Below are positions 1-64,000 of a DNA stretch of 64,000 bases, piece by piece; position 1 is the stretch's first letter; every line of letters starts with the position of its first letter. Source of the stretch: Typha latifolia (Eukaryota; Streptophyta; Magnoliopsida; Poales; Typhaceae); NCBI GenBank assembly GCA_019914945.1, contig CM034107.1:6076001-6140000 (forward strand). Direction: 5' to 3'. Under the pieces are notes generated by a model. It was not told the origin of the DNA and made no database searches. It saw only the letters and a program-made list of their open reading frames with translations. Made by a program: the position numbers and the translations under genes.

Positions 1-858
1 ATACGCCAATAATGTGTTTTATTGGAGCTGTCTTATCGTTGTGTTAGAATGGTTTCGTACAAGAAATGTTTCCACTTACCCTTGTGCTAGATGTCTCTGT
101 TTATTTGGTGAGATGTCTAGAATAATAGAATGTTCTTCATCAAGGAGATTCCTTATTGGTTAGAAATTTAAGCTTGTCCTATAAAAACATATAAAGACAT
201 GAATTTCATAGGAAGCTACTCTAAAAGGAGAGATGATAACCTACAATGCTACATGATTATTATAGATAGACATGTAATTACTATTATGCAGAAGCATAAT
301 TTTCTCATCAGTAATCTTACTACATCTTTGCTCAAAAAAAGTCTTACTACATCAGTATATCTTAGATCTACCTTCCCTACCTTTCAAGTTGGAGTCAACG
401 TTCCAAAGATAATCTTGTTTACTTCTTGTTAGTCACTTTTCCCTTGTGACATGTCTTACAATCTTGAATGGCTCACATAATTAGTCATTACACATAACTT
501 TGGTTAGATACAGTCAATTTTCACTTTAAATGTGTGTTTATGTTCTTAGTTGTAAGCTTGTAAAGCATCCTAATCCATGAGTCATGCTTGTGGCAACTTG
601 TAGAAATCTATGTGGGTTATGATGCATTGATGAGGGCACAAAACAGAGGCATTTCTCCTTCTTAGCCATCTTGCTCTAATTCCATGGGCAATGTACTTCC
701 TTTTGATTTACTAGCCCATAAGGAGAAAAGGAAGAAAATCATCTTTTTAAAATTATTTGTTATTTTATCGTACTTTAAATTAAGGTCTTTAATATCAATT
801 TTGGGATCGGGATAAGCCACTTGAAAAAAAAATACATATCAGCCATATTTGTAGATCT

Positions 859-1058
859 ATTTCAGCAAATATAGATTGAGATTGGCCAAAACTTCAATCC
901 ATGCTTTAAATGACTCACGTAAGAATGAAGGTTGATTTAGATGGTTGTTAGTTAAATATTTCAGTGAATATAGATCGAGATTGGCTGAAACTTCAATCCA
1001 TGCTTCAAATGACTCACAGAAGAATTAAGTTGGATTTAGATGGTTGTTAATTAAATAC
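859..1058. repeat. Tandem duplication, unit about 99 bp
   Basis: Two adjacent copies (about 859-958 and 959-1058) share the order TTCAGYRAATATAGAT, GAGATTGGC, AACTTCAATCCATGCTT, AAATGACTCAC and GATTTAGATGGTTGTTA. By eye they differ at about a dozen positions, so the duplication is not recent. No coding role is seen. Confidence 0.85.
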
Positions 1059-1854
1059 TTAAATGTTTTGTTGTTGTCAAATGTTTTGTCTGCAAGGAAA
1101 AGATATAAAATTAGAATATCTTCATTGATCATCATGCTGAATATTGCAAGGGTTTTGTGGAAATGAAATTTAGAATCTCTATTTCTTCCAAGTAAAGCAT
1201 GATAACGTCTATTTTATCATTTTGTCCCTTGCTAGAACAAAAGATTTGGCTGGAATATATTGGTTCAAATTGATAGTGAACTACGTTGAAGGTCAAAACT
1301 TGCAATCTTCCTAAATTCAGCATTGAACAATGAGTTTAACCATAGTTTTTAATAAGTTTTGGCCTATAAGCCCTATATTGCTCCATCTTGGGTGAAACAT
1401 CAAACCATGATTTGGATTTACAATTTTGTCTATCTTTTGTTCACTTGGTTGGTGCATAAGAAAATAATAGCCATGGTAGATAGGGGTGCCACCTTTTTCT
1501 GTGTCGAACAAGGAGAGGTCCAAGGGTTGAAGGGCATGATTTATTAAGTTTTACTTGGTATTTGTGGTGTTATGTACTTGTTCTGACAATAATGAGCTAA
1601 AAGATTGATGAAATGATTCAGTTACTACTACTAAAATTTGATTAGCCATGAAAGGAAGCATCTGGAGATTGCATTTTCAATTTCTTCGAAATACTTTTGA
1701 GATCTCAGATAAGGCTGTTCTAGGATGAAAATTTCATGCTATGTTATTTTTTATTTTTCAGCTGTCTATGATCAAGCGCTAGGAACATGTTGATTGATCT
1801 TGCACCACTTAGTGAACACTCTCTCGGTCATATATAAGTATTTTATAATTTTGA

Positions 1855-2646
1855 TGTGGTCTATTGTAATATTCTGAGAGTCGATATCGAGATTTGGATC
1901 TGTTGTTAGAAAAATCGATACATATTTGCTGTATCTGTCATATCACCGCCAATACCGAATCGGACTACTTTTAATTTTGTAAAATTCTAAATATTATTTT
2001 AAAATGTAAAAAAATTCTAAAAATTTAGAAAAAAGATAACAGAAAATAAGAAAATAAAAATTACGCATATCAAGTCTAAAAATTAAATAAAAAATTCACT
2101 CAAAATCTATGATGAATTTTGATTTGAATTTAGCAAATTTTTATATTCAAATTAAAACTACACAACAATAGTGAAGAGAGATCTCTTTATTTATTGTTCT
2201 GTAGCAGTAAAAAAAAGAGAAGTTAGAAGAATAGGTGAGGAAAAGAGTGAAGAGAAATGAGAAAAAAAAATACTCATCTGATGAGTTCACTAGATTGTGG
2301 AGTAGTTGGAGGGGCTTACTAGTTAAGTCGTTGGATGAACTCGATAAAGTATGGGGGATGGGAGAAAAGTGTGTTTGAGAGATAGAGGGTAAAAACTAAA
2401 AACTTAAAAAATAAAGTAGCTAAGAACATTAATTATAGGTTAAATATATTTTAGATTCTAATTGAATCTTAAAAAAATTAAGTTTTGGCCAAATGTTTTT
2501 GCCAATATAGCTGATACGGCCAATACGGCTGAAATTAGCCGATCCTAGACCGAAACTATTCACTAGACTAGTTTTGGTCCGAATTGGGGTCGGTTATGGC
2601 CGATACAACCCAACAACAGCTAATTTTGGGAACCATGGTCTACTGA
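1855..2646. repeat. Possible DNA-transposon relic (GGCCGATAC-rich)
   Basis: The segment is bounded by TGGTCTATTG on the left and TGGTCTACTG on the right, a 10-bp direct repeat with one mismatch that could be a Mutator-like target-site duplication. Near the ends are repeated forms of CGATAC, GGCCGATAC and CCAATACGG, as in plant DNA-transposon ends. I could not align convincing terminal inverted repeats, so the class is inference. No transposase frame is visible. Confidence 0.3.
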
Positions 2647-2985
2647 TTGCTGCAGGAAAAGAATTTTATTCACTTGATGGAATTAGATCATTATGTGTTA
2701 TACCTTAGGTTGATCATCAATTATCTATATTTAGATTTTGAGTATTGTGAAACCTTATTTCAGTTTTGACTTTATAATCTGTTTTAGAGAAGTATGTTAC
2801 AAGGGCAACACAAAATTGCAGACATTCTGCAGACAGGCTTTAGAGATCAAGAATAATCTTTTAACGTCTTTTTAATTCATCAATATTAAAAATATCTCCT
2901 CCGCCTATTATTAACCTCTTTCTTGAGAGGGTTTTCTCAATGGTTTATCGTCATCTTCCTTTTGCTTTCTTATCATTGTTTTGCT

Positions 2986-3082
2986 GAACCATGACTGTTC
3001 CAAGTATCTTCTGGATTTTTTAAACATGGTATGTTTAACCATGACTTCCAATTATCTTCTGGATTTTTAAACATGGTATTTT
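2986..3082. repeat. Short direct repeat, about 48 bp x 2
   Basis: ACCATGACT, then a few bases, then ATCTTCTGGATTTT and AAACATGGTAT occurs twice in succession (about 2986-3034 and 3038-3082). It lies about 90-180 bp upstream of the RPN6 start codon, within the probable 5'-UTR intron or promoter. Confidence 0.7.
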
Positions 3083-3168
3083 CTGCTTTATAATACTTCT
3101 ACATGTGATATATTATTCTGAGAAATATTTTGTTCTGATCTTGTTCAGTTATTATTTAGGCAGTTGGA

Positions 3169-4449
3169 ATGTCTTCAGTAATGCAGTCATCATATCTTCC
3201 TGCTACGACTGAGTCTATTGCACAGGCCTTGGAGGCTATAAATCCTTCCGAGTCTATTTCAATCCTTTACCGTGTGCTGGAAAACCCGTCATCCTCCCCA
3301 GAAGCACTGCGCATAAAAGAGCAGGCAATTTCAAATCTTACAGAACTTCTTACCCAAGAAAAGAAAGCTGAGGAACTAAGAAGTCTTCTGACACAACTGA
3401 GACCTTTTTTCTCTTTAATACCGAAGGCAAAGACTGCCAAAATTGTGCGGGGGATCATAGATGCAGTTGTGAAGATACCAGGAACCTCTGATCTGCAGAT
3501 CTCTCTATGCAAGGAAATGGTGGAATGGACCCGTGCAGAGAAGCGTACTTTTCTCAGGCAACGGGTTGAGGCTAGGCTTGCTGCTCTCCTGATGGAAAGC
3601 AAAGAATTTTCTGAAGCTCTTACCCTTCTTTCAGGTCTTATCAAGGAGGTCAGAAGGTTAGATGACAAATTGCTCTTGGTGGATATTGACCTTTTAGAGA
3701 GCAAACTTCATTTCTCTCTGAGGAATTTGCCAAAGGCTAAAGCTGCTCTAACTGCAGCAAGAACAGCTGCTAATGCCATTTATGTTCCTCCAGCCCAACA
3801 GGGAACGATAGATTTGCAGAGTGGTATTCTTCATGCAGAAGAGAAAGATTATAAGACTGCTTACAGCTACTTTTTTGAAGCATTTGAAGCTTTTAATGCA
3901 CTTGAGGATCCCAGGGCAGTCTTTAGCTTGAAGTACATGCTCCTGTGCAAGATAATGGTCAGTCAAGCTGATGATGTTGCAGGAATAATCTCTTCTAAGG
4001 CTGGTCTGCACTATGTTGGCCCTGATTTGGATGCTATGAAGGCTGTGGCTGATGCGTACTCGAAAAGGTCTCTGAAATTCTTTGAAACTGCTCTTCGAGA
4101 CTACAGGACCCAGTTAGAGGAAGACCCAATTGTTCATAGACACCTCTCGTCATTGTATGACACCCTTCTGGAGCAGAATCTGTGTAGGTTGATAGAGCCC
4201 TACTCAAGTGTGCAGATTGCACATGTTGCTGAGATGATTGAGTTGGCAGTTGATCATGTTGAAAAGAAGCTTTCTCAGATGATACTTGACAAGAAATTTG
4301 CAGGCACTCTTGACCAGGGTGCTGGCTGCCTTATCATCTTTGATGACCCTAAGACTGATGCCATTTTCCCAGCAACACTTGACACCATCTCAAACATCGG
4401 TAAGGTTGTGGACAGCCTTTATGTAAGGTCAGCTCGGATAATGGCTTGA
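3169..4449 (+). CDS. RPN6: 26S proteasome lid subunit RPN6 (PSMD11 homologue)
   Basis: An uninterrupted 426-codon frame encodes the regulatory particle lid subunit RPN6, which bridges lid and base of the 19S particle by contacting the core alpha ring and helps assemble the 26S proteasome in cytosol and nucleus. Visible signs are an alpha-helical, TPR-like N-terminal half with family-typical stretches such as AISNLTELL, RQRVEARLAALL and DIDLLESKLHFSLRNLPKAK. A PCI domain follows at roughly residues 220-395, with YYF-like helix SYFFEAFEAF, KYMLLCKIM and the winged-helix part YSSVQIAHVAEMI to KKFAGTLDQG. The length fits plant orthologues (about 420 residues). I take the first ATG of the frame because it follows a splice-acceptor-like TTTAGGCAG. 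No intron interrupts the coding region. It is intact and under obvious constraint, unlike almost everything to its right. Assignment is essentially certain. Confidence 0.97.
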   Translation: MSSVMQSSYLPATTESIAQALEAINPSESISILYRVLENPSSSPEALRIKEQAISNLTELLTQEKKAEELRSLLTQLRPFFSLIPKAKTAKIVRGIIDAVVKIPGTSDLQISLCKEMVEWTRAEKRTFLRQRVEARLAALLMESKEFSEALTLLSGLIKEVRRLDDKLLLVDIDLLESKLHFSLRNLPKAKAALTAARTAANAIYVPPAQQGTIDLQSGILHAEEKDYKTAYSYFFEAFEAFNALEDPRAVFSLKYMLLCKIMVSQADDVAGIISSKAGLHYVGPDLDAMKAVADAYSKRSLKFFETALRDYRTQLEEDPIVHRHLSSLYDTLLEQNLCRLIEPYSSVQIAHVAEMIELAVDHVEKKLSQMILDKKFAGTLDQGAGCLIIFDDPKTDAIFPATLDTISNIGKVVDSLYVRSARIMA

Positions 4450-4765
4450 AGGTAGGTTGATTTCTACTCTTTCAGGATCGTATATGACCCTTGCATCACG
4501 GATAGATGTGTGATTCCATTTTAATCTTCTATTTTCACTCTTGTCATAGACCATAGACCTTTACGGTCCTGCAATTGATTACCATTGATGCAGACTCAAA
4601 CTGCCAACTGTGGAAAATTTTTAAATGCAATTTATCAGACTTACTAGTTAAATCATTACTCAAAAAATGATAAGAGTTGGTATTCTTCTCTCAAAAAGAA
4701 CTTAGTATAATATATCTTCTGGTAAACAAATGTATTTTGCTTGTTCTATAATTTATTTTAAATTC
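4450..4765 (+). other. RPN6 3' flank, probable 3' UTR
   Basis: The stop codon TGA at 4447-4449 is followed by AT-rich sequence without coding character. I see no unambiguous polyadenylation signal, and the 3' end cannot be set from sequence alone. Confidence 0.4.
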
Positions 4766-5288
4766 ACGGAGGCAACGTGGTATCTAGTGCCTTATGACCA
4801 TCCTTAATTGCTGCAGTATTATATGTACATTCACAGGTTTGAATCATACGAAGAACCTCCAAGAAATATTGGGTAGGCCTCTTAAAAAATGTATACAGGA
4901 TTACATAAAAATGTTTTTAAATATTGATAATAGTAAGATTTGGTTTTTAAAACTGAATTTTGTTTATTTTTTATACAAGATGCATATTTTTTTATAATAA
5001 AAATACATAATTTACATAAAATTACACACGAGTTTATTTTTGCTATTTCGAAAACTGTATGTCTTTTTATACAAATGCCCCTCAAGTCTTGCATTAGATA
5101 ATTTAGGTTTTATTGAATTTATTGAAAACACTATATTTTGTCTCCAGTTATCGTTCACACCCTATCATAATTTTTATCATTTGAATAGTGAATACTTTGT
5201 TACTTTAAATATATTTTGGAACCTCCTATACCTCCAGAATATTTTGTTACTTTTGGTCGTAGGAGGTTCCTAACTCCACGTTACCTGC
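4766..5288. repeat. Possible MITE with internal hairpin
   Basis: Left GGAGGCAACGTGG and right CCACGTTACCTGCC are imperfect inverted repeats about 500 bp apart. Just inside the right end, GGAACCTCCTA (5218-5228) and TAGGAGGTTCC (5260-5270) form a perfect 11-bp stem around a 31-base loop. The AT-rich body has no coding capacity. This fits a miniature inverted-repeat element, but the outer repeats are weak and no clean target duplication is visible. Confidence 0.35.
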
Positions 5289-5822
5289 CAAAGAAGCCTC
5301 GAAAAATATAAAAATATTGAAATGGTTTGCCTCCGTTTGCACTACAAGAGAGTAGACAGCCAAAACATCTTCAGCTGCAGTTTGACGAATATATACTTCA
5401 ATTCTTTTACCAGAGAGAAATAAAAGACCATTAATGATGGTGTTCCAAGCCTGTGGGTACTATGTTTGCAAATGGCTCCAAAAAATAGAAGCTAGACTTT
5501 TTGACGCAAAAGCGCGAAACCTTCCTCTTCATTCTCTCTGTCACCCATTCTGATGCCTGAAATAAGTAAGCACACGAGATTTTGCAGGCCAAAGTGGTCT
5601 CATGACTACAGCTTCATTGTCTTTCTCCAAGCCCCATGGAGGACCACTGTCCTATTAATCATAATTTTGAAGTCAATTAATATTTTTGAAGTCAATTTTG
5701 AAGTCAATTTGAGACGTAGAATTTGTGAAGCAAAACCATAAGAAAGCAGACAGTCAATGTTACCGGATAACCTTTCGAAACCTTTTGACATGCAGGCAAC
5801 AATACAATACCAAGTAGCAGAA
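5289..5822. other. Unassigned intergenic sequence
   Basis: No gene or repeat family is recognised. A short triplication (AATTTTGAAGTCAATT-like, about 5664-5710) is the only local structure. The right part may be older coding sequence of the adjacent zinc-finger relic, but I cannot align it. Confidence 0.4.
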
Positions 5823-6268
5823 GGAAAGAGAAAGAAGTCTAGGAGAATTGGGTGCTCTGGGTCCCTTTGCAACATCAAGAACAACCACTCAAGTCGTCAA
5901 GTGTCATGTTGAGGCCAGAAAGAACTATACCTGAGACTTGCAAAAGCCTTCAGTTAGTGGCTGCAGTGGTAATTGCCAATCCATGAAGAAGCCCCTCAGT
6001 GAGGCCAATGGACTTGTTTACACCTCATCTTCTTCTCATTCATCAGGTGTCTCCTCTTCTCTTGGTGGGTCTTTCAGGGGAATGCAGCTTAGAAAGATTT
6101 CACTGGGTGCTAGAATGCCATATGGTGGTTGATCCAATAATTGGGATATTGAGAGACTCTTCTCTGAGGGCTACTAGCTGCTCATGTCCTGAATGTGGGG
6201 AGATCTTTGTGAAACCTGAGAGTTTGGATCTTCATCAATCAATAAGACATGCAGGTTTGATCAACTAA
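5823..6268 (+). pseudogene. C2H2 zinc-finger protein fragment, frameshifted
   Basis: Three blocks of a plant C2H2-like zinc-finger family lie in order but in different frames. GKRKKSRRIGCSGSLCNIKN starts at 5823. SSSSHSSGVSSSLGGSFRGM, continuing LRKIS, starts near 6028. ECHMVVDPI near 6115 leads to the finger CPECGEIFVKPESLDLHQS (C-x2-C then H-x4-H with IRHA) ending near 6255. Family members read straight from the RKIS-type block into the ECHMVVDP block, so small indels near 6100 break the frame. A stop also falls between the first and second blocks. The reading ends at HAGLIN; a GT directly after HA could be an old donor site, but no downstream exon is seen and a retroelement LTR begins at 6425. 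I read this as a degenerate gene fragment. Family resemblance is recalled, not searched. Confidence 0.65.
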
Positions 6269-6424
6269 ATCTTTTTTTTTTTTTTTTTTGCCATCTACTT
6301 ATTTTGAAGTCTTTCTACCATACCATTTGTATACTTCTATACTGTGCTTTGTTTTTTTAGTTTCTTTACCATCCTTACCCATAAATCTATATGTGATGGT
6401 TATAGAAAGATTGAACGCACTTAT

Positions 6425-6688
6425 TGTTAAGACAAATGAAGAGAATCACAGGGTCAAGGCAAAATAACATTTTTGTACATAAACCCTTTTCCTATATTGA
6501 GTTTATCTCTGCTTCTTGTAATCAACCTACACGTGTAGCATTCAGATTCATATTAGGGACCTACACGTGTAGCATCCAGATTCACTTTAGGGCACTTTGT
6601 AATCTGGATATAAATACAATAGGTATTGTCTCAATAGCCATTCAGCTGGCTGAGACTTGACCAGCATAATATTCTCCTATTCCTCTCT
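6425..6688 (+). repeat. 5' LTR of Ty1/copia element G (boundaries approximate)
   Basis: Sequence beginning TGTTAAGAC at 6425 leads into a tRNA-iMet primer-binding site at 6689 and then a copia gag frame, so this is the 5' LTR. A TATA-like GGATATAAATAC lies at about 6606-6617. The 3' boundary is unsure: an internal AGCA end at 6666 is as likely as 6688. The matching 3' LTR was not found. Confidence 0.6.
6526..6593. promoter_or_regulatory. Duplicated 34-bp element with G-box palindrome in LTR
   Basis: Two exact-length 34-bp units (6526-6559, 6560-6593) each contain the palindrome TACACGTGTA, whose core CACGTG is the plant G-box/ABRE. They lie 15-80 bp upstream of the LTR TATA-like sequence, as enhancers would. 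The units differ at only a few positions. Binding by bZIP or bHLH factors is inference. Confidence 0.7.
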
Positions 6689-6700
6689 TGGTATCAGAGC
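6689..6700 (+). other. Primer-binding site, tRNA-iMet type (element G)
   Basis: TGGTATCAGAGC is the complement of the initiator methionine tRNA 3' end used by many plant copia and gypsy elements. It sits directly between the LTR and the gag start. Confidence 0.85.
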
Positions 6701-6705
6701 AAGAT

Positions 6706-8386
6706 ATGGCTAGCGCCGTCTATAGTAACGTCTCCGACGATGTTCAAGGAGAAAACACTAGCAAGTCTTTAACTCTTGCAGGTAATCCCCTTGGTTCTTT
6801 ATGTTCTATGAAGCTCAACCATGATAATTTCTTGCTTTGGAAGAATATGGTTTTGCCTGTGATTAGAGGTAACAAAATGGAATATTTCATAACAGGGGCC
6901 AAACAATGTCCACCTGAGTTCATTGAGGTAACTATTGAAGGAGCCATAAAGAGTGAGCTTCAAAACAATCCTGAGTATGAAAACTAGGTTGCTCAGGATC
7001 AAATTTTGCTGGGTTGGATTTACAACTCAATTGATATTGAAGTAGCTTCAGAGTTGATGGGGTATGAAACCTCAAAACAACTTTGGGAAGCCATTAGAGA
7101 TCTATTTGGCTTGAAAAATAGGTCCAATATTGTCTACTATAAGAGGGAATTTAGCAAATTGCAGAAATGAAGCATGAAGATGGTCGATTACCTAAAATCT
7201 ATGAAGAAATTAGTTGATAACTTGGCACTTGCAGGACATCCTGTGACCTTGGATGATCTTATCTCACAAACTCTTGCTGGACTTGATTCACCTGACTACA
7301 ATCCAATAGTATGCCAGATCATAGAAAAGGAAAATATATCTTGGCTAGAACTTCAATCCAAACTCCTAACCTATGAGAAGAGATTGGAACAACTAAATGC
7401 TGGTATTGCCTCCATCAATCTTGGTCAGCCAATAGCTAATTTTGCTAATACTAGAGGAAATAATAATTACAACAAAGGTCAGAGTTATCATAATCAATCT
7501 CAATCTCAGCATCAAACAGGCAACAATCGGGTTGGTGGTCGCTTCACAAGCAACAATAGCAGAGGTGGAAGATCCTTTAGAGGCAGAGGTGGCAGATACA
7601 ATAACTCTTGTCCAATCTTTCAGGTTTGTGGAAAAATTGGACATGTTGCTGCTCATTGCTACTACAGGTTTGATAACAACTATATGGGAGCTCCCCATGA
7701 TGCAAACAAGAGCAATCAACACTCAGTTTTTGTGGCAACTCCTGATATCCTAAATGATCCTGCATGGTATGCTGATAGTGGAGCAAGTACTCATGTTACC
7801 AATGATGTCAACAATCTGAACCAGAAGCAGCACTACAATGGTAATCAATCTCTAATTGTTGGTAATGGTCAAAAACTAGAAGTAGCTCATATTGGTCATA
7901 GCTTTTTGTCTGTGTTTGGTAACAAAAATTTACTGCTCAAAGATATTCTACATGTTCCTAGCATTGAAAAGAATTTAATTAGCATATCTCAATTGACTAC
8001 TTGCAATGATATAAATGTTATATTTGACTCTCGTGGTTGTGTTGTGAAGGACAAAATGACATATCAGGTACTACTCCAAGGGAAGCTTGAGAAGGGTCTA
8101 TACCAGTTCAAAACACCACCAAAATCTCAGCTTAAATGAAGTCAATTCCAGTCTTTCCTTACCAACATATAATCTAATTGTCAAGTCTTTAACTCTAGGG
8201 TAGGTGAGTCCAAAGAGTCTATTAGATCTAAGTTGTTGAATTCCAGGAAAGATGTATGCCATAGGTGGTTAGGCCATCCATCAAATAGAGTCTTGTTTAA
8301 AGTTCTCACATCTTGTAATCAAAAGATTCAAATCAATGAAAATACAAATTTCTGTGATGCTTGTCAGTATGGTAAATCTCATCCTT
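6706..8386 (+). pseudogene. Ty1/copia gag-protease-integrase N-terminus, truncated (element G)
   Basis: The frame starts at ATG 6706 (MASAVYSNVSD). It encodes a copia-type gag (LTLAGNPLGSLCSMKLNHDN, then FLLWKNMVLPVIRG), a zinc knuckle near 7620 (CGKIGHVAAHCYY, first cysteine region CPIFQVCG), and the aspartic protease motif WYADSGASTHVTND near 7768. The gag-pre-integrase zinc region follows (CHRWLGHPSNRVLF to CDACQYGKSHP, 8257-8384). In-frame stops occur at about 6985, 7168, 8137 and 8173. Homology stops abruptly at about 8386, so the integrase core, reverse transcriptase and RNase H are missing. Resembles plant RE1/Tork-type copia elements. Non-functional. Confidence 0.9.
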
Positions 8387-9035
8387 AGAGAAATGACCGG
8401 CGGGCATGAATCTTCCCGACTCAGTGCTAGGTGGGCTTGAAGCCCTCATCTCGAGTACCTACCTCTTCCATGTGAAGTGGTGGGTTAGTCGAGGCTGACG
8501 AGCGAGGCCACCACCGCCGGTGGTGGCCGCTTGTGCCAAAGAAACCCGACAGTGGGAGGCGACATGGCATCGCCTCCCTCGCGCCCCGTGGGTATCCAAT
8601 TTGGATACCCATAACAAGGGGATGAAGTGGGGAAACTTCCCGGACCGGTGGGTGGTCGACCCGAGGTCGCTGGTCGGCGAATTTCTCTAGTGAAGGCAGA
8701 CATAAATAAATTCCTAATTACACATGATTAACTAGGCTATTTTTAAATTAAACTAAAAAGGGGATGGAGGCTAACCTGAGGATCAAGGTGAGGGGTTTTG
8801 GTTGGCTGTCGACGCTCCAGTGACTCGTTGCCCACGACGAAAACTTCGGTGGCACGGGAGAGAAAAGAGAGGAAGGTAGAACGAGAGAGAGAGGAATTTT
8901 GAAGAGTGAAACCAACCTAGAAGGTGAGAGGGGAGGGGGTTTAAATAGGGTGAAGCCGAGAGGGCAGCGGAGTGGAGTTAGCTCAACTCCGATGCACTTC
9001 TCTCCCACCTCCCGCTTGCAGTTAGAGTGAAACCA
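8387..9035. other. Unclassified GC-rich insert
   Basis: Base composition jumps from AT-rich to GC-rich exactly where copia element G is cut. The segment contains CCACCGCCGGTGGTGGCCG (an inverted repeat near 8508-8527) and short open frames on the minus strand without recognisable domains. It directly precedes the dispersed repeat at 9036 and may be the inner part of the same large LTR. I found no second copy of this part in the window. Confidence 0.4.
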
Positions 9036-9597
9036 AACAACCACTCGTTCACGTTGCTACGACAACGATCAAGCCTCGATAGCTAGGTCTATAGGGTCTT
9101 GAATAGGGGGGTTGGGATATGAAATTATTTATAACAAATAATGTCAGTCTTTCTATTCATTAAAATTAACCTGGCAAAAAGATAGTTTCTTGTTGTAATT
9201 ACGTACTCTTCATTTCTATATTTGTTTTGTTATTTATTAACCATAATTATATTATTTAATAGTATATTTAAAACATAATTATCTGCCTATTATTCTCGTT
9301 GATAATTAAGAAAATAAGAATTAAGTTACTGCAAATAATTACGTAAGAATATACGTACATAACCCTAATAATTACTATTACCTACCTAGGATTAAAATAG
9401 TAATTTATATTGTAGGTATTTTGGTAATCATGATATAATTAGAATTATATACTAACTATAATATAATTATATTTAATTTATATCAATTAAATACATTAAA
9501 TTACCTAAACTAATTGAATAATTAATAACATAATCAAATATAATTAGAAATAAATAATGTGCATATACATATATATATTTATATAAACTATACAAAG

Positions 9598-9712
9598 TGC
9601 TGGGCTCAGCTCAGCGCCATGCGCTGCAAGGGCACTGGGCTCCTGCAAGGGCGCTGGGCTCCTACAAGGGCGCTGGGCTGAGCCCAGCACCACTTGCAGG
9701 GCCCAGTCTAAG
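9598..9712. repeat. GCTGGGCT/AGCCCAGC hairpin-prone minisatellite
   Basis: Units of the type GCTGGGCTCCTGCAAGGGC recur about four times. Inverted partners AGCCCAGCAC and GGGCCCAG lie at the right end. The equivalent region of copy 2 (about 43112-43310) has the same words in a more scrambled array. Strong GC content in an AT-rich context and abundant inverted words suggest hairpin formation. Confidence 0.7.
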
Positions 9713-9715
9713 AGG

Positions 9716-9900
9716 AAAGAAGGGAAGAAGGAGGAGGAGGAGGAGAAGAAGAAGAAGAAGAAAAAGAAGAAGAAGAAGAAAAAGAAGAAGAAGAAAAAAA
9801 GAAGAAGAAGAAGAAAAAGAAGAAGAAGAAAAAGAAGAAGAAGAAGAAGAAGAAGAAAAAAAAGAAGAAGAAGAAGAAGAAAAAGAAGAAGGAGAAAGCG
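9716..9900. repeat. Polypurine (AAG/AGG)n tract, about 180 bp
   Basis: An almost pure purine strand built of AAG, AAAG and AGG units. Two open frames on one strand and two on the other cross it, giving Glu/Lys, Arg, Leu and Ser runs that I do not regard as genes. A short version is at about 43330-43380 in copy 2. Confidence 0.95.
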
Positions 9901-10011
9901 GGGAAGAGGGTTGGGCCGTAGGGGAGGGGTACGGCCGTTGGTGGCCACTCAGTGGCCGGCTTCTCGCCGACGGCTCAAACCTCTTGCGTCTCGAACGACA
10001 ACTAACAAAGA

Positions 10012-10192
10012 GAAGGAGAGAAAGAGAGAGAGACAAAGAGAGAGAGAGAGAGAGAAACTCACCGGCGGACAGAAGGACCAACGGGGGCTCTTCCCGGCGG
10101 TCGGTAACTATTTGTGGACTAGAGGGGGAGAGAGAGAGAGAGTTAGGGAGAGAGAGAGAGAGAGAGTGCGGGAAGAGAGAGATTATTAGAGT
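10012..10192. repeat. (AG)n-rich microsatellite region
   Basis: AG dinucleotide runs at about 10018-10055 and 10127-10185 are separated by unique sequence. The same arrangement appears at about 43510-43655 in copy 2, so the microsatellite is part of the repeat family. Confidence 0.9.
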
Positions 10193-10703
10193 GAGAAAAA
10201 TAGGTCACGCTGTGGCAGGGGAGTGGCCGATGGGCCTGGTCCCACCTCCACGCGTCGTCGCGGTGTGGAGAAGAGTGGCTCGGTGGAGGTGTGTGGCACC
10301 CCCACCGTGCCACGGCATGCATGGCATGCTGGGCACGAGGTCGGCCACAGCGTGGCCTGTCGTGTCGTGCCCAACATGCAAATTTTTTTTAAACACTACT
10401 TGAGTTGTTATATTTTCAGGGTGATATTATCGAGTGATCTCTTAATGGGATATGCTAGCTAGGGAGAGTATGATTGCTTATTTATAGTCTCTAGCTATGT
10501 GCTTTGTGTATATCCAATTTTAATAGTTTAGAATGTGTTATTTTTATTTTTTTATGGTTTTAAGTTTGAATCATTTGTCTTTTAGTTGGTTTGTAAATCT
10601 TTTAATTTATTTCTGTTTTAGTCTGCATATGAGTCTTCCTTTAATGTTTAGAGTTTTTATATATATAAAAAATTGTGCACTTCTAGATTCAAAAATATTT
10701 TCT

Positions 10704-10743
<40 letters not shown>

Positions 10744-12028
10744 CATTTATTTGATTATGAGTTATTAAAATCAATTTTGTTTTCTTGAAGTATATTATGT
10801 CATTTCTAATTTATTCACCCTCTCAACTTTTGTAATAATTTCTTGGGTACCTCACTATTAATTATGGTTTGCACAGTTTGACTTATACATAGTCAAAAGT
10901 ATTGTATTCATAAAATATCAATAAAAATGGCTACAATAAGTTAGAGTGAAAGCCATAGTGTTTAGAGTCTAGTTTGACTTAGTACTTTGCTTGAAAAATT
11001 AAAATAGCAGATTTATTTATTATTCATTATGTACTATAAGAAAATAGCTACCTACTTATGTGTAAAAGCCATCATTACATCTATATAGTTTTAGTGATCA
11101 AAATAATATAGGAAAAATTTCTGTTAAGTTTGGAGAATAAGTCAAAAAGTGCATCAATTGATACGAAGTCAGTTTGACTACTATGTTGTATTATTGTTTA
11201 ATAGAAAAATTTATTTAAAAAGATTGTTTCATGTTGTCTATGCTCAACTTGCATATATATTTTATTACGATCAATCAAGATTAATCTTTAATTTGTGTAT
11301 GATGCATTAGAGTTGAACTTAATATACTATTGATGGCTTGATTAATCTATGCATGACTTATTTCATTTTATTAACATACTTATGTCTTGAATTTATCTCT
11401 AAATTTTGGAAGTGCATCTCCAAAAATATTTATGACTTTTTAGAATTTGTTTTCGCAATTTTTAAAAAAATATTATAAATTTTTTTAGGATCAAACTTCG
11501 GGATTCCTTCACTTTTCTGCAAGGTATGATTTGTGTTTATTTTTCGTGTTAGAGTTTCAATTTCATGATCTTTTAAGCGATTGAACGTGGTAGAATCATA
11601 ATTGTGGTGTGGCTTCTTGATCTCATGTGGCTTTTCTTGAACCAGAACTTTCCTTTTCCTAGTGATTAGCCTTTGTTAATTTGAGCCAAAAAGGGAAAGA
11701 GTGGTTTAGAGAGTCGAGTCTAAGGAGTTGCAAGAGTTTAGGGGGAGTGAGTTTTATTTGATATGTTAATTGTGCTAAACTGTGTTTGAATGACTTATTT
11801 ACTTATCTATTTAGTATGTTGATTGAAGTGATGCTTATTGACGTTTAGATCTTATATGTTTATTGCTTATTGTTTGTATGATCACTTTACTACAAGTTAT
11901 TTTCACTTCATCTTGAATTTGTAAGTTATTTTTGCTGGCTTGAGGTGTTACATCTTTCAAACTTGTGTTGAATGCTCATTCAAGATTCTTTGTAATTTTT
12001 TTTATCAAAAATTGTCAAAAGGGGAGAA

Positions 12029-12736
12029 TGTTAGGTTTTTAATGTTGGCAAATGTACAAAATAATCTAAGTGCTTTTATACATGTCATGAGCATATCTAC
12101 ATGCTTTGATAAGATTCGGGCTAAAAATTTTCAAGTTTTAGAGAAGATAAGTCACTGCGTTCACACTACGCTCGAACGCGAACTCAAGCGTTCACACATA
12201 CAGAGGTAGTGTTTTGGCCGTTCGAACGCACCCACATAACATGCAAGTTTTTTTGACTTTCGTAAGTTCTATTTTGACTTGGATTTGGCTTTATCTTGTT
12301 AACTTATATAAAAGTTGGGATGCTTTAACCCTAAAGAGGTTGGTGATTACTTTTGAAAAAAAGATATTTAAAGTTACAACGTTCTTCCACCAACAATGTT
12401 TGTTTCTTCTTCAACTATTCAAGCTTTCGTCTTAAGGGTCATTAAGACGAAAATCAATCTTGAGGGCTACTAAAATTGGAGATCAATCATGGGAAGCGGT
12501 GAATTGCAGGTTCTAGCGAGGAAGACTAACAGAAACAAAGTTGTAGGGATCGACGAGTTGTTTTGTAAGTCAGTTTTATAACTGCTACAAGTTTAGTGAT
12601 TAGTTTTGATCCGAGTTAATTTTTTTCCCATTTGGGTTTTTTCACATAAAAAACTTGGTGTTCATGTTTGCTTTAGTCTTTGATATTTATTCTGCATTAA
12701 GCAAAGGGGTGATATCATTGCCTAAGGTTTAGATAT
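12029..12736 (+). repeat. 3' LTR of copia element F, left part
   Basis: It begins TGTTAGGTTTTTAATG just after the polypurine tract AAAAGGGGAGAA (12017-12028) and matches the LTR of element E from its first base. The LTR continues after the gypsy insertion at 19923/19928-19950, where it ends in TTTTTTCA, giving about 730 bp in total. The target duplication GATAT (12732-12736 and 19923-19927) marks the interrupting insertion. Confidence 0.85.
12152..12233. promoter_or_regulatory. GCGTTCGAACGC-type motif array, copia F LTR
   Basis: A short array of CpG-rich words: TGCGTTCACACTACG, CGCTCGAACGCGAAC, AGCGTTCACAC and CCGTTCGAACGCAC. It occupies the U3 position of the LTR, matching the larger array in element E. 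This is the most reduced array in the window. Confidence 0.75.
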
Positions 12737-13185
12737 TGTTACAAATCGGCGTAATCTAATCTGCAATAGTTCTGGACTCGATGAAACACGTAACTTTCAA
12801 GAAAATCTATAAACAATCTAACCAATGGATCTCTGAATTTTGGGTATGTTGTTGCTCTTGGAGAGAGCTTTCCAACGAATCCAAGATCACGGAATTCGGA
12901 CAGTTAGATATCTAGATATCGATCAAACAGTGGCCAAAGATCAATTAGATCCTAGCATGATAGCCCACTAATGGCTAGATAGATGCTAGGTTTAGTTCTT
13001 GGTATGAAAGGGGAGAAGGTATTATAGAAGAGGGTGGTTAGAAGTTGGAAGAGTCCAACCAAAGACTTGGACAGTGGAAGAAGGGAGGAGGGAGAGGGCG
13101 CCAATGGCTAGAGACAAGTAGAGAAGGAGATAAAAAGCCAAAGCCAATTCCAATATCATCATAAGACTCCAATTAGGGTTTCCTC

Positions 13186-13200
13186 CACATATATATAGAG
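13186..13200 (-). promoter_or_regulatory. TATA box of gypsy A LTR
   Basis: On the minus strand GAGCCTCTATATATATG is a strong TATA element. The same phrase is at 19510-19524 in the other LTR and at 46081-46095 on the plus strand in LTR C. It lies about 80 bp downstream of the palindromic motif array. Confidence 0.75.
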
Positions 13201-13282
13201 GCTCACCCTAAGAAATCATCAACTACGTTAAACAACTCCAAACAACCCTAACAAATCCTAACAAAACCCACACTTTCACTGG

Positions 13283-13487
13283 TGCATTCGAACGCGCCCG
13301 ATTGCGTTCGAACGCAAAATTTCCGTTCTCTGTTGATGCGAACATTGTGCAGGCATTTGAACGGCCGTGTTCGAACCATCTGATTCCATTCAAACGCGTA
13401 TTTGCATTCGCTATTTTTGCGAACGTGATCCAAGCATTCGCACCCCCCTGTTCGTACGCGGTCCTTGCGTTCGAACGTGCCCCGACA
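13283..13487. promoter_or_regulatory. GCGTTCGAACGC motif array, gypsy A 3' LTR
   Basis: About ten full or half words, including GCATTCGAACGCGCCCGAT, TGCGTTCGAACGCAAAA, GCATTTGAACGGCC, TGTTCGAACC, CATTCAAACGCG, TTGCGAACGTG and TGCGTTCGAACGTGCC. Degenerate words mostly differ by C-to-T or G-to-A at CpG, as expected from decay of methylated cytosine. The array lies in U3, between the LTR start and the TATA box. Confidence 0.85.
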
Positions 13488-13615
13488 AAAATGATTTTAT
13501 TGCTTCTAACAAACTCAACTAGTGAAATAGGCTCATTCCAATGAACCCAATGTCACACGTGGAGCCAATATGGATCGAATCATATCACTCCATCACGCTT
13601 TCGTTCACCTTGCCC

Positions 13616-14566
13616 TCAAGGTGTTCGCTCAGGATATTGGTCCATGAAGTCGGCTTTAGGCATCAACGTCGCGTCATCCATTGTGCATCCTTGCCACTCC
13701 ACCAAAATCTTAGTCACCCACTCGTCCTGGACTCTAGTGTGTCGGCGAGCTAGGATCCGAACTAGAGTAGGAGTACTTGGTTCGGATTCAGACTCATCGA
13801 CTTCCGTCATCGTTGGCTCGGGTGGAACCACTCCAATGGGCTCGGTAGGGGGAACTTGAGCCTTGAGATTTGAGACGTGAAATACTGGGTGTATCCGCTC
13901 CTCCTCAAGTAAGTCCAGGCAGTATGCTACAGGCCCAATCCTCTTGATCACTTGGTATGGGCCATAAAATTTTAGAGCTAACTTTTGATTGGGAATAGGT
14001 CTAACCGAGCTTTGCCGATATGGTTGGAGCTTGATGTAGACCCAATCCCCAATCGAAAAGGACCTCTCTTGGTGCCTCTAGTCATAGACTTGCTTCATCC
14101 TATTTTGGGCAGCCGCTAAGTGTATCTTGAGTCTCCTCAACACCTCGTCATGGTCTTGCAAAACTGCATCCACTTCGGTTTGATCAGTTCGAGCCAATGG
14201 GAAGTATGTATGCAAGGTGGGAGGTGGCTGCCCATAGACGGCCTCAAATGGAGTCATGCCAATGGTTGAATAAAAAGCCGTATTGTATGATCACTCAGCC
14301 CATGGCAAATAAGATATCCACTATCGCAGTCGCTCGCGAACAAAACACCTCAAGTACTGCTCTAAGCAATAGTTCAGCACCTTGGATTGGTCGTCCGTTT
14401 AAGGATGATAGACTGAACTCATCCGGAAGGTAGTCCCTTGGAACGCAAAGAATTCCTGCCAAAATTGACTCACAAATATATGATCATGATCTGAAACAAT
14501 CAATTTTGGCGTACCATGCATCTTGGCCATGTCGTGCACGTAAACCTCCGCAACCCTTTTTGTTGT
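13616..14566 (-). pseudogene. Gypsy A integrase C-terminal half and chromodomain-like tail
   Basis: Minus-strand continuation of the integrase: VSDHDHIF carries the second catalytic aspartate, and NYCLEQYLRC the glutamate region. The C-terminal RIGPVAYCLDLL and HPVFHVSNLK follow, then a chromodomain-like tail RILARRHTRVQDEWVTKILV with a following EWQG...DATL stretch (about 13640-13780). Several in-frame stops are present. The tail supports placement among the chromodomain-bearing Ty3/gypsy elements, which are thought to target heterochromatin. Confidence 0.8.
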
Positions 14567-15491
14567 CTAAGGATGCGCTAAAGCTAAAAAATGCGCATAC
14601 TTGCTGAGACGATCTACCATCACCAATATAACAGAATGTCCTTTGGCCTTAGGTAGACCATCAATGAAATTTATGGCGACATCCTCCCAAACCTTCATTG
14701 GAATCAGAAGCGGTTGAAGCAATCCAGCAGGTTTTGTTGACTCCGTCTCTTCTCTTTGGCACACTTCACAAGCCTTGACATAAGCATGCACATCTTTCTT
14801 CATCCCAACCCATATGCAACTCTGACTCAACCTTTTATAGGTGCGCAACACCCTTTCATATCCAGCCATGGGGGAGTCATGGAAGTGGCGCATCAACTCC
14901 AAGCGCAAATGACGGTCAGCTAGAACAATGATCTTACCCTTGTCTATTAAGAGTTCGTCTTTCACCAACACTCCTTGTCTACAGCTGGGATCTACAACAA
15001 GGTTTTCCATCATCTTCGTGGTATCTGGATCATTCTTGTAGGCCTCCCGTAGTTGCTGAAAGAAGGGAAAAATCGGTGTTGAAATTGTTACCAACTCGGC
15101 TGGATTTGGGCATCTGGATAAGGCATCGGCGGCGCTGATTTTAGTCTCCTTTTTATAAATGATCTCGTAGTCATATCCAAGTAGCTTAGACACCCACCTT
15201 TGCTAGGCTGGTGTGTGTATGCGCTGCCCAAGAAAGTATGGCAAACTCCTTTGATCAGTGCGAATCGTGAAACATCGCCCAATGAGATAAGGCCTCCACT
15301 TAGTGAAAGCATAAATGATGGCGAGCATCTCTCTTTCATAGGTAGATAGTAGCTATGATCACTCACAAAGAGCCTTGCTCATGTAGACCATGGGTCTACC
15401 CTCTTGCATTAAAACAGCCCCCCACACAACTCTGGATGCATCGCATTCAATGGTGAACGGTTTGGCAAAATCTGCTAAAGCAAGGATCGGG
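14567..15491 (-). pseudogene. Gypsy A RNase H and integrase N-terminal half
   Basis: Reading leftwards from the solo LTR, the RNase H part contains IECDASR, AVLMQEGRP and RTDQRSLPYFLGQRIHTPA, with stops near 15360 and 15205. The integrase zinc-binding and core region has MAGYERVLRTYKRL, CEVCQREETES, NFIDGLPKAKGHS (first catalytic aspartate) and VDRLSKYAHF. The open stretch 14567-15193 is 208 codons. Confidence 0.88.
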
Positions 15492-16198
15492 TGATACACC
15501 TTGTTAGAGTCTTTTCTTATTGCATTAGTTATTTATTTTTATTAAAATAAAATTCTTGTAGGTCACATTCGAAGGCAAAAGGGGTCGCGTACCCTTGTGA
15601 ATGCCTGCATCAGGTTCACAAATATAGAGAACGTGAAAGGCGCGTTCGAACATGGTGGGACGTGTTTAAACACGGCGTTCGTACGTCTACATCACGTTCA
15701 TACATACAGATAATGCCTTTTGCGCATTCGAACGCGATCGGCGGGATTCTACTAGGATTATGTTAGTTATTGTTATTAGGGCTTGCTAGCTAGCCTCTAT
15801 AAAGGTGTGGATGATAGCCAAAATCATTATGTTATTGGAATATTAGTTTCTTGCCTCTCTATCTTCTCTCTACCCTAATCTCCTTCCTCCCTCTTCACCA
15901 ACCTACTACCTCTACCGTTGGCAAGGTCTCTCCTAACTTCTAATCTCTTTCATCTGATAAGTCCTCCATCTTCTTTGGGATCTCGACCACTTCTTCCTCT
16001 TCATCTTTATCCCTTAAACAACACCACCTATCCACCCTCATCTTTATTATCATCCATAACCCTAACTTCCACTCCACCCGTCACCACCACCATCATTCGC
16101 TCATAATTTCTGACTACGGTAGAATATTTTACCTTGGTTGCGTGGACTACTTCCTACAATAAATTAAGATCTTAAAGGAATTATTCCATAACCTATCA
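15492..16198 (+). repeat. Solo LTR inside gypsy A, TSD TCGGG
   Basis: A 707-bp sequence starting TGATACACC and ending CCTATCA, flanked by exact 5-bp duplications TCGGG (15487-15491 and 16199-16203). Removing it and one duplication restores the gypsy A polymerase reading across the gap (AMISGP joins ILALADF). Its start and body match the LTR of gypsy B in opposite orientation (TTTTCTTATTGCATTA, ATTAAAATAAAATTC), so it is a single LTR of that family left by LTR-LTR recombination. It includes a motif array and TATA box (CCTCTATAAAGG, about 15794-15805). Confidence 0.95.
15566..15745. promoter_or_regulatory. GCGTTCGAACGC motif array, solo LTR
   Basis: Words include CACATTCGAAGGC, GGTCGCGTACCC, GGCGCGTTCGAACATG, GGCGTTCGTACGTC, CACGTTCATAC and GCGCATTCGAACGCGATCG. 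The TATA box CTCTATAAAGG follows about 50 bp later, so the array is in the promoter-proximal U3 position. Confidence 0.82.
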
Positions 16199-16203
16199 TC
16201 GGG

Positions 16204-17068
16204 CCTGAGATCATTGCCTTCTTTAAGGCTTCAAATTCTTTCCTTGCTTTCTCTGTCCATGAGAATGCACCCTTCCGTAGCAAGGCCGTGAGGGGAGCTG
16301 CAACCTTGTCATAGTTCGCTACAAATCGACGATAGTAGCCGGTTAAACCGAGGAAACCACGTAGCTCCTTGGTAGTCTTTGGCAGCGGCCAATCTACTAT
16401 GCTTTGGATCTTCTTAAGGTTAGCTTCCATGCCATATTTAGATATGATGTGACCCAGGTAGTCGACCCTTTGGTGCCCCCATGAACACTTGGAGTCCTTT
16501 GCTTTTAACTCGTGTTGCCGAAGTAGGCCAAGCACCGTCCGAAGATGCCCCAAGTGTTCCTCCCATGTCTGGCTGTATACCAATATATCATCAAAGAATA
16601 TCAGCATATATTGCCTTAGATGAGGCCTAAAGATATCATTCATTAAGCTCTGAAAGGTGGCGGGAGCATTGGTAAGACCGAAAGGCATAACGAGGAACTC
16701 GTAGTGTCCATCATGAGTTCTAAACGCCGTCTTGTGCACATCGGATGGTTCGACTCTGATTTGATGGTGCCCACCCCTCAAATCTAGTTTTCAAAAATAA
16801 CATGCACCGCCAATTCATCAAGCAACTCTTCAATCACTAGAATGGGGTACCGATCTTTGACGGTGATGGAATTAAGAGCTCGATAGCCTACACAAAACTT
16901 CCACGACCCATCTTTCTTCCGCACGAGTAAGACCCATGAAGAATAGGAGCTTCTACTTGACCTTATCACCCCGTTGGACAACATCTCTTGGACCATCTTT
17001 GTTATAGCCTCCTTTTGGATGGATGGATATCGGTATGGCCTCACATTGGTTGGACCGGCCCCGGGCAT
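16204..17068 (-). pseudogene. Gypsy A reverse transcriptase
   Basis: Minus-strand polymerase with [58 protein letters not shown] and the catalytic FFDDILVYS box, then LGHIISKYGME and RGFLGLTGYYRRFV. The catalytic aspartates are intact. A stop at about 16784 and a shift separate the palm N-terminal portion (16784-17068) from the rest, and the RNase H portion lies beyond the solo LTR. Otherwise well preserved. Confidence 0.92.
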
Positions 17069-17140
17069 GATCTCGATGCGATGGTCTTGCGCCCTAGGTT
17101 GTGGCAGTCCATGAGACTGTTGGAAGACATCTTCAAATTT

Positions 17141-19025
17141 CTACAAAACAGCCTTTAAATTAGTAGGTAAGGGTATTGGAGCATCCATGTCTTGGGCCCC
17201 TTCGATGAGTTGCATGAGGAACCCGTGGCACCCGGTTTCGGCAACCCTTCTTAGGGACTGCAGCGCTCCAAATATTTCCATGTTTGATGTAGCCGTTAAC
17301 TGGATCAGTTTGCTGTCGTAACTGAACTCCATCGCCATGGTGGTGAAGCTGAAGGTGACCGGTCCAAGATTCTGAAGCCATTGCACCCCAAACACCAAGT
17401 CGGCTTCTCGAAGAGCCAATGGGTAAAGGTCAATTCGGAAGTCATGGCCCTGAATTTGCAGCTGGACCTTGCGGGCATATGCCCTCAGTTCTCAACATGG
17501 TGCCATCTCTGATAATCACATCAAAGTCGTTAGAAGGCTCTGACTCTAATCCCAACCGCCTCACCATCCGTAAATCCACAAAATTGTGGGTACTTCCTAA
17601 ATCAATAAGAATTAGTACATTTTTCTTCTTAATCACTCCTTCGACCTGAAGAGTTTTCAGACTCGATTCGCCGGCAAGTGAATGAAAGGAGAGTTCGGCT
17701 TGAACTTCAAGCAGTTTGTAATCTTCGATGTGGCCCACATCTTCCACTTGCTGCCCCTCATGATCTTCAATAGGATTATCCTCTATCATCTCTTCAATGA
17801 GCATGATGGTTGCGGGTTGTTTGGCACATTTGTGGCCCCGTGTGAAGCGCTCGTCACAATATAAGCATAAACCCTTCAAACGTCGATCTTCAACCTCTGC
17901 TGGTGTGAGGCATCGCCCTGTCACCCTTGGCTTTCCCCTAGGGTCAAGGCCTGTCCATGGTGGGTTTGGCCCAACCCACCTCGAACGTGCCACACCCGAG
18001 ACCGGTGGTCTAGGGTTAACACGTGTTTCGGTAATGCTCTAAGTGGGATGATGAGTAGCCTTCAATTCCTTTATCTTTTCTTTCATCATTTGAGTCACTG
18101 AGAATGCCTCTAGCAAGGTGGTAGGACAAGTAGCTTTGACTTCTGCTTGGATATCATGACGAATCCCAGAGATAAAAGTACTTTTGAGGGTTAATTTCGA
18201 CCACCCGTGGACTCTATTGCTGATTCTTTCAAACTCCTCTTGATAGGCTCTTACAGAAGTCTTTTGGGTTAGTTTTGTCAAGGTAGCTTGGAAGTCTTCA
18301 TAGTTGGAAGGTTTGAAACACTCACAAAGCGCATCGGCAAACTCCTCCCAAGTGGTGAAGGGGCATGAGTGATGTGTTGCTTGGTACCATATCACCGCTA
18401 CGTCTTCAAGTTGGAATGATGCCAGAAGCACCTTTTGGTGATTAGGTGTCCCTTGATAAGTGAAGAATTGCTCTACCCTATAAATTCAATCTAACAGGTC
18501 ACCACTGCTAAACTTAGGAAAATCGATTCGAACGGTGCGGGGTTGTAGCATTTGGTCGCTCCCATTCTTGCGTCCTCGGCGAAGCAGCTCTTATTGTTGG
18601 ACCCTTGGCTGATGTGGGGGCTCCTCCCACTCGTCCCAAGGCTCCTCCTCTAGATGTGGGGCCATAGGTTCCCTCGGGTGGAAAGGAGGTAACTCAGTGT
18701 GGCGCTCGTGTAGTTCGTCGTGCTGTTGCCATGGTGCCTCAAGGATCGGTCCTCGTCAGTTCCCCTCTCTAGGTAAGGGGGGTTCTTCATGTTTTCGATG
18801 ACACTCAGGGTTACGCCTTGGAGGGTACTCATTCCTATCAACAAGGGTGGCCTTTATCTCCAACAATGTTTGCTCCATAAGTGCTAGGGTTTGCGCGAGA
18901 TCAGGAAGACCTTCTGTCCGTCCTCGTGAACTATGAGGGGATGGAGATCTTGACACAGCCATGTGGTCCATCTCCACGCCTTGATCACTTACTTGCTTAG
19001 CCGCCTTGGATCTTGTGGTAGCCAT
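17141..19025 (-). pseudogene. Gypsy A gag and aspartic protease
   Basis: Gag starts at about 19025 on the minus strand (MATTRSKAAKQVSDQG). It continues through the retrotransposon gag domain (LASFQLEDVAVIWYQATHHS, CFKPSNYEDFQATLTKL, VRAYQEEFERI; 18039-18431), a CCHC knuckle (CLYCDERFTRGHKC, near 17850) and the protease LILIDLGSTHNFVD (near 17590). The usual DSGS is DLGS, so the catalytic serine neighbour is altered. At least three stops or shifts break the frame, including those near 18755 and 18040. Confidence 0.88.
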
Positions 19026-19043
19026 AATGGTCCGAGGAAAGTT

Positions 19044-19056
19044 GGCTCTGATACTA
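19044..19056 (-). other. Primer-binding site, tRNA-iMet type (gypsy A)
   Basis: On the minus strand TAGTATCAGAGCC directly follows the 5' LTR, one transition away from the canonical TGGTATCAGAGCC complementary to initiator methionine tRNA. Confidence 0.85.
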
Positions 19057-19058
19057 GT

Positions 19059-19922
19059 TATTACGAACCGGCCTAATATGATCCGCAACGGTTCTGGACT
19101 CGATGAAACACGTAACGTCGAAGGGAATCTGCGAAAAATCTAACCGATGGATCCTCCTAAATTTTGGATATGTTGTTTCTCTTAGAGAGATCATTCGAAC
19201 GAATCTACGATCATGGAATTCTGATGGTTAGATCTCTAGATATCAACCAAACAATGGACAAAGGTCAATTAGATCCTAGCTTGATAGCCCACCAATGGCT
19301 AGATAGATGCTAGGTTTAGTTCTTGGTGTGAAAGGGGAGAAGTTATTATAGAAGAAGGTGGTGAGAAGCTGGAATAGGCTGACCAAAGACTTAAACGGTG
19401 GAAGAAGGGAGGAGGGAGAGGATGCCAATATCTAGAGACAATTAGAGAAGGACATAAAGGCTAAAGCTAATTCCAATATCATCATAAGACTCCAATTAGG
19501 GTTTCCTCCACATATATATAGAGGTTCACCCTAAGAACTCCTCAACTAAGTTAAACAACTCCAAACAACCCTTACAAATCCTAATAATCCTAACAAAACC
19601 CACACTTTCACCGTAGTGCGTTCAAACGCGCCCGATCATGTTCGAATGCGAAATTTTCGTTCTCTGTCGATGCGAACGTTGTGTAGGCGTTCAAACGGCC
19701 GCATTTGAATGGCCTGATTCTGTTCGAATGCGCTATTTGCATTCTTTATTTTTGCAAACATGATCTAGGCGTTCGCACCCCTCCGTTCTAACGCGGTCCC
19801 TATGTTCGAACGCGCCCTGGCAAAAATGATTTTATTGCTTCTAACAAACACAACTAGATAAATAGGCTCATTCCAATGAACCCAATATCACGCGTGGAGG
19901 TAATATGGATCGAATTATATCA
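19059..19922 (-). repeat. 5' LTR of gypsy A
   Basis: An 864-bp LTR aligned to 12737-13587 and bounded on the right by the target duplication GATAT. Its inner end reads TAATA on the minus strand where the partner reads GTAACA. The TATA box is at about 19510-19524 (minus). Confidence 0.93.
19612..19822. promoter_or_regulatory. GCGTTCGAACGC motif array, gypsy A 5' LTR
   Basis: Co-linear with the array in the other LTR of the element but more decayed: GTGCGTTCAAACGCGCCCGA, ATGTTCGAATGCG, GCGTTCAAACGGCCGC, TGTTCGAATGCGC, GCGTTCGCACC and ATGTTCGAACGCGCC. Pairwise differences are mostly CpG transitions. Confidence 0.83.
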
Positions 19923-19950
19923 GATATATACACGTGTCTAATTTTTTTCA
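19923..19950 (+). repeat. 3' LTR of copia F, right end
   Basis: After the GATAT duplication the remaining bases TACACGTGTCTAATTTTTTTCA complete the copia F LTR. In element E the matching end is CATACTTGTGTCTAGGGGGT followed by TTTCA. Confidence 0.8.
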
Positions 19951-20480
19951 ATATAAAAGAATATGTATAAGGCATATTGGGCAGTCGGGTAATTGTCAAG
20001 TAAACGAATGCCCTTATCAGTTAATGATATCTAATCAAATCTAGAGGGTGGTATAATTAAAAATGTATGTAATATACTTTTGCTACGACAACAAAAGGCT
20101 ATGAGATGAGTGAGCAAATTTGATACCCAAAAAATACCAAAGAGGATTGAGGTCCTTCATCTCAAGCTAATAGTGAAGATGCTGTAGAAGAGAGTGGATA
20201 CTAGTTGAGTCATCTTCGGTGATAATCATATCATCCACATATAGAAGAAGAATGACCTGACCTAAGTAAAAAACTACAAAAACATAGATGGCTCAAAGGG
20301 GCTCTACTAAAGTTCATAGGCTATGAGAACAATGCAAAATTTATCAAACCAGGCACGAGGGGCCTACTTGAGCCCATAGATAGCTCAACGCAATCGACAT
20401 ATGTGACTTGGAGGAAGAGGGAAACTAGGTGGAGGATCCATGTATATTTTCTCATGAAAAAGACCGTGATGAAACGCATT
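19951..20480 (-). pseudogene. Copia element H, reverse transcriptase 3' part
   Basis: The minus strand reads a Ty1/copia reverse transcriptase: LLLYVDDMIIT (catalytic YVDD, about 20225-20255), then WYFLGIKFAHSSHSLLLS (about 20110-20160), with later codons decayed by stops. The left end is cut at 19950, where the copia F LTR ends. The right end is cut at 20480 by the Athila-like element; the same host frame resumes at 39114. Confidence 0.8.
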
Positions 20481-21926
20481 TGTTAAATTCATAATTATAA
20501 TATTTGTTATGCCCAAATTATTAAATGTTAATATTTTATTTTACCTAATTAATGTATTTTAGTTATATGTAGACCTTTGATCAATTGAATCTCATTTAAT
20601 CACTAAAATTGGTCAAATTTGGGCTTAAACCAGAATTAGGCTTAGTCATTACTAACCAACTGAATCTACCTCTCATCTTTTAAGTCATGCTTAAGTCAAA
20701 CCATGATCTACTAATCACTTTCTTCCTTATCTAAATCAGAATGAGTCAAAATTCTTTTTTTTTTATCAAGTAACAGATTTTTAGCAATCAAATCTCTATC
20801 AAGTTGTAGAATTTTAGCAAGAAATCTTTACCTAATGCAGTAGATTTTTATCTCCAATTTAGGCAAAATTTCAGCAAATTGCAGCAGTAAATAAATTTCA
20901 AATTCCTATTTGACCAGCAATTCTAGCCAAACAAATTACCTACCTAATGCAGCAGATTTCTAACATATTTCATGTAGATTTTCACTAGATTTCATGCACA
21001 TATCTGGCAGATTTCAAACATAATCACAACAGATTTTCAGCCGATTTGGAACAGATTTTCATGCTCCGAGAAATCCATAAATAGAGGGGTTGAGAGCTAG
21101 AAAACAAATGTCTTTTCTTGTGTATTTTCTGTTAAGTTTTTCTTTTGAGGAATTGTAGTTTAAAATTCAGCATTCAAACTTGCAATTGTTTTAATTCAAT
21201 TGGCAACAATAGAACATATTCGAAGAAATTTCATTCCTTATAAGTCAGCAAAGTTCATATTCTGATATGCTTTTAGCGTAATCTCTTATTTTTAGATTTG
21301 GATTTTGTTTTTGAAAGAAATATTCTGCAACGCTCTACTGATAAATCTCATATTAATTTTTATTCAAGTTGTGTTATTAACTACTAAAAAGAATTTCTAA
21401 TTTTCTTAAGGTTGAGGATGAAGCTTGTTGAGAATATATTTCTTTTATTCTAAATCTCTTATGTGTTCTTAATTGCTAAATAGGTTCTTTTTTCGTCTAC
21501 TTTAAATTTGTTGTTTAGAATTTAGATATTAGTTGTTTTTTCTTAAAAAGGATACGTCTAATGATTTAAAAATTTTACTCCATATTTTCTAAAAATGAAG
21601 GAAGAACGTAATTTTTATGAAAATTGAATTGTTCATTCAAAGATAATCTTTCGATATACTAATAATTGATTTCTTGGTGAATCGTAGAAAAAGAAGAGAT
21701 TTATATTATCTAATTAATTGATTTCTCACACTTAATTAAAATAAATTTGCAAGAAGTTTTTTTCTCCATAAATCTCCTAAACCCATTTTCCAACTAGGTT
21801 AAAATTATTTTTAAGATTTTCAAACACTTCAAGTTTTCAAACAAGTCCTCTTGTGATCGATACTTTGCTTGCCAATCTACTCCATAGATTCGTGCACTTG
21901 CGAGTATTACTTAATTTGTCACAACA
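20481..21926 (+). repeat. 5' LTR of Athila-like element
   Basis: A 1446-bp LTR running from TGTTAAATTCATAATT to TTTGTCACAACA. TATA-like CCATAAATAGAGGGGTTG is near 21070. Recurrent CAGATTTTCA words at 20770-21065 are shared with the 3' copy. Confidence 0.95.
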
Positions 21927-21932
21927 AGTTTT

Positions 21933-21950
21933 TGGCGGTGTTACCGGGGA
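21933..21950 (+). other. Primer-binding site, tRNA-Asp type
   Basis: TGGCGGTGTTACCGGGGA is the Athila-style site TGGCGCCGTTGCCGGGGA with three changes. It begins seven bases after the LTR. Confidence 0.85.
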
Positions 21951-22833
21951 CTTGTGTTGAAAACTATTTTAAAATTTTAAAATTAATTTTTCTACTAGTT
22001 GTGTAAACAAAATTTAAAAATTACAAAAAAATTCAAATTTTGTTCTTTTTTTAATTATTCTATAGAAACCAAAGAACGATAGAGGATTGTGCTTGAAGAA
22101 AAGAAAATTGCTTAAAAATTACTCCTAACGGAGTAATTGCTAACCGGTGGACTCGATTGGAAGGTTTGAATTTTCTTAACCCTACCCACGAATCTCCTGT
22201 CAGTGGGTTTTGAACTGATTATGTGTGATTATTTGTGCATTAATATTTGCATAAAATATTTAGTAAGGGAACAAACCTTACCAAGATAAGGAGTGGATTT
22301 AATCACCACATCCTTGCCCACTTAAATTAATCATCCCCTTTCATTTTAAAACCCAAGCCAAACATCTAACTTAAAATCAAGTAGACATCAGCCAAAGAAT
22401 TTCACATAGCTCATAGGAACCTCTCGGAAAGAGTTATCTTTTGGTAAGCCCAGTGAGCACCTTCCAAATTATAATTTCTAGGTAAGTTCTGTCAAAAAGG
22501 AGAGTAGTACTGAGGCGCCTAAGGGAACTGGTATTCTGAAGAGGCCAACGCCCACCAGTATTCATGGGAACTTACCTGGTTGTGTTTTGGTAGGCCTTAA
22601 CTAGTAATCCCCTAGCTTACTCTGAAAGGGAGTATGAGCTATCTAATTAGAAGAGAAGTGATTCTCTACAAGATTAGAATTGAAGAAAAAAATTGCTTAC
22701 TCTCATATTATACTTTAAAAACACAAACTATTGACTATGATTTGCTTGGTAAGAATTATGTTTGTGAAGCCTTTTTAAAAACTTAGAAATTGGTTGGGTT
22801 CAAGATAGTTCAGGTTGGCTTGCTAGGGAAAAA
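21951..22833 (+). other. Athila-like element leader
   Basis: Untranslated sequence between primer-binding site and gag. It has two related phrases, AACTTACCTGGTTGTG and TAGGTAAGTTCTGTC, but no recognisable gene. Confidence 0.6.
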
Positions 22834-24513
22834 ATGACTAAAAACCATCAATCGGTTCATGATGATACCATAACTTTACAAGAGCGATTTATCCCTAATA
22901 GAACCCAACCTTCACAATGCATTGTGTTACCTAACACTAATGCAACTCATTTTGAATTAAAACCTGCCATCCTTCAATTGCTTCCTACCTTTTATGGTAA
23001 GGAAAATGAGAATCCATACTCTCATGTTGATGAATTCTTGGATATTTGTTCAACATTCAAATTTTAAAACTTTTCTGATGAATCTGTTAGGCTAAGGCTC
23101 TTTCCTTTTTCATTGAAAGACCAAGCAAGAGCTTGGTTGAATCACTTAGAGCCTAACTCAATCACCATTTGGAGAGATCTGAACTATAAATTTGTGTCCA
23201 AATTTTACCCTATGCCTAGAACAAATCAATATAGATTGGCCATCTCCACTTTCAAGCAGAAAGAGGAAGAGAAATTTTATGAGTCATGGGAAAGGTTTAA
23301 GGATCTTCAAATTAAGTGTCTTCATCACAATTTTGAAAAATGGTGCTTAGTCCAGTATTTCTATAATAGTCTAACCGACACAAATCGTAATCTGGTTGAG
23401 TCCATGAGAGGTGGGTCATTCATGGCTAAGAGCACACCTGGAGCTTGGGCTCGTTTTGAAAGAATAACTAAAAATTCCCAATAATGGGATTTTAGTATTG
23501 AAAGTCGAGGGACATCACAGTCTAAGAGAGGAATATATGAAGTTCAACCTGATGTGAGTATGAATGCACGACTGGATAGTTTGTCTAGGAAAGTTGATGC
23601 CCTTGTGTCAAAATCAAACTATAAAACCTATAAATCAGGTGCAATCTAAAGTTTATAGTGTTTATGTCAGTCCCATGCACACTACAATGGTTTATCCTTC
23701 CTTAGGGTATCAAAATGGATTCAATGAATAAGTGAATGCCCTAAATTAATTTAGAAAGCTATTCAATAGTCCTTACTTTGAAACATATAATCCAAATTGG
23801 CGAAATCACCCCAATTTTTCTTCGAGGCCACAGTAGCCTCAAATAAACCAAAAAGGCCCTCCAGGATTTAACCAATTTCGTTCTCCTACTCAGCCTGTCT
23901 CTTATTCCCCACCTCTTAATCAATCAATTATAGTACCTCAGCAACAACCATCCAACTTAGAAGCGATGATAGAGAAATTTCTCACTAGAACTAGTGCTAA
24001 TTTGCAAAGAATAGAAGCTACCAATATACAAAATTCTCAAGCCATTTCTCAGCTTCAACATCAAGTGGGTTAGTTAGCATCTAAGGTTAGTACGAGAGAA
24101 CAAGGAAAATTTCCTAGTCAACCCATTCCTAATTAAAAGGGTCAATATGAGGTTACCCAACCATCCACCTCAGGTGTGCACAACGAACAAGTTCAATGAA
24201 TCATTACCCTTGGGTTTGGAAAACTGGTCAACAATAAGGTTGAAGTGCCAAATCATGAAAAATCTATCTCAGAGGGTGAAGAAATCTATGTCCCACAAAA
24301 TAATCATGATAGTTCATTTGGAACTATAACCTTTGACTCTAGCAACCCAAGTCAGTCTCTACGTAAGTCTAGAAATTCATCTGAGTAGACTTTTATTCCC
24401 AAAGCACCATTTTCCCAAAGACTAACTCAGGCTAAAGTAGGAACAAACTTTAGTGAGATGATGGAATTGTTCAAGCAAGTTCCTGCTTATGCCTAACTTT
24501 TTAAGGATCTTTG
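22834..24513 (+). pseudogene. Athila-like gag
   Basis: The open start at 22834 (MTKNHQSVHDDTITLQERF) leads to FYGKENENPYSHVDEFLDIC. A stop at 23065 is followed by the retrotransposon gag domain LKDQARAWLNHLEPNSITIW, KFVSKFYPMPRTNQYRL and ESWERFKDLQIKCLHHNFEK. Further stops occur at 23482 and throughout 23600-24500. The C-terminal part (Gln/Pro/Ser-rich, QSQAISQLQHQV-like) is heavily decayed. Confidence 0.9.
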
Positions 24514-25365
24514 CACTAAGAAAAAAAATCAAAAGTGCAAAAGAAGGCATTCCTAGCTGAGCAGGTAAGCTCAATCATCCAAAACAACATTCCACCTAAG
24601 TTTAAAGATCCAGGTTGTTCTACTATTTCGTGTGTCATTGACAATCATGTCATTGATAAAGCCCTTTTGGATTTAGGTGCAAGTGTTAATCTTTTGCCAT
24701 ATTTAGTTTACAAGCAGTTAGGTCTTGGATAGTTGAAGCCTACTCAAATTAGACTGTCTTTGGCAGATCGTTCTGTCAAATATCCTCAAGGCATCCTTGA
24801 TACTGAACCTATCCAACACCTGAGCAATCATATCTCTAAAATCTTAGGAAGATCATTCCTAGCCACTGCGAATACAGTCATTCACTATCAAAATGGGATT
24901 ATGATGTCTTTTGGCAATATGACTGTTGAATTAAATGTTTTTGATGTTAGCCATCAACGTCCTAAAACTGATGATGTTTTTGAGGTTGATATGATTGAAG
25001 GCCTATTAGAGAGTATAAATGAGCAGGCAAATATTGAGGATCCTTTAGAAAAGTGTCTGTTACATTTTGACAGTGATTTTGATTGGAAAACTTCTTTTGA
25101 GGAGGTCAATACATTGTTAGAATCTACACCTCTTATGAATTTTAATAAATGGCAGCCCAAGATTGAACTTCTTCCACTATCTTCACCCCCAACTCCTCCG
25201 TCCATCATAGAACCTCCAAAGTTAGATCTTAAACCACTACCTAATACTCTTAAATATGTGTTTTTAGGCTCTTTTGAAACCCTTCCTGTTATTATAGCAT
25301 CTGATTTGTGTAAAAAATACCAGGAAAAACTTGTGAGTGTCTTAAAGAATACAAGGAAGCTATAG
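24514..25365 (+). pseudogene. Athila-like aspartic protease region
   Basis: Contains DPGCSTISCVIDNHVIDKAL and the catalytic LLDLGASVNLLPY (about 24660-24700), then PTQIRLSLADRSVKYPQGI. A TAG at 24730 splits the frame. After it, 24733-25365 is open for 210 codons and includes FLATANTVIHYQNGIMMSFG, as in other Athila proteases, and a Pro-rich linker to the polymerase. Confidence 0.88.
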
Positions 25366-27749
25366 GATGGACCATAGCTGATATCAAGGGAATTAGTCCT
25401 GATGTGGTTATGCATCGAATCCATTTAGAGGAAAATGCAAAAAAATCTCGTGAACTGCAACAGAGGTTAAATCCTATGATGAAGGATATTGTTAGAGCTT
25501 AAGTGCTAAAATTATTAGATGCGGGTATTATCTACCCAATTTCGGATAGTGCATGGGTGAGTCCAATTCATTTTGTGCCTAAGAAGTATGGCATTACAGT
25601 AGTGCAGAATAAAAACGATGAGTTAATACCCACTCGTGTTCAAACAAGGTGGCGTGTTTGCATTGACTACTGAAAACTTAATCTTGTAACTAGAAAGGAT
25701 CATTATCCACTTCCTTTCATTGATCAAATACTTGAAAGGTTAGTTAAACATGCTTATTATTGTTTTTTAGATGGTTATTCTGGCTATAACCAAATCCCTA
25801 TAGCACCTGAGCATCAAGAGAAGACCACATTTACTTGCCCCTTTGAAACATTTGCCTATCGTCGCATGTCTTTTGGGTTATGCAATGCTCCTAGTACCTT
25901 TCAAAGATGCATGATTAGCATATTCTCAGATATGATAGAACGGTTCTTGGAAGTTTTTATGGATGACTTTTCTGTCTTTGGATCATCATTTGATAAATGC
26001 TTGTACCACCTGTCTCTAGTCTTAGAAAGGTGCAAAGAGAAAAGCCTAGTGTTTAATTGAGAAAAATGTCACTTTATGGTGAAGAAAGGAATTATTCTAG
26101 GACATATTATTTCTAAAGATGGGATCGAAGTCAATAAGGCTAAAGTTGACTTAATTTCTAACCTTCCATCACCTCGGATTATGAAGGAAATCCGATCATT
26201 TTTGGGTCATGCGGGTTTTTACCGATGATATATTAAGGATTTCAGTAAGATATCACGACCTTTATGTAATTTACTAGCTAAGGATTCTCAATTTGTCTTT
26301 AATGAAGAATGTCTTAAGGCTTTTCAACGGTTAAAAACTGAATTAACTTCTGCTCCAATCATTCAACCACCAAATTGGGATGAGCCTTTTGAGATTATGT
26401 GCAATGCATCTGACTATGCAATTAGAGCGGTTTTAGGTCAACGGGTTAATAGGTTACCACATGTGATCTATTATGCTAGTAAAACCCTGAATGATGCACA
26501 ACTAAATTATTCCACTACTGAGAAAGAGTTGCTAGCAATTGTATTTGCTTTAGACAAATTTAGATCCTACCTCTTAAGGTCTAAAGTCATCATCTATTCT
26601 AATCATGCAACACTTAAGTACCTTTTCTCTAAAAAGGATGTTAAAGCCCATTTAATTCGTTGGATTATGTTGCTACAAGAATTTGATCTTGAAATTAGGG
26701 ACAAGAAAGGTTCTGAAAATGTTGTCGCAGATCACTTATCTAGGCTTATCCTAGAATCATCTTATGAATCCAAACCAATATCTGAATCTTTTCCTGATGA
26801 GCAGCTAATGAGTGTTTCTCAACTACCACGGTATGCTGATATTGTCAACTATCTTGCTACTGGTCAAATGCCTCTGCATTGGACCAAACAAGATAAGTCC
26901 AAATTTTTCTGGGATGACCCATACTTGTTTAAATATTGCCCAGATCAAATCATTAGGAGATGTGTGTCTGATGATGATTTTTATAAAATCATTTCTTTTT
27001 GTCATGATCAAGCCTATGGGGGTCATTTTAGCTCTAAAAAGACTGTTGCAAATATTTTGCAATGTTGGTTTTATTGGCCCTCCATCTTTTGTGATGTTCA
27101 TGAGTATTGCAAAGTTTGTGAGAAATGTCAAAGACTAGGGAGCATTTCAAAGAAGAACATGATGACGCTCAATCTGATTTTAATTGTTGAAATTTTTGAT
27201 GTCTCGGGTATAGATTTCATGGGACCATTTCTATATTCTTTTGGTTATGAGTACATTCTTATTGATGTAGATTATGTTTCAAAATGGGTTGAAGCTATAG
27301 CTTGTAGAACAAATGATCACAAAGTTGTAATCAAGTTTTTGAAAGACAATGTTTTTGCTCGTTTTGATATGCCGCGTGCCATTATAAGCGATGGGGGGAA
27401 ATATTTTTGCAATCAAGTTTTTAAAAGACTTATGCTTAAATATTCTGTCATGCATAAGGTTGCCACTCCCTATCACCCCCCAAACTAGGAAAGATTGGTC
27501 CTTAAGGCTTAGTGATGCATTACATATCGGACTGCATTTAAAACTCCTATTGGAATGTCCCCATATCAAATTGTGTTTGATAAGGTTTATCACCTTCCTA
27601 TAGAGTTAGAACATCAAGCTTATTGGGCGATTAAGCAACTCAATTTTAATCTTGATAAGGCAGGTGCTCATAGGAAATTACAATTGAATGAGCTAGAGGA
27701 AATTAGAATGATGCTTATGACTATGCTAGAAGCTATAAGGATAAAATGA
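25366..27749 (+). pseudogene. Athila-like RT, RNase H and integrase
   Basis: Polymerase blocks: SPIHFVPKK, WRVCIDY then a stop in place of R, KDHYPLPFIDQ, RRMSFGLCNAPSTFQRCM and the catalytic FMDDFSVFG (25955-25982). LGHIISKDGIEVNKAKV and FLGHAGFYR follow. RNase H has [26 protein letters not shown] and VVADHLSRL. Integrase has the HHCC finger (GGHFSSKKT to CKVCEKCQR) and core [19 protein letters not shown]. At 27486 the reading jumps from ATPYHPPN to RKDWSLRLSDAL, so about 25 residues with the catalytic glutamate are missing. Then FKTPIGMSPYQIVFDKVYHL continues in another frame. Stops occur at several places. Confidence 0.92.
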
Positions 27750-29558
27750 AATAATATCATGATAAACACATTGTGAGAAAATTATTTAGTCTTCGTGAGA
27801 AAATCCTACTTTATAATTCGTGTTTACATCTTTTTCCTAGGAAATTGAGAAGTGGACATGCCCTTTTACTATACGCACTATCTATTCTTATGGAGCTATC
27901 GAGATTGAAAACCCTAAAAATGGTGAGGTATTTAAGGTGAATGGTCAAAGGCTTAAACCATTTTTTATACATTGTTATTTGACTTTTTATTTTTATTATT
28001 ATATGTATAGCATTTGAGAGGAGGAAGCTTGTAATATAAATTATCCTTCTTAGGTAAATTCTACCATTTTTTTGTGCTTTATTTTCTTACATTGAGGACA
28101 ATGTAGAATTTAGATTTGGGGGTGAAATTTCATATTTTTTTCTTTTTATTTTTTTATTTTTTAGGTCTTTTCTTTTCAGTTACTTGTAGTTATGTTTTGT
28201 TTTCCATATTTTTCTGTGTTTTTACTCCTTAGAATATGTAGTGGTATCTAGCAGAGTCAATTTGGTTAGAAAGTGAGGATCAAACACAAAGTGATATTTT
28301 GATTAAGCGAAGCATAAATCCTATTTTCTTCATTCTATTTTTATACACTTATTTAAAAAAAAACTAATGGGACGTGTTTTAGTGATGCAATCCTCAGAAT
28401 GTAGTCTTGTTATTATTATGTTTCTGAAATAAATACGAGGATCAGTATAAAATATCTGGTATTCTTAGTAATTCTCGATCTATCATCATAGAGTTTCATG
28501 CTAATTATTTAGGAGAAATTTTCAAATCACATGTAGGTTGAATGTATAATATGCTACTGATAAATATATCAAGTTGATTGAAATGCAAAAAGGTATAATT
28601 GATGTTAGAGCAATAGTCTCTCTACTGAGTAACCGGGCCTTCGCGTAACCACTCGGGAAGTTTTCGCGTCAAAAGGCAGAGTTACCATCTCTAATTCATG
28701 GTTGTTAGTTGTATACCACCTTTTTGGTTCGAGGTGTGATGCCCGAGGGGTGCCTCATCACCTAGTGGCTAAATTCACTGGCAGAATCCTCGCTACAAGG
28801 ACCATCTAGAAAGCAAGATAACACTAGCATTGCTCAACTATGAAATTCCAAGTTAAGTTAATAAGAAAATTAAGATCGTAATAAAGCATATTATACATAT
28901 ATACCTTGGTGTTCTAGTGTGATTTAGATCTGGATCTATCTCCTTGTGTTTAATTGCAGCATCCTTTTCTATTATGATTTTGGGAGAATGAATAGTTTTA
29001 ATAAGGTTAGAATGTATATTAATGCTAAATGAGAAGATAATTGGATATCTTGCCTACATTTTTAAGATTGATTGACTCTAGCTATGTCCGCTTTGTGAAA
29101 ATTTACTAGTATTTACCTCTGTATATTCGTAGTATGAGGTCTTGAGGGTAATTGCAAAGTTTGAGATTTGCTTATCTGAGTGGATGTAACTGTTAGTATT
29201 CTTGGGTTGATTTTGCTAAATGTCATTACATAATCAATACGGAGCAAAATTTTAGGTGATTTTATTATTTTCTTTTCAAGATTTTTTTAATTACTTGAGT
29301 CTTGTATTTTCTTTCTTTTATTTTGTTTAATTGACTTAATGAATTTTGTGGGTAAATTCATTGCAAATCCTCACGAGACACAACTCGTCCACTAGTGGAA
29401 GCTAGGGGTTTAAAGGCTTGTTGCATATGCTAAATGCAATCGTAATGCCTCCGAAAGTGAGTTAGAATTTTATTTTATTTATATTTTTTTTTTCTTTTCG
29501 AATTCTTCATTCTTCTGTTTTGCTCGAGGACTAGCAAAAATCTTGGTTTGGGGGTATT
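27750..29558 (+). other. Athila-like post-pol non-coding region
   Basis: No env-like frame is recognisable. A motif near 28630-28800 (GTAACCGGGCCTTCGCGTAACC, GATGCCCGAGGGGTGCC) is more GC-rich than its surroundings. The last bases before the 3' LTR, TTGGTTTGGGGGTATT, are the polypurine tract. Confidence 0.7.
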
Positions 29559-30776
29559 TGTTAAATTCATAATTATAATATTTGTTATGCCCAAATTATT
29601 AAATGTTAATATTTTATTTTAACTAATTAATGTATTTTAGTTATATATAGACCTTTGATCAATTGAATCTCATTTAATCACTAAAAATGGTCAAATTTGG
29701 GCTCAAACTAGAATTAGGCTTAGTCACTATTAACCAGCTGAATATATCTCTTATCTTTCAAGTCATGCTTAAGTCAAACCATGATCTACTAATTACTTTC
29801 TTCCTTATCTAAATCAGAATGAGTCAAAATTCCTTTTTTTTTATCAAGCAACAGATTTTCAGCAATCAAATCTCTATCAAGTTGCAGAATTTTAACAAGA
29901 AATTTTCACCTAATGCAGTAGATTTTCATCTCCAATTCAGACAAAATTTCAAATAATTGCAGTAGTAAACAAATTTTAAATTCCTATTTGAGCAGCAATT
30001 TTAGCCAAGCAAATTACCTACCTAATGCGGCATATTTCTAACATATTTTATGTAGATTTTTATTAGATTTCATGACCATATTTAGCAGATTTCAAACACA
30101 ATCACAGCAGATTTCCAGCCGATTTGGAGCAGATTTTCATGCTCCAAGAAGTCTATAAATAGAGGGGTTGAGAGATAGAGAAAAATATCTTTCTTGTGTA
30201 TTTTTTGTTAAGTTTTTCTTTTGAGGAGTTGTAGTTTAAAATTCAGCATTCAAACTTACAATTGTTTCAATTCAATTAGCAACAATAAAGCACATTCGAA
30301 GAAATTTCAATCTTTGTAAGTCAGCAAAGTTCATATTCTGATTTTCTTTTAGTGTAATCTCTTGTTTTTAGATTTAGATTTTGTTTTTGAAAGAAGTATT
30401 CTACAACTCTCTAGTGCTAAATCTCATGTTTATTTTTATTCAAGTTGTGTTATTAACTACTAAAATGAATTTCTAATTTTCTTAAGGTTGAGGATGAAGC
30501 TTGTTCAAAACATATTTCTTTTATTCTAAATCTCTTATGTGTTCTTAATTGCTAAATAGGTTCTTCTTTCGTCTACTTTAAATTTGTTGTTTAGAATTTA
30601 GATATTAGTTGTTTTTCTTAAAAAGGATACATCTAATGATTTAAAATTTTTACTCCATATTTTCTAAAAATGAAGGAAGAATGTAATTTTTACGAAAATT
30701 GAATTGTTCATTCAAAGATAATCTTCCGATCCACTAGTGATTGATTTCTTGGTGAATCATAGAAAAAGAAGAGATT
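29559..30776 (+). repeat. Athila-like 3' LTR, left part
   Basis: Matches 20481-21710 of the 5' LTR. It is interrupted after GAAGAGATT by copia element E. The AGATT at 30772-30776 is repeated at 38861-38865, after which the LTR continues to 39113. Confidence 0.95.
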
Positions 30777-31179
30777 TGTTAGGTTTTTAATTATTGATAA
30801 TTGTGTATAAAATATTCTAAGTGTATTTTTACATGTATATGAGCTTTATACAAGTCTAGAATATCTCTGGTTTGAAGAATTGCAAAATTATTGGAGAAAA
30901 GTTGTTGACTTCACACCGTGTTCACAAACGCGTTCGAACGCGGGTACTTGCGTTCACACAGACCAAGAGCTGCGTTCACAAACGCATTCGAACGCGGGTA
31001 CTGCGTTCACACAGACCGAGAGCTGCGTTCACAAACGCGTTCGAACGCAACTTGAAGCAACTTGAAGAATTCAAGTTGTCGCGTTTGAACGCACTCGGGC
31101 CCATTCGAACGCACTTGAGATCAAGTCATGCCATTTGAACGCACCCGGGCCGCGTTCGAACGCACCAACGAAGTTTGAT
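30777..31179 (+). repeat. 5' LTR of copia E, 3' half deleted
   Basis: It aligns with the first 400 bp of the 3' LTR (37911 onward) with roughly 13 mismatches in the first 190 bp by eye. Homology stops after AACGAAGTTTGAT, where the TATA-containing half, primer-binding site and gag start should follow. Gag sequence follows directly. Confidence 0.93.
30917..31168. promoter_or_regulatory. GCGTTCGAACGC motif array, copia E 5' LTR
   Basis: At least nine words: ACCGTGTTCACAAACG, ACGCGTTCGAACGCGGG, TGCGTTCACACAGACC, CTGCGTTCACAAACGC, GCATTCGAACGCGGG, AACGCGTTCGAACGCAAC, GCGTTTGAACGCACTCGGGC, CATTCGAACGCAC and CGCGTTCGAACGCACC. A sub-repeat (GCGTTCACACAGACC-RAGAGCTGCGTTCACA) occurs twice. In the intact 3' LTR the TATA box lies about 70 bp further on. 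Confidence 0.9.
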
Positions 31180-32091
31180 CAGGATATGTTACCAGCTAAG
31201 AAAGATGAATCTGAAATTCAAAAGGCATATAATGACCTATACTTGGAGTCATTTAAACTCAAGAAAAGCAATCTTAGACTACTTCAACGACTCAAGATAA
31301 TCGAACTAAAAAGAATTCAATTTGAGGAGAAGTACAAATTGGAACTTGAATGTGTCAAAGACCTTTCTGAACAACTTGACAATGCAAAAAATAAAATGAA
31401 AGCTGATGAAATTAAACTAGAGGGACTGAATAAGGAAGTGACATTTCTAAAAGGGAAGAACAAACTTGGCAAGATTCTAAAGGCTCAAATCTCTGGAAAA
31501 GATAGGTATGGTGTTGGATACACTAGTAATTCAAATAATAATAAAATTGTCTTCGTTTCTGCAGGTATACAAAAGGAAGAATATCTGAAGTCATCAACCG
31601 TATTTACAAAGCAATCTTGGATGAATGCTTCTAAACTGAAGGTGAATCTACAAATTGGTGAATCATCAACGGCACCGAAGGTAAACATTAGTCACACTCC
31701 TCGACAAAAGGTGAGTAAAAAAGGGTTTGTTTCGACATGCTATCATTGCGGCATTCTAGGGCATATTCGACCTCATTGCAAATTTTTGCAAAAACATAGA
31801 ACTGCTTTCATTTATGGGATGAAAACAAAGGTCATATGGGTCAAGAAAAATGATTTGAAATGTTATATTGTGCATACAGCCTTGAAAGCTTTAAATTCTA
31901 ATTTGTGGTATTTAGATAGTGGCTGTTCAAGACATATATCGGGTGACAAGTCGTTATTTTCTAATCTTGAAAAACATGAAGGGAGAGTTGTGACATTCGG
32001 AGATGGTAATTCATCCAAGGTAATAGGTAAAGGAAAGGTAAGTTCTCCGGGGGTTCCTATTCTTGAAAATGTTTTTATGTTAAGGGCTTGA
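31180..32091 (+). pseudogene. Copia E gag C-terminal part and protease
   Basis: An open frame from 31135 to 32091 begins inside the LTR and runs into gag, so its first 15 codons are LTR sequence joined by deletion. Gag shows a predicted coiled coil (CVKDLSEQLDNAKNKMKADE), a CCHC knuckle CYHCGILGHIRPHC (31739-31780) and the protease WYLDSGCSRHISGD (31907-31948) with VTFGDGNSSKVIGKGKV. The gag N-terminus is missing. The frame then shifts into the segment from 32088. Confidence 0.9.
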
Positions 32092-32995
32092 AAGCAAATC
32101 TTCTGAGCATCAGTCAATTTTGTGATGAATATTATGAGGTAAAATTCTCCAAAAATGATTGTACTATTCTAGATCACGGTGATAATGTTATATGTTATGG
32201 ATCTAGAACATCTGATAATTGCTGTGTTGTTGGAACGTCACATAAACTGAAATGTAACAGTGCCTCTTTCGACATTGCAGATCTTTGGCATCAACATTTT
32301 GGACATGTGAATCACAAGGAATTATTTACTCTGTCCAAACAAGAAGTGGTAAGAGGAATACCTAAGATGAAAGAAATGTCAAAAAGAGTGTGCGGTTCAT
32401 GTCAATTTGGAAAACAAATTTGAATCTCACACAAGAAGGTAAATGCAGCTACTACCGACCGTGTGCTTCAATTAGTTCACATGGACTTGATGGGTCCTAC
32501 AAAAATGGAAAGTCTTGGAGGTAAATGCTATATATTCTTAATGGTCAATGATTACTCCAGATATACCTAGGTTGCCTTTCTACGTGAGAAGTCTGAAACG
32601 TTTGAAGTTTTTAAATCACTATGCTTAAAATTGGAGAATGAAAAATCTACAACCCTAGTTAGGATTCGTTCTGATCATGGTAAAGAATTTGAAAATAAAA
32701 TTTTTTTATATTTTACGATTCTCTTGGTATTCAACATGAGTTTTCAGCTCCTATAACTCCACAACAGAACGAGATTGTTGAAAGAAAGAACCGAGTTGTG
32801 TAGGAAATGGATAGGGTTATGCTTCACGCTAAAAAGGTTACTGAAAGGTTTTGGGCAGAGGCGGTCAATACAGCGGTACATGTGACAAATCGTGTTTATC
32901 TAAGACCAGGTACAAAAATGACTGCTTATGAAATCTGGAAAGGTAAGAAACCTAGTGTTAAATATTTTTGAGTTTTTGGTAGTAAATGTTATATC
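32088..32995 (+). pseudogene. Copia E integrase
   Basis: Gag-pre-integrase zinc region ADLWHQHFGHVNHKELFTLS to CGSCQFGKQI (32280-32420). A stop at 32421 precedes the core with VHMDLMGPTKMES, SDHGKEFENK and PQQNEIVERKNRVV, which hold the D, D and E of the catalytic triad. A shift near 32700 in a T run and stops near 32569, 32800 and 32970 break the frame. Confidence 0.9.
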
Positions 32996-34940
32996 TTGCG
33001 TGATCGAGAATATTTAACTAAATTTGACACTAGAAGTAGCGAAGGCATCTTCTTAGGGTATTCGAATAATAGCAGAGCCTACAGAGTATTTAATCCTGAC
33101 ACTTCTACTATTATGGAATCTGCTAATGTTATGATAGATGAATCCACGACTGATTTAACTGAAGCTACTCCTATTTCTATTTCTGCAGATACGTATGACG
33201 AAGAAAGAGGAAAGAAGCTTGATGTGGAAATTGAGAATCAGGACGAGGACAAAGTTGAAATGAACAAAGATGAGTGCAACGTACCGGAACCATCTGCCAA
33301 AGTGAAATCAAATCATCTACTATCACAAGTGATCGGAGACATGAATGAACCAATTAAGACAAGACGACAAATCCAAAGTGAGGTTACCATTTACTTGTTA
33401 TACAGCTTCTTTTGAACCTAAAAATGTGAAGGAAGCATTGTTAGATGATTCTTGGGTTAATGCTATGCATGAGGAATTAGAGCAATTTTCTAGGAATGAT
33501 GTTTGGTATTTAGTTCCTAGACCTAAGAATGTGAACGTCATTGGAACAAAATAGATTTACAAGAATAAAAGTGATGAACATGGCAATATAGTTAGAAATA
33601 AAGCTAGATTAGTAGCACAAGGATATACTCAGGTTGAGGATATAGATTTTGATGAGACATTTGCTCCTGTTGCTAGATTAGAGTCTATTCGTATACTACT
33701 TGCTATTGCTTGTTATTTAAAATTTAAATTATTTCAAATGGATGTTAAAAGTGCTTTCTTAAATGGTAATCTGAATGAAGTTGTTTATGTGGAACAACCG
33801 AAAGGTTTCGAAGATCAAAAATTTCTTTCTCATGTGTTTAAACTGAAAAAGGCCTTCTACGGGCTAAAACAAGCTCCAAGAGCTTGGTATGAGAAGTTGA
33901 CCACTTTTTTAATAAATGCGAGGTTCACTCAAGGGGGAGTGGACAAGACATTGTTCATTAGACGGTCTAACAAGAGTTTAGTTGTGGCACAAATATATAT
34001 GGATGACATTGTCTTCGGGGCAACGAGTCAATCATTAGCTAAGGAGTTTGCAGATCTTATGCATAGTCATTTTGAGATGAGCATGATGGGTGAGTTGAAG
34101 TTCTTTTTGGGACTTCAAATTACTCAATTGGAAAGAGGGATATTTATCGCTCAAACCAAGTATGCTAAGGATCTTGTGACTAAATTCGGTTTAGAAAATA
34201 CAAAACATGCTAGAACTCCTATGAGTACAACTACCAAACTAGGTAAGGATATTTCAGAAAAAAGTGTTCATCAGACACTGTATAGGAGCATGATTGGTAG
34301 TCATTTGTACTTAACTACTAGTAGACCAGACATTGCATTTAGTATCGGTGTGTGTGCTAGGTTTCAGTCTGAACCTAAGGAGACACATTTGTTTGCTGTG
34401 AAACATATCATAAAATATGTCGGTAGCACAGTTGACTTAGGTATCTGGTTTACGTATGACTCGGGAGCTATCATATCTGGATACACGGATTCGATTGGGG
34501 CAGGTTCATGTAATGATAGAAAAAGTACCTCAGGTGGATGTTTTTATATTGGAAACAATCTAGTTGCTTAGCACAGTAAGAAACAAAACTCGATATCTTT
34601 ATCTACTGCGGAGGCCGAGTACATTGCAGGGGGAAGTTATTGTTCTTAGTTACTATGGATGAAACAGATGGTCAAAGATTATGTCATTGAATAAGATACT
34701 ATGGTGCTTTATTGTGACAACATGAGTGCTATTAATATATCGAAAAATCATGTTCAACACTCGCATACAAAACATATTGATATCCGACATTATTTTATAT
34801 TCGAGTTAGTTAAAGACAAAACAATAGCACTAGAATATGTTGAGACGAAGAAACAATTGGGTGATTTATTTACAAAACCTTTGGATTTACAGAGATTTGA
34901 GTATCTTCGTACTTCTTTAGGGATTTGTGCTTTGGATTGA
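32996..34940 (+). pseudogene. Copia E reverse transcriptase and RNase H
   Basis: Starts in the integrase-polymerase linker (SEGIFLGYSNNSRAYRVFN). The polymerase has [52 protein letters not shown] and catalytic [12 protein letters not shown] (33990-34025), then [15 protein letters not shown]. RNase H has [56 protein letters not shown] and LGDLFTKPLD. Shifts or stops at about 33412, 33552, 34569, 34650 and 34692 interrupt it. The stretch 33738-34571 is open for 277 codons. Confidence 0.93.
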
Positions 34941-36488
34941 TTTTTTTTATTTTGGTTTGCGTGTTTCTCTTTTATTATTTCTTTTTGTTTCTTTTTAGGT
35001 TTTCTTTACTCTGAATTTTTCTTTGGTTTTAGTCTCAGATTTGTTAAGAGCTTTTGTCATAAAAAAAAATTTGATGCACTCCTAGATTAAATAATATACT
35101 CTTGCATATAAATATGATTTTTCTCTTGATTATAAGTTAGTAAAGTCAATTTTGTCATCTTGCAATATATTGTATCATTTCTGATTTGTTCACTCTCTCG
35201 ACTTCTATGATAATTAAACTAATTTTAATGCACTCATAACGTGTGTATATTCTTGAGTGAGTATGACATCATGAAATTTTTTTTAAATAGCTCACTATTG
35301 ACGTTAATTTGCACAGTTTGACCTCATGCTTAGTCATCATAAATGTGTTCATAAAAGATCAATAAAAATGGCTACAATGAGTTAGTGTGAAAGTCATCTT
35401 GTTTAGAGTCCACTTTGACTTAGTACATTGCTTGCAAATTAAATAAATTTTTTTAATGTTTGTGAATATCTTCTTGCACATTGTTTGATATGTACTACAA
35501 AAAAGGGCTACCTACTCATGTGTGAAAGTCATTATTGCACCTATATGGTTTATATATAAAAAAAATATAGGAAAAATTCATGTTCGGTTATGGAGAATAA
35601 GTCGAAAAGTGCAAATTTGAATACTAAGTCGGTTTGACTACTGAGTTGTATCATTGTTTAAATAGAAAAGTTTATTTAAGAAGAATGTCTCATGTTATCT
35701 ATGCTCACTTTGCATATGCATATTGTTATGATCAATCAAGATTAATTTAATTTTGAGTGATGCATTAGAATTGATTATAATATGCTTTTGATGATTTGAT
35801 TGATCTGTGTATGACTTATTTCATTCGATTGTCATATTCTATGTCTTGAATCTATTTTGAATTTCTAGAAGTGCATCTCAAAAAAGATTTTTTTATTTTT
35901 TCTTAGATTTTTTACTTAAAAAAAAGAAAAAGGGGGCATTCGAATGCAAATTTTTGAGTTCGAACGCGGTGACTAGCGCGTTCGAACGTGCAGACTGGTG
36001 CGTTCGAACGCACTCGAGGATTCTTTATATACTGCGTTCGAACCCAAGGATTTTCATCTTCCATCTTCTAAACCCTAGAAACCATTCATTTTCTCCGTCT
36101 CAAATCTTCAAGATCTTGATCTTTTTCATCAAATTTCTCACTACAAACCATTTTAAAGGGTAGTTCTCCTCCGGATCTAGCATTTTTCGGCCGAATTTCC
36201 TAGTTTTTCTTCACTTTTGCGAGGTATGATCATCCATCAATTTTCCTATTTTTTTATTCAATTAAGTCTCTTGATCTTGATTGATTTCGTGCGTTTTCGA
36301 GTTTTGATCACGTTAAAGTTACTATCTTGATGTTTCTTGTATGATTGAACGTGATATATTAGTGTTTTCAAGTGGATGATGGATTTCATTTAGGGCCTTC
36401 ATGATTTCTTGCATTTTTTTTATTTCTTGCTATCTTTTTGTTTGCTTTGAGCATGTATTGAATCTTGCATCTTGTTTCTTTCTCAAGA
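34941..36488 (+). other. Copia E spacer between pol and env-like ORF
   Basis: Mostly AT-rich and untranslated, co-linear with copia F (about 10560-11650). It contains an internal motif array and TATA-like site (separate entry). A donor-like GAG|GTATG at 36224 and an acceptor-like TTTCTTTCTCAAG ending at 36487, two bases before the env-like ATG, suggest a spliced subgenomic transcript. The donor is conserved in copia F (CTGCAAGGTATG). Confidence 0.6.
35937..36052 (+). promoter_or_regulatory. Internal GCGTTCGAACGC array with TATA-like site
   Basis: GCATTCGAATGC, GAGTTCGAACGCGG, GCGCGTTCGAACGTGC, TGCGTTCGAACGCACTCG and TGCGTTCGAACCC surround TTCTTTATATACTG (about 36021-36034). About 450 bp later the env-like ORF begins, with donor and acceptor sites between. 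This copies the architecture of the LTR promoter. Copia F lacks the block at the same position. Confidence 0.72.
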
Positions 36489-37538
36489 ATGCCTAGAAAA
36501 GCTGCAGTTTCCAAGAAACCTAGACCACCTTCCTCACCTACTTCGGCTCCCAAGTTTTCTATATCTACGGCTGCAGGGCGATACAAACACAATTTTGGCA
36601 CTCGACCTATTATTTGTGAACGGCCCGTGGTCATTTCTGATTTTTCTGCCTTGGGGATCGAACAGATCTTTACTGAGCGAGGATGGTTATCCGTGTGTCG
36701 GATGAGCGGGACTACGTATGTGGAAGTGGTTAGGGAATTTTTCAGTAAAGCCACGATTTTAGAATGTTGTATACATTCTAGTGTCCGTGGGGTTTCGATC
36801 TACTTGGACTCCGATGTTATTCGTGCAGAACTCCAACTTCCTGATGGTGAATTCCAGTATCCGTCATCTGCTCCACTCCCTGATGTCAACGAAGTTGCTG
36901 GTACTGTGTTAATCAAAGGGGAACGTTGGAAGGGCAATATGATGCCTTATGCGAAACTGACATCAGTGGCTGGCATGCTTCACCTACTTTGTCTGTACAA
37001 CGTCACCCCCAAGACTCGCCATTCCAGTATTAGTCCTGATCGTGCCTTCCTCCTTCATGTGATGTTGTCGGGAGTTTTTGTTGATTTGGCTGCGGTGATC
37101 TATGATTCCATTCTAACAGCTGCATAGAAATAAGCGCCCCGTGAAGGGTTGCCGTTTGGCATATTTATTACCAATTTGTGCACTTAGAGTGGAGTGCGCG
37201 TGGATGCCTCAGAACCTTCTCTTACTTCGCAAAAACCGTTGGATCGGATTACTCTTAAGTGGAGTCAAGCTCATGATTAGTCGTCTCCTCTCAAGCCGTC
37301 CTCTTCCGTCGCTGGACGTTCCTCACACCTCAATATTTCTGATGACAGTTCGGATGATGACTCATCTCACACTGAGGGGGAGTTACCACAGTTCTCTGAC
37401 CGTTTTGATCAGCTTAGCACTCAGGTGCAGGACCTCCATTCGATCGTGAATGATTTACGAGCTGAGCAAGCACGTCAGGGGACCGTTCTCGACTCTGTCT
37501 TGTCGATTCTTCATCATCAGTTCCCTTCGAGTTCCTAG
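36489..37538 (+). pseudogene. Env-like third ORF of copia E
   Basis: ATG at 36489 (MPRKAAVSKKPRPP) opens a frame of 212 codons to a TAG at 37125. It continues in the same frame past four stops to 37538. It has a basic Pro/Ser-rich start, then FTERGWLSVCRMSGTTYVEV, VREFFSKATI, VRGVSIYLDSDVIRAELQLP and LCLYNVTPKTRHSSISPDRA, a pattern I associate with the plant transposon protein domain in third ORFs of Sirevirus and some gypsy elements. The C-terminus is acidic (SDDSSDDDSS) with a coiled coil (FDQLSTQVQDLHSIVNDLRA). No signal peptide or membrane segment is visible, so an envelope role is unsupported. Function unknown. Confidence 0.78.
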
Positions 37539-37910
37539 TCTTTGGCATTTGTGCCAAAAAGGGGGAGAGTGAGTGTGTGAGTTTAGACGTGTGTTTGGAG
37601 TTTAGGAGTTTACTAGTGTAGGGGGAGTAATGGCATAGGAGGATTTTACTAGGTTCTGTTTACTGCTTAAATACCTTTGCGTGAATACCTGTAAACTTTG
37701 TTTGCTTGAGTATTTGTGAATTGCTTACTTGATAATTTGTGTTTGGATTGTTATTCATTTCAAGTTATTTTCACTTGATCTTGGTTTGGTATATTTTTAT
37801 TTGCAAGGATTGATGTGCTAAAAGTACTAGACTTATTGAATGCTCATTTTGAATTCTTTGTAATATCTTGTAAACTAGATGTTTTGTCACAAATTGCTAA
37901 AGGGGGAGAT
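37539..37910 (+). other. Copia E region before the 3' LTR
   Basis: Includes AAAAAGGGGGAGAGTGAG (37555 onward) and a second GGGGGAG tract near 37620, both candidate central purine tracts. The polypurine tract AAAGGGGGAGAT abuts the 3' LTR. Confidence 0.65.
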
Positions 37911-38860
37911 TGTTAGGTTTTTAATTATTGGCAATTGTGTACAAAATATTCTAAGTGTATTTTTACATATATATGAGCTTTATACAAGTCTAGAATATCT
38001 CTGGTTTGAAGAATTACAAAATTATTAGAGAAAAGCTGTTGAGTTCACATCGCGTTCACAAACGCATTTGAACGCGGGTACTTGCGTTCACATAGACCGA
38101 GAGTTGCGTTCACAAATGCGGGTACTTGCGTTCACACAGACCGAGAGCTGCATTCACAAACGCATTCGAACGCAGGTACTGCGTTCACAGAGATCGAGAG
38201 CTGCATTCACAAATGCGTTAGAACGCAACCTGAAGAATTCAAGTTGTCGCGTTCGAACGCACTCAGGCCCGCTCGAACACACCTGAGATCAAGTCATGCC
38301 GTTCGAACACACCCAAGCCATGTTCGAATGCACCAACGAAGTTTGATAAAATTGGACTTTTGTGAGTACGGATAAGACTTAGATTTGGCTCTATCTTGAA
38401 GATCATATATAAGGATTATGATGCCCTATCTCTAGGGAGGTTGAAGAAGCATTATTGAAGGAGACTTCTTGAGGCTACATCGGTTCTTCAACTAACAAGG
38501 TTCCACTCATCTATAAAACTTAATCTTTCGTCTTAAGGGCTATCTAGACGAAAGATGAATCTCGAGGGTTACTAAGGTTGGACTTCAATCACGAGAAGTA
38601 GTGAATCGTGGGTTCTAGCGAGCAAGACTGAGAGGAACAGAGTCGTTTGGATCGACGGGTTATTTTGTGAGTCAGTCTTATAACTGCTACTATTCTAGTG
38701 ATTGGTTTTGATCCGAGTTTGGATCCGTAGTTTTTTTCCCGTTTGGGTTTTTCCACGTTAAAATCTTGGCGTTCATACTTGTGTCTAGGGGTTTACTTAA
38801 GCGAACGAGTGATATAATTGCCTAGTATTTAGATACATACTTGTGTCTAGGGGGTTTTCA
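37911..38860 (+). repeat. 3' LTR of copia E, complete
   Basis: A 950-bp LTR running from TGTTAGGTTTTTAATT to GGGGTTTTCA, followed by the target duplication AGATT. The TATA box ATCATATATAAGG is at about 38402-38414. The end region has two copies of ATACTTGTGTCTAGGGGKTT (about 38775 and 38836). Confidence 0.95.
38045..38335. promoter_or_regulatory. GCGTTCGAACGC motif array, copia E 3' LTR
   Basis: Co-linear with the 5' LTR array but with an extra partial repeat (GCGTTCACA-TAGACCGAGAG unit three times instead of two) and more CpG losses (GCATTTGAACGCGGG, GCGTTAGAACGCAACC, GTTCGAACACACC, ATGTTCGAATGCACC). It ends about 70 bp before the TATA box. The copy-number difference from the 5' LTR implies slippage or unequal exchange after insertion. 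Confidence 0.88.
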
Positions 38861-39113
38861 AGATTTATATTATCTAATAGAAATGTGTTATCTACAAGTG
38901 GATTCTAAGACCTTATTTCTCACACAATTAAAAAAAATTGCAAGAAGGTTTCTTTCTCCATAAATCTCCTAAACCTATTTTTCAACTAAAATTATTTTTA
39001 AGATTTTCAAACACTTCAAGTTTTCAAATAAGTCCTCATGGGATCGATACCTTGCTTGCCGATCTACTCCATAAATTTGTGCACTTGCGGGTGTTACTTA
39101 ATTTGTCACAACA
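38861..39113 (+). repeat. Athila-like 3' LTR, right part
   Basis: Begins with the duplicated AGATT and continues TATATTATCTAAT as in the 5' LTR. It carries a short extra segment (about 38878-38912) and ends GTCACAACA at 39113. Confidence 0.93.
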
Positions 39114-40992
39114 ACATTCTTCACGTCCATCTTATGTAAATGCCACTAGCGACCGGAAGTAACAACACGAAGAGTGCAGATAAAAGTCATCCAAGCAATT
39201 GGAGCAAAGGTCTTCTCATAGTCTATCCCATACTCTTGAGCCTTGAGCAACTAAACGAGCTTTGTAGCTAGTAATGGATCCATCAAATTGATATTTGACC
39301 TTGAAGATCCATTTACAACTGACAGTTACGATGTTTTATGGGTGAGGGATAACAGCCCAAGCATGCCTCTATTGAAAAGCCTAAAGCTCATCTACCATAG
39401 CCTGTTGCCATTTTAGAACTTGGATGGCCTCACAATAGGACCTGAGCTGAGGGGTGGTAAAGCCATACCAGTCAGGAGGGCAATACTCATGCTCTTGATA
39501 GTGATGCGTGGATGTATGAGCCATCATAGTAGAGGATGGGACTATGAGAGGGAGACTACTAGTAGAGAAAGGTTCAACTGTAGGAGGGGGACATGACCTG
39601 CGAGTGTAGTAGTATGGCAAGGTCATCATGGGATGGGAGTACTCCTCTGGAAGAGCTGGAACATCAGTGAGAGAGCAATATAGAGGGGCAGAGGGAAGTG
39701 ATAACAAATGAGTGTCTATGGGTAAACGTTTATTAGACAAGTGGGGACATTTAAGGGGATAGAAGATGGGATAGGTATAGAGAGATCCATAGATGATAAA
39801 TCTGAGAAAGCCAAAGTATCGAAGGTGAAGAAGGGTATATCTTCTAGAAAAGTGACATGACGTGATATCCTAAGACGATGAGCAATGAGCATAAGTGTCA
39901 TAATAGCGATAGCCTTTATGCTTAAGACTATATCCTAAAATGATGATTTAGTTGCTTGAGGGGACAACTTGTTGCGTTCATCCAAAGGAAGAAGAACAAA
40001 GTAGATGCACCCAAAGACACGAAGATGACCATAAAATGGTGAAGTACCATAGAGAAGCTCATATGGGATCAAACCGTTAAAGACAGAAGATGAAATTGGA
40101 TTGATTAAAAAGAGGGCAGTAAGTAGCCCAGTAAGAACGAGAAACAGAAGTCTCAAAGAAAATAGCACGAAGGATCTCAAGAAGATGGTGATGCTTCTGT
40201 TCGACAACACCATTAGGGTGTCGATAGACGCATGAATAGAACAAAACTCTAGTACTCTTGAACACCGTCAGATTGGAAGATCTTAATGGATTGACCGAAC
40301 TAAGTACGAACCATAGAAGAGAAATCTAGATAGATCTGACACACCTTAGAGCACGGATGTATGAGATAAACTCAAGTAAAACAAGAGAAATCATTAATGA
40401 AAAACACATAGTAGGGAAAACTAAGACCTAAAGAGAGTGGAGCAGAGCCCCAAATATCTTAGTGCATAAGGTGTGAAGGGGAATCAAAGATATTTGCACT
40501 AAGAGGAAAGGGAAGGGCTCGGTGTTTTGCCAACCTATAGCTAGTACAAGGGGACAAACAAAAAAAATTGACTACTATCTAAGCACCCAGACCGAGACAA
40601 GGTCTTGAGACTTTGACTCGATACATGGCCTAGACGCCAGTGCCACAAGTCTGAAGGAGAGAGGATTGACTAGAAAAGCATTAGGGTAAGGTGAGGGCAA
40701 GTGAAGCTCTTTCAAGTAGTAAAGTTCATGAATTCGACTACCCATCATAATCCTTAAGCCTATACACAGAACCTGCACAATACAAGAAATATAAGAAAAT
40801 GATATAGTGTCATTAGAGTCGGAAAGCTAAGTAATAGAAATAAGACTCATGGTTAGATTGAGAATAAGGTAGACATCAGATAAAGTAAGATGACTCGTGC
40901 ATCCATGATAGGTAATGTAACCAATATGAGAGATAGGATAATGGGTTCCATCAGTTGCGTGAACATGAGGAAGAGAACCGAGGCAGGGGTGA
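39114..40992 (-). pseudogene. Copia element H, protease to RT N-terminal part
   Basis: On the minus strand from right to left: protease (SLPHVHATDGTHYPISHIG, LTLSDVYLILNLTMSLIS; 40827-40980); gag-pre-integrase (GSRIHELYYLKEL, LSFRL; 40575-40770); integrase core and C-terminal (HPNGVVEQKHHHLLEILRA, LIPYELLYGTSPFYGHLRVF; 39935-40265); a linker (SHPMMTLPYYYTRR); and the polymerase start (AIQVLKWQQAMVDEL; 39381-39430). VVEQKH keeps the catalytic glutamate. Frames are broken many times. The polymerase continues at 20480 on the other side of the Athila-like insertion. Confidence 0.88.
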
Positions 40993-41879
40993 TGTAACAC
41001 ACAAATTCTAAACACGTGCATGGCATGAGCCCACACTGCATGTGCAAGGCACTTGGCAACTTGGTTAGTTACAGATAATCAAATAAATCTAGATCAACAC
41101 CATAACTTTATCCACAACATCTAAACTAAGAATAACTCAAGTCTAACTGTCAACAACATATATAATAGGGCCCTACACATGCCACAATACGTCATCAAGA
41201 GCATCTCACTATTAAATATACACAATAGTGGTATATATATAATACAACAAGTACAAAGTCACATACTAATAGAAAAGACAAGGATAAAGACACACTTTGA
41301 AATGTCAACTAATACATCAAATAACATAATGCATCTAGCGTATAACACTAACTCCACTCTACTCTTCACTAGCTAACAAGACATCTAAGGGAGTGTCCTG
41401 CTCCACTTGTTCATATGGGTTTTTGAAAAGGAGAAAATAAAAAGAGTCATAAGCTAAAAGCTTAGTGAATAGACCTTACCTCAAATCAGTGATGCCAAAC
41501 AGAGAGTAAATTATATATTAGATAATATGAATCATAAAGAAGCATGATGTCATGTATGAGCACGTATATATGTATCTTCGATAACATATATATAAATGAA
41601 ATCAATATTATCTCATGAAAGAGCTTATTATGTCCTCAACTGACGAATGAAATTATAATATAACATCACTAAATATAATAACATATGATATATAACAATT
41701 ATGATCTAGTAATATTAGTCACATTAATGATGATGCATGATGCATACCAACCACTAGATAATCATATATGTCAGAGTCAGATATAATCTACATATCTCTC
41801 ACTATCATCGTTATCCGTCTCTGAATATCAACCACTATGCTGGACCATGGTACCCGGCTCCAAACTCGATAGACATCAT

Positions 41880-42130
41880 GCCACAAGCTCAAAGTATACT
41901 CTATCATAAGCTAAGGGTATCTCTGAAGATAAACTATACCCTACCATAGGCTTAGAGTATCACAGTAAATAATCATACTCTATCATACGCTAAGGGTATC
42001 TGAGTAAATAATCATACCCTACCAGACGCTAAGGGCATATAAATGATAGTTGTACCCTGTCATACACTAAGAGTAAAACCATCAACCATCACCATACTAT
42101 AATATACGCTAAGAGTATGTCTAGTACCAG
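41880..42130. repeat. Degenerate tandem repeat, CTATCATACGCTAAGGGTAT
   Basis: About six units of roughly 40-50 bp, each with a form of ACCCTACCATAGGCTWAGGG or CTATCATACGCTAAGGGTAT, in the 3' part of the solo LTR. TATACC/GGTATA words are mutually inverted, so each unit can form a small stem. No counterpart is seen in copy 1. Confidence 0.75.
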
Positions 42131-43111
42131 TCCAGACTAGAAACCATTCCAGTCATCACATCACATATACATGTATTTTCATGATTTCCTATATATGATA
42201 GATCATATGTATATATCTAGTACTACAACAAATCATGCAACTTAGGAATTTAGGTGGGAAAGAAGCTAAGAGAAATATGATATAATGCAATATTCAACCC
42301 TGTATCTAACACATGCATCCCCATACTAATCTATCAGATGCATACTCATGCTAGAGATCATCTAGACATAAAATTATAATAGTATAGTCATCTCCAATCA
42401 TCTTTATATATTACCAGCATATTCATATCCCAGATCAGCCTAATCAAATGCATGATAAAATATGCTCGATTAAAATCATCTCTAGATAAAGTCACATAAT
42501 CATGATGGAGGCCAAAATAAGTATATACATAATTATATAATATATCCTAATTTGAGAAAGGCGTCTAGAGGATAAGACTACTCATTGCAACTATAATTGC
42601 CAAGCAACCACTCGTTCACGTTTGCTACAACAACGATCAATCCTCAATAGAAAGGTCTATGAGGTCTTGAAAAGGGGGGGTCATAATATGAAATTATTTA
42701 TAACATATAATGTTATTCTTTCCACAAATTAAAATTAACCCGACTAAAAGATGATTTCTTGTTGTAATCATATACTATTAATTCTTATATTTGTTTTGTT
42801 ATTTATTAACCATAATTATATTATCTAATAATTTAATTAAGACATAATTATCTACCTATTATCTCTTTGTTAATTAAGAAAATAAGAATTAAATTAATGC
42901 AAGTAATTACATATGAATATATGTACATAACTCTAATAGTTACTATATCTAGCTAGGTTTAATATAGTAAATTATATTGCATGAATTTCGCTAATTCTGG
43001 TATAATTAGATTTAATTCATAGAAAATTAAATATATATTAACTATAAAAATCAAATAACTAATAACATAATTTAAATAGCAATAAATAATTTTAAAAATA
43101 TATTATACACA

Positions 43112-43310
43112 ATGCTAGGCTCAGCCCAGCACCTCAAAGCCTTAGGGTGTTGGGCCGAGCCCAACACCACAACTTGCGGGCACTGGACCAAGCCCAGCAC
43201 CTAAACACAACAAGTGCTAGGCCGATCCTAGCAACCACACGTAGTGGGTGCTAAGCCGAGCCCAACACTCACGTGCACCCACTGTAGGGTGCTGGGCCCA
43301 AAACCACTAC
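43112..43310. repeat. GCTGGGC/GCCCAGC inverted-word cluster, copy 2
   Basis: About fifteen alternating words such as GCCCAGCACC, GGTGTTGGGC, GAGCCCAACACC and GGGTGCTGGGC within 200 bp. A long inverted pair can be drawn between neighbouring units. It corresponds to 9598-9712 in copy 1. Confidence 0.7.
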
Positions 43311-43870
43311 AGCCAAGAACACCCGAGAGACGAAGAAGAGGAGGAGAAGAAGAGGAAGAAAAAGAAGAAGAAAGGGGGAGGAGAGGGGCCGGGCCGCAAG
43401 GGAGGGGAACAGTCGCTGGTGGCCACTCAGCGGCCAGCCTCTCGCCGGTGGCCACTCAGCGGCCAGCCTCTCGCCGGTGGTTTCGCAACCCTGAGATGAA
43501 ATAGTGAGAGGTAGAGAACTAGAGAAAGAGAGAGAAAGAGAGAAGGAAGGAAAGAGAGGCTGGCCACTGAGTGACTAGAGAGGGAGAGAGAGAGAACTCA
43601 AGAGAATGAGAGGAAGAGAAAGAGAAAATTTGAGAGAGAGAGAGGAAGAGAGAGACCTCGGGTGGTCGCGTGGCGGCGACGGAGTGGCCGGTGGGCTCGG
43701 TCCCACCTCCACATGTCGCCGTGACGCTAGGCAACAAAGGCTTAGCAGAGGTGCGTGGCACCTCCATCGTTGCCATAGCATGCAAGGCATGCTAGGCACA
43801 AGCCCGGCCACAACGTGGCCGGTCGCGTTGTGCCTAGCTATAATTTTTTTTAACTACTTGGGTTATTATA

Positions 43871-45665
43871 AGTGAGGCTAGTAAAGATGGAAGAGTCACC
43901 AATCATATGATATGAGGTGCTAGAATAAAAAATCCAAGGTTTAGTCATATTTGAGACAATAGAGGTAGAAGTAGAGGCACTAGTGAAGCTAAAAGCTCCA
44001 TGAATGAGCTACTAAATCTATTGGAGTTGCACACTACCAAAAGTGGAATTGCTGTAGTGATCAGATGAATCGATGCTCGGTGCAACAGTCGAGGAAGCCA
44101 AGTGATGACTCTTATCCTTGTTTGATCTCCCTTTGTCAGAATAGGGAATAAGCAAAGGATGAAGTTGATAGCACCAAGCGGCAAGATGACCAAGACGACC
44201 ATAATGAGTGCATGTAGGACGCGATAAGTGATGATCTCATCCAAGCACATGAGTGAAGCAAGCAGTACTCAAAATATCAAGTGTGACTGATATAAGAGCA
44301 GGGGCAACACCAAGCACACTCTCTATGGCAACAAAAGTAGGTGTAAAGGTGACCTACTGAGATGGCAAGAGACATTGCCTAAGCTCCTCACCCTGTAGCT
44401 CAGTTATGGCACTGTCCAAGCTCGGGAGAGTGGAGCGATGTAATAGATGCCTAGTCAAATCCTCGAATTCTGAATGAAGGGTATTTAGGAAATCCATTAG
44501 ATGATCCTCGTCATGGTGGCGCTAAGCAGACATCGTGTTAGAGAGGCAAAAAGTAGGCTCTGTTAACATAAGCTCACGCCATATGCCAGTCATGTGGGCG
44601 TAAAAGTCCTTAATAGAGAGCTAACCCTAATTGACCTCCAAGCCTCGCAACGGACTTGAAAGCAATGCATCAGACTCAACTAAATGAATCGCTGAATGAG
44701 ATAGGCCTAGATGGCTTGAGCAAAATATAAGGTTTGGAGCTAAGGATGAAATGATTGATCGACCTATAAGATAAGGTAGGTGCAAACCTCTATGTCACGC
44801 AGGGCTCACTCATCATACTCTGGAGATGGAACTTCCAACTAAACAGCCTTGGGTGCATCAGACTTAGTAGAGGCCACAATGGTGGTTTGGATGATAGTGC
44901 GAGAGGGAGCACACCCCTTAGAGATGCCATTGATATGCTTGAGAAAACGTTGACCGAATAAGACTGTCTCAATGGAAGAGGTTTATATGATCCAATCTCG
45001 ATGAGTGACAAGTAGAAAATCGACTAATAATGCGATCTCATGATTGTCCGAGATGTAAGACGTCACTGGAAGGGACGACAATCTATCAAACACCTTGAAA
45101 GCAATTCAAGATTTTCCAACTTGAGTCCACTCAAGCCTTTCATCGAACACTTGGTGAGCAGAACTTTTGAATACTATAGTAGAAAAAAGATGGGAGCTGT
45201 GAATATAGTAAACCTTTGGCGAACACTTAGTGGGTACTTGCTGAAAAATAATGTTGTTGCTGCTGTGGGATTGAAGAGATGAGACCATGGTGGTTGCACG
45301 ATCTAGAACAACAGCTGCAAAGGACTACTACGCTGCTATTGCTAAATGAAGAAGGTAGAGATCAATGGCTATGCTGATGCTAAAAATAGTGGCAGTTGCC
45401 GCTGTGGTGGCTATGGCTGCTGTGGTTGCTACTATACTTGTAGGGAACTCGTGCCGAGGAAGAAGAAGATGACGGGGTGCTCTGACTTTGATTGAGCTCG
45501 AGGAGGCTGAAAAGCACATAGTTGTTGCAATTGTTGTGGCAAACTACTGCTGCTGTAGCGATAGGTGAGCTTGAGGAATGAGGGGGCAGCTCTTGTGCTC
45601 GATAATGGTGAAAAAAAAGACAATCGAAGAGGGAGATGAAGAGAGATACTGTTGGAGAATGAGAG
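43871..45665 (-). pseudogene. Copia element H, gag and start of protease
   Basis: On the minus strand from right to left: a possible start near 45288 (MVSSLQSHSSNN); ETVLFGQRFLKHINGISKGC (about 44900-44960); SIKDFYAHMTGIWRELM, FLNTLHSEFEDL and LDSAITELQGEELRQCLLPS (44380-44620) typical of copia gag; a zinc knuckle CTHYGRLGHLAAWCYQLH (44165-44215); and the protease start KPWIFYSSTSYHMIGDSSIF (43880-43940), where the catalytic DSG is YSS. Several stops. The 5' LTR is not identified; a gypsy LTR begins at 45666. Confidence 0.82.
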
Positions 45666-46618
45666 TGATACAAATCGTATCAAATCGGATCACATCAAAA
45701 GGAGATTAGGCTCAATGGATTGAGTCTAATTATCTTATTTGGTTATTTAGTTTAATTAGAGTCTTAGTAGGTTAGGATTTTATTTAATTAGCTAAATCTA
45801 ACTCTACGCAATTTTGGGAAAATATTCGCAAAATATTCTACACATATTTAAATAATATCATACCATTGGATAAGGTCGGTAACCTCCAGATTTACAACTT
45901 TGATATTCATGACTTGTCCGGATTCGAAATCTATCAGTGACAAAATGAAATCTTAATCCGAGAGTTAATCCAAGAAGATAAGGAAGACTGGTTTAGTTGG
46001 TTTGTTAGGGATTTAACTTAGTTGTTGATTTGTTAGGATTTGTTAGAATTGTTTAATTTAGTTGATGAGTCCCTAGGTGAGCCTCTATATATATGTGAAG
46101 GAAACCCTAATTGGAGTAGGAAAAAGAATGGAATTGGATTCTTGATTTCTTGCCTCATATCTTCTCTCTAGACTCCTCCCTCCTCCCTCTTCACCATCCT
46201 TTCACCTCTCCCGTTGGCAAGGTTTCTTGTAACTTCTAATCTCCCTCGTCTGTCGAGTCACCCCTCTTCTTTGGGATCTCGACCACTTCGTTCCCTTCAT
46301 CTACTTTCCTTAATCACTTCCACAATCCACCCTCGTCTTTATACCCATCCATAACCCTAACATCCACTCCACCCGTCACCACCACCATTACCCACGTTAT
46401 TCCATATTTTCGTCCCTGCTATAGTTCGAATCTGTGAAGGGCATAAATACAAACGTTTAAGAAACTACAGATCCAACTCAATTAGTTTCTTAATTTTATG
46501 ACTATTTTAGAATATCTGACGAATATATTCCCACGATTGCGCGGACTACTTTCTACAATAAATTCAGATCTTAAGAAATTATTTTGTAGCCGATCTTTTA
46601 GTTCCAGATCTCATCAAT
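45666..46618 (+). repeat. Gypsy LTR C, without motif array
   Basis: Runs from TGATACAAATCG to ATCTCATCA and is followed directly by primer-binding sites, so it is a 5' LTR on the plus strand. The promoter GTGAGCCTCTATATATATG (46078-46096), the following GAAACCCTAATT and the upstream GGATTTGTTAGAATTG are nearly those of gypsy A. The first 400 bp differ entirely and carry no GCGTTCGAACGC words. The rest of the element is missing after about 46786. Confidence 0.88.
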
Positions 46619-46786
46619 TGGTATCAGAGCTTAACAATTTGGTATCAGAGCCTATCAATTGGTATCAGAGCTTAACAATTTGGTATCAGAGCCTATCAAT
46701 TAGTATCAGAGCTTAACAATTTGGTATCAGAGCCTATCAATTGGTATCAGAGCTTATCATTAGTATTAGAGCCTATCAGAGAGATC
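46619..46786 (+). repeat. Tandem primer-binding sites, eight copies
   Basis: Eight copies of TGGTATCAGAGC or one-base variants (TAGTATCAGAGC, TAGTATTAGAGC) follow one another every 20-21 bp, alternating linkers TTAACAAT and CTATCAAT, so the higher-order unit is 41 bp. Each could pair with initiator methionine tRNA. A normal element has one. Confidence 0.92.
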
Positions 46787-47999
46787 CAATTTAAAATGTC
46801 CCTAGAGATTGAGATTGCTTTGATACCATGAAACGATATTAGCATTGACCCTAGATTGGATTAAGGGAGAAGAGAGAAGAAGAAGAAGAAGAAGAAGAAG
46901 AAGAAGAAGAAGAAGAGAAGAGTTTGGAGAAAATTGTTTTGAGTTTGCTTGATGATGAAAGAGGGTGCAAAGCCCTATTTATACAATGTCACCATAAAAT
47001 AAGATAAATAAATGATATACAAATCTAATAACTATAATAGGAACAAAGATCAATTTGGAGAAGATTTTGCACCATTAAGCTCATCAAGGATTTCATCTAC
47101 GACTGGTATTGAGAATTTATCTATGATTGTTATTTGGCTTAATGCACAATACTCAACGTATAGTCGTCGTGAACCATTCATGCTTTTAACCAAAAGAATA
47201 AGGGATGAATATAGACTCGTACTTGGGCACACCATACATGACTTTGTAGCTATGGCTAAGGGTATGGTGCAACTAGTGATGGAAGTTGGTGGTAGGGTAG
47301 AGGTGATGATGGAGGTGGCTCAGCAATAGATGTTAGTGGGTGGTGGTGGCTTATGCGGATCTAATAGATAGCTGAAGGCTATGATTGGCCAACAATTGTG
47401 GTAGCAGGTAAGATAAAAACTGTATGAGAGGCAGAGATAGTTAAGATAAAGAGGGACAAAGTGAAAAAAGAAAGAGGAAGAAGTCGGTTAGAGTTAAGAG
47501 ATATGGAGAGATAGAAGAAAATATTAATCTATTCAATAATTTTAAAGTATGCCTAAGATACAAGCCATAATGCCCTATTTATAGAGAATAAATAAGAGAG
47601 TCATAAACCGAATAAAACAAAACTAATAAACTTAGCTAAACTAGTCTCCATATCTCCCTCGGATTGGATTTCTATTTAGTTGCAAATAGATTCCAAATCT
47701 AAAGAAACTCTGCATATAAAAGTTATAGATCATTATGTCACCAATCTTTTACATTTGTTTTATATTATTTGGACATTTTATGAATTTTCTATAAATATTT
47801 TTTTACAACTACATATAACTTAACTTAATTGAACTTAACTAATTAAATAAGTTCTAGCCTACTATGACTCTTACTTAAATAATTAAGGAAACTAGCACGT
47901 GCAAATAAGTAATGACTTAAATAACTAGGACTTTTAACTAAACCATGCAAGCTAATAAAATAAGGAAAATAGACTAGATCCATCAAGTTCAGTGTCCTC
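46787..47999 (-). mobile_element. Mosaic of degraded LTR and gypsy fragments
   Basis: Contains a primer-site-like TGGTATCAAAGC on the minus strand (46817-46828) abutting LTR-like sequence with an (AAG)n run (46876-46920) and a reversed TATA-like GTATAAATAGGG. A gypsy reverse transcriptase scrap lies at 47050-47240, and a second LTR-like stretch at about 47480-47900 has CTCTATAAATAGGG on the minus strand. The order suggests successive insertions and deletions that I cannot fully resolve. Confidence 0.5.
47050..47240 (-). pseudogene. Gypsy reverse transcriptase fragment
   Basis: The minus strand encodes SLYSSLILLVKSMNGSRRLY followed by VEYCALSQITIIDKFSIPVV and DEILDELNGAK, which is the start of a Ty3/gypsy polymerase palm (KKDGSWR and DYRALN positions changed to SMNGSRR and EYCALS). 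About 60 codons survive without a stop. The YxDD region is absent. Confidence 0.88.
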
Positions 48000-48472
48000 C
48001 GTTATGAGTTGATTAGGTCCAAATCACATCACCTGCTTCCTTAGAAGCTCTTTGATGTGTATAGTTTGAGGAGATGTAGTCATACCTACAATTGCAACAA
48101 GAGAAATTTCTAGGCTTCAACATCATTATTTTCTCCGGTTGCTTCTTCATCTTCCTCCTCTACATATCGCCCTTCAATTAAGAAAAGTGCTCATCGCAAT
48201 TGAAGTACAAGTCTTTCAATCTTATTTCTTGCATCTTTATTGGACTAAGTCTTCAAATAAAGGGTTAGCATGTTTAATTGGGTGTTTGGATTTAAAGCTT
48301 GTCCTCGAACTATGCTTTATAACTAAGAATCGAGCTTCACATAACCGTACAGAGTCGCACAGCAGAAGTCAAGTTTTGTGGCTTAACAACTTGAACATCC
48401 AATCGAATTTGATTTTTTGGGCCACTAATAAGACAATGAAGTTATTGTTACAGCTTGAAAGCACTTCAAAAT
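48000..48472 (-). pseudogene. Gypsy element D, gag C-terminus and protease start
   Basis: On the minus strand, from right to left: SGPKNQIRLDVQVVKPQNL (about 48370-48430), a decayed stretch with four stops, a zinc knuckle IKMQEIRLKDLYFNCDEHF (about 48190-48250), and ISLVAIVGMTTSPQTIHIK (about 48050-48110) leading toward the protease. The upstream gag lies at 56754-57370, beyond the solo LTR, so both were one gene. The catalytic protease motif is lost. Confidence 0.78.
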
Positions 48473-50174
48473 TGTAGCATCCGGTACCATGATATAAAAA
48501 ATATTGCATGTGCATGTGTGGGGCACATGCCCCACTTCCCCACTCCCCCGCGTTCTCCCATTCCCTCTCTTCTTCTCTCTTTTCTCTATTTTACCCCCTT
48601 TTGATTCCCGTCGTGTCATTGGAGGACGTCCACCCCGTGGAATGACTCTCATCAAAGCGTCCTCTTTAACTAGGTATGAGTAATTTAGGATTAATAAATT
48701 ATTTAATATTTTATCCCAATTTTTTCTCTTGATTTTGCTGGAAATCCGACCTGTCGACGGTCTCGTGCCTCCTCATACTGGTCCCAAATTATTCCTCTTA
48801 CCATCCTCTATCTTATTGTGGGGTTTTTGGGCCGCAATCACCTAGCCAAGGATAGATTGGCATCTCCATTAATTGAGGTTTCTCTTTTCTCCGTGACTCC
48901 ATTGGGTAAGAAGGGAAGAAGGTGAACGAGATGGTATTTGGCCTAGCCAAACCCCCTCCTTTTGAGCTTGGACAATAAGCAAGCTCAGGTTTGGGCAACC
49001 CAAGAGTTGATGGTGGTGGGATGTGGACAGCCCACAACCCATCCCTTTATTTAGGTTTGGGCTAACCCAATTAGCTGAATTTAGTTTTTAATTTCTTTAG
49101 TTATTTTGTTAAACTTGACTTTATTGAATTGAATCATATAAATTTAATTTTCAAGCAATCGTAATCCATTTGTTTAGAATATTAGAGGTCATGAGCCAAA
49201 GTAATTGTGAATAATATTTTATTGAAATAAATTATTTATAATAACTATTAGGTTTAGTATTTTTAATAGTTGTTTTGATTAGACAAATAATTGAACCTAT
49301 TCAAGTCCATGTCTACAGCTCAGCCCATGTGGCTTTTATGCTTTGTTGCATTGGGGTCTTTGGGCTTTAAGCTGGCCCAAGTAGATTAATCACCCTCTAA
49401 TCTGTTTCAATTTATTTTAACTATTTTATTTATTTATTCTTATCAGCTTGAGCCTTAATTATTATTAATCATCTTTAGAGAGTAGTTTCGGTTAGTTTTA
49501 ATCATTTTTATAAATCAATATTAATAAATAATAATCATATTACACATGCTTTAATAATTAATAAGTTAATTACTGCGTTCTATTTTAATTTACTTTCAAT
49601 CAACAATTCTTAGGGGAATAGTGATTATGATAATAAATGTATTAATAGCCCTTATTATTGCATTAGGCTGTCATAATTAATATACCACTCTACCTGATTA
49701 ATAAATATAAGGATTCTTAGGTGAACATACCCCAAACCCATAATTTCTAACCATGGCTTAATTAATTAATTAATTTAAGTAGACTTGTGCTTTTGTATAT
49801 TATTTTCATTATTGAGGTAGACGCACTATTGTGTAAGGATGAACCATGACGCAATTGGAGTTTATTAACATGGAAGCAATGTCCGGAAAATGAATTCTTT
49901 ATAGTCTAAAAATAGTATAATATTAAAGTGATATTTTACTTTATGAGTTTATCGCATTCATATCATAAATATGTAGATGTTTATTCATTGTTTAGCATAA
50001 TTATACTTAATTTACTACTTTTATAGTTAGTCATTGATTATTAAACTATTTCTCATTATGATATCTTCGATGTGCATGTCTTATGATTGATAATGTTAAT
50101 CACTACACCACTTGCATGTATCACCATATAGTTAAAGTCTTGTCTCGGCAGTGTGATAGGCTCTGATATCAATT
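48473..50174 (+). repeat. Large solo LTR inside gypsy D, left part
   Basis: Starts TGTAGCATCCGGTACC at 48473 with flank AAAAT (48468-48472). The right part ends at 56753 followed by AAAAT (56754-56758). The gag frame of gypsy D lies on both sides. No coding frame is visible, so a solo LTR of roughly 2.7 kb is the simplest reading. It is split by gypsy B. The A-rich duplication is weak evidence by itself; the split gag is stronger. Confidence 0.65.
50160..50174 (-). other. Primer-site unit outside the 3' LTR of gypsy B
   Basis: GCTCTGATATCAATT lies directly outside the outer edge of the 3' LTR. It matches one unit of the primer-site array inside the element, where target-site DNA is expected. 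CAATT here and CAATG at 55769-55773 could still be the target duplication. Confidence 0.6.
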
Positions 50175-50943
50175 TGATAAGATCTAGAACCAAAGATAGG
50201 CTACGCTAAGATTCCTTCAAGATCTGAATTTATTATAAAAATCAGTTTGCGCAATTAAAAAAATATATTCGTCAAATATTCTCTAGTAGTCAAAACATTA
50301 CGAAACTAATTGGGTTGGATCTGTAACTTCCTAATCTATAACTTTTGTATTTATGCCCTTCACATATATGAACTTAGTAGGGACGAAAATATGGAATAAC
50401 GTAGGTGATGGTGGTGGTGACGGGTGGAGTGGATGTTAGGGTTATGGATGGGTATGGAGATGAGGGTGGATTGTGGAAGTGACTAAGGGAAGTAGACGAA
50501 GGGAATTAAGTGGTCGAGATCCCAAAGAAAAGGGGTGATTCGACAAACGAGGGAAATTATAAGGGAGGAGAAACCTTGCCAACGATCTAGAGAGAAGATA
50601 GGAGGCAAGAAATCAATAATCCAATTCCAATATGAAGTTTGTTGCCATCCACATATTTATAGAGGCTAGCCAACAAATCCTAAAACAATATGAAATCCTA
50701 ATTTTAAAAGATTCTCGTCGATCGAACGCGTTCACGGGCATTCACAAACGCGGGCGTTCACAAGGCGTTCACAAGCATTCACAAGCGTTCACAAGGCGTT
50801 CACAAGCGTTCACAAGGTGTTCACAAGGGTTCACAAGCGTTCGAACGCGACTCTACTTGCGTTCGAACACGACCTACATGAATTTTATTTTAATGAAAGT
50901 AAACACCTAATACAATAAGAAAAGATCCAAACTAAGTGTATCA
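50175..50943 (-). repeat. 3' LTR of gypsy B
   Basis: A 769-bp LTR matching 54936-55768. It lacks a segment present in the other copy, between about 50560 and 50590 (the GGTAGAGGTGGAAGGATGGTG stretch at 55350-55380). The TATA box on the minus strand is CCTCTATAAATATG (50652-50665). Confidence 0.92.
50718..50872. promoter_or_regulatory. GCGTTCGAACGC/GCGTTCACAA array, gypsy B 3' LTR
   Basis: GATCGAACGCGTTCACGGGC leads into a run of GCGTTCACAAG half-sites spaced 9-11 bp (about nine copies), ending AGCGTTCGAACGCGACTC and TGCGTTCGAACACGACC. The tandem half-site expansion is stronger than in any other LTR here. The array is about 50 bp upstream of the TATA box. Confidence 0.88.
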
Positions 50944-50959
50944 TACCACCACGCTTCCC

Positions 50960-51357
50960 CCACCTTGCCCTCAAGGTAAAAAGTCAAGGAAACGCTCCAA
51001 TATACCAGTCTCCAACTCACATGTCGCCTCATCAGATAGCTGCCAAGCAACTCAACTAGAATCTCCATCTCCAATTTGGTACCATGTCATCGTCGGCGTC
51101 TAGCAAGTACTCAAACTTGGTCTACGATCTCTACCTCCACCAATGGCTCCGGTAGAACCAATCCAACAATCTCATGATCTCCAATGTGCTCTCAATAATA
51201 AAACATGTAAGACATTGTGCACTCTCGACCCCTTCGGCAGCTCCGAACGATTTGCAACCGGACCAATACGCTCCAACACCTGAATGCATCCGCGGTCCAG
51301 TAGCAAACTGCCTCGATTCTCCAACTTGGGATGGCACTCCGGATCATCCATCACCTC
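50960..51357 (-). pseudogene. Gypsy B integrase tail with chromodomain-like end
   Basis: The minus strand reads PECHPKLENRGSLLLDRGCI, then QVLERIGPVANRSELPKGSR and VHNVLHVLLLR (integrase C-terminal GPF/Y-type region). Further on, in broken frames, LEMEILVE and DEATCELETGILERF form the chromodomain-like end (about 51000-51100). It follows the RNase H linker (51358) without the HHCC finger or DDE core. Confidence 0.8.
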
Positions 51358-52766
51358 CTACAATAATCTCAAAATATCTGCGTCAGATGTACATGCATAA
51401 CTCAGCTCATCGATGAAGGGAAAGGTAGGAGATGAATAGGCTGCAAGCTCGGCGGTATTGGGTTGGTGCGATAGTGCATCCGCCACTCTATTTTTCATTC
51501 CCTTCTTGTATTGAATTTCATAATCATACCCTAACAATTTTGTGACCCATCGCTGTTGTGCCGGAGTGTGTATGCGCTGTCCCATAAAGTATGGAAGGCT
51601 CCTTTGATCGGTTCGGATAATGAATCGTCTACCAATCAAATAAGGTATCCACTTTGACACCGCATGTAGAATTGCCAACATCTCTCTCTCATAAGTCTAT
51701 AATTGCTGATATTTTTGCGATAAAGCCTTACTAAGATAGGAAATAGGATGTCCTTCTTGCATTAGTACTGCTCCTATGCCAATACCCGATGCATCACACT
51801 CAACAATGAATTCTTTGGTGAAATCCAGTAGCGTTAGAATGGGTGTCGTCGTCATTGCTGTTTTCAATTTTTCAAAGGCTAAAGTGGCTTTATCCGTCCA
51901 TCTAAAAGAGTCCTTCTTTAACAAAGAAGTGAGAGGAGCAGTGATCTTGCCATATTCGGCGATGAATCGACGATAATAACCAGTCAGCCCTAAAAATCCT
52001 CTCAATCCGATGATAGTAGTAGAAATAGGCCAAGCGGTCATACATGCAACCTTTTGACGATCCGCCACTACACCATCCGCTGAAATGATGTGGCCTAAAT
52101 ACTCCACCTTCGGTACTCCCCATAGGCATTTGGACTTTTTGATCTTTAATTGGTTTTGTTCTAACAAATTCAGCACATTCTCCAAATGTCGATAATGCTC
52201 CAATTCAGTCTTACTATACACTAAAATATTGTCAAAAAATACCAAGACATACCTTCTAAGAGAGGCCAAAATATATCATTCATGAGGCCTTGAAAGGTAG
52301 CTGGAGCATTGGTGAGACCAAAAGGCATCACTCGAAAATCATAATGCCCATCTGGAGTCCGAAATGCAGTTTTGTGCACATCTGCCGGGTCAACTCTAAT
52401 TTGATGATACCCGGCCCTCAAGTCAAGCTTACTAAATATAGTTTCTCCTGCAAGCTCGTCCAGTAACTCCTCGATAATCGAAATAGGATATCGGTCTTTG
52501 ACGGTAATAGCGTTTAGTGCTCGATAGTCAACACAAAAATGTCATGTCCCATCCTTTTTTTGCATCAAAAGCACGGGGGATGAGTATGATCTATAACTTG
52601 GTTGTATAAGGCTTTGCTCCAACATCTCGGCTACCATCTTTGAGATAACTTTTTTTTGCACATGTGGGTACCGATATGGCCTCACGTTCGCCGGTGCAGC
52701 CCCGGGTACAATCTCTATGTGGATGGTCTGCCGCTCTCCTCGGTGGCAACTCCTACGGCTCCTCAA
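51358..52766 (-). pseudogene. Gypsy B reverse transcriptase and RNase H
   Basis: Polymerase blocks: [75 protein letters not shown] and FFDNILVYS. The second catalytic aspartate is asparagine (near 52230), which should abolish catalysis. Then VEYLGHIISADGV, RGFLGLTGYYRRFI, RNase H VECDASGIGIGAVLMQEG, RTDQRSLPYFMGQRIHTPA and NRVADALSHQ. A shift near 52260 and stops near 52430-52545 split the frame. Confidence 0.92.
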
Positions 52767-53039
52767 ACAGTCCAGAAAAGTTATCTAATAGATTAGACAA
52801 TTCAATGATAGTACCTGAACTCGTTTGATGCTCATCTCCTGCTGGTCCTAACTAAAGAAGATAAGCCAAATCATATGCACCAAGCAGCCCCACCATAGGC
52901 TGCATCGTAGGAATTAGTGAAGTCCATCAAGTCGCACATCTTTGTTTCCTTGTTTATATTTCATCCACATGCTTCGAAAATTAAATGTGACGGATCTCAA
53001 ACTTTGTAACCACTGAGCACCAAGGACAATGTCCGCTCC

Positions 53040-54760
53040 TCATAGCGCCAACGGATACAAGTCCACAATGATGTCGTGTCCTTGCACCCGTATACCGACT
53101 CGGCGACATAAACTCTCCGCCCTAAGCTTCGTGCCGTCTCTAATAGCAACGTCAAACCCCATAGTCGGTTCAGCATCAAAACCTAATCTCTCACTAGCCA
53201 CTCGTCTAGAAAGTTGTGTGTACTCCCGGAATCGATGAGGATGTGCACACAATGCTTTCTAACAAGTCTGTCTACTCGTAGCATCCTCGGCGCGGAAGTA
53301 CCCAAATATGCATGCATCGATATTTCAACTTGGATATCCTTCTCCATGCCCTCCTCCATAGTCTCCTCATGGGTCTCCTCTGGACTCTCCATCATCAACT
53401 ACCTCATCATCCTCCTCAGGACTATCAATAAGCATCACGCTCCCGATCGGTTTAGAACACCGATGACCGGGGGTGAAACACTTATCACATCGAAACCAAA
53501 GGCCCTTCGCTCTTCGCTCCTCCACCTGGGCAGGTGTGAGAGTTCGAACGGGGGATCTTGTGCCTCATCTAACGTCGGAAGAAGGTCTCAAATGTGATCG
53601 TGGTCTAGTAGTCGCAGTCGCTGTTTTTGAAACCGCAGAATTTCCAATCGACATTCTAGGTGCAAACCGCCCATCTCGGTTGCCCCAATTGATTTTCGCT
53701 ACCATCGTTAGAGCCCTATGCTTTTGTTCCATCCTCATGGCCTTCTCAAAGACCTCCTCAAGAGTAGTAGGACATAGAGCACGAACATCCGCTTGTATCT
53801 CCTATCGCAGCCTTGAAATAAATATATTCATCAATGTACGTTTGGGCCATGGTGGCTCACAACGACTACTAACTCTTTCAAACTCAGTTTAGTACTCCAA
53901 TACGGTAGTCTTTTGAATCATCTTGCTTAATGTGGCAGTAAAATCTTCATATGCCGCTGTTCCAAATCTGCATATAATCCTCCTACAAAAATTAGCCCAT
54001 CCAATAAATCCACCACCACAAATAATCGACCTATACCAATGCAATGCCGTTCCTTGGAGGTGGAAGCTTGCCATTTGGACTTTTGCATCTTCCATTGTAC
54101 CTTGACAATCAAAATATTATTCAACTTAAAACACCCAATCCGTTGGATCACCGCCTTAGAATTTTGGAAAGTCCAAGCGGGCGGTTCTCCCCTGAATAGC
54201 ATTGTCGGGTTCACGAAAGATTCTTGGTTCATGTCTAAACCTTTGTGCATGTTGATCACCTTCTCTAAATCCTCGAGCACGTACATCACCATCTCCATAG
54301 GGATCAACCTCATCCTCATAGTGCCAATCCTCCTCATCGACGAAGCGCGCGGTGCCGCACGCCTCTCAAGTTCCACTACCGCTGGTCTTGAGTTTTGTAA
54401 CGGAGGTGGGGGCTGATGTGAAGGCATAAGTAGGAGGGGATCATTGACACTCATATGACGGACTTGGACCTATGAGGTATCGGTTCTATGGAGTCCCACC
54501 GTTGGTCCTTCTTGAAACTCCGTTCGTCATCGAGGAGATGACGAACTCAATTGATTTACAACATATTCCTTAAATTCATTGTAATCCTTTTGTATGTTGT
54601 CAACTCTATGCAACAATGTTTGGAACATGTCCCTTAGTTCATCCATATTTGAACCCATGGACGTTGGTTGACTCGGTCCTGCCGTGGTCGCTCCAAAGGA
54701 ATCAGCCTCCCGGTTAGGATCATCGTGCATTGAGTCCTCCCTTGTCAGTGTGCTCTCCAT
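53040..54760 (-). pseudogene. Gypsy B gag and protease
   Basis: Gag begins at 54760 on the minus strand (MESTLTREDSMHDDPNREAD). It continues through a predicted coiled coil (ELRDMFQTLLHRVDNIQKDY), the gag domain (VQMASFHLQGTALHWYRSI, CRFGTAAYEDFTATLSKM), a CCHC-like knuckle with the second cysteine kept (FRCDKCFTPGHRC, near 53470) and the protease HILIDSGSTHNFLDEWLVRD (53183-53250), whose catalytic DSG is intact. Several stops and shifts, for example at 54527, 53889 and 53180. Confidence 0.88.
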
Positions 54761-54820
54761 AGGTCTTTGTTGATATCATCTTCCTTGTTTCAACCATTAA
54801 TAGAGGTCTGAGGTTTGCTT

Positions 54821-54935
54821 GCTCTAATACCAATTGATAGGCTCTGATATCAATTGTTAGGCTTTGATACCAATTGATAGGCCCTGATACCAATTGTTAG
54901 GCCATGATACCAATTGTTAGGTTCTGATACCAATT
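54821..54935 (-). repeat. Tandem primer-binding sites, six 20-bp units
   Basis: Six head-to-tail units, the first five exactly 20 bp: GCTCTAATACCAATTGATAG, GCTCTGATATCAATTGTTAG, GCTTTGATACCAATTGATAG, GCCCTGATACCAATTGTTAG, GCCATGATACCAATTGTTAG and GTTCTGATACCAATT. On the minus strand each gives a TGGTATCAGAGC-type site for initiator methionine tRNA. The unit touching the LTR reads TGGTATCAGAAC, one base off the consensus. Confidence 0.94.
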
Positions 54936-55768
54936 TGATAAGATCTAGAACCAAAGATAGGCTACGCTAAAATTCTTTCAAAATCTGAATTTATTATAAA
55001 AATTAGTCCGCACAATTGAGGAAAACTATTCGTCAGATATTCTTCGATAGTCAGAAAATTACGAAACCAATTGGGTTGGATCTGTAACTTCCTATCTACA
55101 ACTTTTGTATTTACGCCCTTCACAGATTCGAGCTGTAGTAGGGACAAAAATACGGAATAACGTGGGTGATAGTGGTAGTGACGGGTGGAGTAGATGTTAG
55201 GGTTATGGATGGGTATGAAGATGAGGGTGGATTGTGGAAGTGATTAATGAAAGTAGACGAAGGGAACGAAATGGTCGAGATCCCAAAGAAGAAGGGTGAT
55301 TCGACAGATGAGGGAGATTAGAAGCGAGGAGAAACCTTGCCAACGGTAGAGGTGGAAGGATGGTGAAGAGGGAGGAGGGAGGAGTCTAGAGAGAAGATAG
55401 GAGGCAAGAAATCAATAATCCAATTCCAATATGAAGTTTATTGCCATCCACATATTGATAGAGGCTAGCCAACAAGTCCTAAAATAATATGAAACTCTAA
55501 TTCTAGAAGATTCTCATGGATCACGTTCGAACGCGCCCGATCACGTTCGAACACACTAAAAAAGCCCCTTCTTTGGATTTGCGAACGCGACACAGGCGTT
55601 CACAAGTCATTCGAACGCGGGCGTTCACAAGGCGTTCACAAGCATTCACAAGGGTTCACAAGCATTCGAACGCGACTCCACCTGTGTTCGAACGCGATCT
55701 ACAGAAATTTTATTTTAATAAAAATAAATACTTAATGCAATAAGAAAAGATCCTAACTAAGTGTATCA
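54936..55768 (-). repeat. 5' LTR of gypsy B
   Basis: An 833-bp LTR, the partner of 50175-50943. The TATA box is changed to CCTCTATCAATATG on the minus strand (about 55449-55462). Its outer flank is CAATG. Confidence 0.92.
55516..55697. promoter_or_regulatory. GCGTTCGAACGC motif array, gypsy B 5' LTR
   Basis: Begins CACGTTCGAACGCGCCCGAT, nearly the phrase found in gypsy A (CATTCGAACGCGCCCGATTG). It continues CACGTTCGAACAC, TTGCGAACGCGAC, AGGCGTTCACAAG, CATTCGAACGCGGGCGTTC and ends CATTCGAACGCGACTCC and TGTTCGAACGCGATC. It has fewer half-site units than the partner LTR, with extra full sites on its TATA-proximal side. Confidence 0.88.
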
Positions 55769-56753
55769 CAATGCCTATTTACCTGCTCAGCCTAGGATTA
55801 GGGAGCAGAGTGTATATTTATTACATATATTTATATCGATCAATGCCTAAGGTTGTGAGGTCAGGATAGGACTATCAAGCACAAGCTTGCGCTGGTCTAA
55901 GTAGGTGTAACACTGCCGAGTACGAAGACTAGACTAGGTGATTTAAAATTATGATTGAGAGATAGAGATCATAGACCTAGCAATACTCGATGATGCAAGG
56001 TTAGGGCGTCAATGAGTAGTGTGCTCTTGTTTTCGCTATGAGCGATGATCTCGCTACATGCAATGATTCAGCTACAAGTAACGATTTTGCTATATGTGAT
56101 GATTTCCTAGAGCATTGATGATAGAGTTGAGATATAGGCTTATGACTGGGGGTACTTAGTCGATGGCCACAAACAACAAATCATATACGGCATCGCTAGG
56201 CATGTACAGGCAGCATTACCGCTAGATGTCTCTCTCCTTGATGTTTGAGATGATGTGTGAGCCTATGTTTATTATGTGTTAGATAGCTCTTTGAGCATGT
56301 TATGATAATTTATGGCTATGGCTCAATGTAAGCTTGATATAAATAATTTGATAGCTTAAATTATACATATCATGTGTTCTTTTATTAATACATGTGAATT
56401 ATTGATATGAATATGTTGCATGGACATATTACCATGATCATGTTGGCATACATATGTATCATGTGACATCCTTCTTTATTCTATTTTTAGATTGTAGAGA
56501 TGTATACTTGTTGGGCTTTATGCTCACCACTTTTTTATGAAAATATTTTTTTCAAATTAGTAGATCCCGAGACTTTGGAGGAAATGGTAAAGATCTGATT
56601 ATGGTTTTTTGTTTATTTTAGTATTGTACAGTAAGTTATATGGATTGTAGCCTCTGCATGGACATTTGTCTTGCTAAGGTGTATGTATATATATTTTTGG
56701 GACTTATTGTGGCCTGTGATAATTTAGACTCCATTTAGCTTGTTTTATTTGTA
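55769..56753 (+). repeat. Large solo LTR inside gypsy D, right part
   Basis: Non-coding sequence between the gypsy B 5' LTR and the gag relic. It has a short tandem run near 56035-56115 (ATGATCTCGCTACATGCA, ATGATTCAGCTACAAGTAAC, GATTTTGCTATATGTGATG) and T-rich sequence near 56450-56700. It ends at TTTGTA before the AAAAT duplication. Confidence 0.6.
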
Positions 56754-57373
56754 AAAATATTAGGTTTTGTCCTGTATATTAAATATAAATATTGACCAAC
56801 ATGTCACATGGAAATCTTGTGGATTTTACCCATGTGAGAGGCACGTGTATTTAGAGGTAATGTTTCAAAAATGCTTTTGGCAATCACAAACAAATCTCGT
56901 TTGATGAAGCTTAATAAGATTGCTAAAGAAATCTCACAATCTGCTAGGCCATATCGAGCATGTAATGTCTCTTTTAGCATGTTCCAAGTAACATGATCTT
57001 TTTGCACTTTGCCCTTCAAATAGTACCCAACAAGCTTTATCTTATCAACTTCTATAGTGTCTTCATACTAAAAGAGTTGTTACTATGGCAAATCCAGCTA
57101 GTTGGATTATCACTTGCCGTTGTAGAGTAGAAAATCTAGCCTGGCCACTTTAGGTATAGAAATACGTGATTCTGATGTAAAATGTGTGATCTCTTGGTGC
57201 AATTTTCTCGATTGTAGAATAAAGGTCCCTTTCCGGAATTACATTATTCCTTAAGCTAGTCTTTTGTAGGATGGAGCTTAAACAAGCTAGTTCAACACAA
57301 AGAGAATGCACATCACATTCTAGTTTGTTCAATCTAGAATTGTCTTCTTTGCTGGATGAGGCAACATCATGCT
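56754..57373 (-). pseudogene. Gypsy element D, gag N-terminal part
   Basis: The minus strand reads KLECDVHSLCVELACLSSIL (57270-57330), then, after stops, YYLKGKVQKDHVTWNMLKET with LHARYGLA (56950-57030) and DFFSNLIKLHQTRFVCDCQK (about 56865-56930). That corresponds to the gag core of plant Ty3/gypsy elements (W..M...L..R.G, D.F..L.KL.QT). Its continuation is at 48000-48472. Multiple stops and at least two shifts. Confidence 0.72.
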
Positions 57374-58582
57374 TATGGGTGACAATTAGATCAGGTTAGT
57401 TAGATTTGGGTCGAGTAGGATTCGAGTTTGAGTCAACTTTATTTTGATACGAACACGACCCAATTAATAAATGAGTAACATTTGGTAGACACGAACACCA
57501 TCCGATTATTAAACGAGTAACACAACATAACCCGTTTAATAAATGAGTTATATTTTTATATAACCTACTTAACTTGACACTACTCTTTTAACCCATTTAA
57601 CTCGTATACACGACACACAAAGTACAATTAACCAATTAACACAACACCATTTACAAAAACACTTCACTGTTTACAAGATTACTATAACTTTGTACAACAA
57701 AAATTTTAGAATGCATCCATAATTTCCTAACCAAACTAACAAAAAAGAATATCACAAATCTAGCATATTTACAATATTACAACAATATTTAGTAAAAAGA
57801 TTAATTGGCTTGGCTTCGAGCGATGGAGGCATCGTCATAGTTGGTGAAGCGTCTATGGAGATCAAGGTATCGGTAAAGGTGAGGCTCCAAGAGCTAGGTC
57901 CCCTGGTGGTGAGCTCCAAGTCTATCGAGGAAGACAAGGCAGGAGAGGTGATCAGTTTGGCCAAAGATGGAGAGGCAGTTGGAGGAGAAAGGTAGTAGAG
58001 AGAGGAGGGGAGGGTCAGGATGATGCCGCAGAGGAGGCTATTCCTTTAGTGGTCCTCAAATCTCTGAATTTGTTGAGGAAAATAAGGTGAGGAAGAGCCT
58101 GATTAGAAGGGAGGGCGAGGATGTTGTTGGAGAGGAGGTTGCTCTTGATGAACTATTGGAGAGGAGAGTGAGAGGTAGCGAAAGGGGGGAGGAGAGGAGT
58201 GAGAGTTAGCTAAGGGAGGAGGGTAGAGTAGATATGTTGCCAGAGAGGAGGGTCGGGGAGAAGAGTGAGAGGTAGCATTGGGGAGGGCAGGTTGCGGTTG
58301 TGGAGAGTGAGAGGTAGTGTAGAGGAGAGGATGAGGGTGGAGAGGGAAGGATTGTGATTAGGTGGAGGCAACTGGGTGAGATGGTGAGAGCGTGAGATAG
58401 GGTAGGTTAGGTTAAAAGTTATGTATATATCTCGATTAGACTAAACCCAAATCTAATTATGAGTCGGATTATCGTGTCAAGTTATAGGGTCATATATATA
58501 TATCCTGATTAAACTAAACTCAAATCTGATTATGAGTCGGGTTATCGTGTCAAGTTATAGGGTCATTATTTTCCACCCCTAA
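57374..58582. mobile_element. Probable non-autonomous hAT-type element
   Basis: Left end TATGGGTGACAATTA and right end, on the other strand, TTAGGGGTGGAAAATAATGACC are imperfect inverted repeats of the hAT style. Inside the left end are CGAACACGACCC, AACGAGTAACACAACA and AACCCGTTTAAT words common in plant hAT subterminal regions. The middle (57800-58400) is a GAG-rich purine stretch without a transposase. No convincing 8-bp target duplication was found, so the boundaries are approximate. Confidence 0.5.
58421..58565. repeat. Tandem duplication, unit about 71 bp
   Basis: TATATATCTCGATTAGACTA, then AACCCAAATCTAATTATGAGT, CGGATTATCGTGTCAAGTTA and TAGGGTCA recur in the next unit with few changes. 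The duplication lies inside the right end of the hAT-like element. Confidence 0.85.
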
Positions 58583-60500
58583 TTATTATCCAATCATTAA
58601 TTTGAGGGCTCTGATACCTATAAAAGGTTATGATATTGTCTTTTCACTAGAAGGGATGAAGGATCTGTTTCACGTTGATTGCCTATCTTGGTGATGGTGA
58701 TGCTCACATAAAATAAGGAGAGCTTGTAATGGGTGATCTAGATATATGGCTTATATGAGGGCCCTTAGAAGCTCCTAAGATAACAAGTTAGGATAATTTG
58801 TTTTTATTTTTGTAGGAATAAATTTTAATTTTAGATTCATTCAAAGCACCCAAATTTTAGCCACCATCTGTATCCACAAGCTACCCTACTATATAGCTGT
58901 GCATTACCACCCTTGGTTTTCCACCACCCTTCGATAACCGTCGCGGCATCAGATATTTCACTTATGTCCCATTCTAACCTTCTTCCACCGTTTTATTTTT
59001 AACTTTTCACCCTGACCTTCGATTAACATAAAATTAAAGCCATTAAAACTTTAATTTTCTTACGTCCAGATCGATCTAGATCTGATACGTAATATAAATA
59101 AAATGATCCCTAAATATTTTGCTACCTTTTATTTCCAAGAGCATTCTCCTAAATAGAACAAAAAGCATAAGATAAAAACTTGCTAGTTATAACTAAACTC
59201 CTTAAAGATCAGGAATTAATAAACATATTCGAGTATATCCAAATACTCTTCGGCTAACTCGTGACATACACTACTTAACCTCTAATAAAATCCTAACTTG
59301 TTCCACTTTTATAGAGCCATATTAGCTGCTTTGGTTAAATGTAATAGAAGTTGCTATGTTATTGTAGAGAGAAGAATAGAGAAGTCCGAGGACATTTTAG
59401 CAATCTCCATACTTGCCTCATGATTTCACAAAAAATAAAAAATAAATATTTACCATGGAAAAGTATTACAGTAGAAAAGACAAAACTCAAACTTAACGCT
59501 GGAGTGAGATGCTGATTTTTTAATTCTCTTAGAATAGATATAAGAGGGTATTATAGTAATTCCATACTTGGAGTGCGTAAAAGTGTGAAAAGTAAACCAA
59601 AATGGATAGAAATTAAAAAAAAAAAAGAAATTAGTTTGTGGTGCAAATCACCCAAAGAATAATTAGACCAAAAAAGAGATATTAGTATCGAACATCCATG
59701 TAACATGTGATATGTCATGTCACTAAATTAATAGTTACTATCTTCTTATTTATTACACACTTACCTTCTACTAATACAAATCACTTCTTATTTATTACAC
59801 TCTTCTCTATGTTTCAAATAAATACCCAAATCACATATATCGTTGCATAAAAAGTTCGTTTTTAGTTTTGTTTTTAATTATTGGTACCTCAACTTGCTCT
59901 TTTCTAAACAATCCCGATGCATTGCAAACCCCTCCTTTTTGTAAAATAATAAAAGAACCCAGGCATCTGATCTCGTCTTTCTTAACTACCATTCAAAATA
60001 TACACAGGTTATAAGCTTTAAATTTCCTACCGGAAAAGACTCATCATATAATATTTATTTGTTTCCTTTCCTATTCGACTTTCAGATTTTCCCTAGTTCT
60101 AAATTATTTTACCTTTCAAATTTGACCTATCTACGAGTTGACTTTAAGTATAATATATATTTATATTATATTTTTATTATTTAAAATCTGATCAGTATTA
60201 TTTTAAATATATTGAAAAACTTTTTTAATTTTTATAAAGCTTTGTATCTAATAAGTATTCTCAAATTCGACCTATAGATTAATCAACTGTAATAAAAAAT
60301 AATATTTTTAGTTTACATATAATTATAAAATTATTAAATTATAGGGGTGAAAGTGAATTTAATCCTGTTTCTCAATTTCAAAGAAATAAATATGTGATTG
60401 AGGGCAAGGTTGTAATTAGATAGAGTCATTATGAGCACTTTTGGTTCCTCATCGGATTAGTTAACAAGAAAAGAGTTAATAACTGTAGAATAGTATCCTT
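58583..60500. other. Intergenic sequence upstream of VAMP727-like gene
   Basis: AT-rich DNA with no coding region or repeat that I recognise. Its right end should hold the promoter of the VAMP727-like gene. The C/T-rich segment at about 60540-60625 (CTCCTCTCTGTCTCTCGATC) resembles a plant 5' UTR. Confidence 0.5.
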
Positions 60501-60890
60501 CGCAACAAAGCAATCCGGATTCCGGAGTAGGGCCCCAAAGCTCCTCTCTGTCTCTCGATCTCACTTGCGATTCTCTTCCTTGCTACTTTTCTTGCGGATC
60601 TTTTTCTCTTAATTTGATAAATTTCCGCTCTTCTTTTCTAATTTGGACAAATTGCTGCAACACCCAACGCAACGATTGACCAAATCTGTACCAATTTTAC
60701 TCTTATTTTAGTCCACTTTACTCCCTTTTTGTCGGATCGCGTGTTGTTTATAGGTGGTAGGTTAAATAAACTCTTTTCTGTGTGATTTGAGTATCTGCAT
60801 GAATTATTTGTGTCATGTCATGAAGATTTGCTGCTAAATAATGCTTAGAGTACTAAAGTTTGGATCTTTATCTTCATATTGATCAGAGAT

Positions 60891-61562
60891 ATGAACATGC
60901 AACCGTTGATATATAGTTTTGTGGCCAAAGGCACTGTTGTTCTGGCCGAGCACACCTCCTTCTCGGGAAATTTTAGTACCATTGCCATCCAATGCCTACA
61001 GAAACTGCCCCCAAATATCAACAAATTCACTTACTCGTGCGATGGCCATACGTTTAACTTCCTTGTCGATAAAGGATTTGGTATGGCCTTATGGAGTGGC
61101 ATCTTTCTTTACTTTGTGTTGTTTATGCCATATTGCGTGTTTGATTAGTTGCGTCTTGTTTGTGTAGTGTTCCTTGTTGTAGCCGGTGAAGTGGTTGGGA
61201 GGAGCATACCGTTTGTGTTTCTTGAGCGCATTAAAGATGATTTCATGCAGCGTTATGGATCGAGCATCGGAGCTAAAGGTTCTCATCCACTTGCTGATGA
61301 TGAGGATGATGATCTGTTTGAAGATAGGTTTAGCATTGCTTATAATCTTGATCGGGAATTTGGGTATGTAGAAAAGCTTTTTAGTCTAGGTTTTGCAGTG
61401 TGAGTTTTGGGTTGAACTGACCTCTTTCCTTGTTGGAACAGTCCAAGACTAAAGGACCACATGCAATATTGCATAGATCATCCTGAAGAGATGAGCAAGC
61501 TATCCAAGCTGAAAGTTCAAATCATGGAGGTTAAAGGAATAATGATGGATAACATTGAGAAG
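60891..61562 (+). CDS. VAMP727: VAMP727-type R-SNARE, coding exons 1-3 (partial gene)
   Basis: Exons 60891-61080, 61168-61363 and 61442-61562 join in frame (introns GT-AG). They give a longin domain ([69 protein letters not shown]), the acidic insertion [20 protein letters not shown] that marks VAMP727 among plant VAMP72 proteins, and the start of the SNARE motif ([31 protein letters not shown]). VAMP727 acts in fusion of multivesicular bodies with the vacuole. The start ATG 60891 matches the family's five residues before LIYSF. The last exons (VLDRGEK onward and membrane anchor) are not in the window and should lie further right. All three exons look intact, including the splice sites. Confidence 0.92.
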
Positions 61563-62903
61563 GTGTGGATGCTAACTCTGTGCCCTTACTTTTCACTAAC
61601 AAGAATTTTACCCATTGTTCATCTTGCTCAGTTAGGCCCAATTTCATTGGAAATATCTCTTTTCATTTTATTTAGATTTTTTTTTATTTACTTGGGCATC
61701 TTAAGGTAGTTAAATTTTACTAGTTGGATTGGTCTAAATTGAGGTTATCCGCACCAATTTATTTAGGTTATTGATGTGCCTAGGGACGAGAAAAGATAAG
61801 GAGACACCTACACCCGCCTCCAAGGAGAAAAGATAGGATTTATGTGAATCGCTTTTCTGACTCCAAGTACTCTTTCCATACTAGCATAATTAGATTGATA
61901 GGAAAGATAGAAGATAATTGAGGAAATCATAAGAAAAGGAAAATTAACCCACCTAGTTTTGGGGGAAAGAAGATCAACTCATCTTGTTGGGGAAAGATGA
62001 AAGTAGGGAATCCACCACAAAAGAGAGGAGGGAGGAGGAGAAAGGGGAAAGAGATAAACTTTGAATCCTCCACAAGAATGGTAATTTTCAACTTTTCATG
62101 ATTTTTCTCTTTATTATTGGAATTCCGTTACCTCTATAGACATGAGGAAATTACATCAAATCATAACTTGAATATAACTTGAATTTATAAACTAATCTAG
62201 CTAAATTAGGAGTCTTTTAAGTTAAAGATCAACCAAATTCTATCAAAATTTATCTAAAAACAAAATAACAATCTAATCTCCTAGATTTAGGAGTTGCAAC
62301 CAAATAAGACACTTTAAAAAATATATATAATTTTTTATAGAAAATACATCCGATATATAAAAGAAAATTTAATACCATTAATTATGGAAATGGAATAAAC
62401 CATTGTCTAGGAGCCAATTAAGATTCGGGCTAGGGAGAGCTATCTAGGTCATATTTCCTTGATTGGACTCAAAAGGATTTTCTATCATAACTCTTTTTAG
62501 GAGTCTTAACATATTTTTCGTTGTGGAGCCACAGCAGTTAATAAAATATTTGTCAATCGTAGAGAAAATCCTAGCCTATCCCTATTTCAAGTCTCTTCCC
62601 ACCCACAATAGGACCATGCAACTCCTATATGTTTCGCTTCTCTCTCCTTAATATGACTTAATGGTACGACAATGCTATAAATGGCACCCGTGGCATGTGG
62701 GGGAAGAAGAGAGCACATAGTATGTATGCATTATATGGGTGCATATGCATTTGATATTTAATATGTATCTATATTGATAAATATATGCAATGCAAATTCC
62801 AAGTCGAAAGCAATATAGAGACTACTGTATACAAGGACTTATATATGTCTCAACAATTATAGTTAAAAAAAAGAGACTAAGGCATTAGTTAGTCACTTGC
62901 AAG
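61563..62903 (+). other. Intron 3 of the VAMP727-like gene, as far as visible
   Basis: After GAGAAG|GTGTGG no SNARE C-terminal exon appears up to the hAT end at 62904. The sequence is AT-rich with no recognised gene. If the remaining exons lie beyond the window, this is a large intron (more than 2.4 kb) with an hAT insertion. If not, the gene is truncated. Confidence 0.55.
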
Positions 62904-63054
62904 TATGGGTGAAAACGGTTCGGATACAAATTGAATAATACTCAAACCACATTTGGATCCATATATTTGCTCCGTATACGGATACGGATATTGGACGGGT
63001 AGCAAAATGTAAAACCATATTTTAACTAAATAGATATGGATTGGATATTAAACG

Positions 63055-63160
63055 AATAGGAATATGAATACGAATCAGATATGAATCGAATTTTAATCGG
63101 ATACGAATACAAATCGAATTTTAATCGGACATGAATACAAATCGAATTTTAAGCGGAAAT
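63055..63160. repeat. Subterminal tandem repeats of hAT element, about 31 bp
   Basis: Roughly three units of GAATACAAATCGAATTTTAA plus TCGGACAT or a variant. Repeated short motifs near the ends are where Ac-type transposases bind. Confidence 0.8.
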
Positions 63161-63634
63161 GAATACAAAATAAATCTATTACTAGGATCTACTCATAAAT
63201 AGGAAAACTCACAAAATCAACTAACAAATTGTTGATATAACAAAAAAACCAACATTTCAAAGTGACCATCAATTCCACTACAATTTTAATACTTTTCATG
63301 ATATACATGCTTAGATATAATAAAAAAAAGAGCACCTTGTTTGCATAGTAATAATAACCATACTAAACTAAGGCTCAAAAAATAATGCAAGTACAATAGT
63401 TAAACTTAGATATTACAAAAAAACCAATATTCTTAAGTGACCATCAATTTCACTACAATTTCATGATATTTCATATTTTTCTAATCTTCAATCAAGTCAA
63501 TTTAGCAATGATACACTTTAAAGAGGATCCGCAGAAATAAATATATGACATTAATTTAATCATTGAACTAAAAATCCATGAATTGAAACATATCAAGTAA
63601 TACATTTAATTTTTCATACAATTTCAAATGCAAT

Positions 63635-63762
63635 TCAAATTAATTGCATTACTTTTAATCTAGTGAACATGCCTCGTATGTCAAAATCTGAAATGTGTTC
63701 GAATATTTCAAATTCTTCAACATCCTTAATAATTGATGCTACTTGTTCTAATAAGCAAAAAG

Positions 63763-63793
<31 letters not shown>

Positions 63794-64000
63794 AAATTAG
63801 TATTCAATACTAATTTACAAAATTTAAAGAAATGAAACAACTATTACCTTTTCTTGTAAATTTTATCCAATCTTCAGTGGATACTAGAGCTTTCATGACT
63901 TCATGATCCAACCTACTGTGATAATCATCTACTACTCGACAACTTGTGCTAAATGCAGATTTAGAGGCAACTGGGGCAACTGAAATTGCAAACACATCAC
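63635..64000 (-). CDS. hAT transposase C-terminus, two exons (partial)
   Basis: The minus strand enters from the right edge: VAPVASKSAFSTSCRVVDDY, HSRLDHEVMKALVSTEDWIK is the hAT dimerisation domain (family form xPxxSVxSESAFSxxxRxxxxxR). The exon can end at 63848, where AAAAG|GTAATAG gives a donor. An acceptor TTGCTTATTAG before 63747 starts a second exon reading EQVASIIKDVEEFEIFEHIS, DFDIRGMFTRLKVMQLI and a stop at 63635-63637, in frame across the junction. Without splicing the frame would run on to a stop near 63810. The visible part has no stop or shift, so this copy may be recent; the catalytic residues are outside the window. Intron call by eye only. Confidence 0.8.
63763..63790. repeat. 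(TA)n microsatellite in hAT intron
   Basis: About fourteen TA units inside the proposed transposase intron (63748-63847). Confidence 0.95.

What the first reader, a model, noticed from the sequence alone, without database searches (positions are those of the whole stretch)
12152..55697. The same palindromic promoter array in both copia and gypsy LTRs
GCGTTCGAACGC (a perfect 12-base palindrome with two CpGs per half) and its decayed forms make arrays at 12152-12233, 13283-13487, 15566-15745, 19612-19822, 30917-31168, 38045-38335, 50718-50872 and 55516-55697. Ty1/copia elements (E, F) and Ty3/gypsy elements (A, B and a solo LTR) share little else in their LTRs. In each LTR with a visible TATA box, the array lies in U3 upstream of it (about 50-80 bp in gypsy A, gypsy B, the solo LTR and copia E). 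Gypsy A and B even share the longer phrase TTCGAACGCGCCCGAT with the same spacing to the next palindrome, and copia E has a comparable GAACGCACTCGGGC. Palindromic repeats upstream of the TATA box are described for cereal Sireviruses with a different sequence. Sharing one word across two superfamilies suggests capture of an enhancer module or convergence on one host factor.
Basis: partly seen in the sequence, partly recalled or inferred. Interest (0 to 1): 0.9.

Follow-up and report, generated by a model that had tools for sequence, protein, structure and literature searches.

The report
One promoter code, two retrotransposon superfamilies
In this plant genome, unrelated kinds of jumping genes carry the same array of a 12-letter mirror-symmetric DNA word just upstream of their promoters, which suggests that they share, and may have swapped, one switch for turning themselves on.

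Summary
GCGTTCGAACGC occurs 7 times exactly in the window (0 in shuffles) and 14,944 times in the 214 Mb genome, against 0 for the reversed word. All eight listed arrays are real; a ninth (35936-36045) was missed. In a grid sample of 18 stretches (180 kb), the 16 exact copies lie in arrays: 5 in copia LTRs, 2 in a copia internal promoter, 5 in gypsy LTRs, 4 in an unassigned LTR-like family. Outside arrays the word is at background.

Copia E is a Sirevirus by its polypurine-tract signature. Sireviruses are known for palindromic arrays before the TATA box and before their extra gene (PMC2829016), so the copia half is a new word of a known kind. New is the same word in several Ty3/gypsy LTR families, plus a second shared feature: ACAGAG exactly 10 bp after a half-site in copia E, copia F, gypsy A and gypsy B/C. 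In gypsy A the array behaves as an exchangeable cassette.

Best reading: a transferable U3 enhancer module read by one dimeric factor. The factor, and transfer versus convergence, are unproven. Species not named; probably a cattail (inference).

The parts
12152..12233 (+). array in U3 of copia F LTR; palindromes at 12168 and 12218, half-sites GCGTTCACA at 12157 and 12188, ACAGAG 10 bp after the second half-site
12305..12312 (+). TATA box of copia F LTR (TATATAAA)
13283..13487 (-). array in U3 of gypsy A LTR (3' LTR of a minus-strand element)
13189..13197 (-). TATA box of gypsy A LTR
12736..13587 (-). gypsy A LTR, paired with 19058-19922 at 84.6% identity (limits from self-BLAST)
13619..18485 (-). 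gypsy A coding pieces in the order gag (18042-18485), RT (16167-16790), integrase (14570-15202, 13619-14077)
   Evidence: Pfam
15566..15745 (+). array in a gypsy B/C-type LTR (15491-16095) without a partner seen in the window; TATA at 15798-15803
19612..19822 (-). array in the second LTR of gypsy A (19058-19922); TATA at 19512-19520
30917..31168 (+). array in the truncated 5' LTR of copia E (U3 only; the alignment with the 3' LTR ends at 31179)
33555..34568 (+). copia E reverse transcriptase (PF07727)
35936..36045 (+). ninth array, not in the finding: 5 palindromes between copia E pol and the extra ORF; same array in L019
36024..36031 (+). TATA-like sequence TTTATATA, 12 bp after the last perfect palindrome of the internal array
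   Evidence: palindrome plus TATA word 447 times genome-wide with up to 3 mismatches, control 0
36489..37124 (+). open part of the extra ORF of copia E at the Sirevirus ENV position; PF20167 Transposase_32
37901..37912 (+). Sirevirus-type PPT and attachment site AGGGGGAG-AT-TG; further AGGGGGAG copies at 37375, 37560, 37620
   Evidence: 17-letter word 433 times genome-wide, control 0
38045..38335 (+). array in U3 of the 3' LTR of copia E (LTR begins at 37911); TATA at 38406-38412
50718..50872 (-). array in gypsy B LTR (about 50154-50943), rich in half-units GCGTTCACAA on the + strand; TATA at 50652-50661
51361..52541 (-). gypsy B reverse transcriptase and RNase H pieces
55516..55697 (-). array in the second LTR of gypsy B (about 54915-55768); no TATA hexamer found

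Best explanation
The arrays are a U3 enhancer module. Palindromes (Y)GCGTTCGAACGC(R) and their half-sites bind a dimeric DNA-binding factor, a second element ACAGAG sits exactly one helical turn after a half-site, and the TATA box follows mostly within 12-97 bp. The module serves the LTR promoters of a Sirevirus-type copia group and of at least two gypsy LTR groups, and a second, internal promoter in front of the extra ORF of copia E. It reached more than one superfamily as a transferable cassette (recombination or template switching between elements) and is kept because one factor reads it. Shown: sequence, position, sharing, the second element, and cassette behaviour within the gypsy A family. 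Inferred: binding, enhancer activity, and transfer between superfamilies.
For: 14,944 exact copies genome-wide, control 0. In the grid sample all 16 exact copies lie in arrays of LTRs or of the internal promoter, and 0 of 177,394 array-free bases match with up to 1 mismatch. ACAGAG (up to 1 mismatch) at +10 from a half-site in 10 of 12 gypsy A, 6 of 8 gypsy B/C, 10 of 11 copia E and 3 of 3 copia F arrays, reached by 0 of 500 spacer shuffles in each group; genome-wide GTTCRCANNNACAGAG 3,731 against 10 for the reversed pattern. Palindromes 20-21 apart with TCGGG in the spacer: gypsy A 5 of 9, gypsy B/C 4 of 7, copia E 10 of 26. Site profile symmetric over about 14 bp in both superfamilies. In the gypsy A family, copies with and without the array are as alike in R-U5 (86.2%) as array copies among themselves (86.0%), and the U3 on both sides of the array is homologous in 9 of 9 array copies tested, whereas the array segment is not in 0 of 9. 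Arrays stay CpG-rich (observed/expected 1.43-2.04, window 0.61).
Against: No binding, expression or chromatin data. With palindromes and half-sites masked, only 1 of 11 copia arrays aligned to gypsy arrays better than all 200 shuffles, 4 more were reached by 1-5 of 200, and 6 were no better than chance, reached by 18 to 185, so homology of whole arrays is not shown. ACAGAG at +10 was not found in the internal copia array (no half-sites) nor in the unassigned family (0 of 4 half-sites), and TCGGG spacers were absent from copia F (0 of 1), the internal array (0 of 2) and the unassigned family (0 of 3). Half-units GCGTTCACAA point along transcription in copia and against it in gypsy B. Direction of cassette exchange is not resolved (2 changes on a poorly supported tree). 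The word is not seen outside TEs in the sample, which is odd for an ordinary host factor site.
Confidence: 0.55

Rival explanations
1. Convergence: copia and gypsy lineages each evolved the same composite site independently because the same host factor drives expression in the germ line; nothing was transferred.
For: No alignable sequence between superfamilies outside the arrays and weak similarity of masked spacers. Opposite orientation of GCGTTCACAA units. Sireviruses of distant plants share near-identical palindromes without other homology (PMC2829016, passages and Results parts 1-2).
Against: Not only the palindrome but ACAGAG at exactly +10 and TCGGG spacers in the same orientation recur. 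In the 13 elements of Table 3 of PMC2829016 there are 12 different words, so words usually differ even among Sireviruses.
Confidence: 0.25
2. The arrays matter mainly as host silencing targets: read-through RNA folds into hairpins that feed small RNAs, as proposed for maize Sirevirus palindromes; sharing reflects persistence, not activation.
For: Three arrays folded as RNA: z -7.1, -2.5 and -4.5 against dinucleotide shuffles. C>T or G>A makes 171 of 216 substitutions at the six CpG letters of 261 sites, as after methylation. Maize Sirevirus palindromes are small-RNA hotspots (PMC5311732 and PMC10760457, passages).
Against: A silencing target is a cost and does not explain why the same word is kept upstream of TATA in several families and before an internal TATA. 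In maize, Ty3/gypsy elements lacked such a structured peak (PMC10760457, passages).
Confidence: 0.1
3. A non-functional minisatellite of U3 that spreads by slippage and unequal crossing-over.
For: Tandem units of about 10, 22 and 53 bp in several arrays; 16 palindromes in one copia LTR (L004).
Against: Different repeat units in different families share the same 12-mer; the profile is symmetric; the array sits before TATA in two superfamilies and before an internal TATA; ACAGAG at fixed phase.
Confidence: 0.06
4. Known plant sites by chance: heat-shock elements or RNA polymerase III B boxes.
For: The core TTCGAA recalls half-sites of heat-shock elements, and GTTCGA the B box (recalled).
Against: In 20,721 bp of array regions: TTCNNGAA 2, GAANNTTC 2, TTCGAA 181, B box GGTTCGANTCC 0.
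Confidence: 0.02

Closest known systems
Repeated motifs (RM) of Sirevirus LTRs (Bousios et al. 2010, PMC2829016; passages and Results parts 1-2 read)
   Same: Palindromic, many copies, CpG-rich, in the upper LTR before the TATA box, and again before the ENV gene; present here in copia E in both places.
   Different: The word lacks the CGG-CCG core that all but Tnd-1 share. The paper calls RMs Sirevirus-specific among the copia elements compared; here the same word is also in Ty3/gypsy LTRs. The paper could not identify an internal promoter; here the internal array is followed at 12 bp by TTTATATA.
Maize CACCGGACNNNGTCCGGTG shared by Copia and Helitron structured regions (PMC10760457, passages only)
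   Same: One Sirevirus palindrome found in another TE superfamily.
   Different: Partner there is Helitron; Ty3/RLG elements lacked an obvious peak. Here the partner is Ty3/gypsy, in the LTR, upstream of TATA, with a shared second element.
VANDAL/VANC motif arrays in Arabidopsis (PMC5735166, abstract and two Results sections)
   Same: Short motif at high density in non-coding parts of TEs, evolving as tandem repeats, rare outside.
   Different: VANC motif is one family's, lies in a DNA transposon, and a TE-encoded binder is proven; here two retrotransposon superfamilies and no known binder.
Tnd-1 Sirevirus RM ACAATCGATTGT (Table 3 of PMC2829016)
   Same: 12-bp palindrome with a TCGA centre and no CGG-CCG core.
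   Different: Outer letters differ; tobacco element without ENV.

Membership tests
Sirevirus (Ty1/copia), for copia E | copia-type reverse transcriptase | tested here: met
   PF07727 E 1.3e-64
Sirevirus (Ty1/copia), for copia E | PPT AGGGGGAG followed by AT/TG at the 3' LTR | tested here: met
   37901-37912; degenerate in copia F by eye
Sirevirus (Ty1/copia), for copia E | several PPT octamers in the linker, near the 3' LTR | tested here: met
   37375, 37560, 37620, 37901; 4 in L019 as well
Sirevirus (Ty1/copia), for copia E | distinct RT clade, inverted repeat around the PPT, poly-C integrase signal, conserved 5' LTR junction | not tested
   no reference set was built; the 5' LTR junction of E is deleted
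Sirevirus RM class | palindromic repeats upstream of TATA in the LTR and upstream of the ENV-position gene | tested here: met
Sirevirus RM class | CGG-CCG core signature | tested here: not met
   GCGTTCGAACGC has none; Tnd-1 is the published exception
Sirevirus RM class | absent from elements that are not Sireviruses | tested here: not met
   present in gypsy A and B/C LTRs
Ty3/gypsy, for element A | gypsy-type gag, RT and integrase with RT before integrase | tested here: met
   PF03732/PF19259, PF00078, PF17921, PF24626 in that order on the minus strand
Ty3/gypsy, for element B | gypsy-type RT and RNase H; integrase after RT | tested here: inconclusive
   RT and RNase H met; integrase of B was not scanned
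VANC-like self-encoded system | TE-encoded protein binds the motif | not testable with these tools
   PF20167 ORF has no DUF1985 or DUF287 hit at E<=10; model useless, pLDDT 32.5

The most novel reading that the evidence does not exclude
A TE-private regulatory code: the array is read by a factor made by the Sirevirus-type copia itself (candidate: the PF20167 ORF, which has an array and TATA box of its own before it), in the manner of a retroviral transactivator with an internal promoter or of VANC proteins, and gypsy elements have taken over the same array to live off that factor.
Probability: 0.12. Interest if true: 0.92.

Novelty: new variant of a known kind. Interest (0 to 1): 0.62.

Why it matters
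If retrotransposons of two superfamilies trade promoter modules, TE activity in a genome is a network that shares inputs rather than a set of independent families: one factor, or one silencing event aimed at one word, would move thousands of copies at once. The 14-bp site gives a concrete bait for finding that factor, and the array-bearing and array-less gypsy LTRs of one family are a natural promoter swap that can be assayed directly. The array plus TATA before the extra ORF bears on the open question of whether Sirevirus ENV-position genes have an internal promoter.

Tried and rejected
Heat-shock elements and B boxes as the identity of the word: not borne out. Local recombination between neighbouring copia and gypsy at this locus only: rejected, because arrays recur on other contigs in both superfamilies. 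General sequence homology of copia and gypsy arrays with palindromes masked: mostly not significant. Strand bias of GCGTTCACAA along C1 seemed strong in the listing, but the listing shows only the first 100 places, and one search has a similar one-strand tail beginning at another position; taken as a likely listing effect and not used. Structure of the PF20167 ORF: AlphaFold2 with 3 sequences gave mean pLDDT 32.5, so no fold search was run. PDB sequence search with the ORF profile: three hits at E 0.89-1.5, not meaningful. Homologues of the ORF: one protein only, P0241, 85% identical, source unnamed. Naming the species from the copia RT search failed; RPN6 is 95% identical to coconut and banana proteins, and searches returned places on C1-C15, which with 214 Mb suggests a cattail (T. 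angustifolia: 15 chromosomes, 207 Mb; PMC12058305 and PMC10230045, passages), an inference. Literature: eight answered searches. One search, for the word itself, found 62 papers of which 20 were listed, none of the 20 on plant transposons by title; one search found no paper. Only open-licence papers are held. Bousios et al. 2016 on maize Sirevirus palindromes was not read; it is known here through passages of PMC10760457 and PMC5311732.
Full report
What was checked. The 12-mer occurs 7 times exactly in the window (0 in 100 shuffles) and 38 times with up to 2 mismatches (mean 0.41). 37 of the 38 fall in the eight listed arrays or in one more at 35936-36045; the last is a lone hit at 53540. Four of the eight listed arrays hold no exact copy. 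The genome, 214,191,904 bases in 62 contigs, holds 14,944 exact copies; the reversed word has 0. By base composition about 3 would be expected (my arithmetic at 38% GC). The half-unit GCGTTCACAA occurs 7,183 times on both strands, control 168.

Where it lies. A fixed grid of 20 stretches of 10 kb was asked for; 18 exist. They hold 16 exact copies in 4 of 18 stretches, the commonest 12-bp palindrome after AT repeats. Clustered hits form 9 arrays: 3 in copia LTRs, 1 at the copia internal promoter, 4 in gypsy LTRs, 1 in an LTR-like family that I could not assign (also in L038 and L025; weakly like gypsy B/C). By exact copies: 5 copia LTR, 2 copia internal, 5 gypsy, 4 unassigned. The remaining 177,394 bp have no hit with up to 1 mismatch, 2 with up to 2 (shuffles 1.4), and 1 core GTTCGAAC (shuffles 0.4). 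In this sample the word is therefore confined to transposable elements. Within the window two LTR sets lack it: the gypsy element at 20478-30777 and the LTR-like stretch upstream of 46140.

What the elements are. Copia E has a copia reverse transcriptase (PF07727), the Sirevirus PPT and attachment site at 37901-37912, and four PPT octamers in the linker. The 17-letter PPT-LTR word occurs 433 times in the genome, control 0. Between pol and 3' LTR lies an ORF with PF20167 (Transposase_32); the passages I saw of PMC11728184 relate that domain in sunflower to ORF1 of Athila elements. Copia F shares linker sequence (78%, 10848-11431 with 35288-35890) and LTR parts with E. Gypsy A has gag, RT and integrase in gypsy order; gypsy B has RT and RNase H.

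Known part. Bousios et al. (PMC2829016; passages, outline, Results parts 1-2 of 3) describe palindromic repeated motifs in 13 Sireviruses, in the LTR before TATA and again before the ENV gene, with a CGG-CCG core except in Tnd-1, absent from the other copia elements compared. The array of copia E in its LTR and before its extra ORF matches that layout; only the word is new. The missed ninth array is that second site. It has TTTATATA 12 bp after its last perfect palindrome. The palindrome-to-TATA word recurs 447 times with up to 3 mismatches (at least 98 exact in the list shown), control 0. The authors favoured an internal promoter for ENV but could not identify one; this is a candidate.

New part. 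The same word fills U3 of Ty3/gypsy LTRs. For gypsy A, 20 copies were read by their R-U5: 12 of 20 have at least two palindromes in U3, 7 of 20 have none, and 1 is interrupted by a copia LTR. For copia E, 5 of 5 further LTR copies read have 7-9 palindromes each; these were picked from the best matches. In PMC10760457 (passages) the maize Sirevirus palindrome is also the commonest motif of Helitron structured regions, while Ty3 elements lacked an obvious peak; so sharing across superfamilies has a precedent, but not with Ty3/gypsy.

More than one shared word. Both superfamilies share (a) a symmetric profile with weak extension to YGCGTTCGAACGCR (122 gypsy and 82 copia sites); (b) ACAGAG at +10 from a half-site: 10 of 12 gypsy A, 6 of 8 gypsy B/C, 10 of 11 copia E, 3 of 3 copia F arrays, 0 of 500 spacer shuffles in each, while other offsets are mostly empty (gypsy A +17: 4 sites; copia E +12: 13, +8: 3); genome-wide 3,731 against 10; (c) TCGGG in the spacer of palindromes 20-21 apart in gypsy A 5 of 9, gypsy B/C 4 of 7, copia E 10 of 26, but 0 of 6 in copia F, internal and unassigned arrays. 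Of the first 50 exact pairs listed (1,526 in all), 21 are 20-22 bp apart and 14 are 34 bp apart, so spacing is not uniformly helical. Against homology of whole arrays: masked alignments exceeded every shuffle in 1 of 11 copia arrays only.

Cassette. In gypsy A copies, R-U5 identity is 86.0% among array copies, 87.9% among array-less copies and 86.2% between the two (9 of the 12 array copies and 5 of the 7 array-less ones were given to this call, leaving out 3 short or partial arrays and 2 truncated or unrelated U3s). The U3 segment nearer TATA and the segment beyond the array match array-less copies better than all 60 shuffles in 9 of 9; the array itself in 0 of 9. The shuffles were scored against one array-less copy while the best of five was taken, so the distal result (scores 26-34, shuffle maxima 25-29) is modest. 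A tree of R-U5 (20 rows) needs 2 changes of state and is poorly supported, so gain and loss cannot be told apart.

Mechanism, by step. Shown: a private, symmetric, CpG-rich word (observed/expected 1.43-2.04 in nine arrays, 0.61 in the window) at a promoter-proximal place in two superfamilies and one internal promoter, with a second element in phase. Inferred: a dimer binds the palindrome, a partner binds ACAGAG, and together they drive TATA-dependent transcription. Inferred: transfer between superfamilies. Decay of sites is 171 of 216 C>T or G>A at the six CpG letters (261 sites), as expected if most copies are methylated. RNA folding is stronger than chance in three arrays, so small-RNA production may be a by-product.

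Who reads it. No binder was found. That the word is missing outside TEs in the sample makes a TE-encoded or TE-specialised factor worth testing; the PF20167 ORF, with an array and TATA box of its own, is the obvious candidate, but a usable model could not be made and Pfam shows no relation to the VANC domains.

Verdict. Observation confirmed, interpretation partly supported. A new variant of a known kind: Sirevirus-type palindromic arrays, here with a new word and spread into Ty3/gypsy LTRs as part of a composite module.

Noticed in passing
46605-46778 and 54821-54963: Tandem arrays of a 20-bp unit holding TGGTATCAGAGC (a primer-binding-site-like word, by recall that of initiator tRNA-Met) beside gypsy LTRs: about 8 units at 46.6 kb on + and 7 on the minus strand at 54.9 kb; repeated primer sites would be unusual.
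   Followed up: partly
L046:52-135 and following: Start of the PF20167 ORF joined directly to an LTR palindrome array, a deletion junction with TTCGAATGC at the joint; arrays may be recombination points.
   Followed up: no
L004:1375-2117: A copia LTR with 16 palindromes in about 740 bp, mainly 55-bp units.
   Followed up: no
L039: Gypsy A LTR that by eye has array-type distal U3 and array-less-type proximal U3, perhaps a mosaic.
   Followed up: no
L025: A copia LTR end lies between the U3 and the TATA box of a gypsy A LTR.
   Followed up: no
9033-10412 and 42600-43870: Two dispersed repeats (84% and 68% identity) that share GAA-rich tracts, not assigned to a TE.
   Followed up: no
3160-4449: Uninterrupted reading frame for 26S proteasome subunit RPN6, 95% identical to palm and banana proteins.
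   Followed up: partly
858-1057, 41896-42035, 58420-58566: Other tandem repeats with units of 99, 39 and 73 bp.
   Followed up: no
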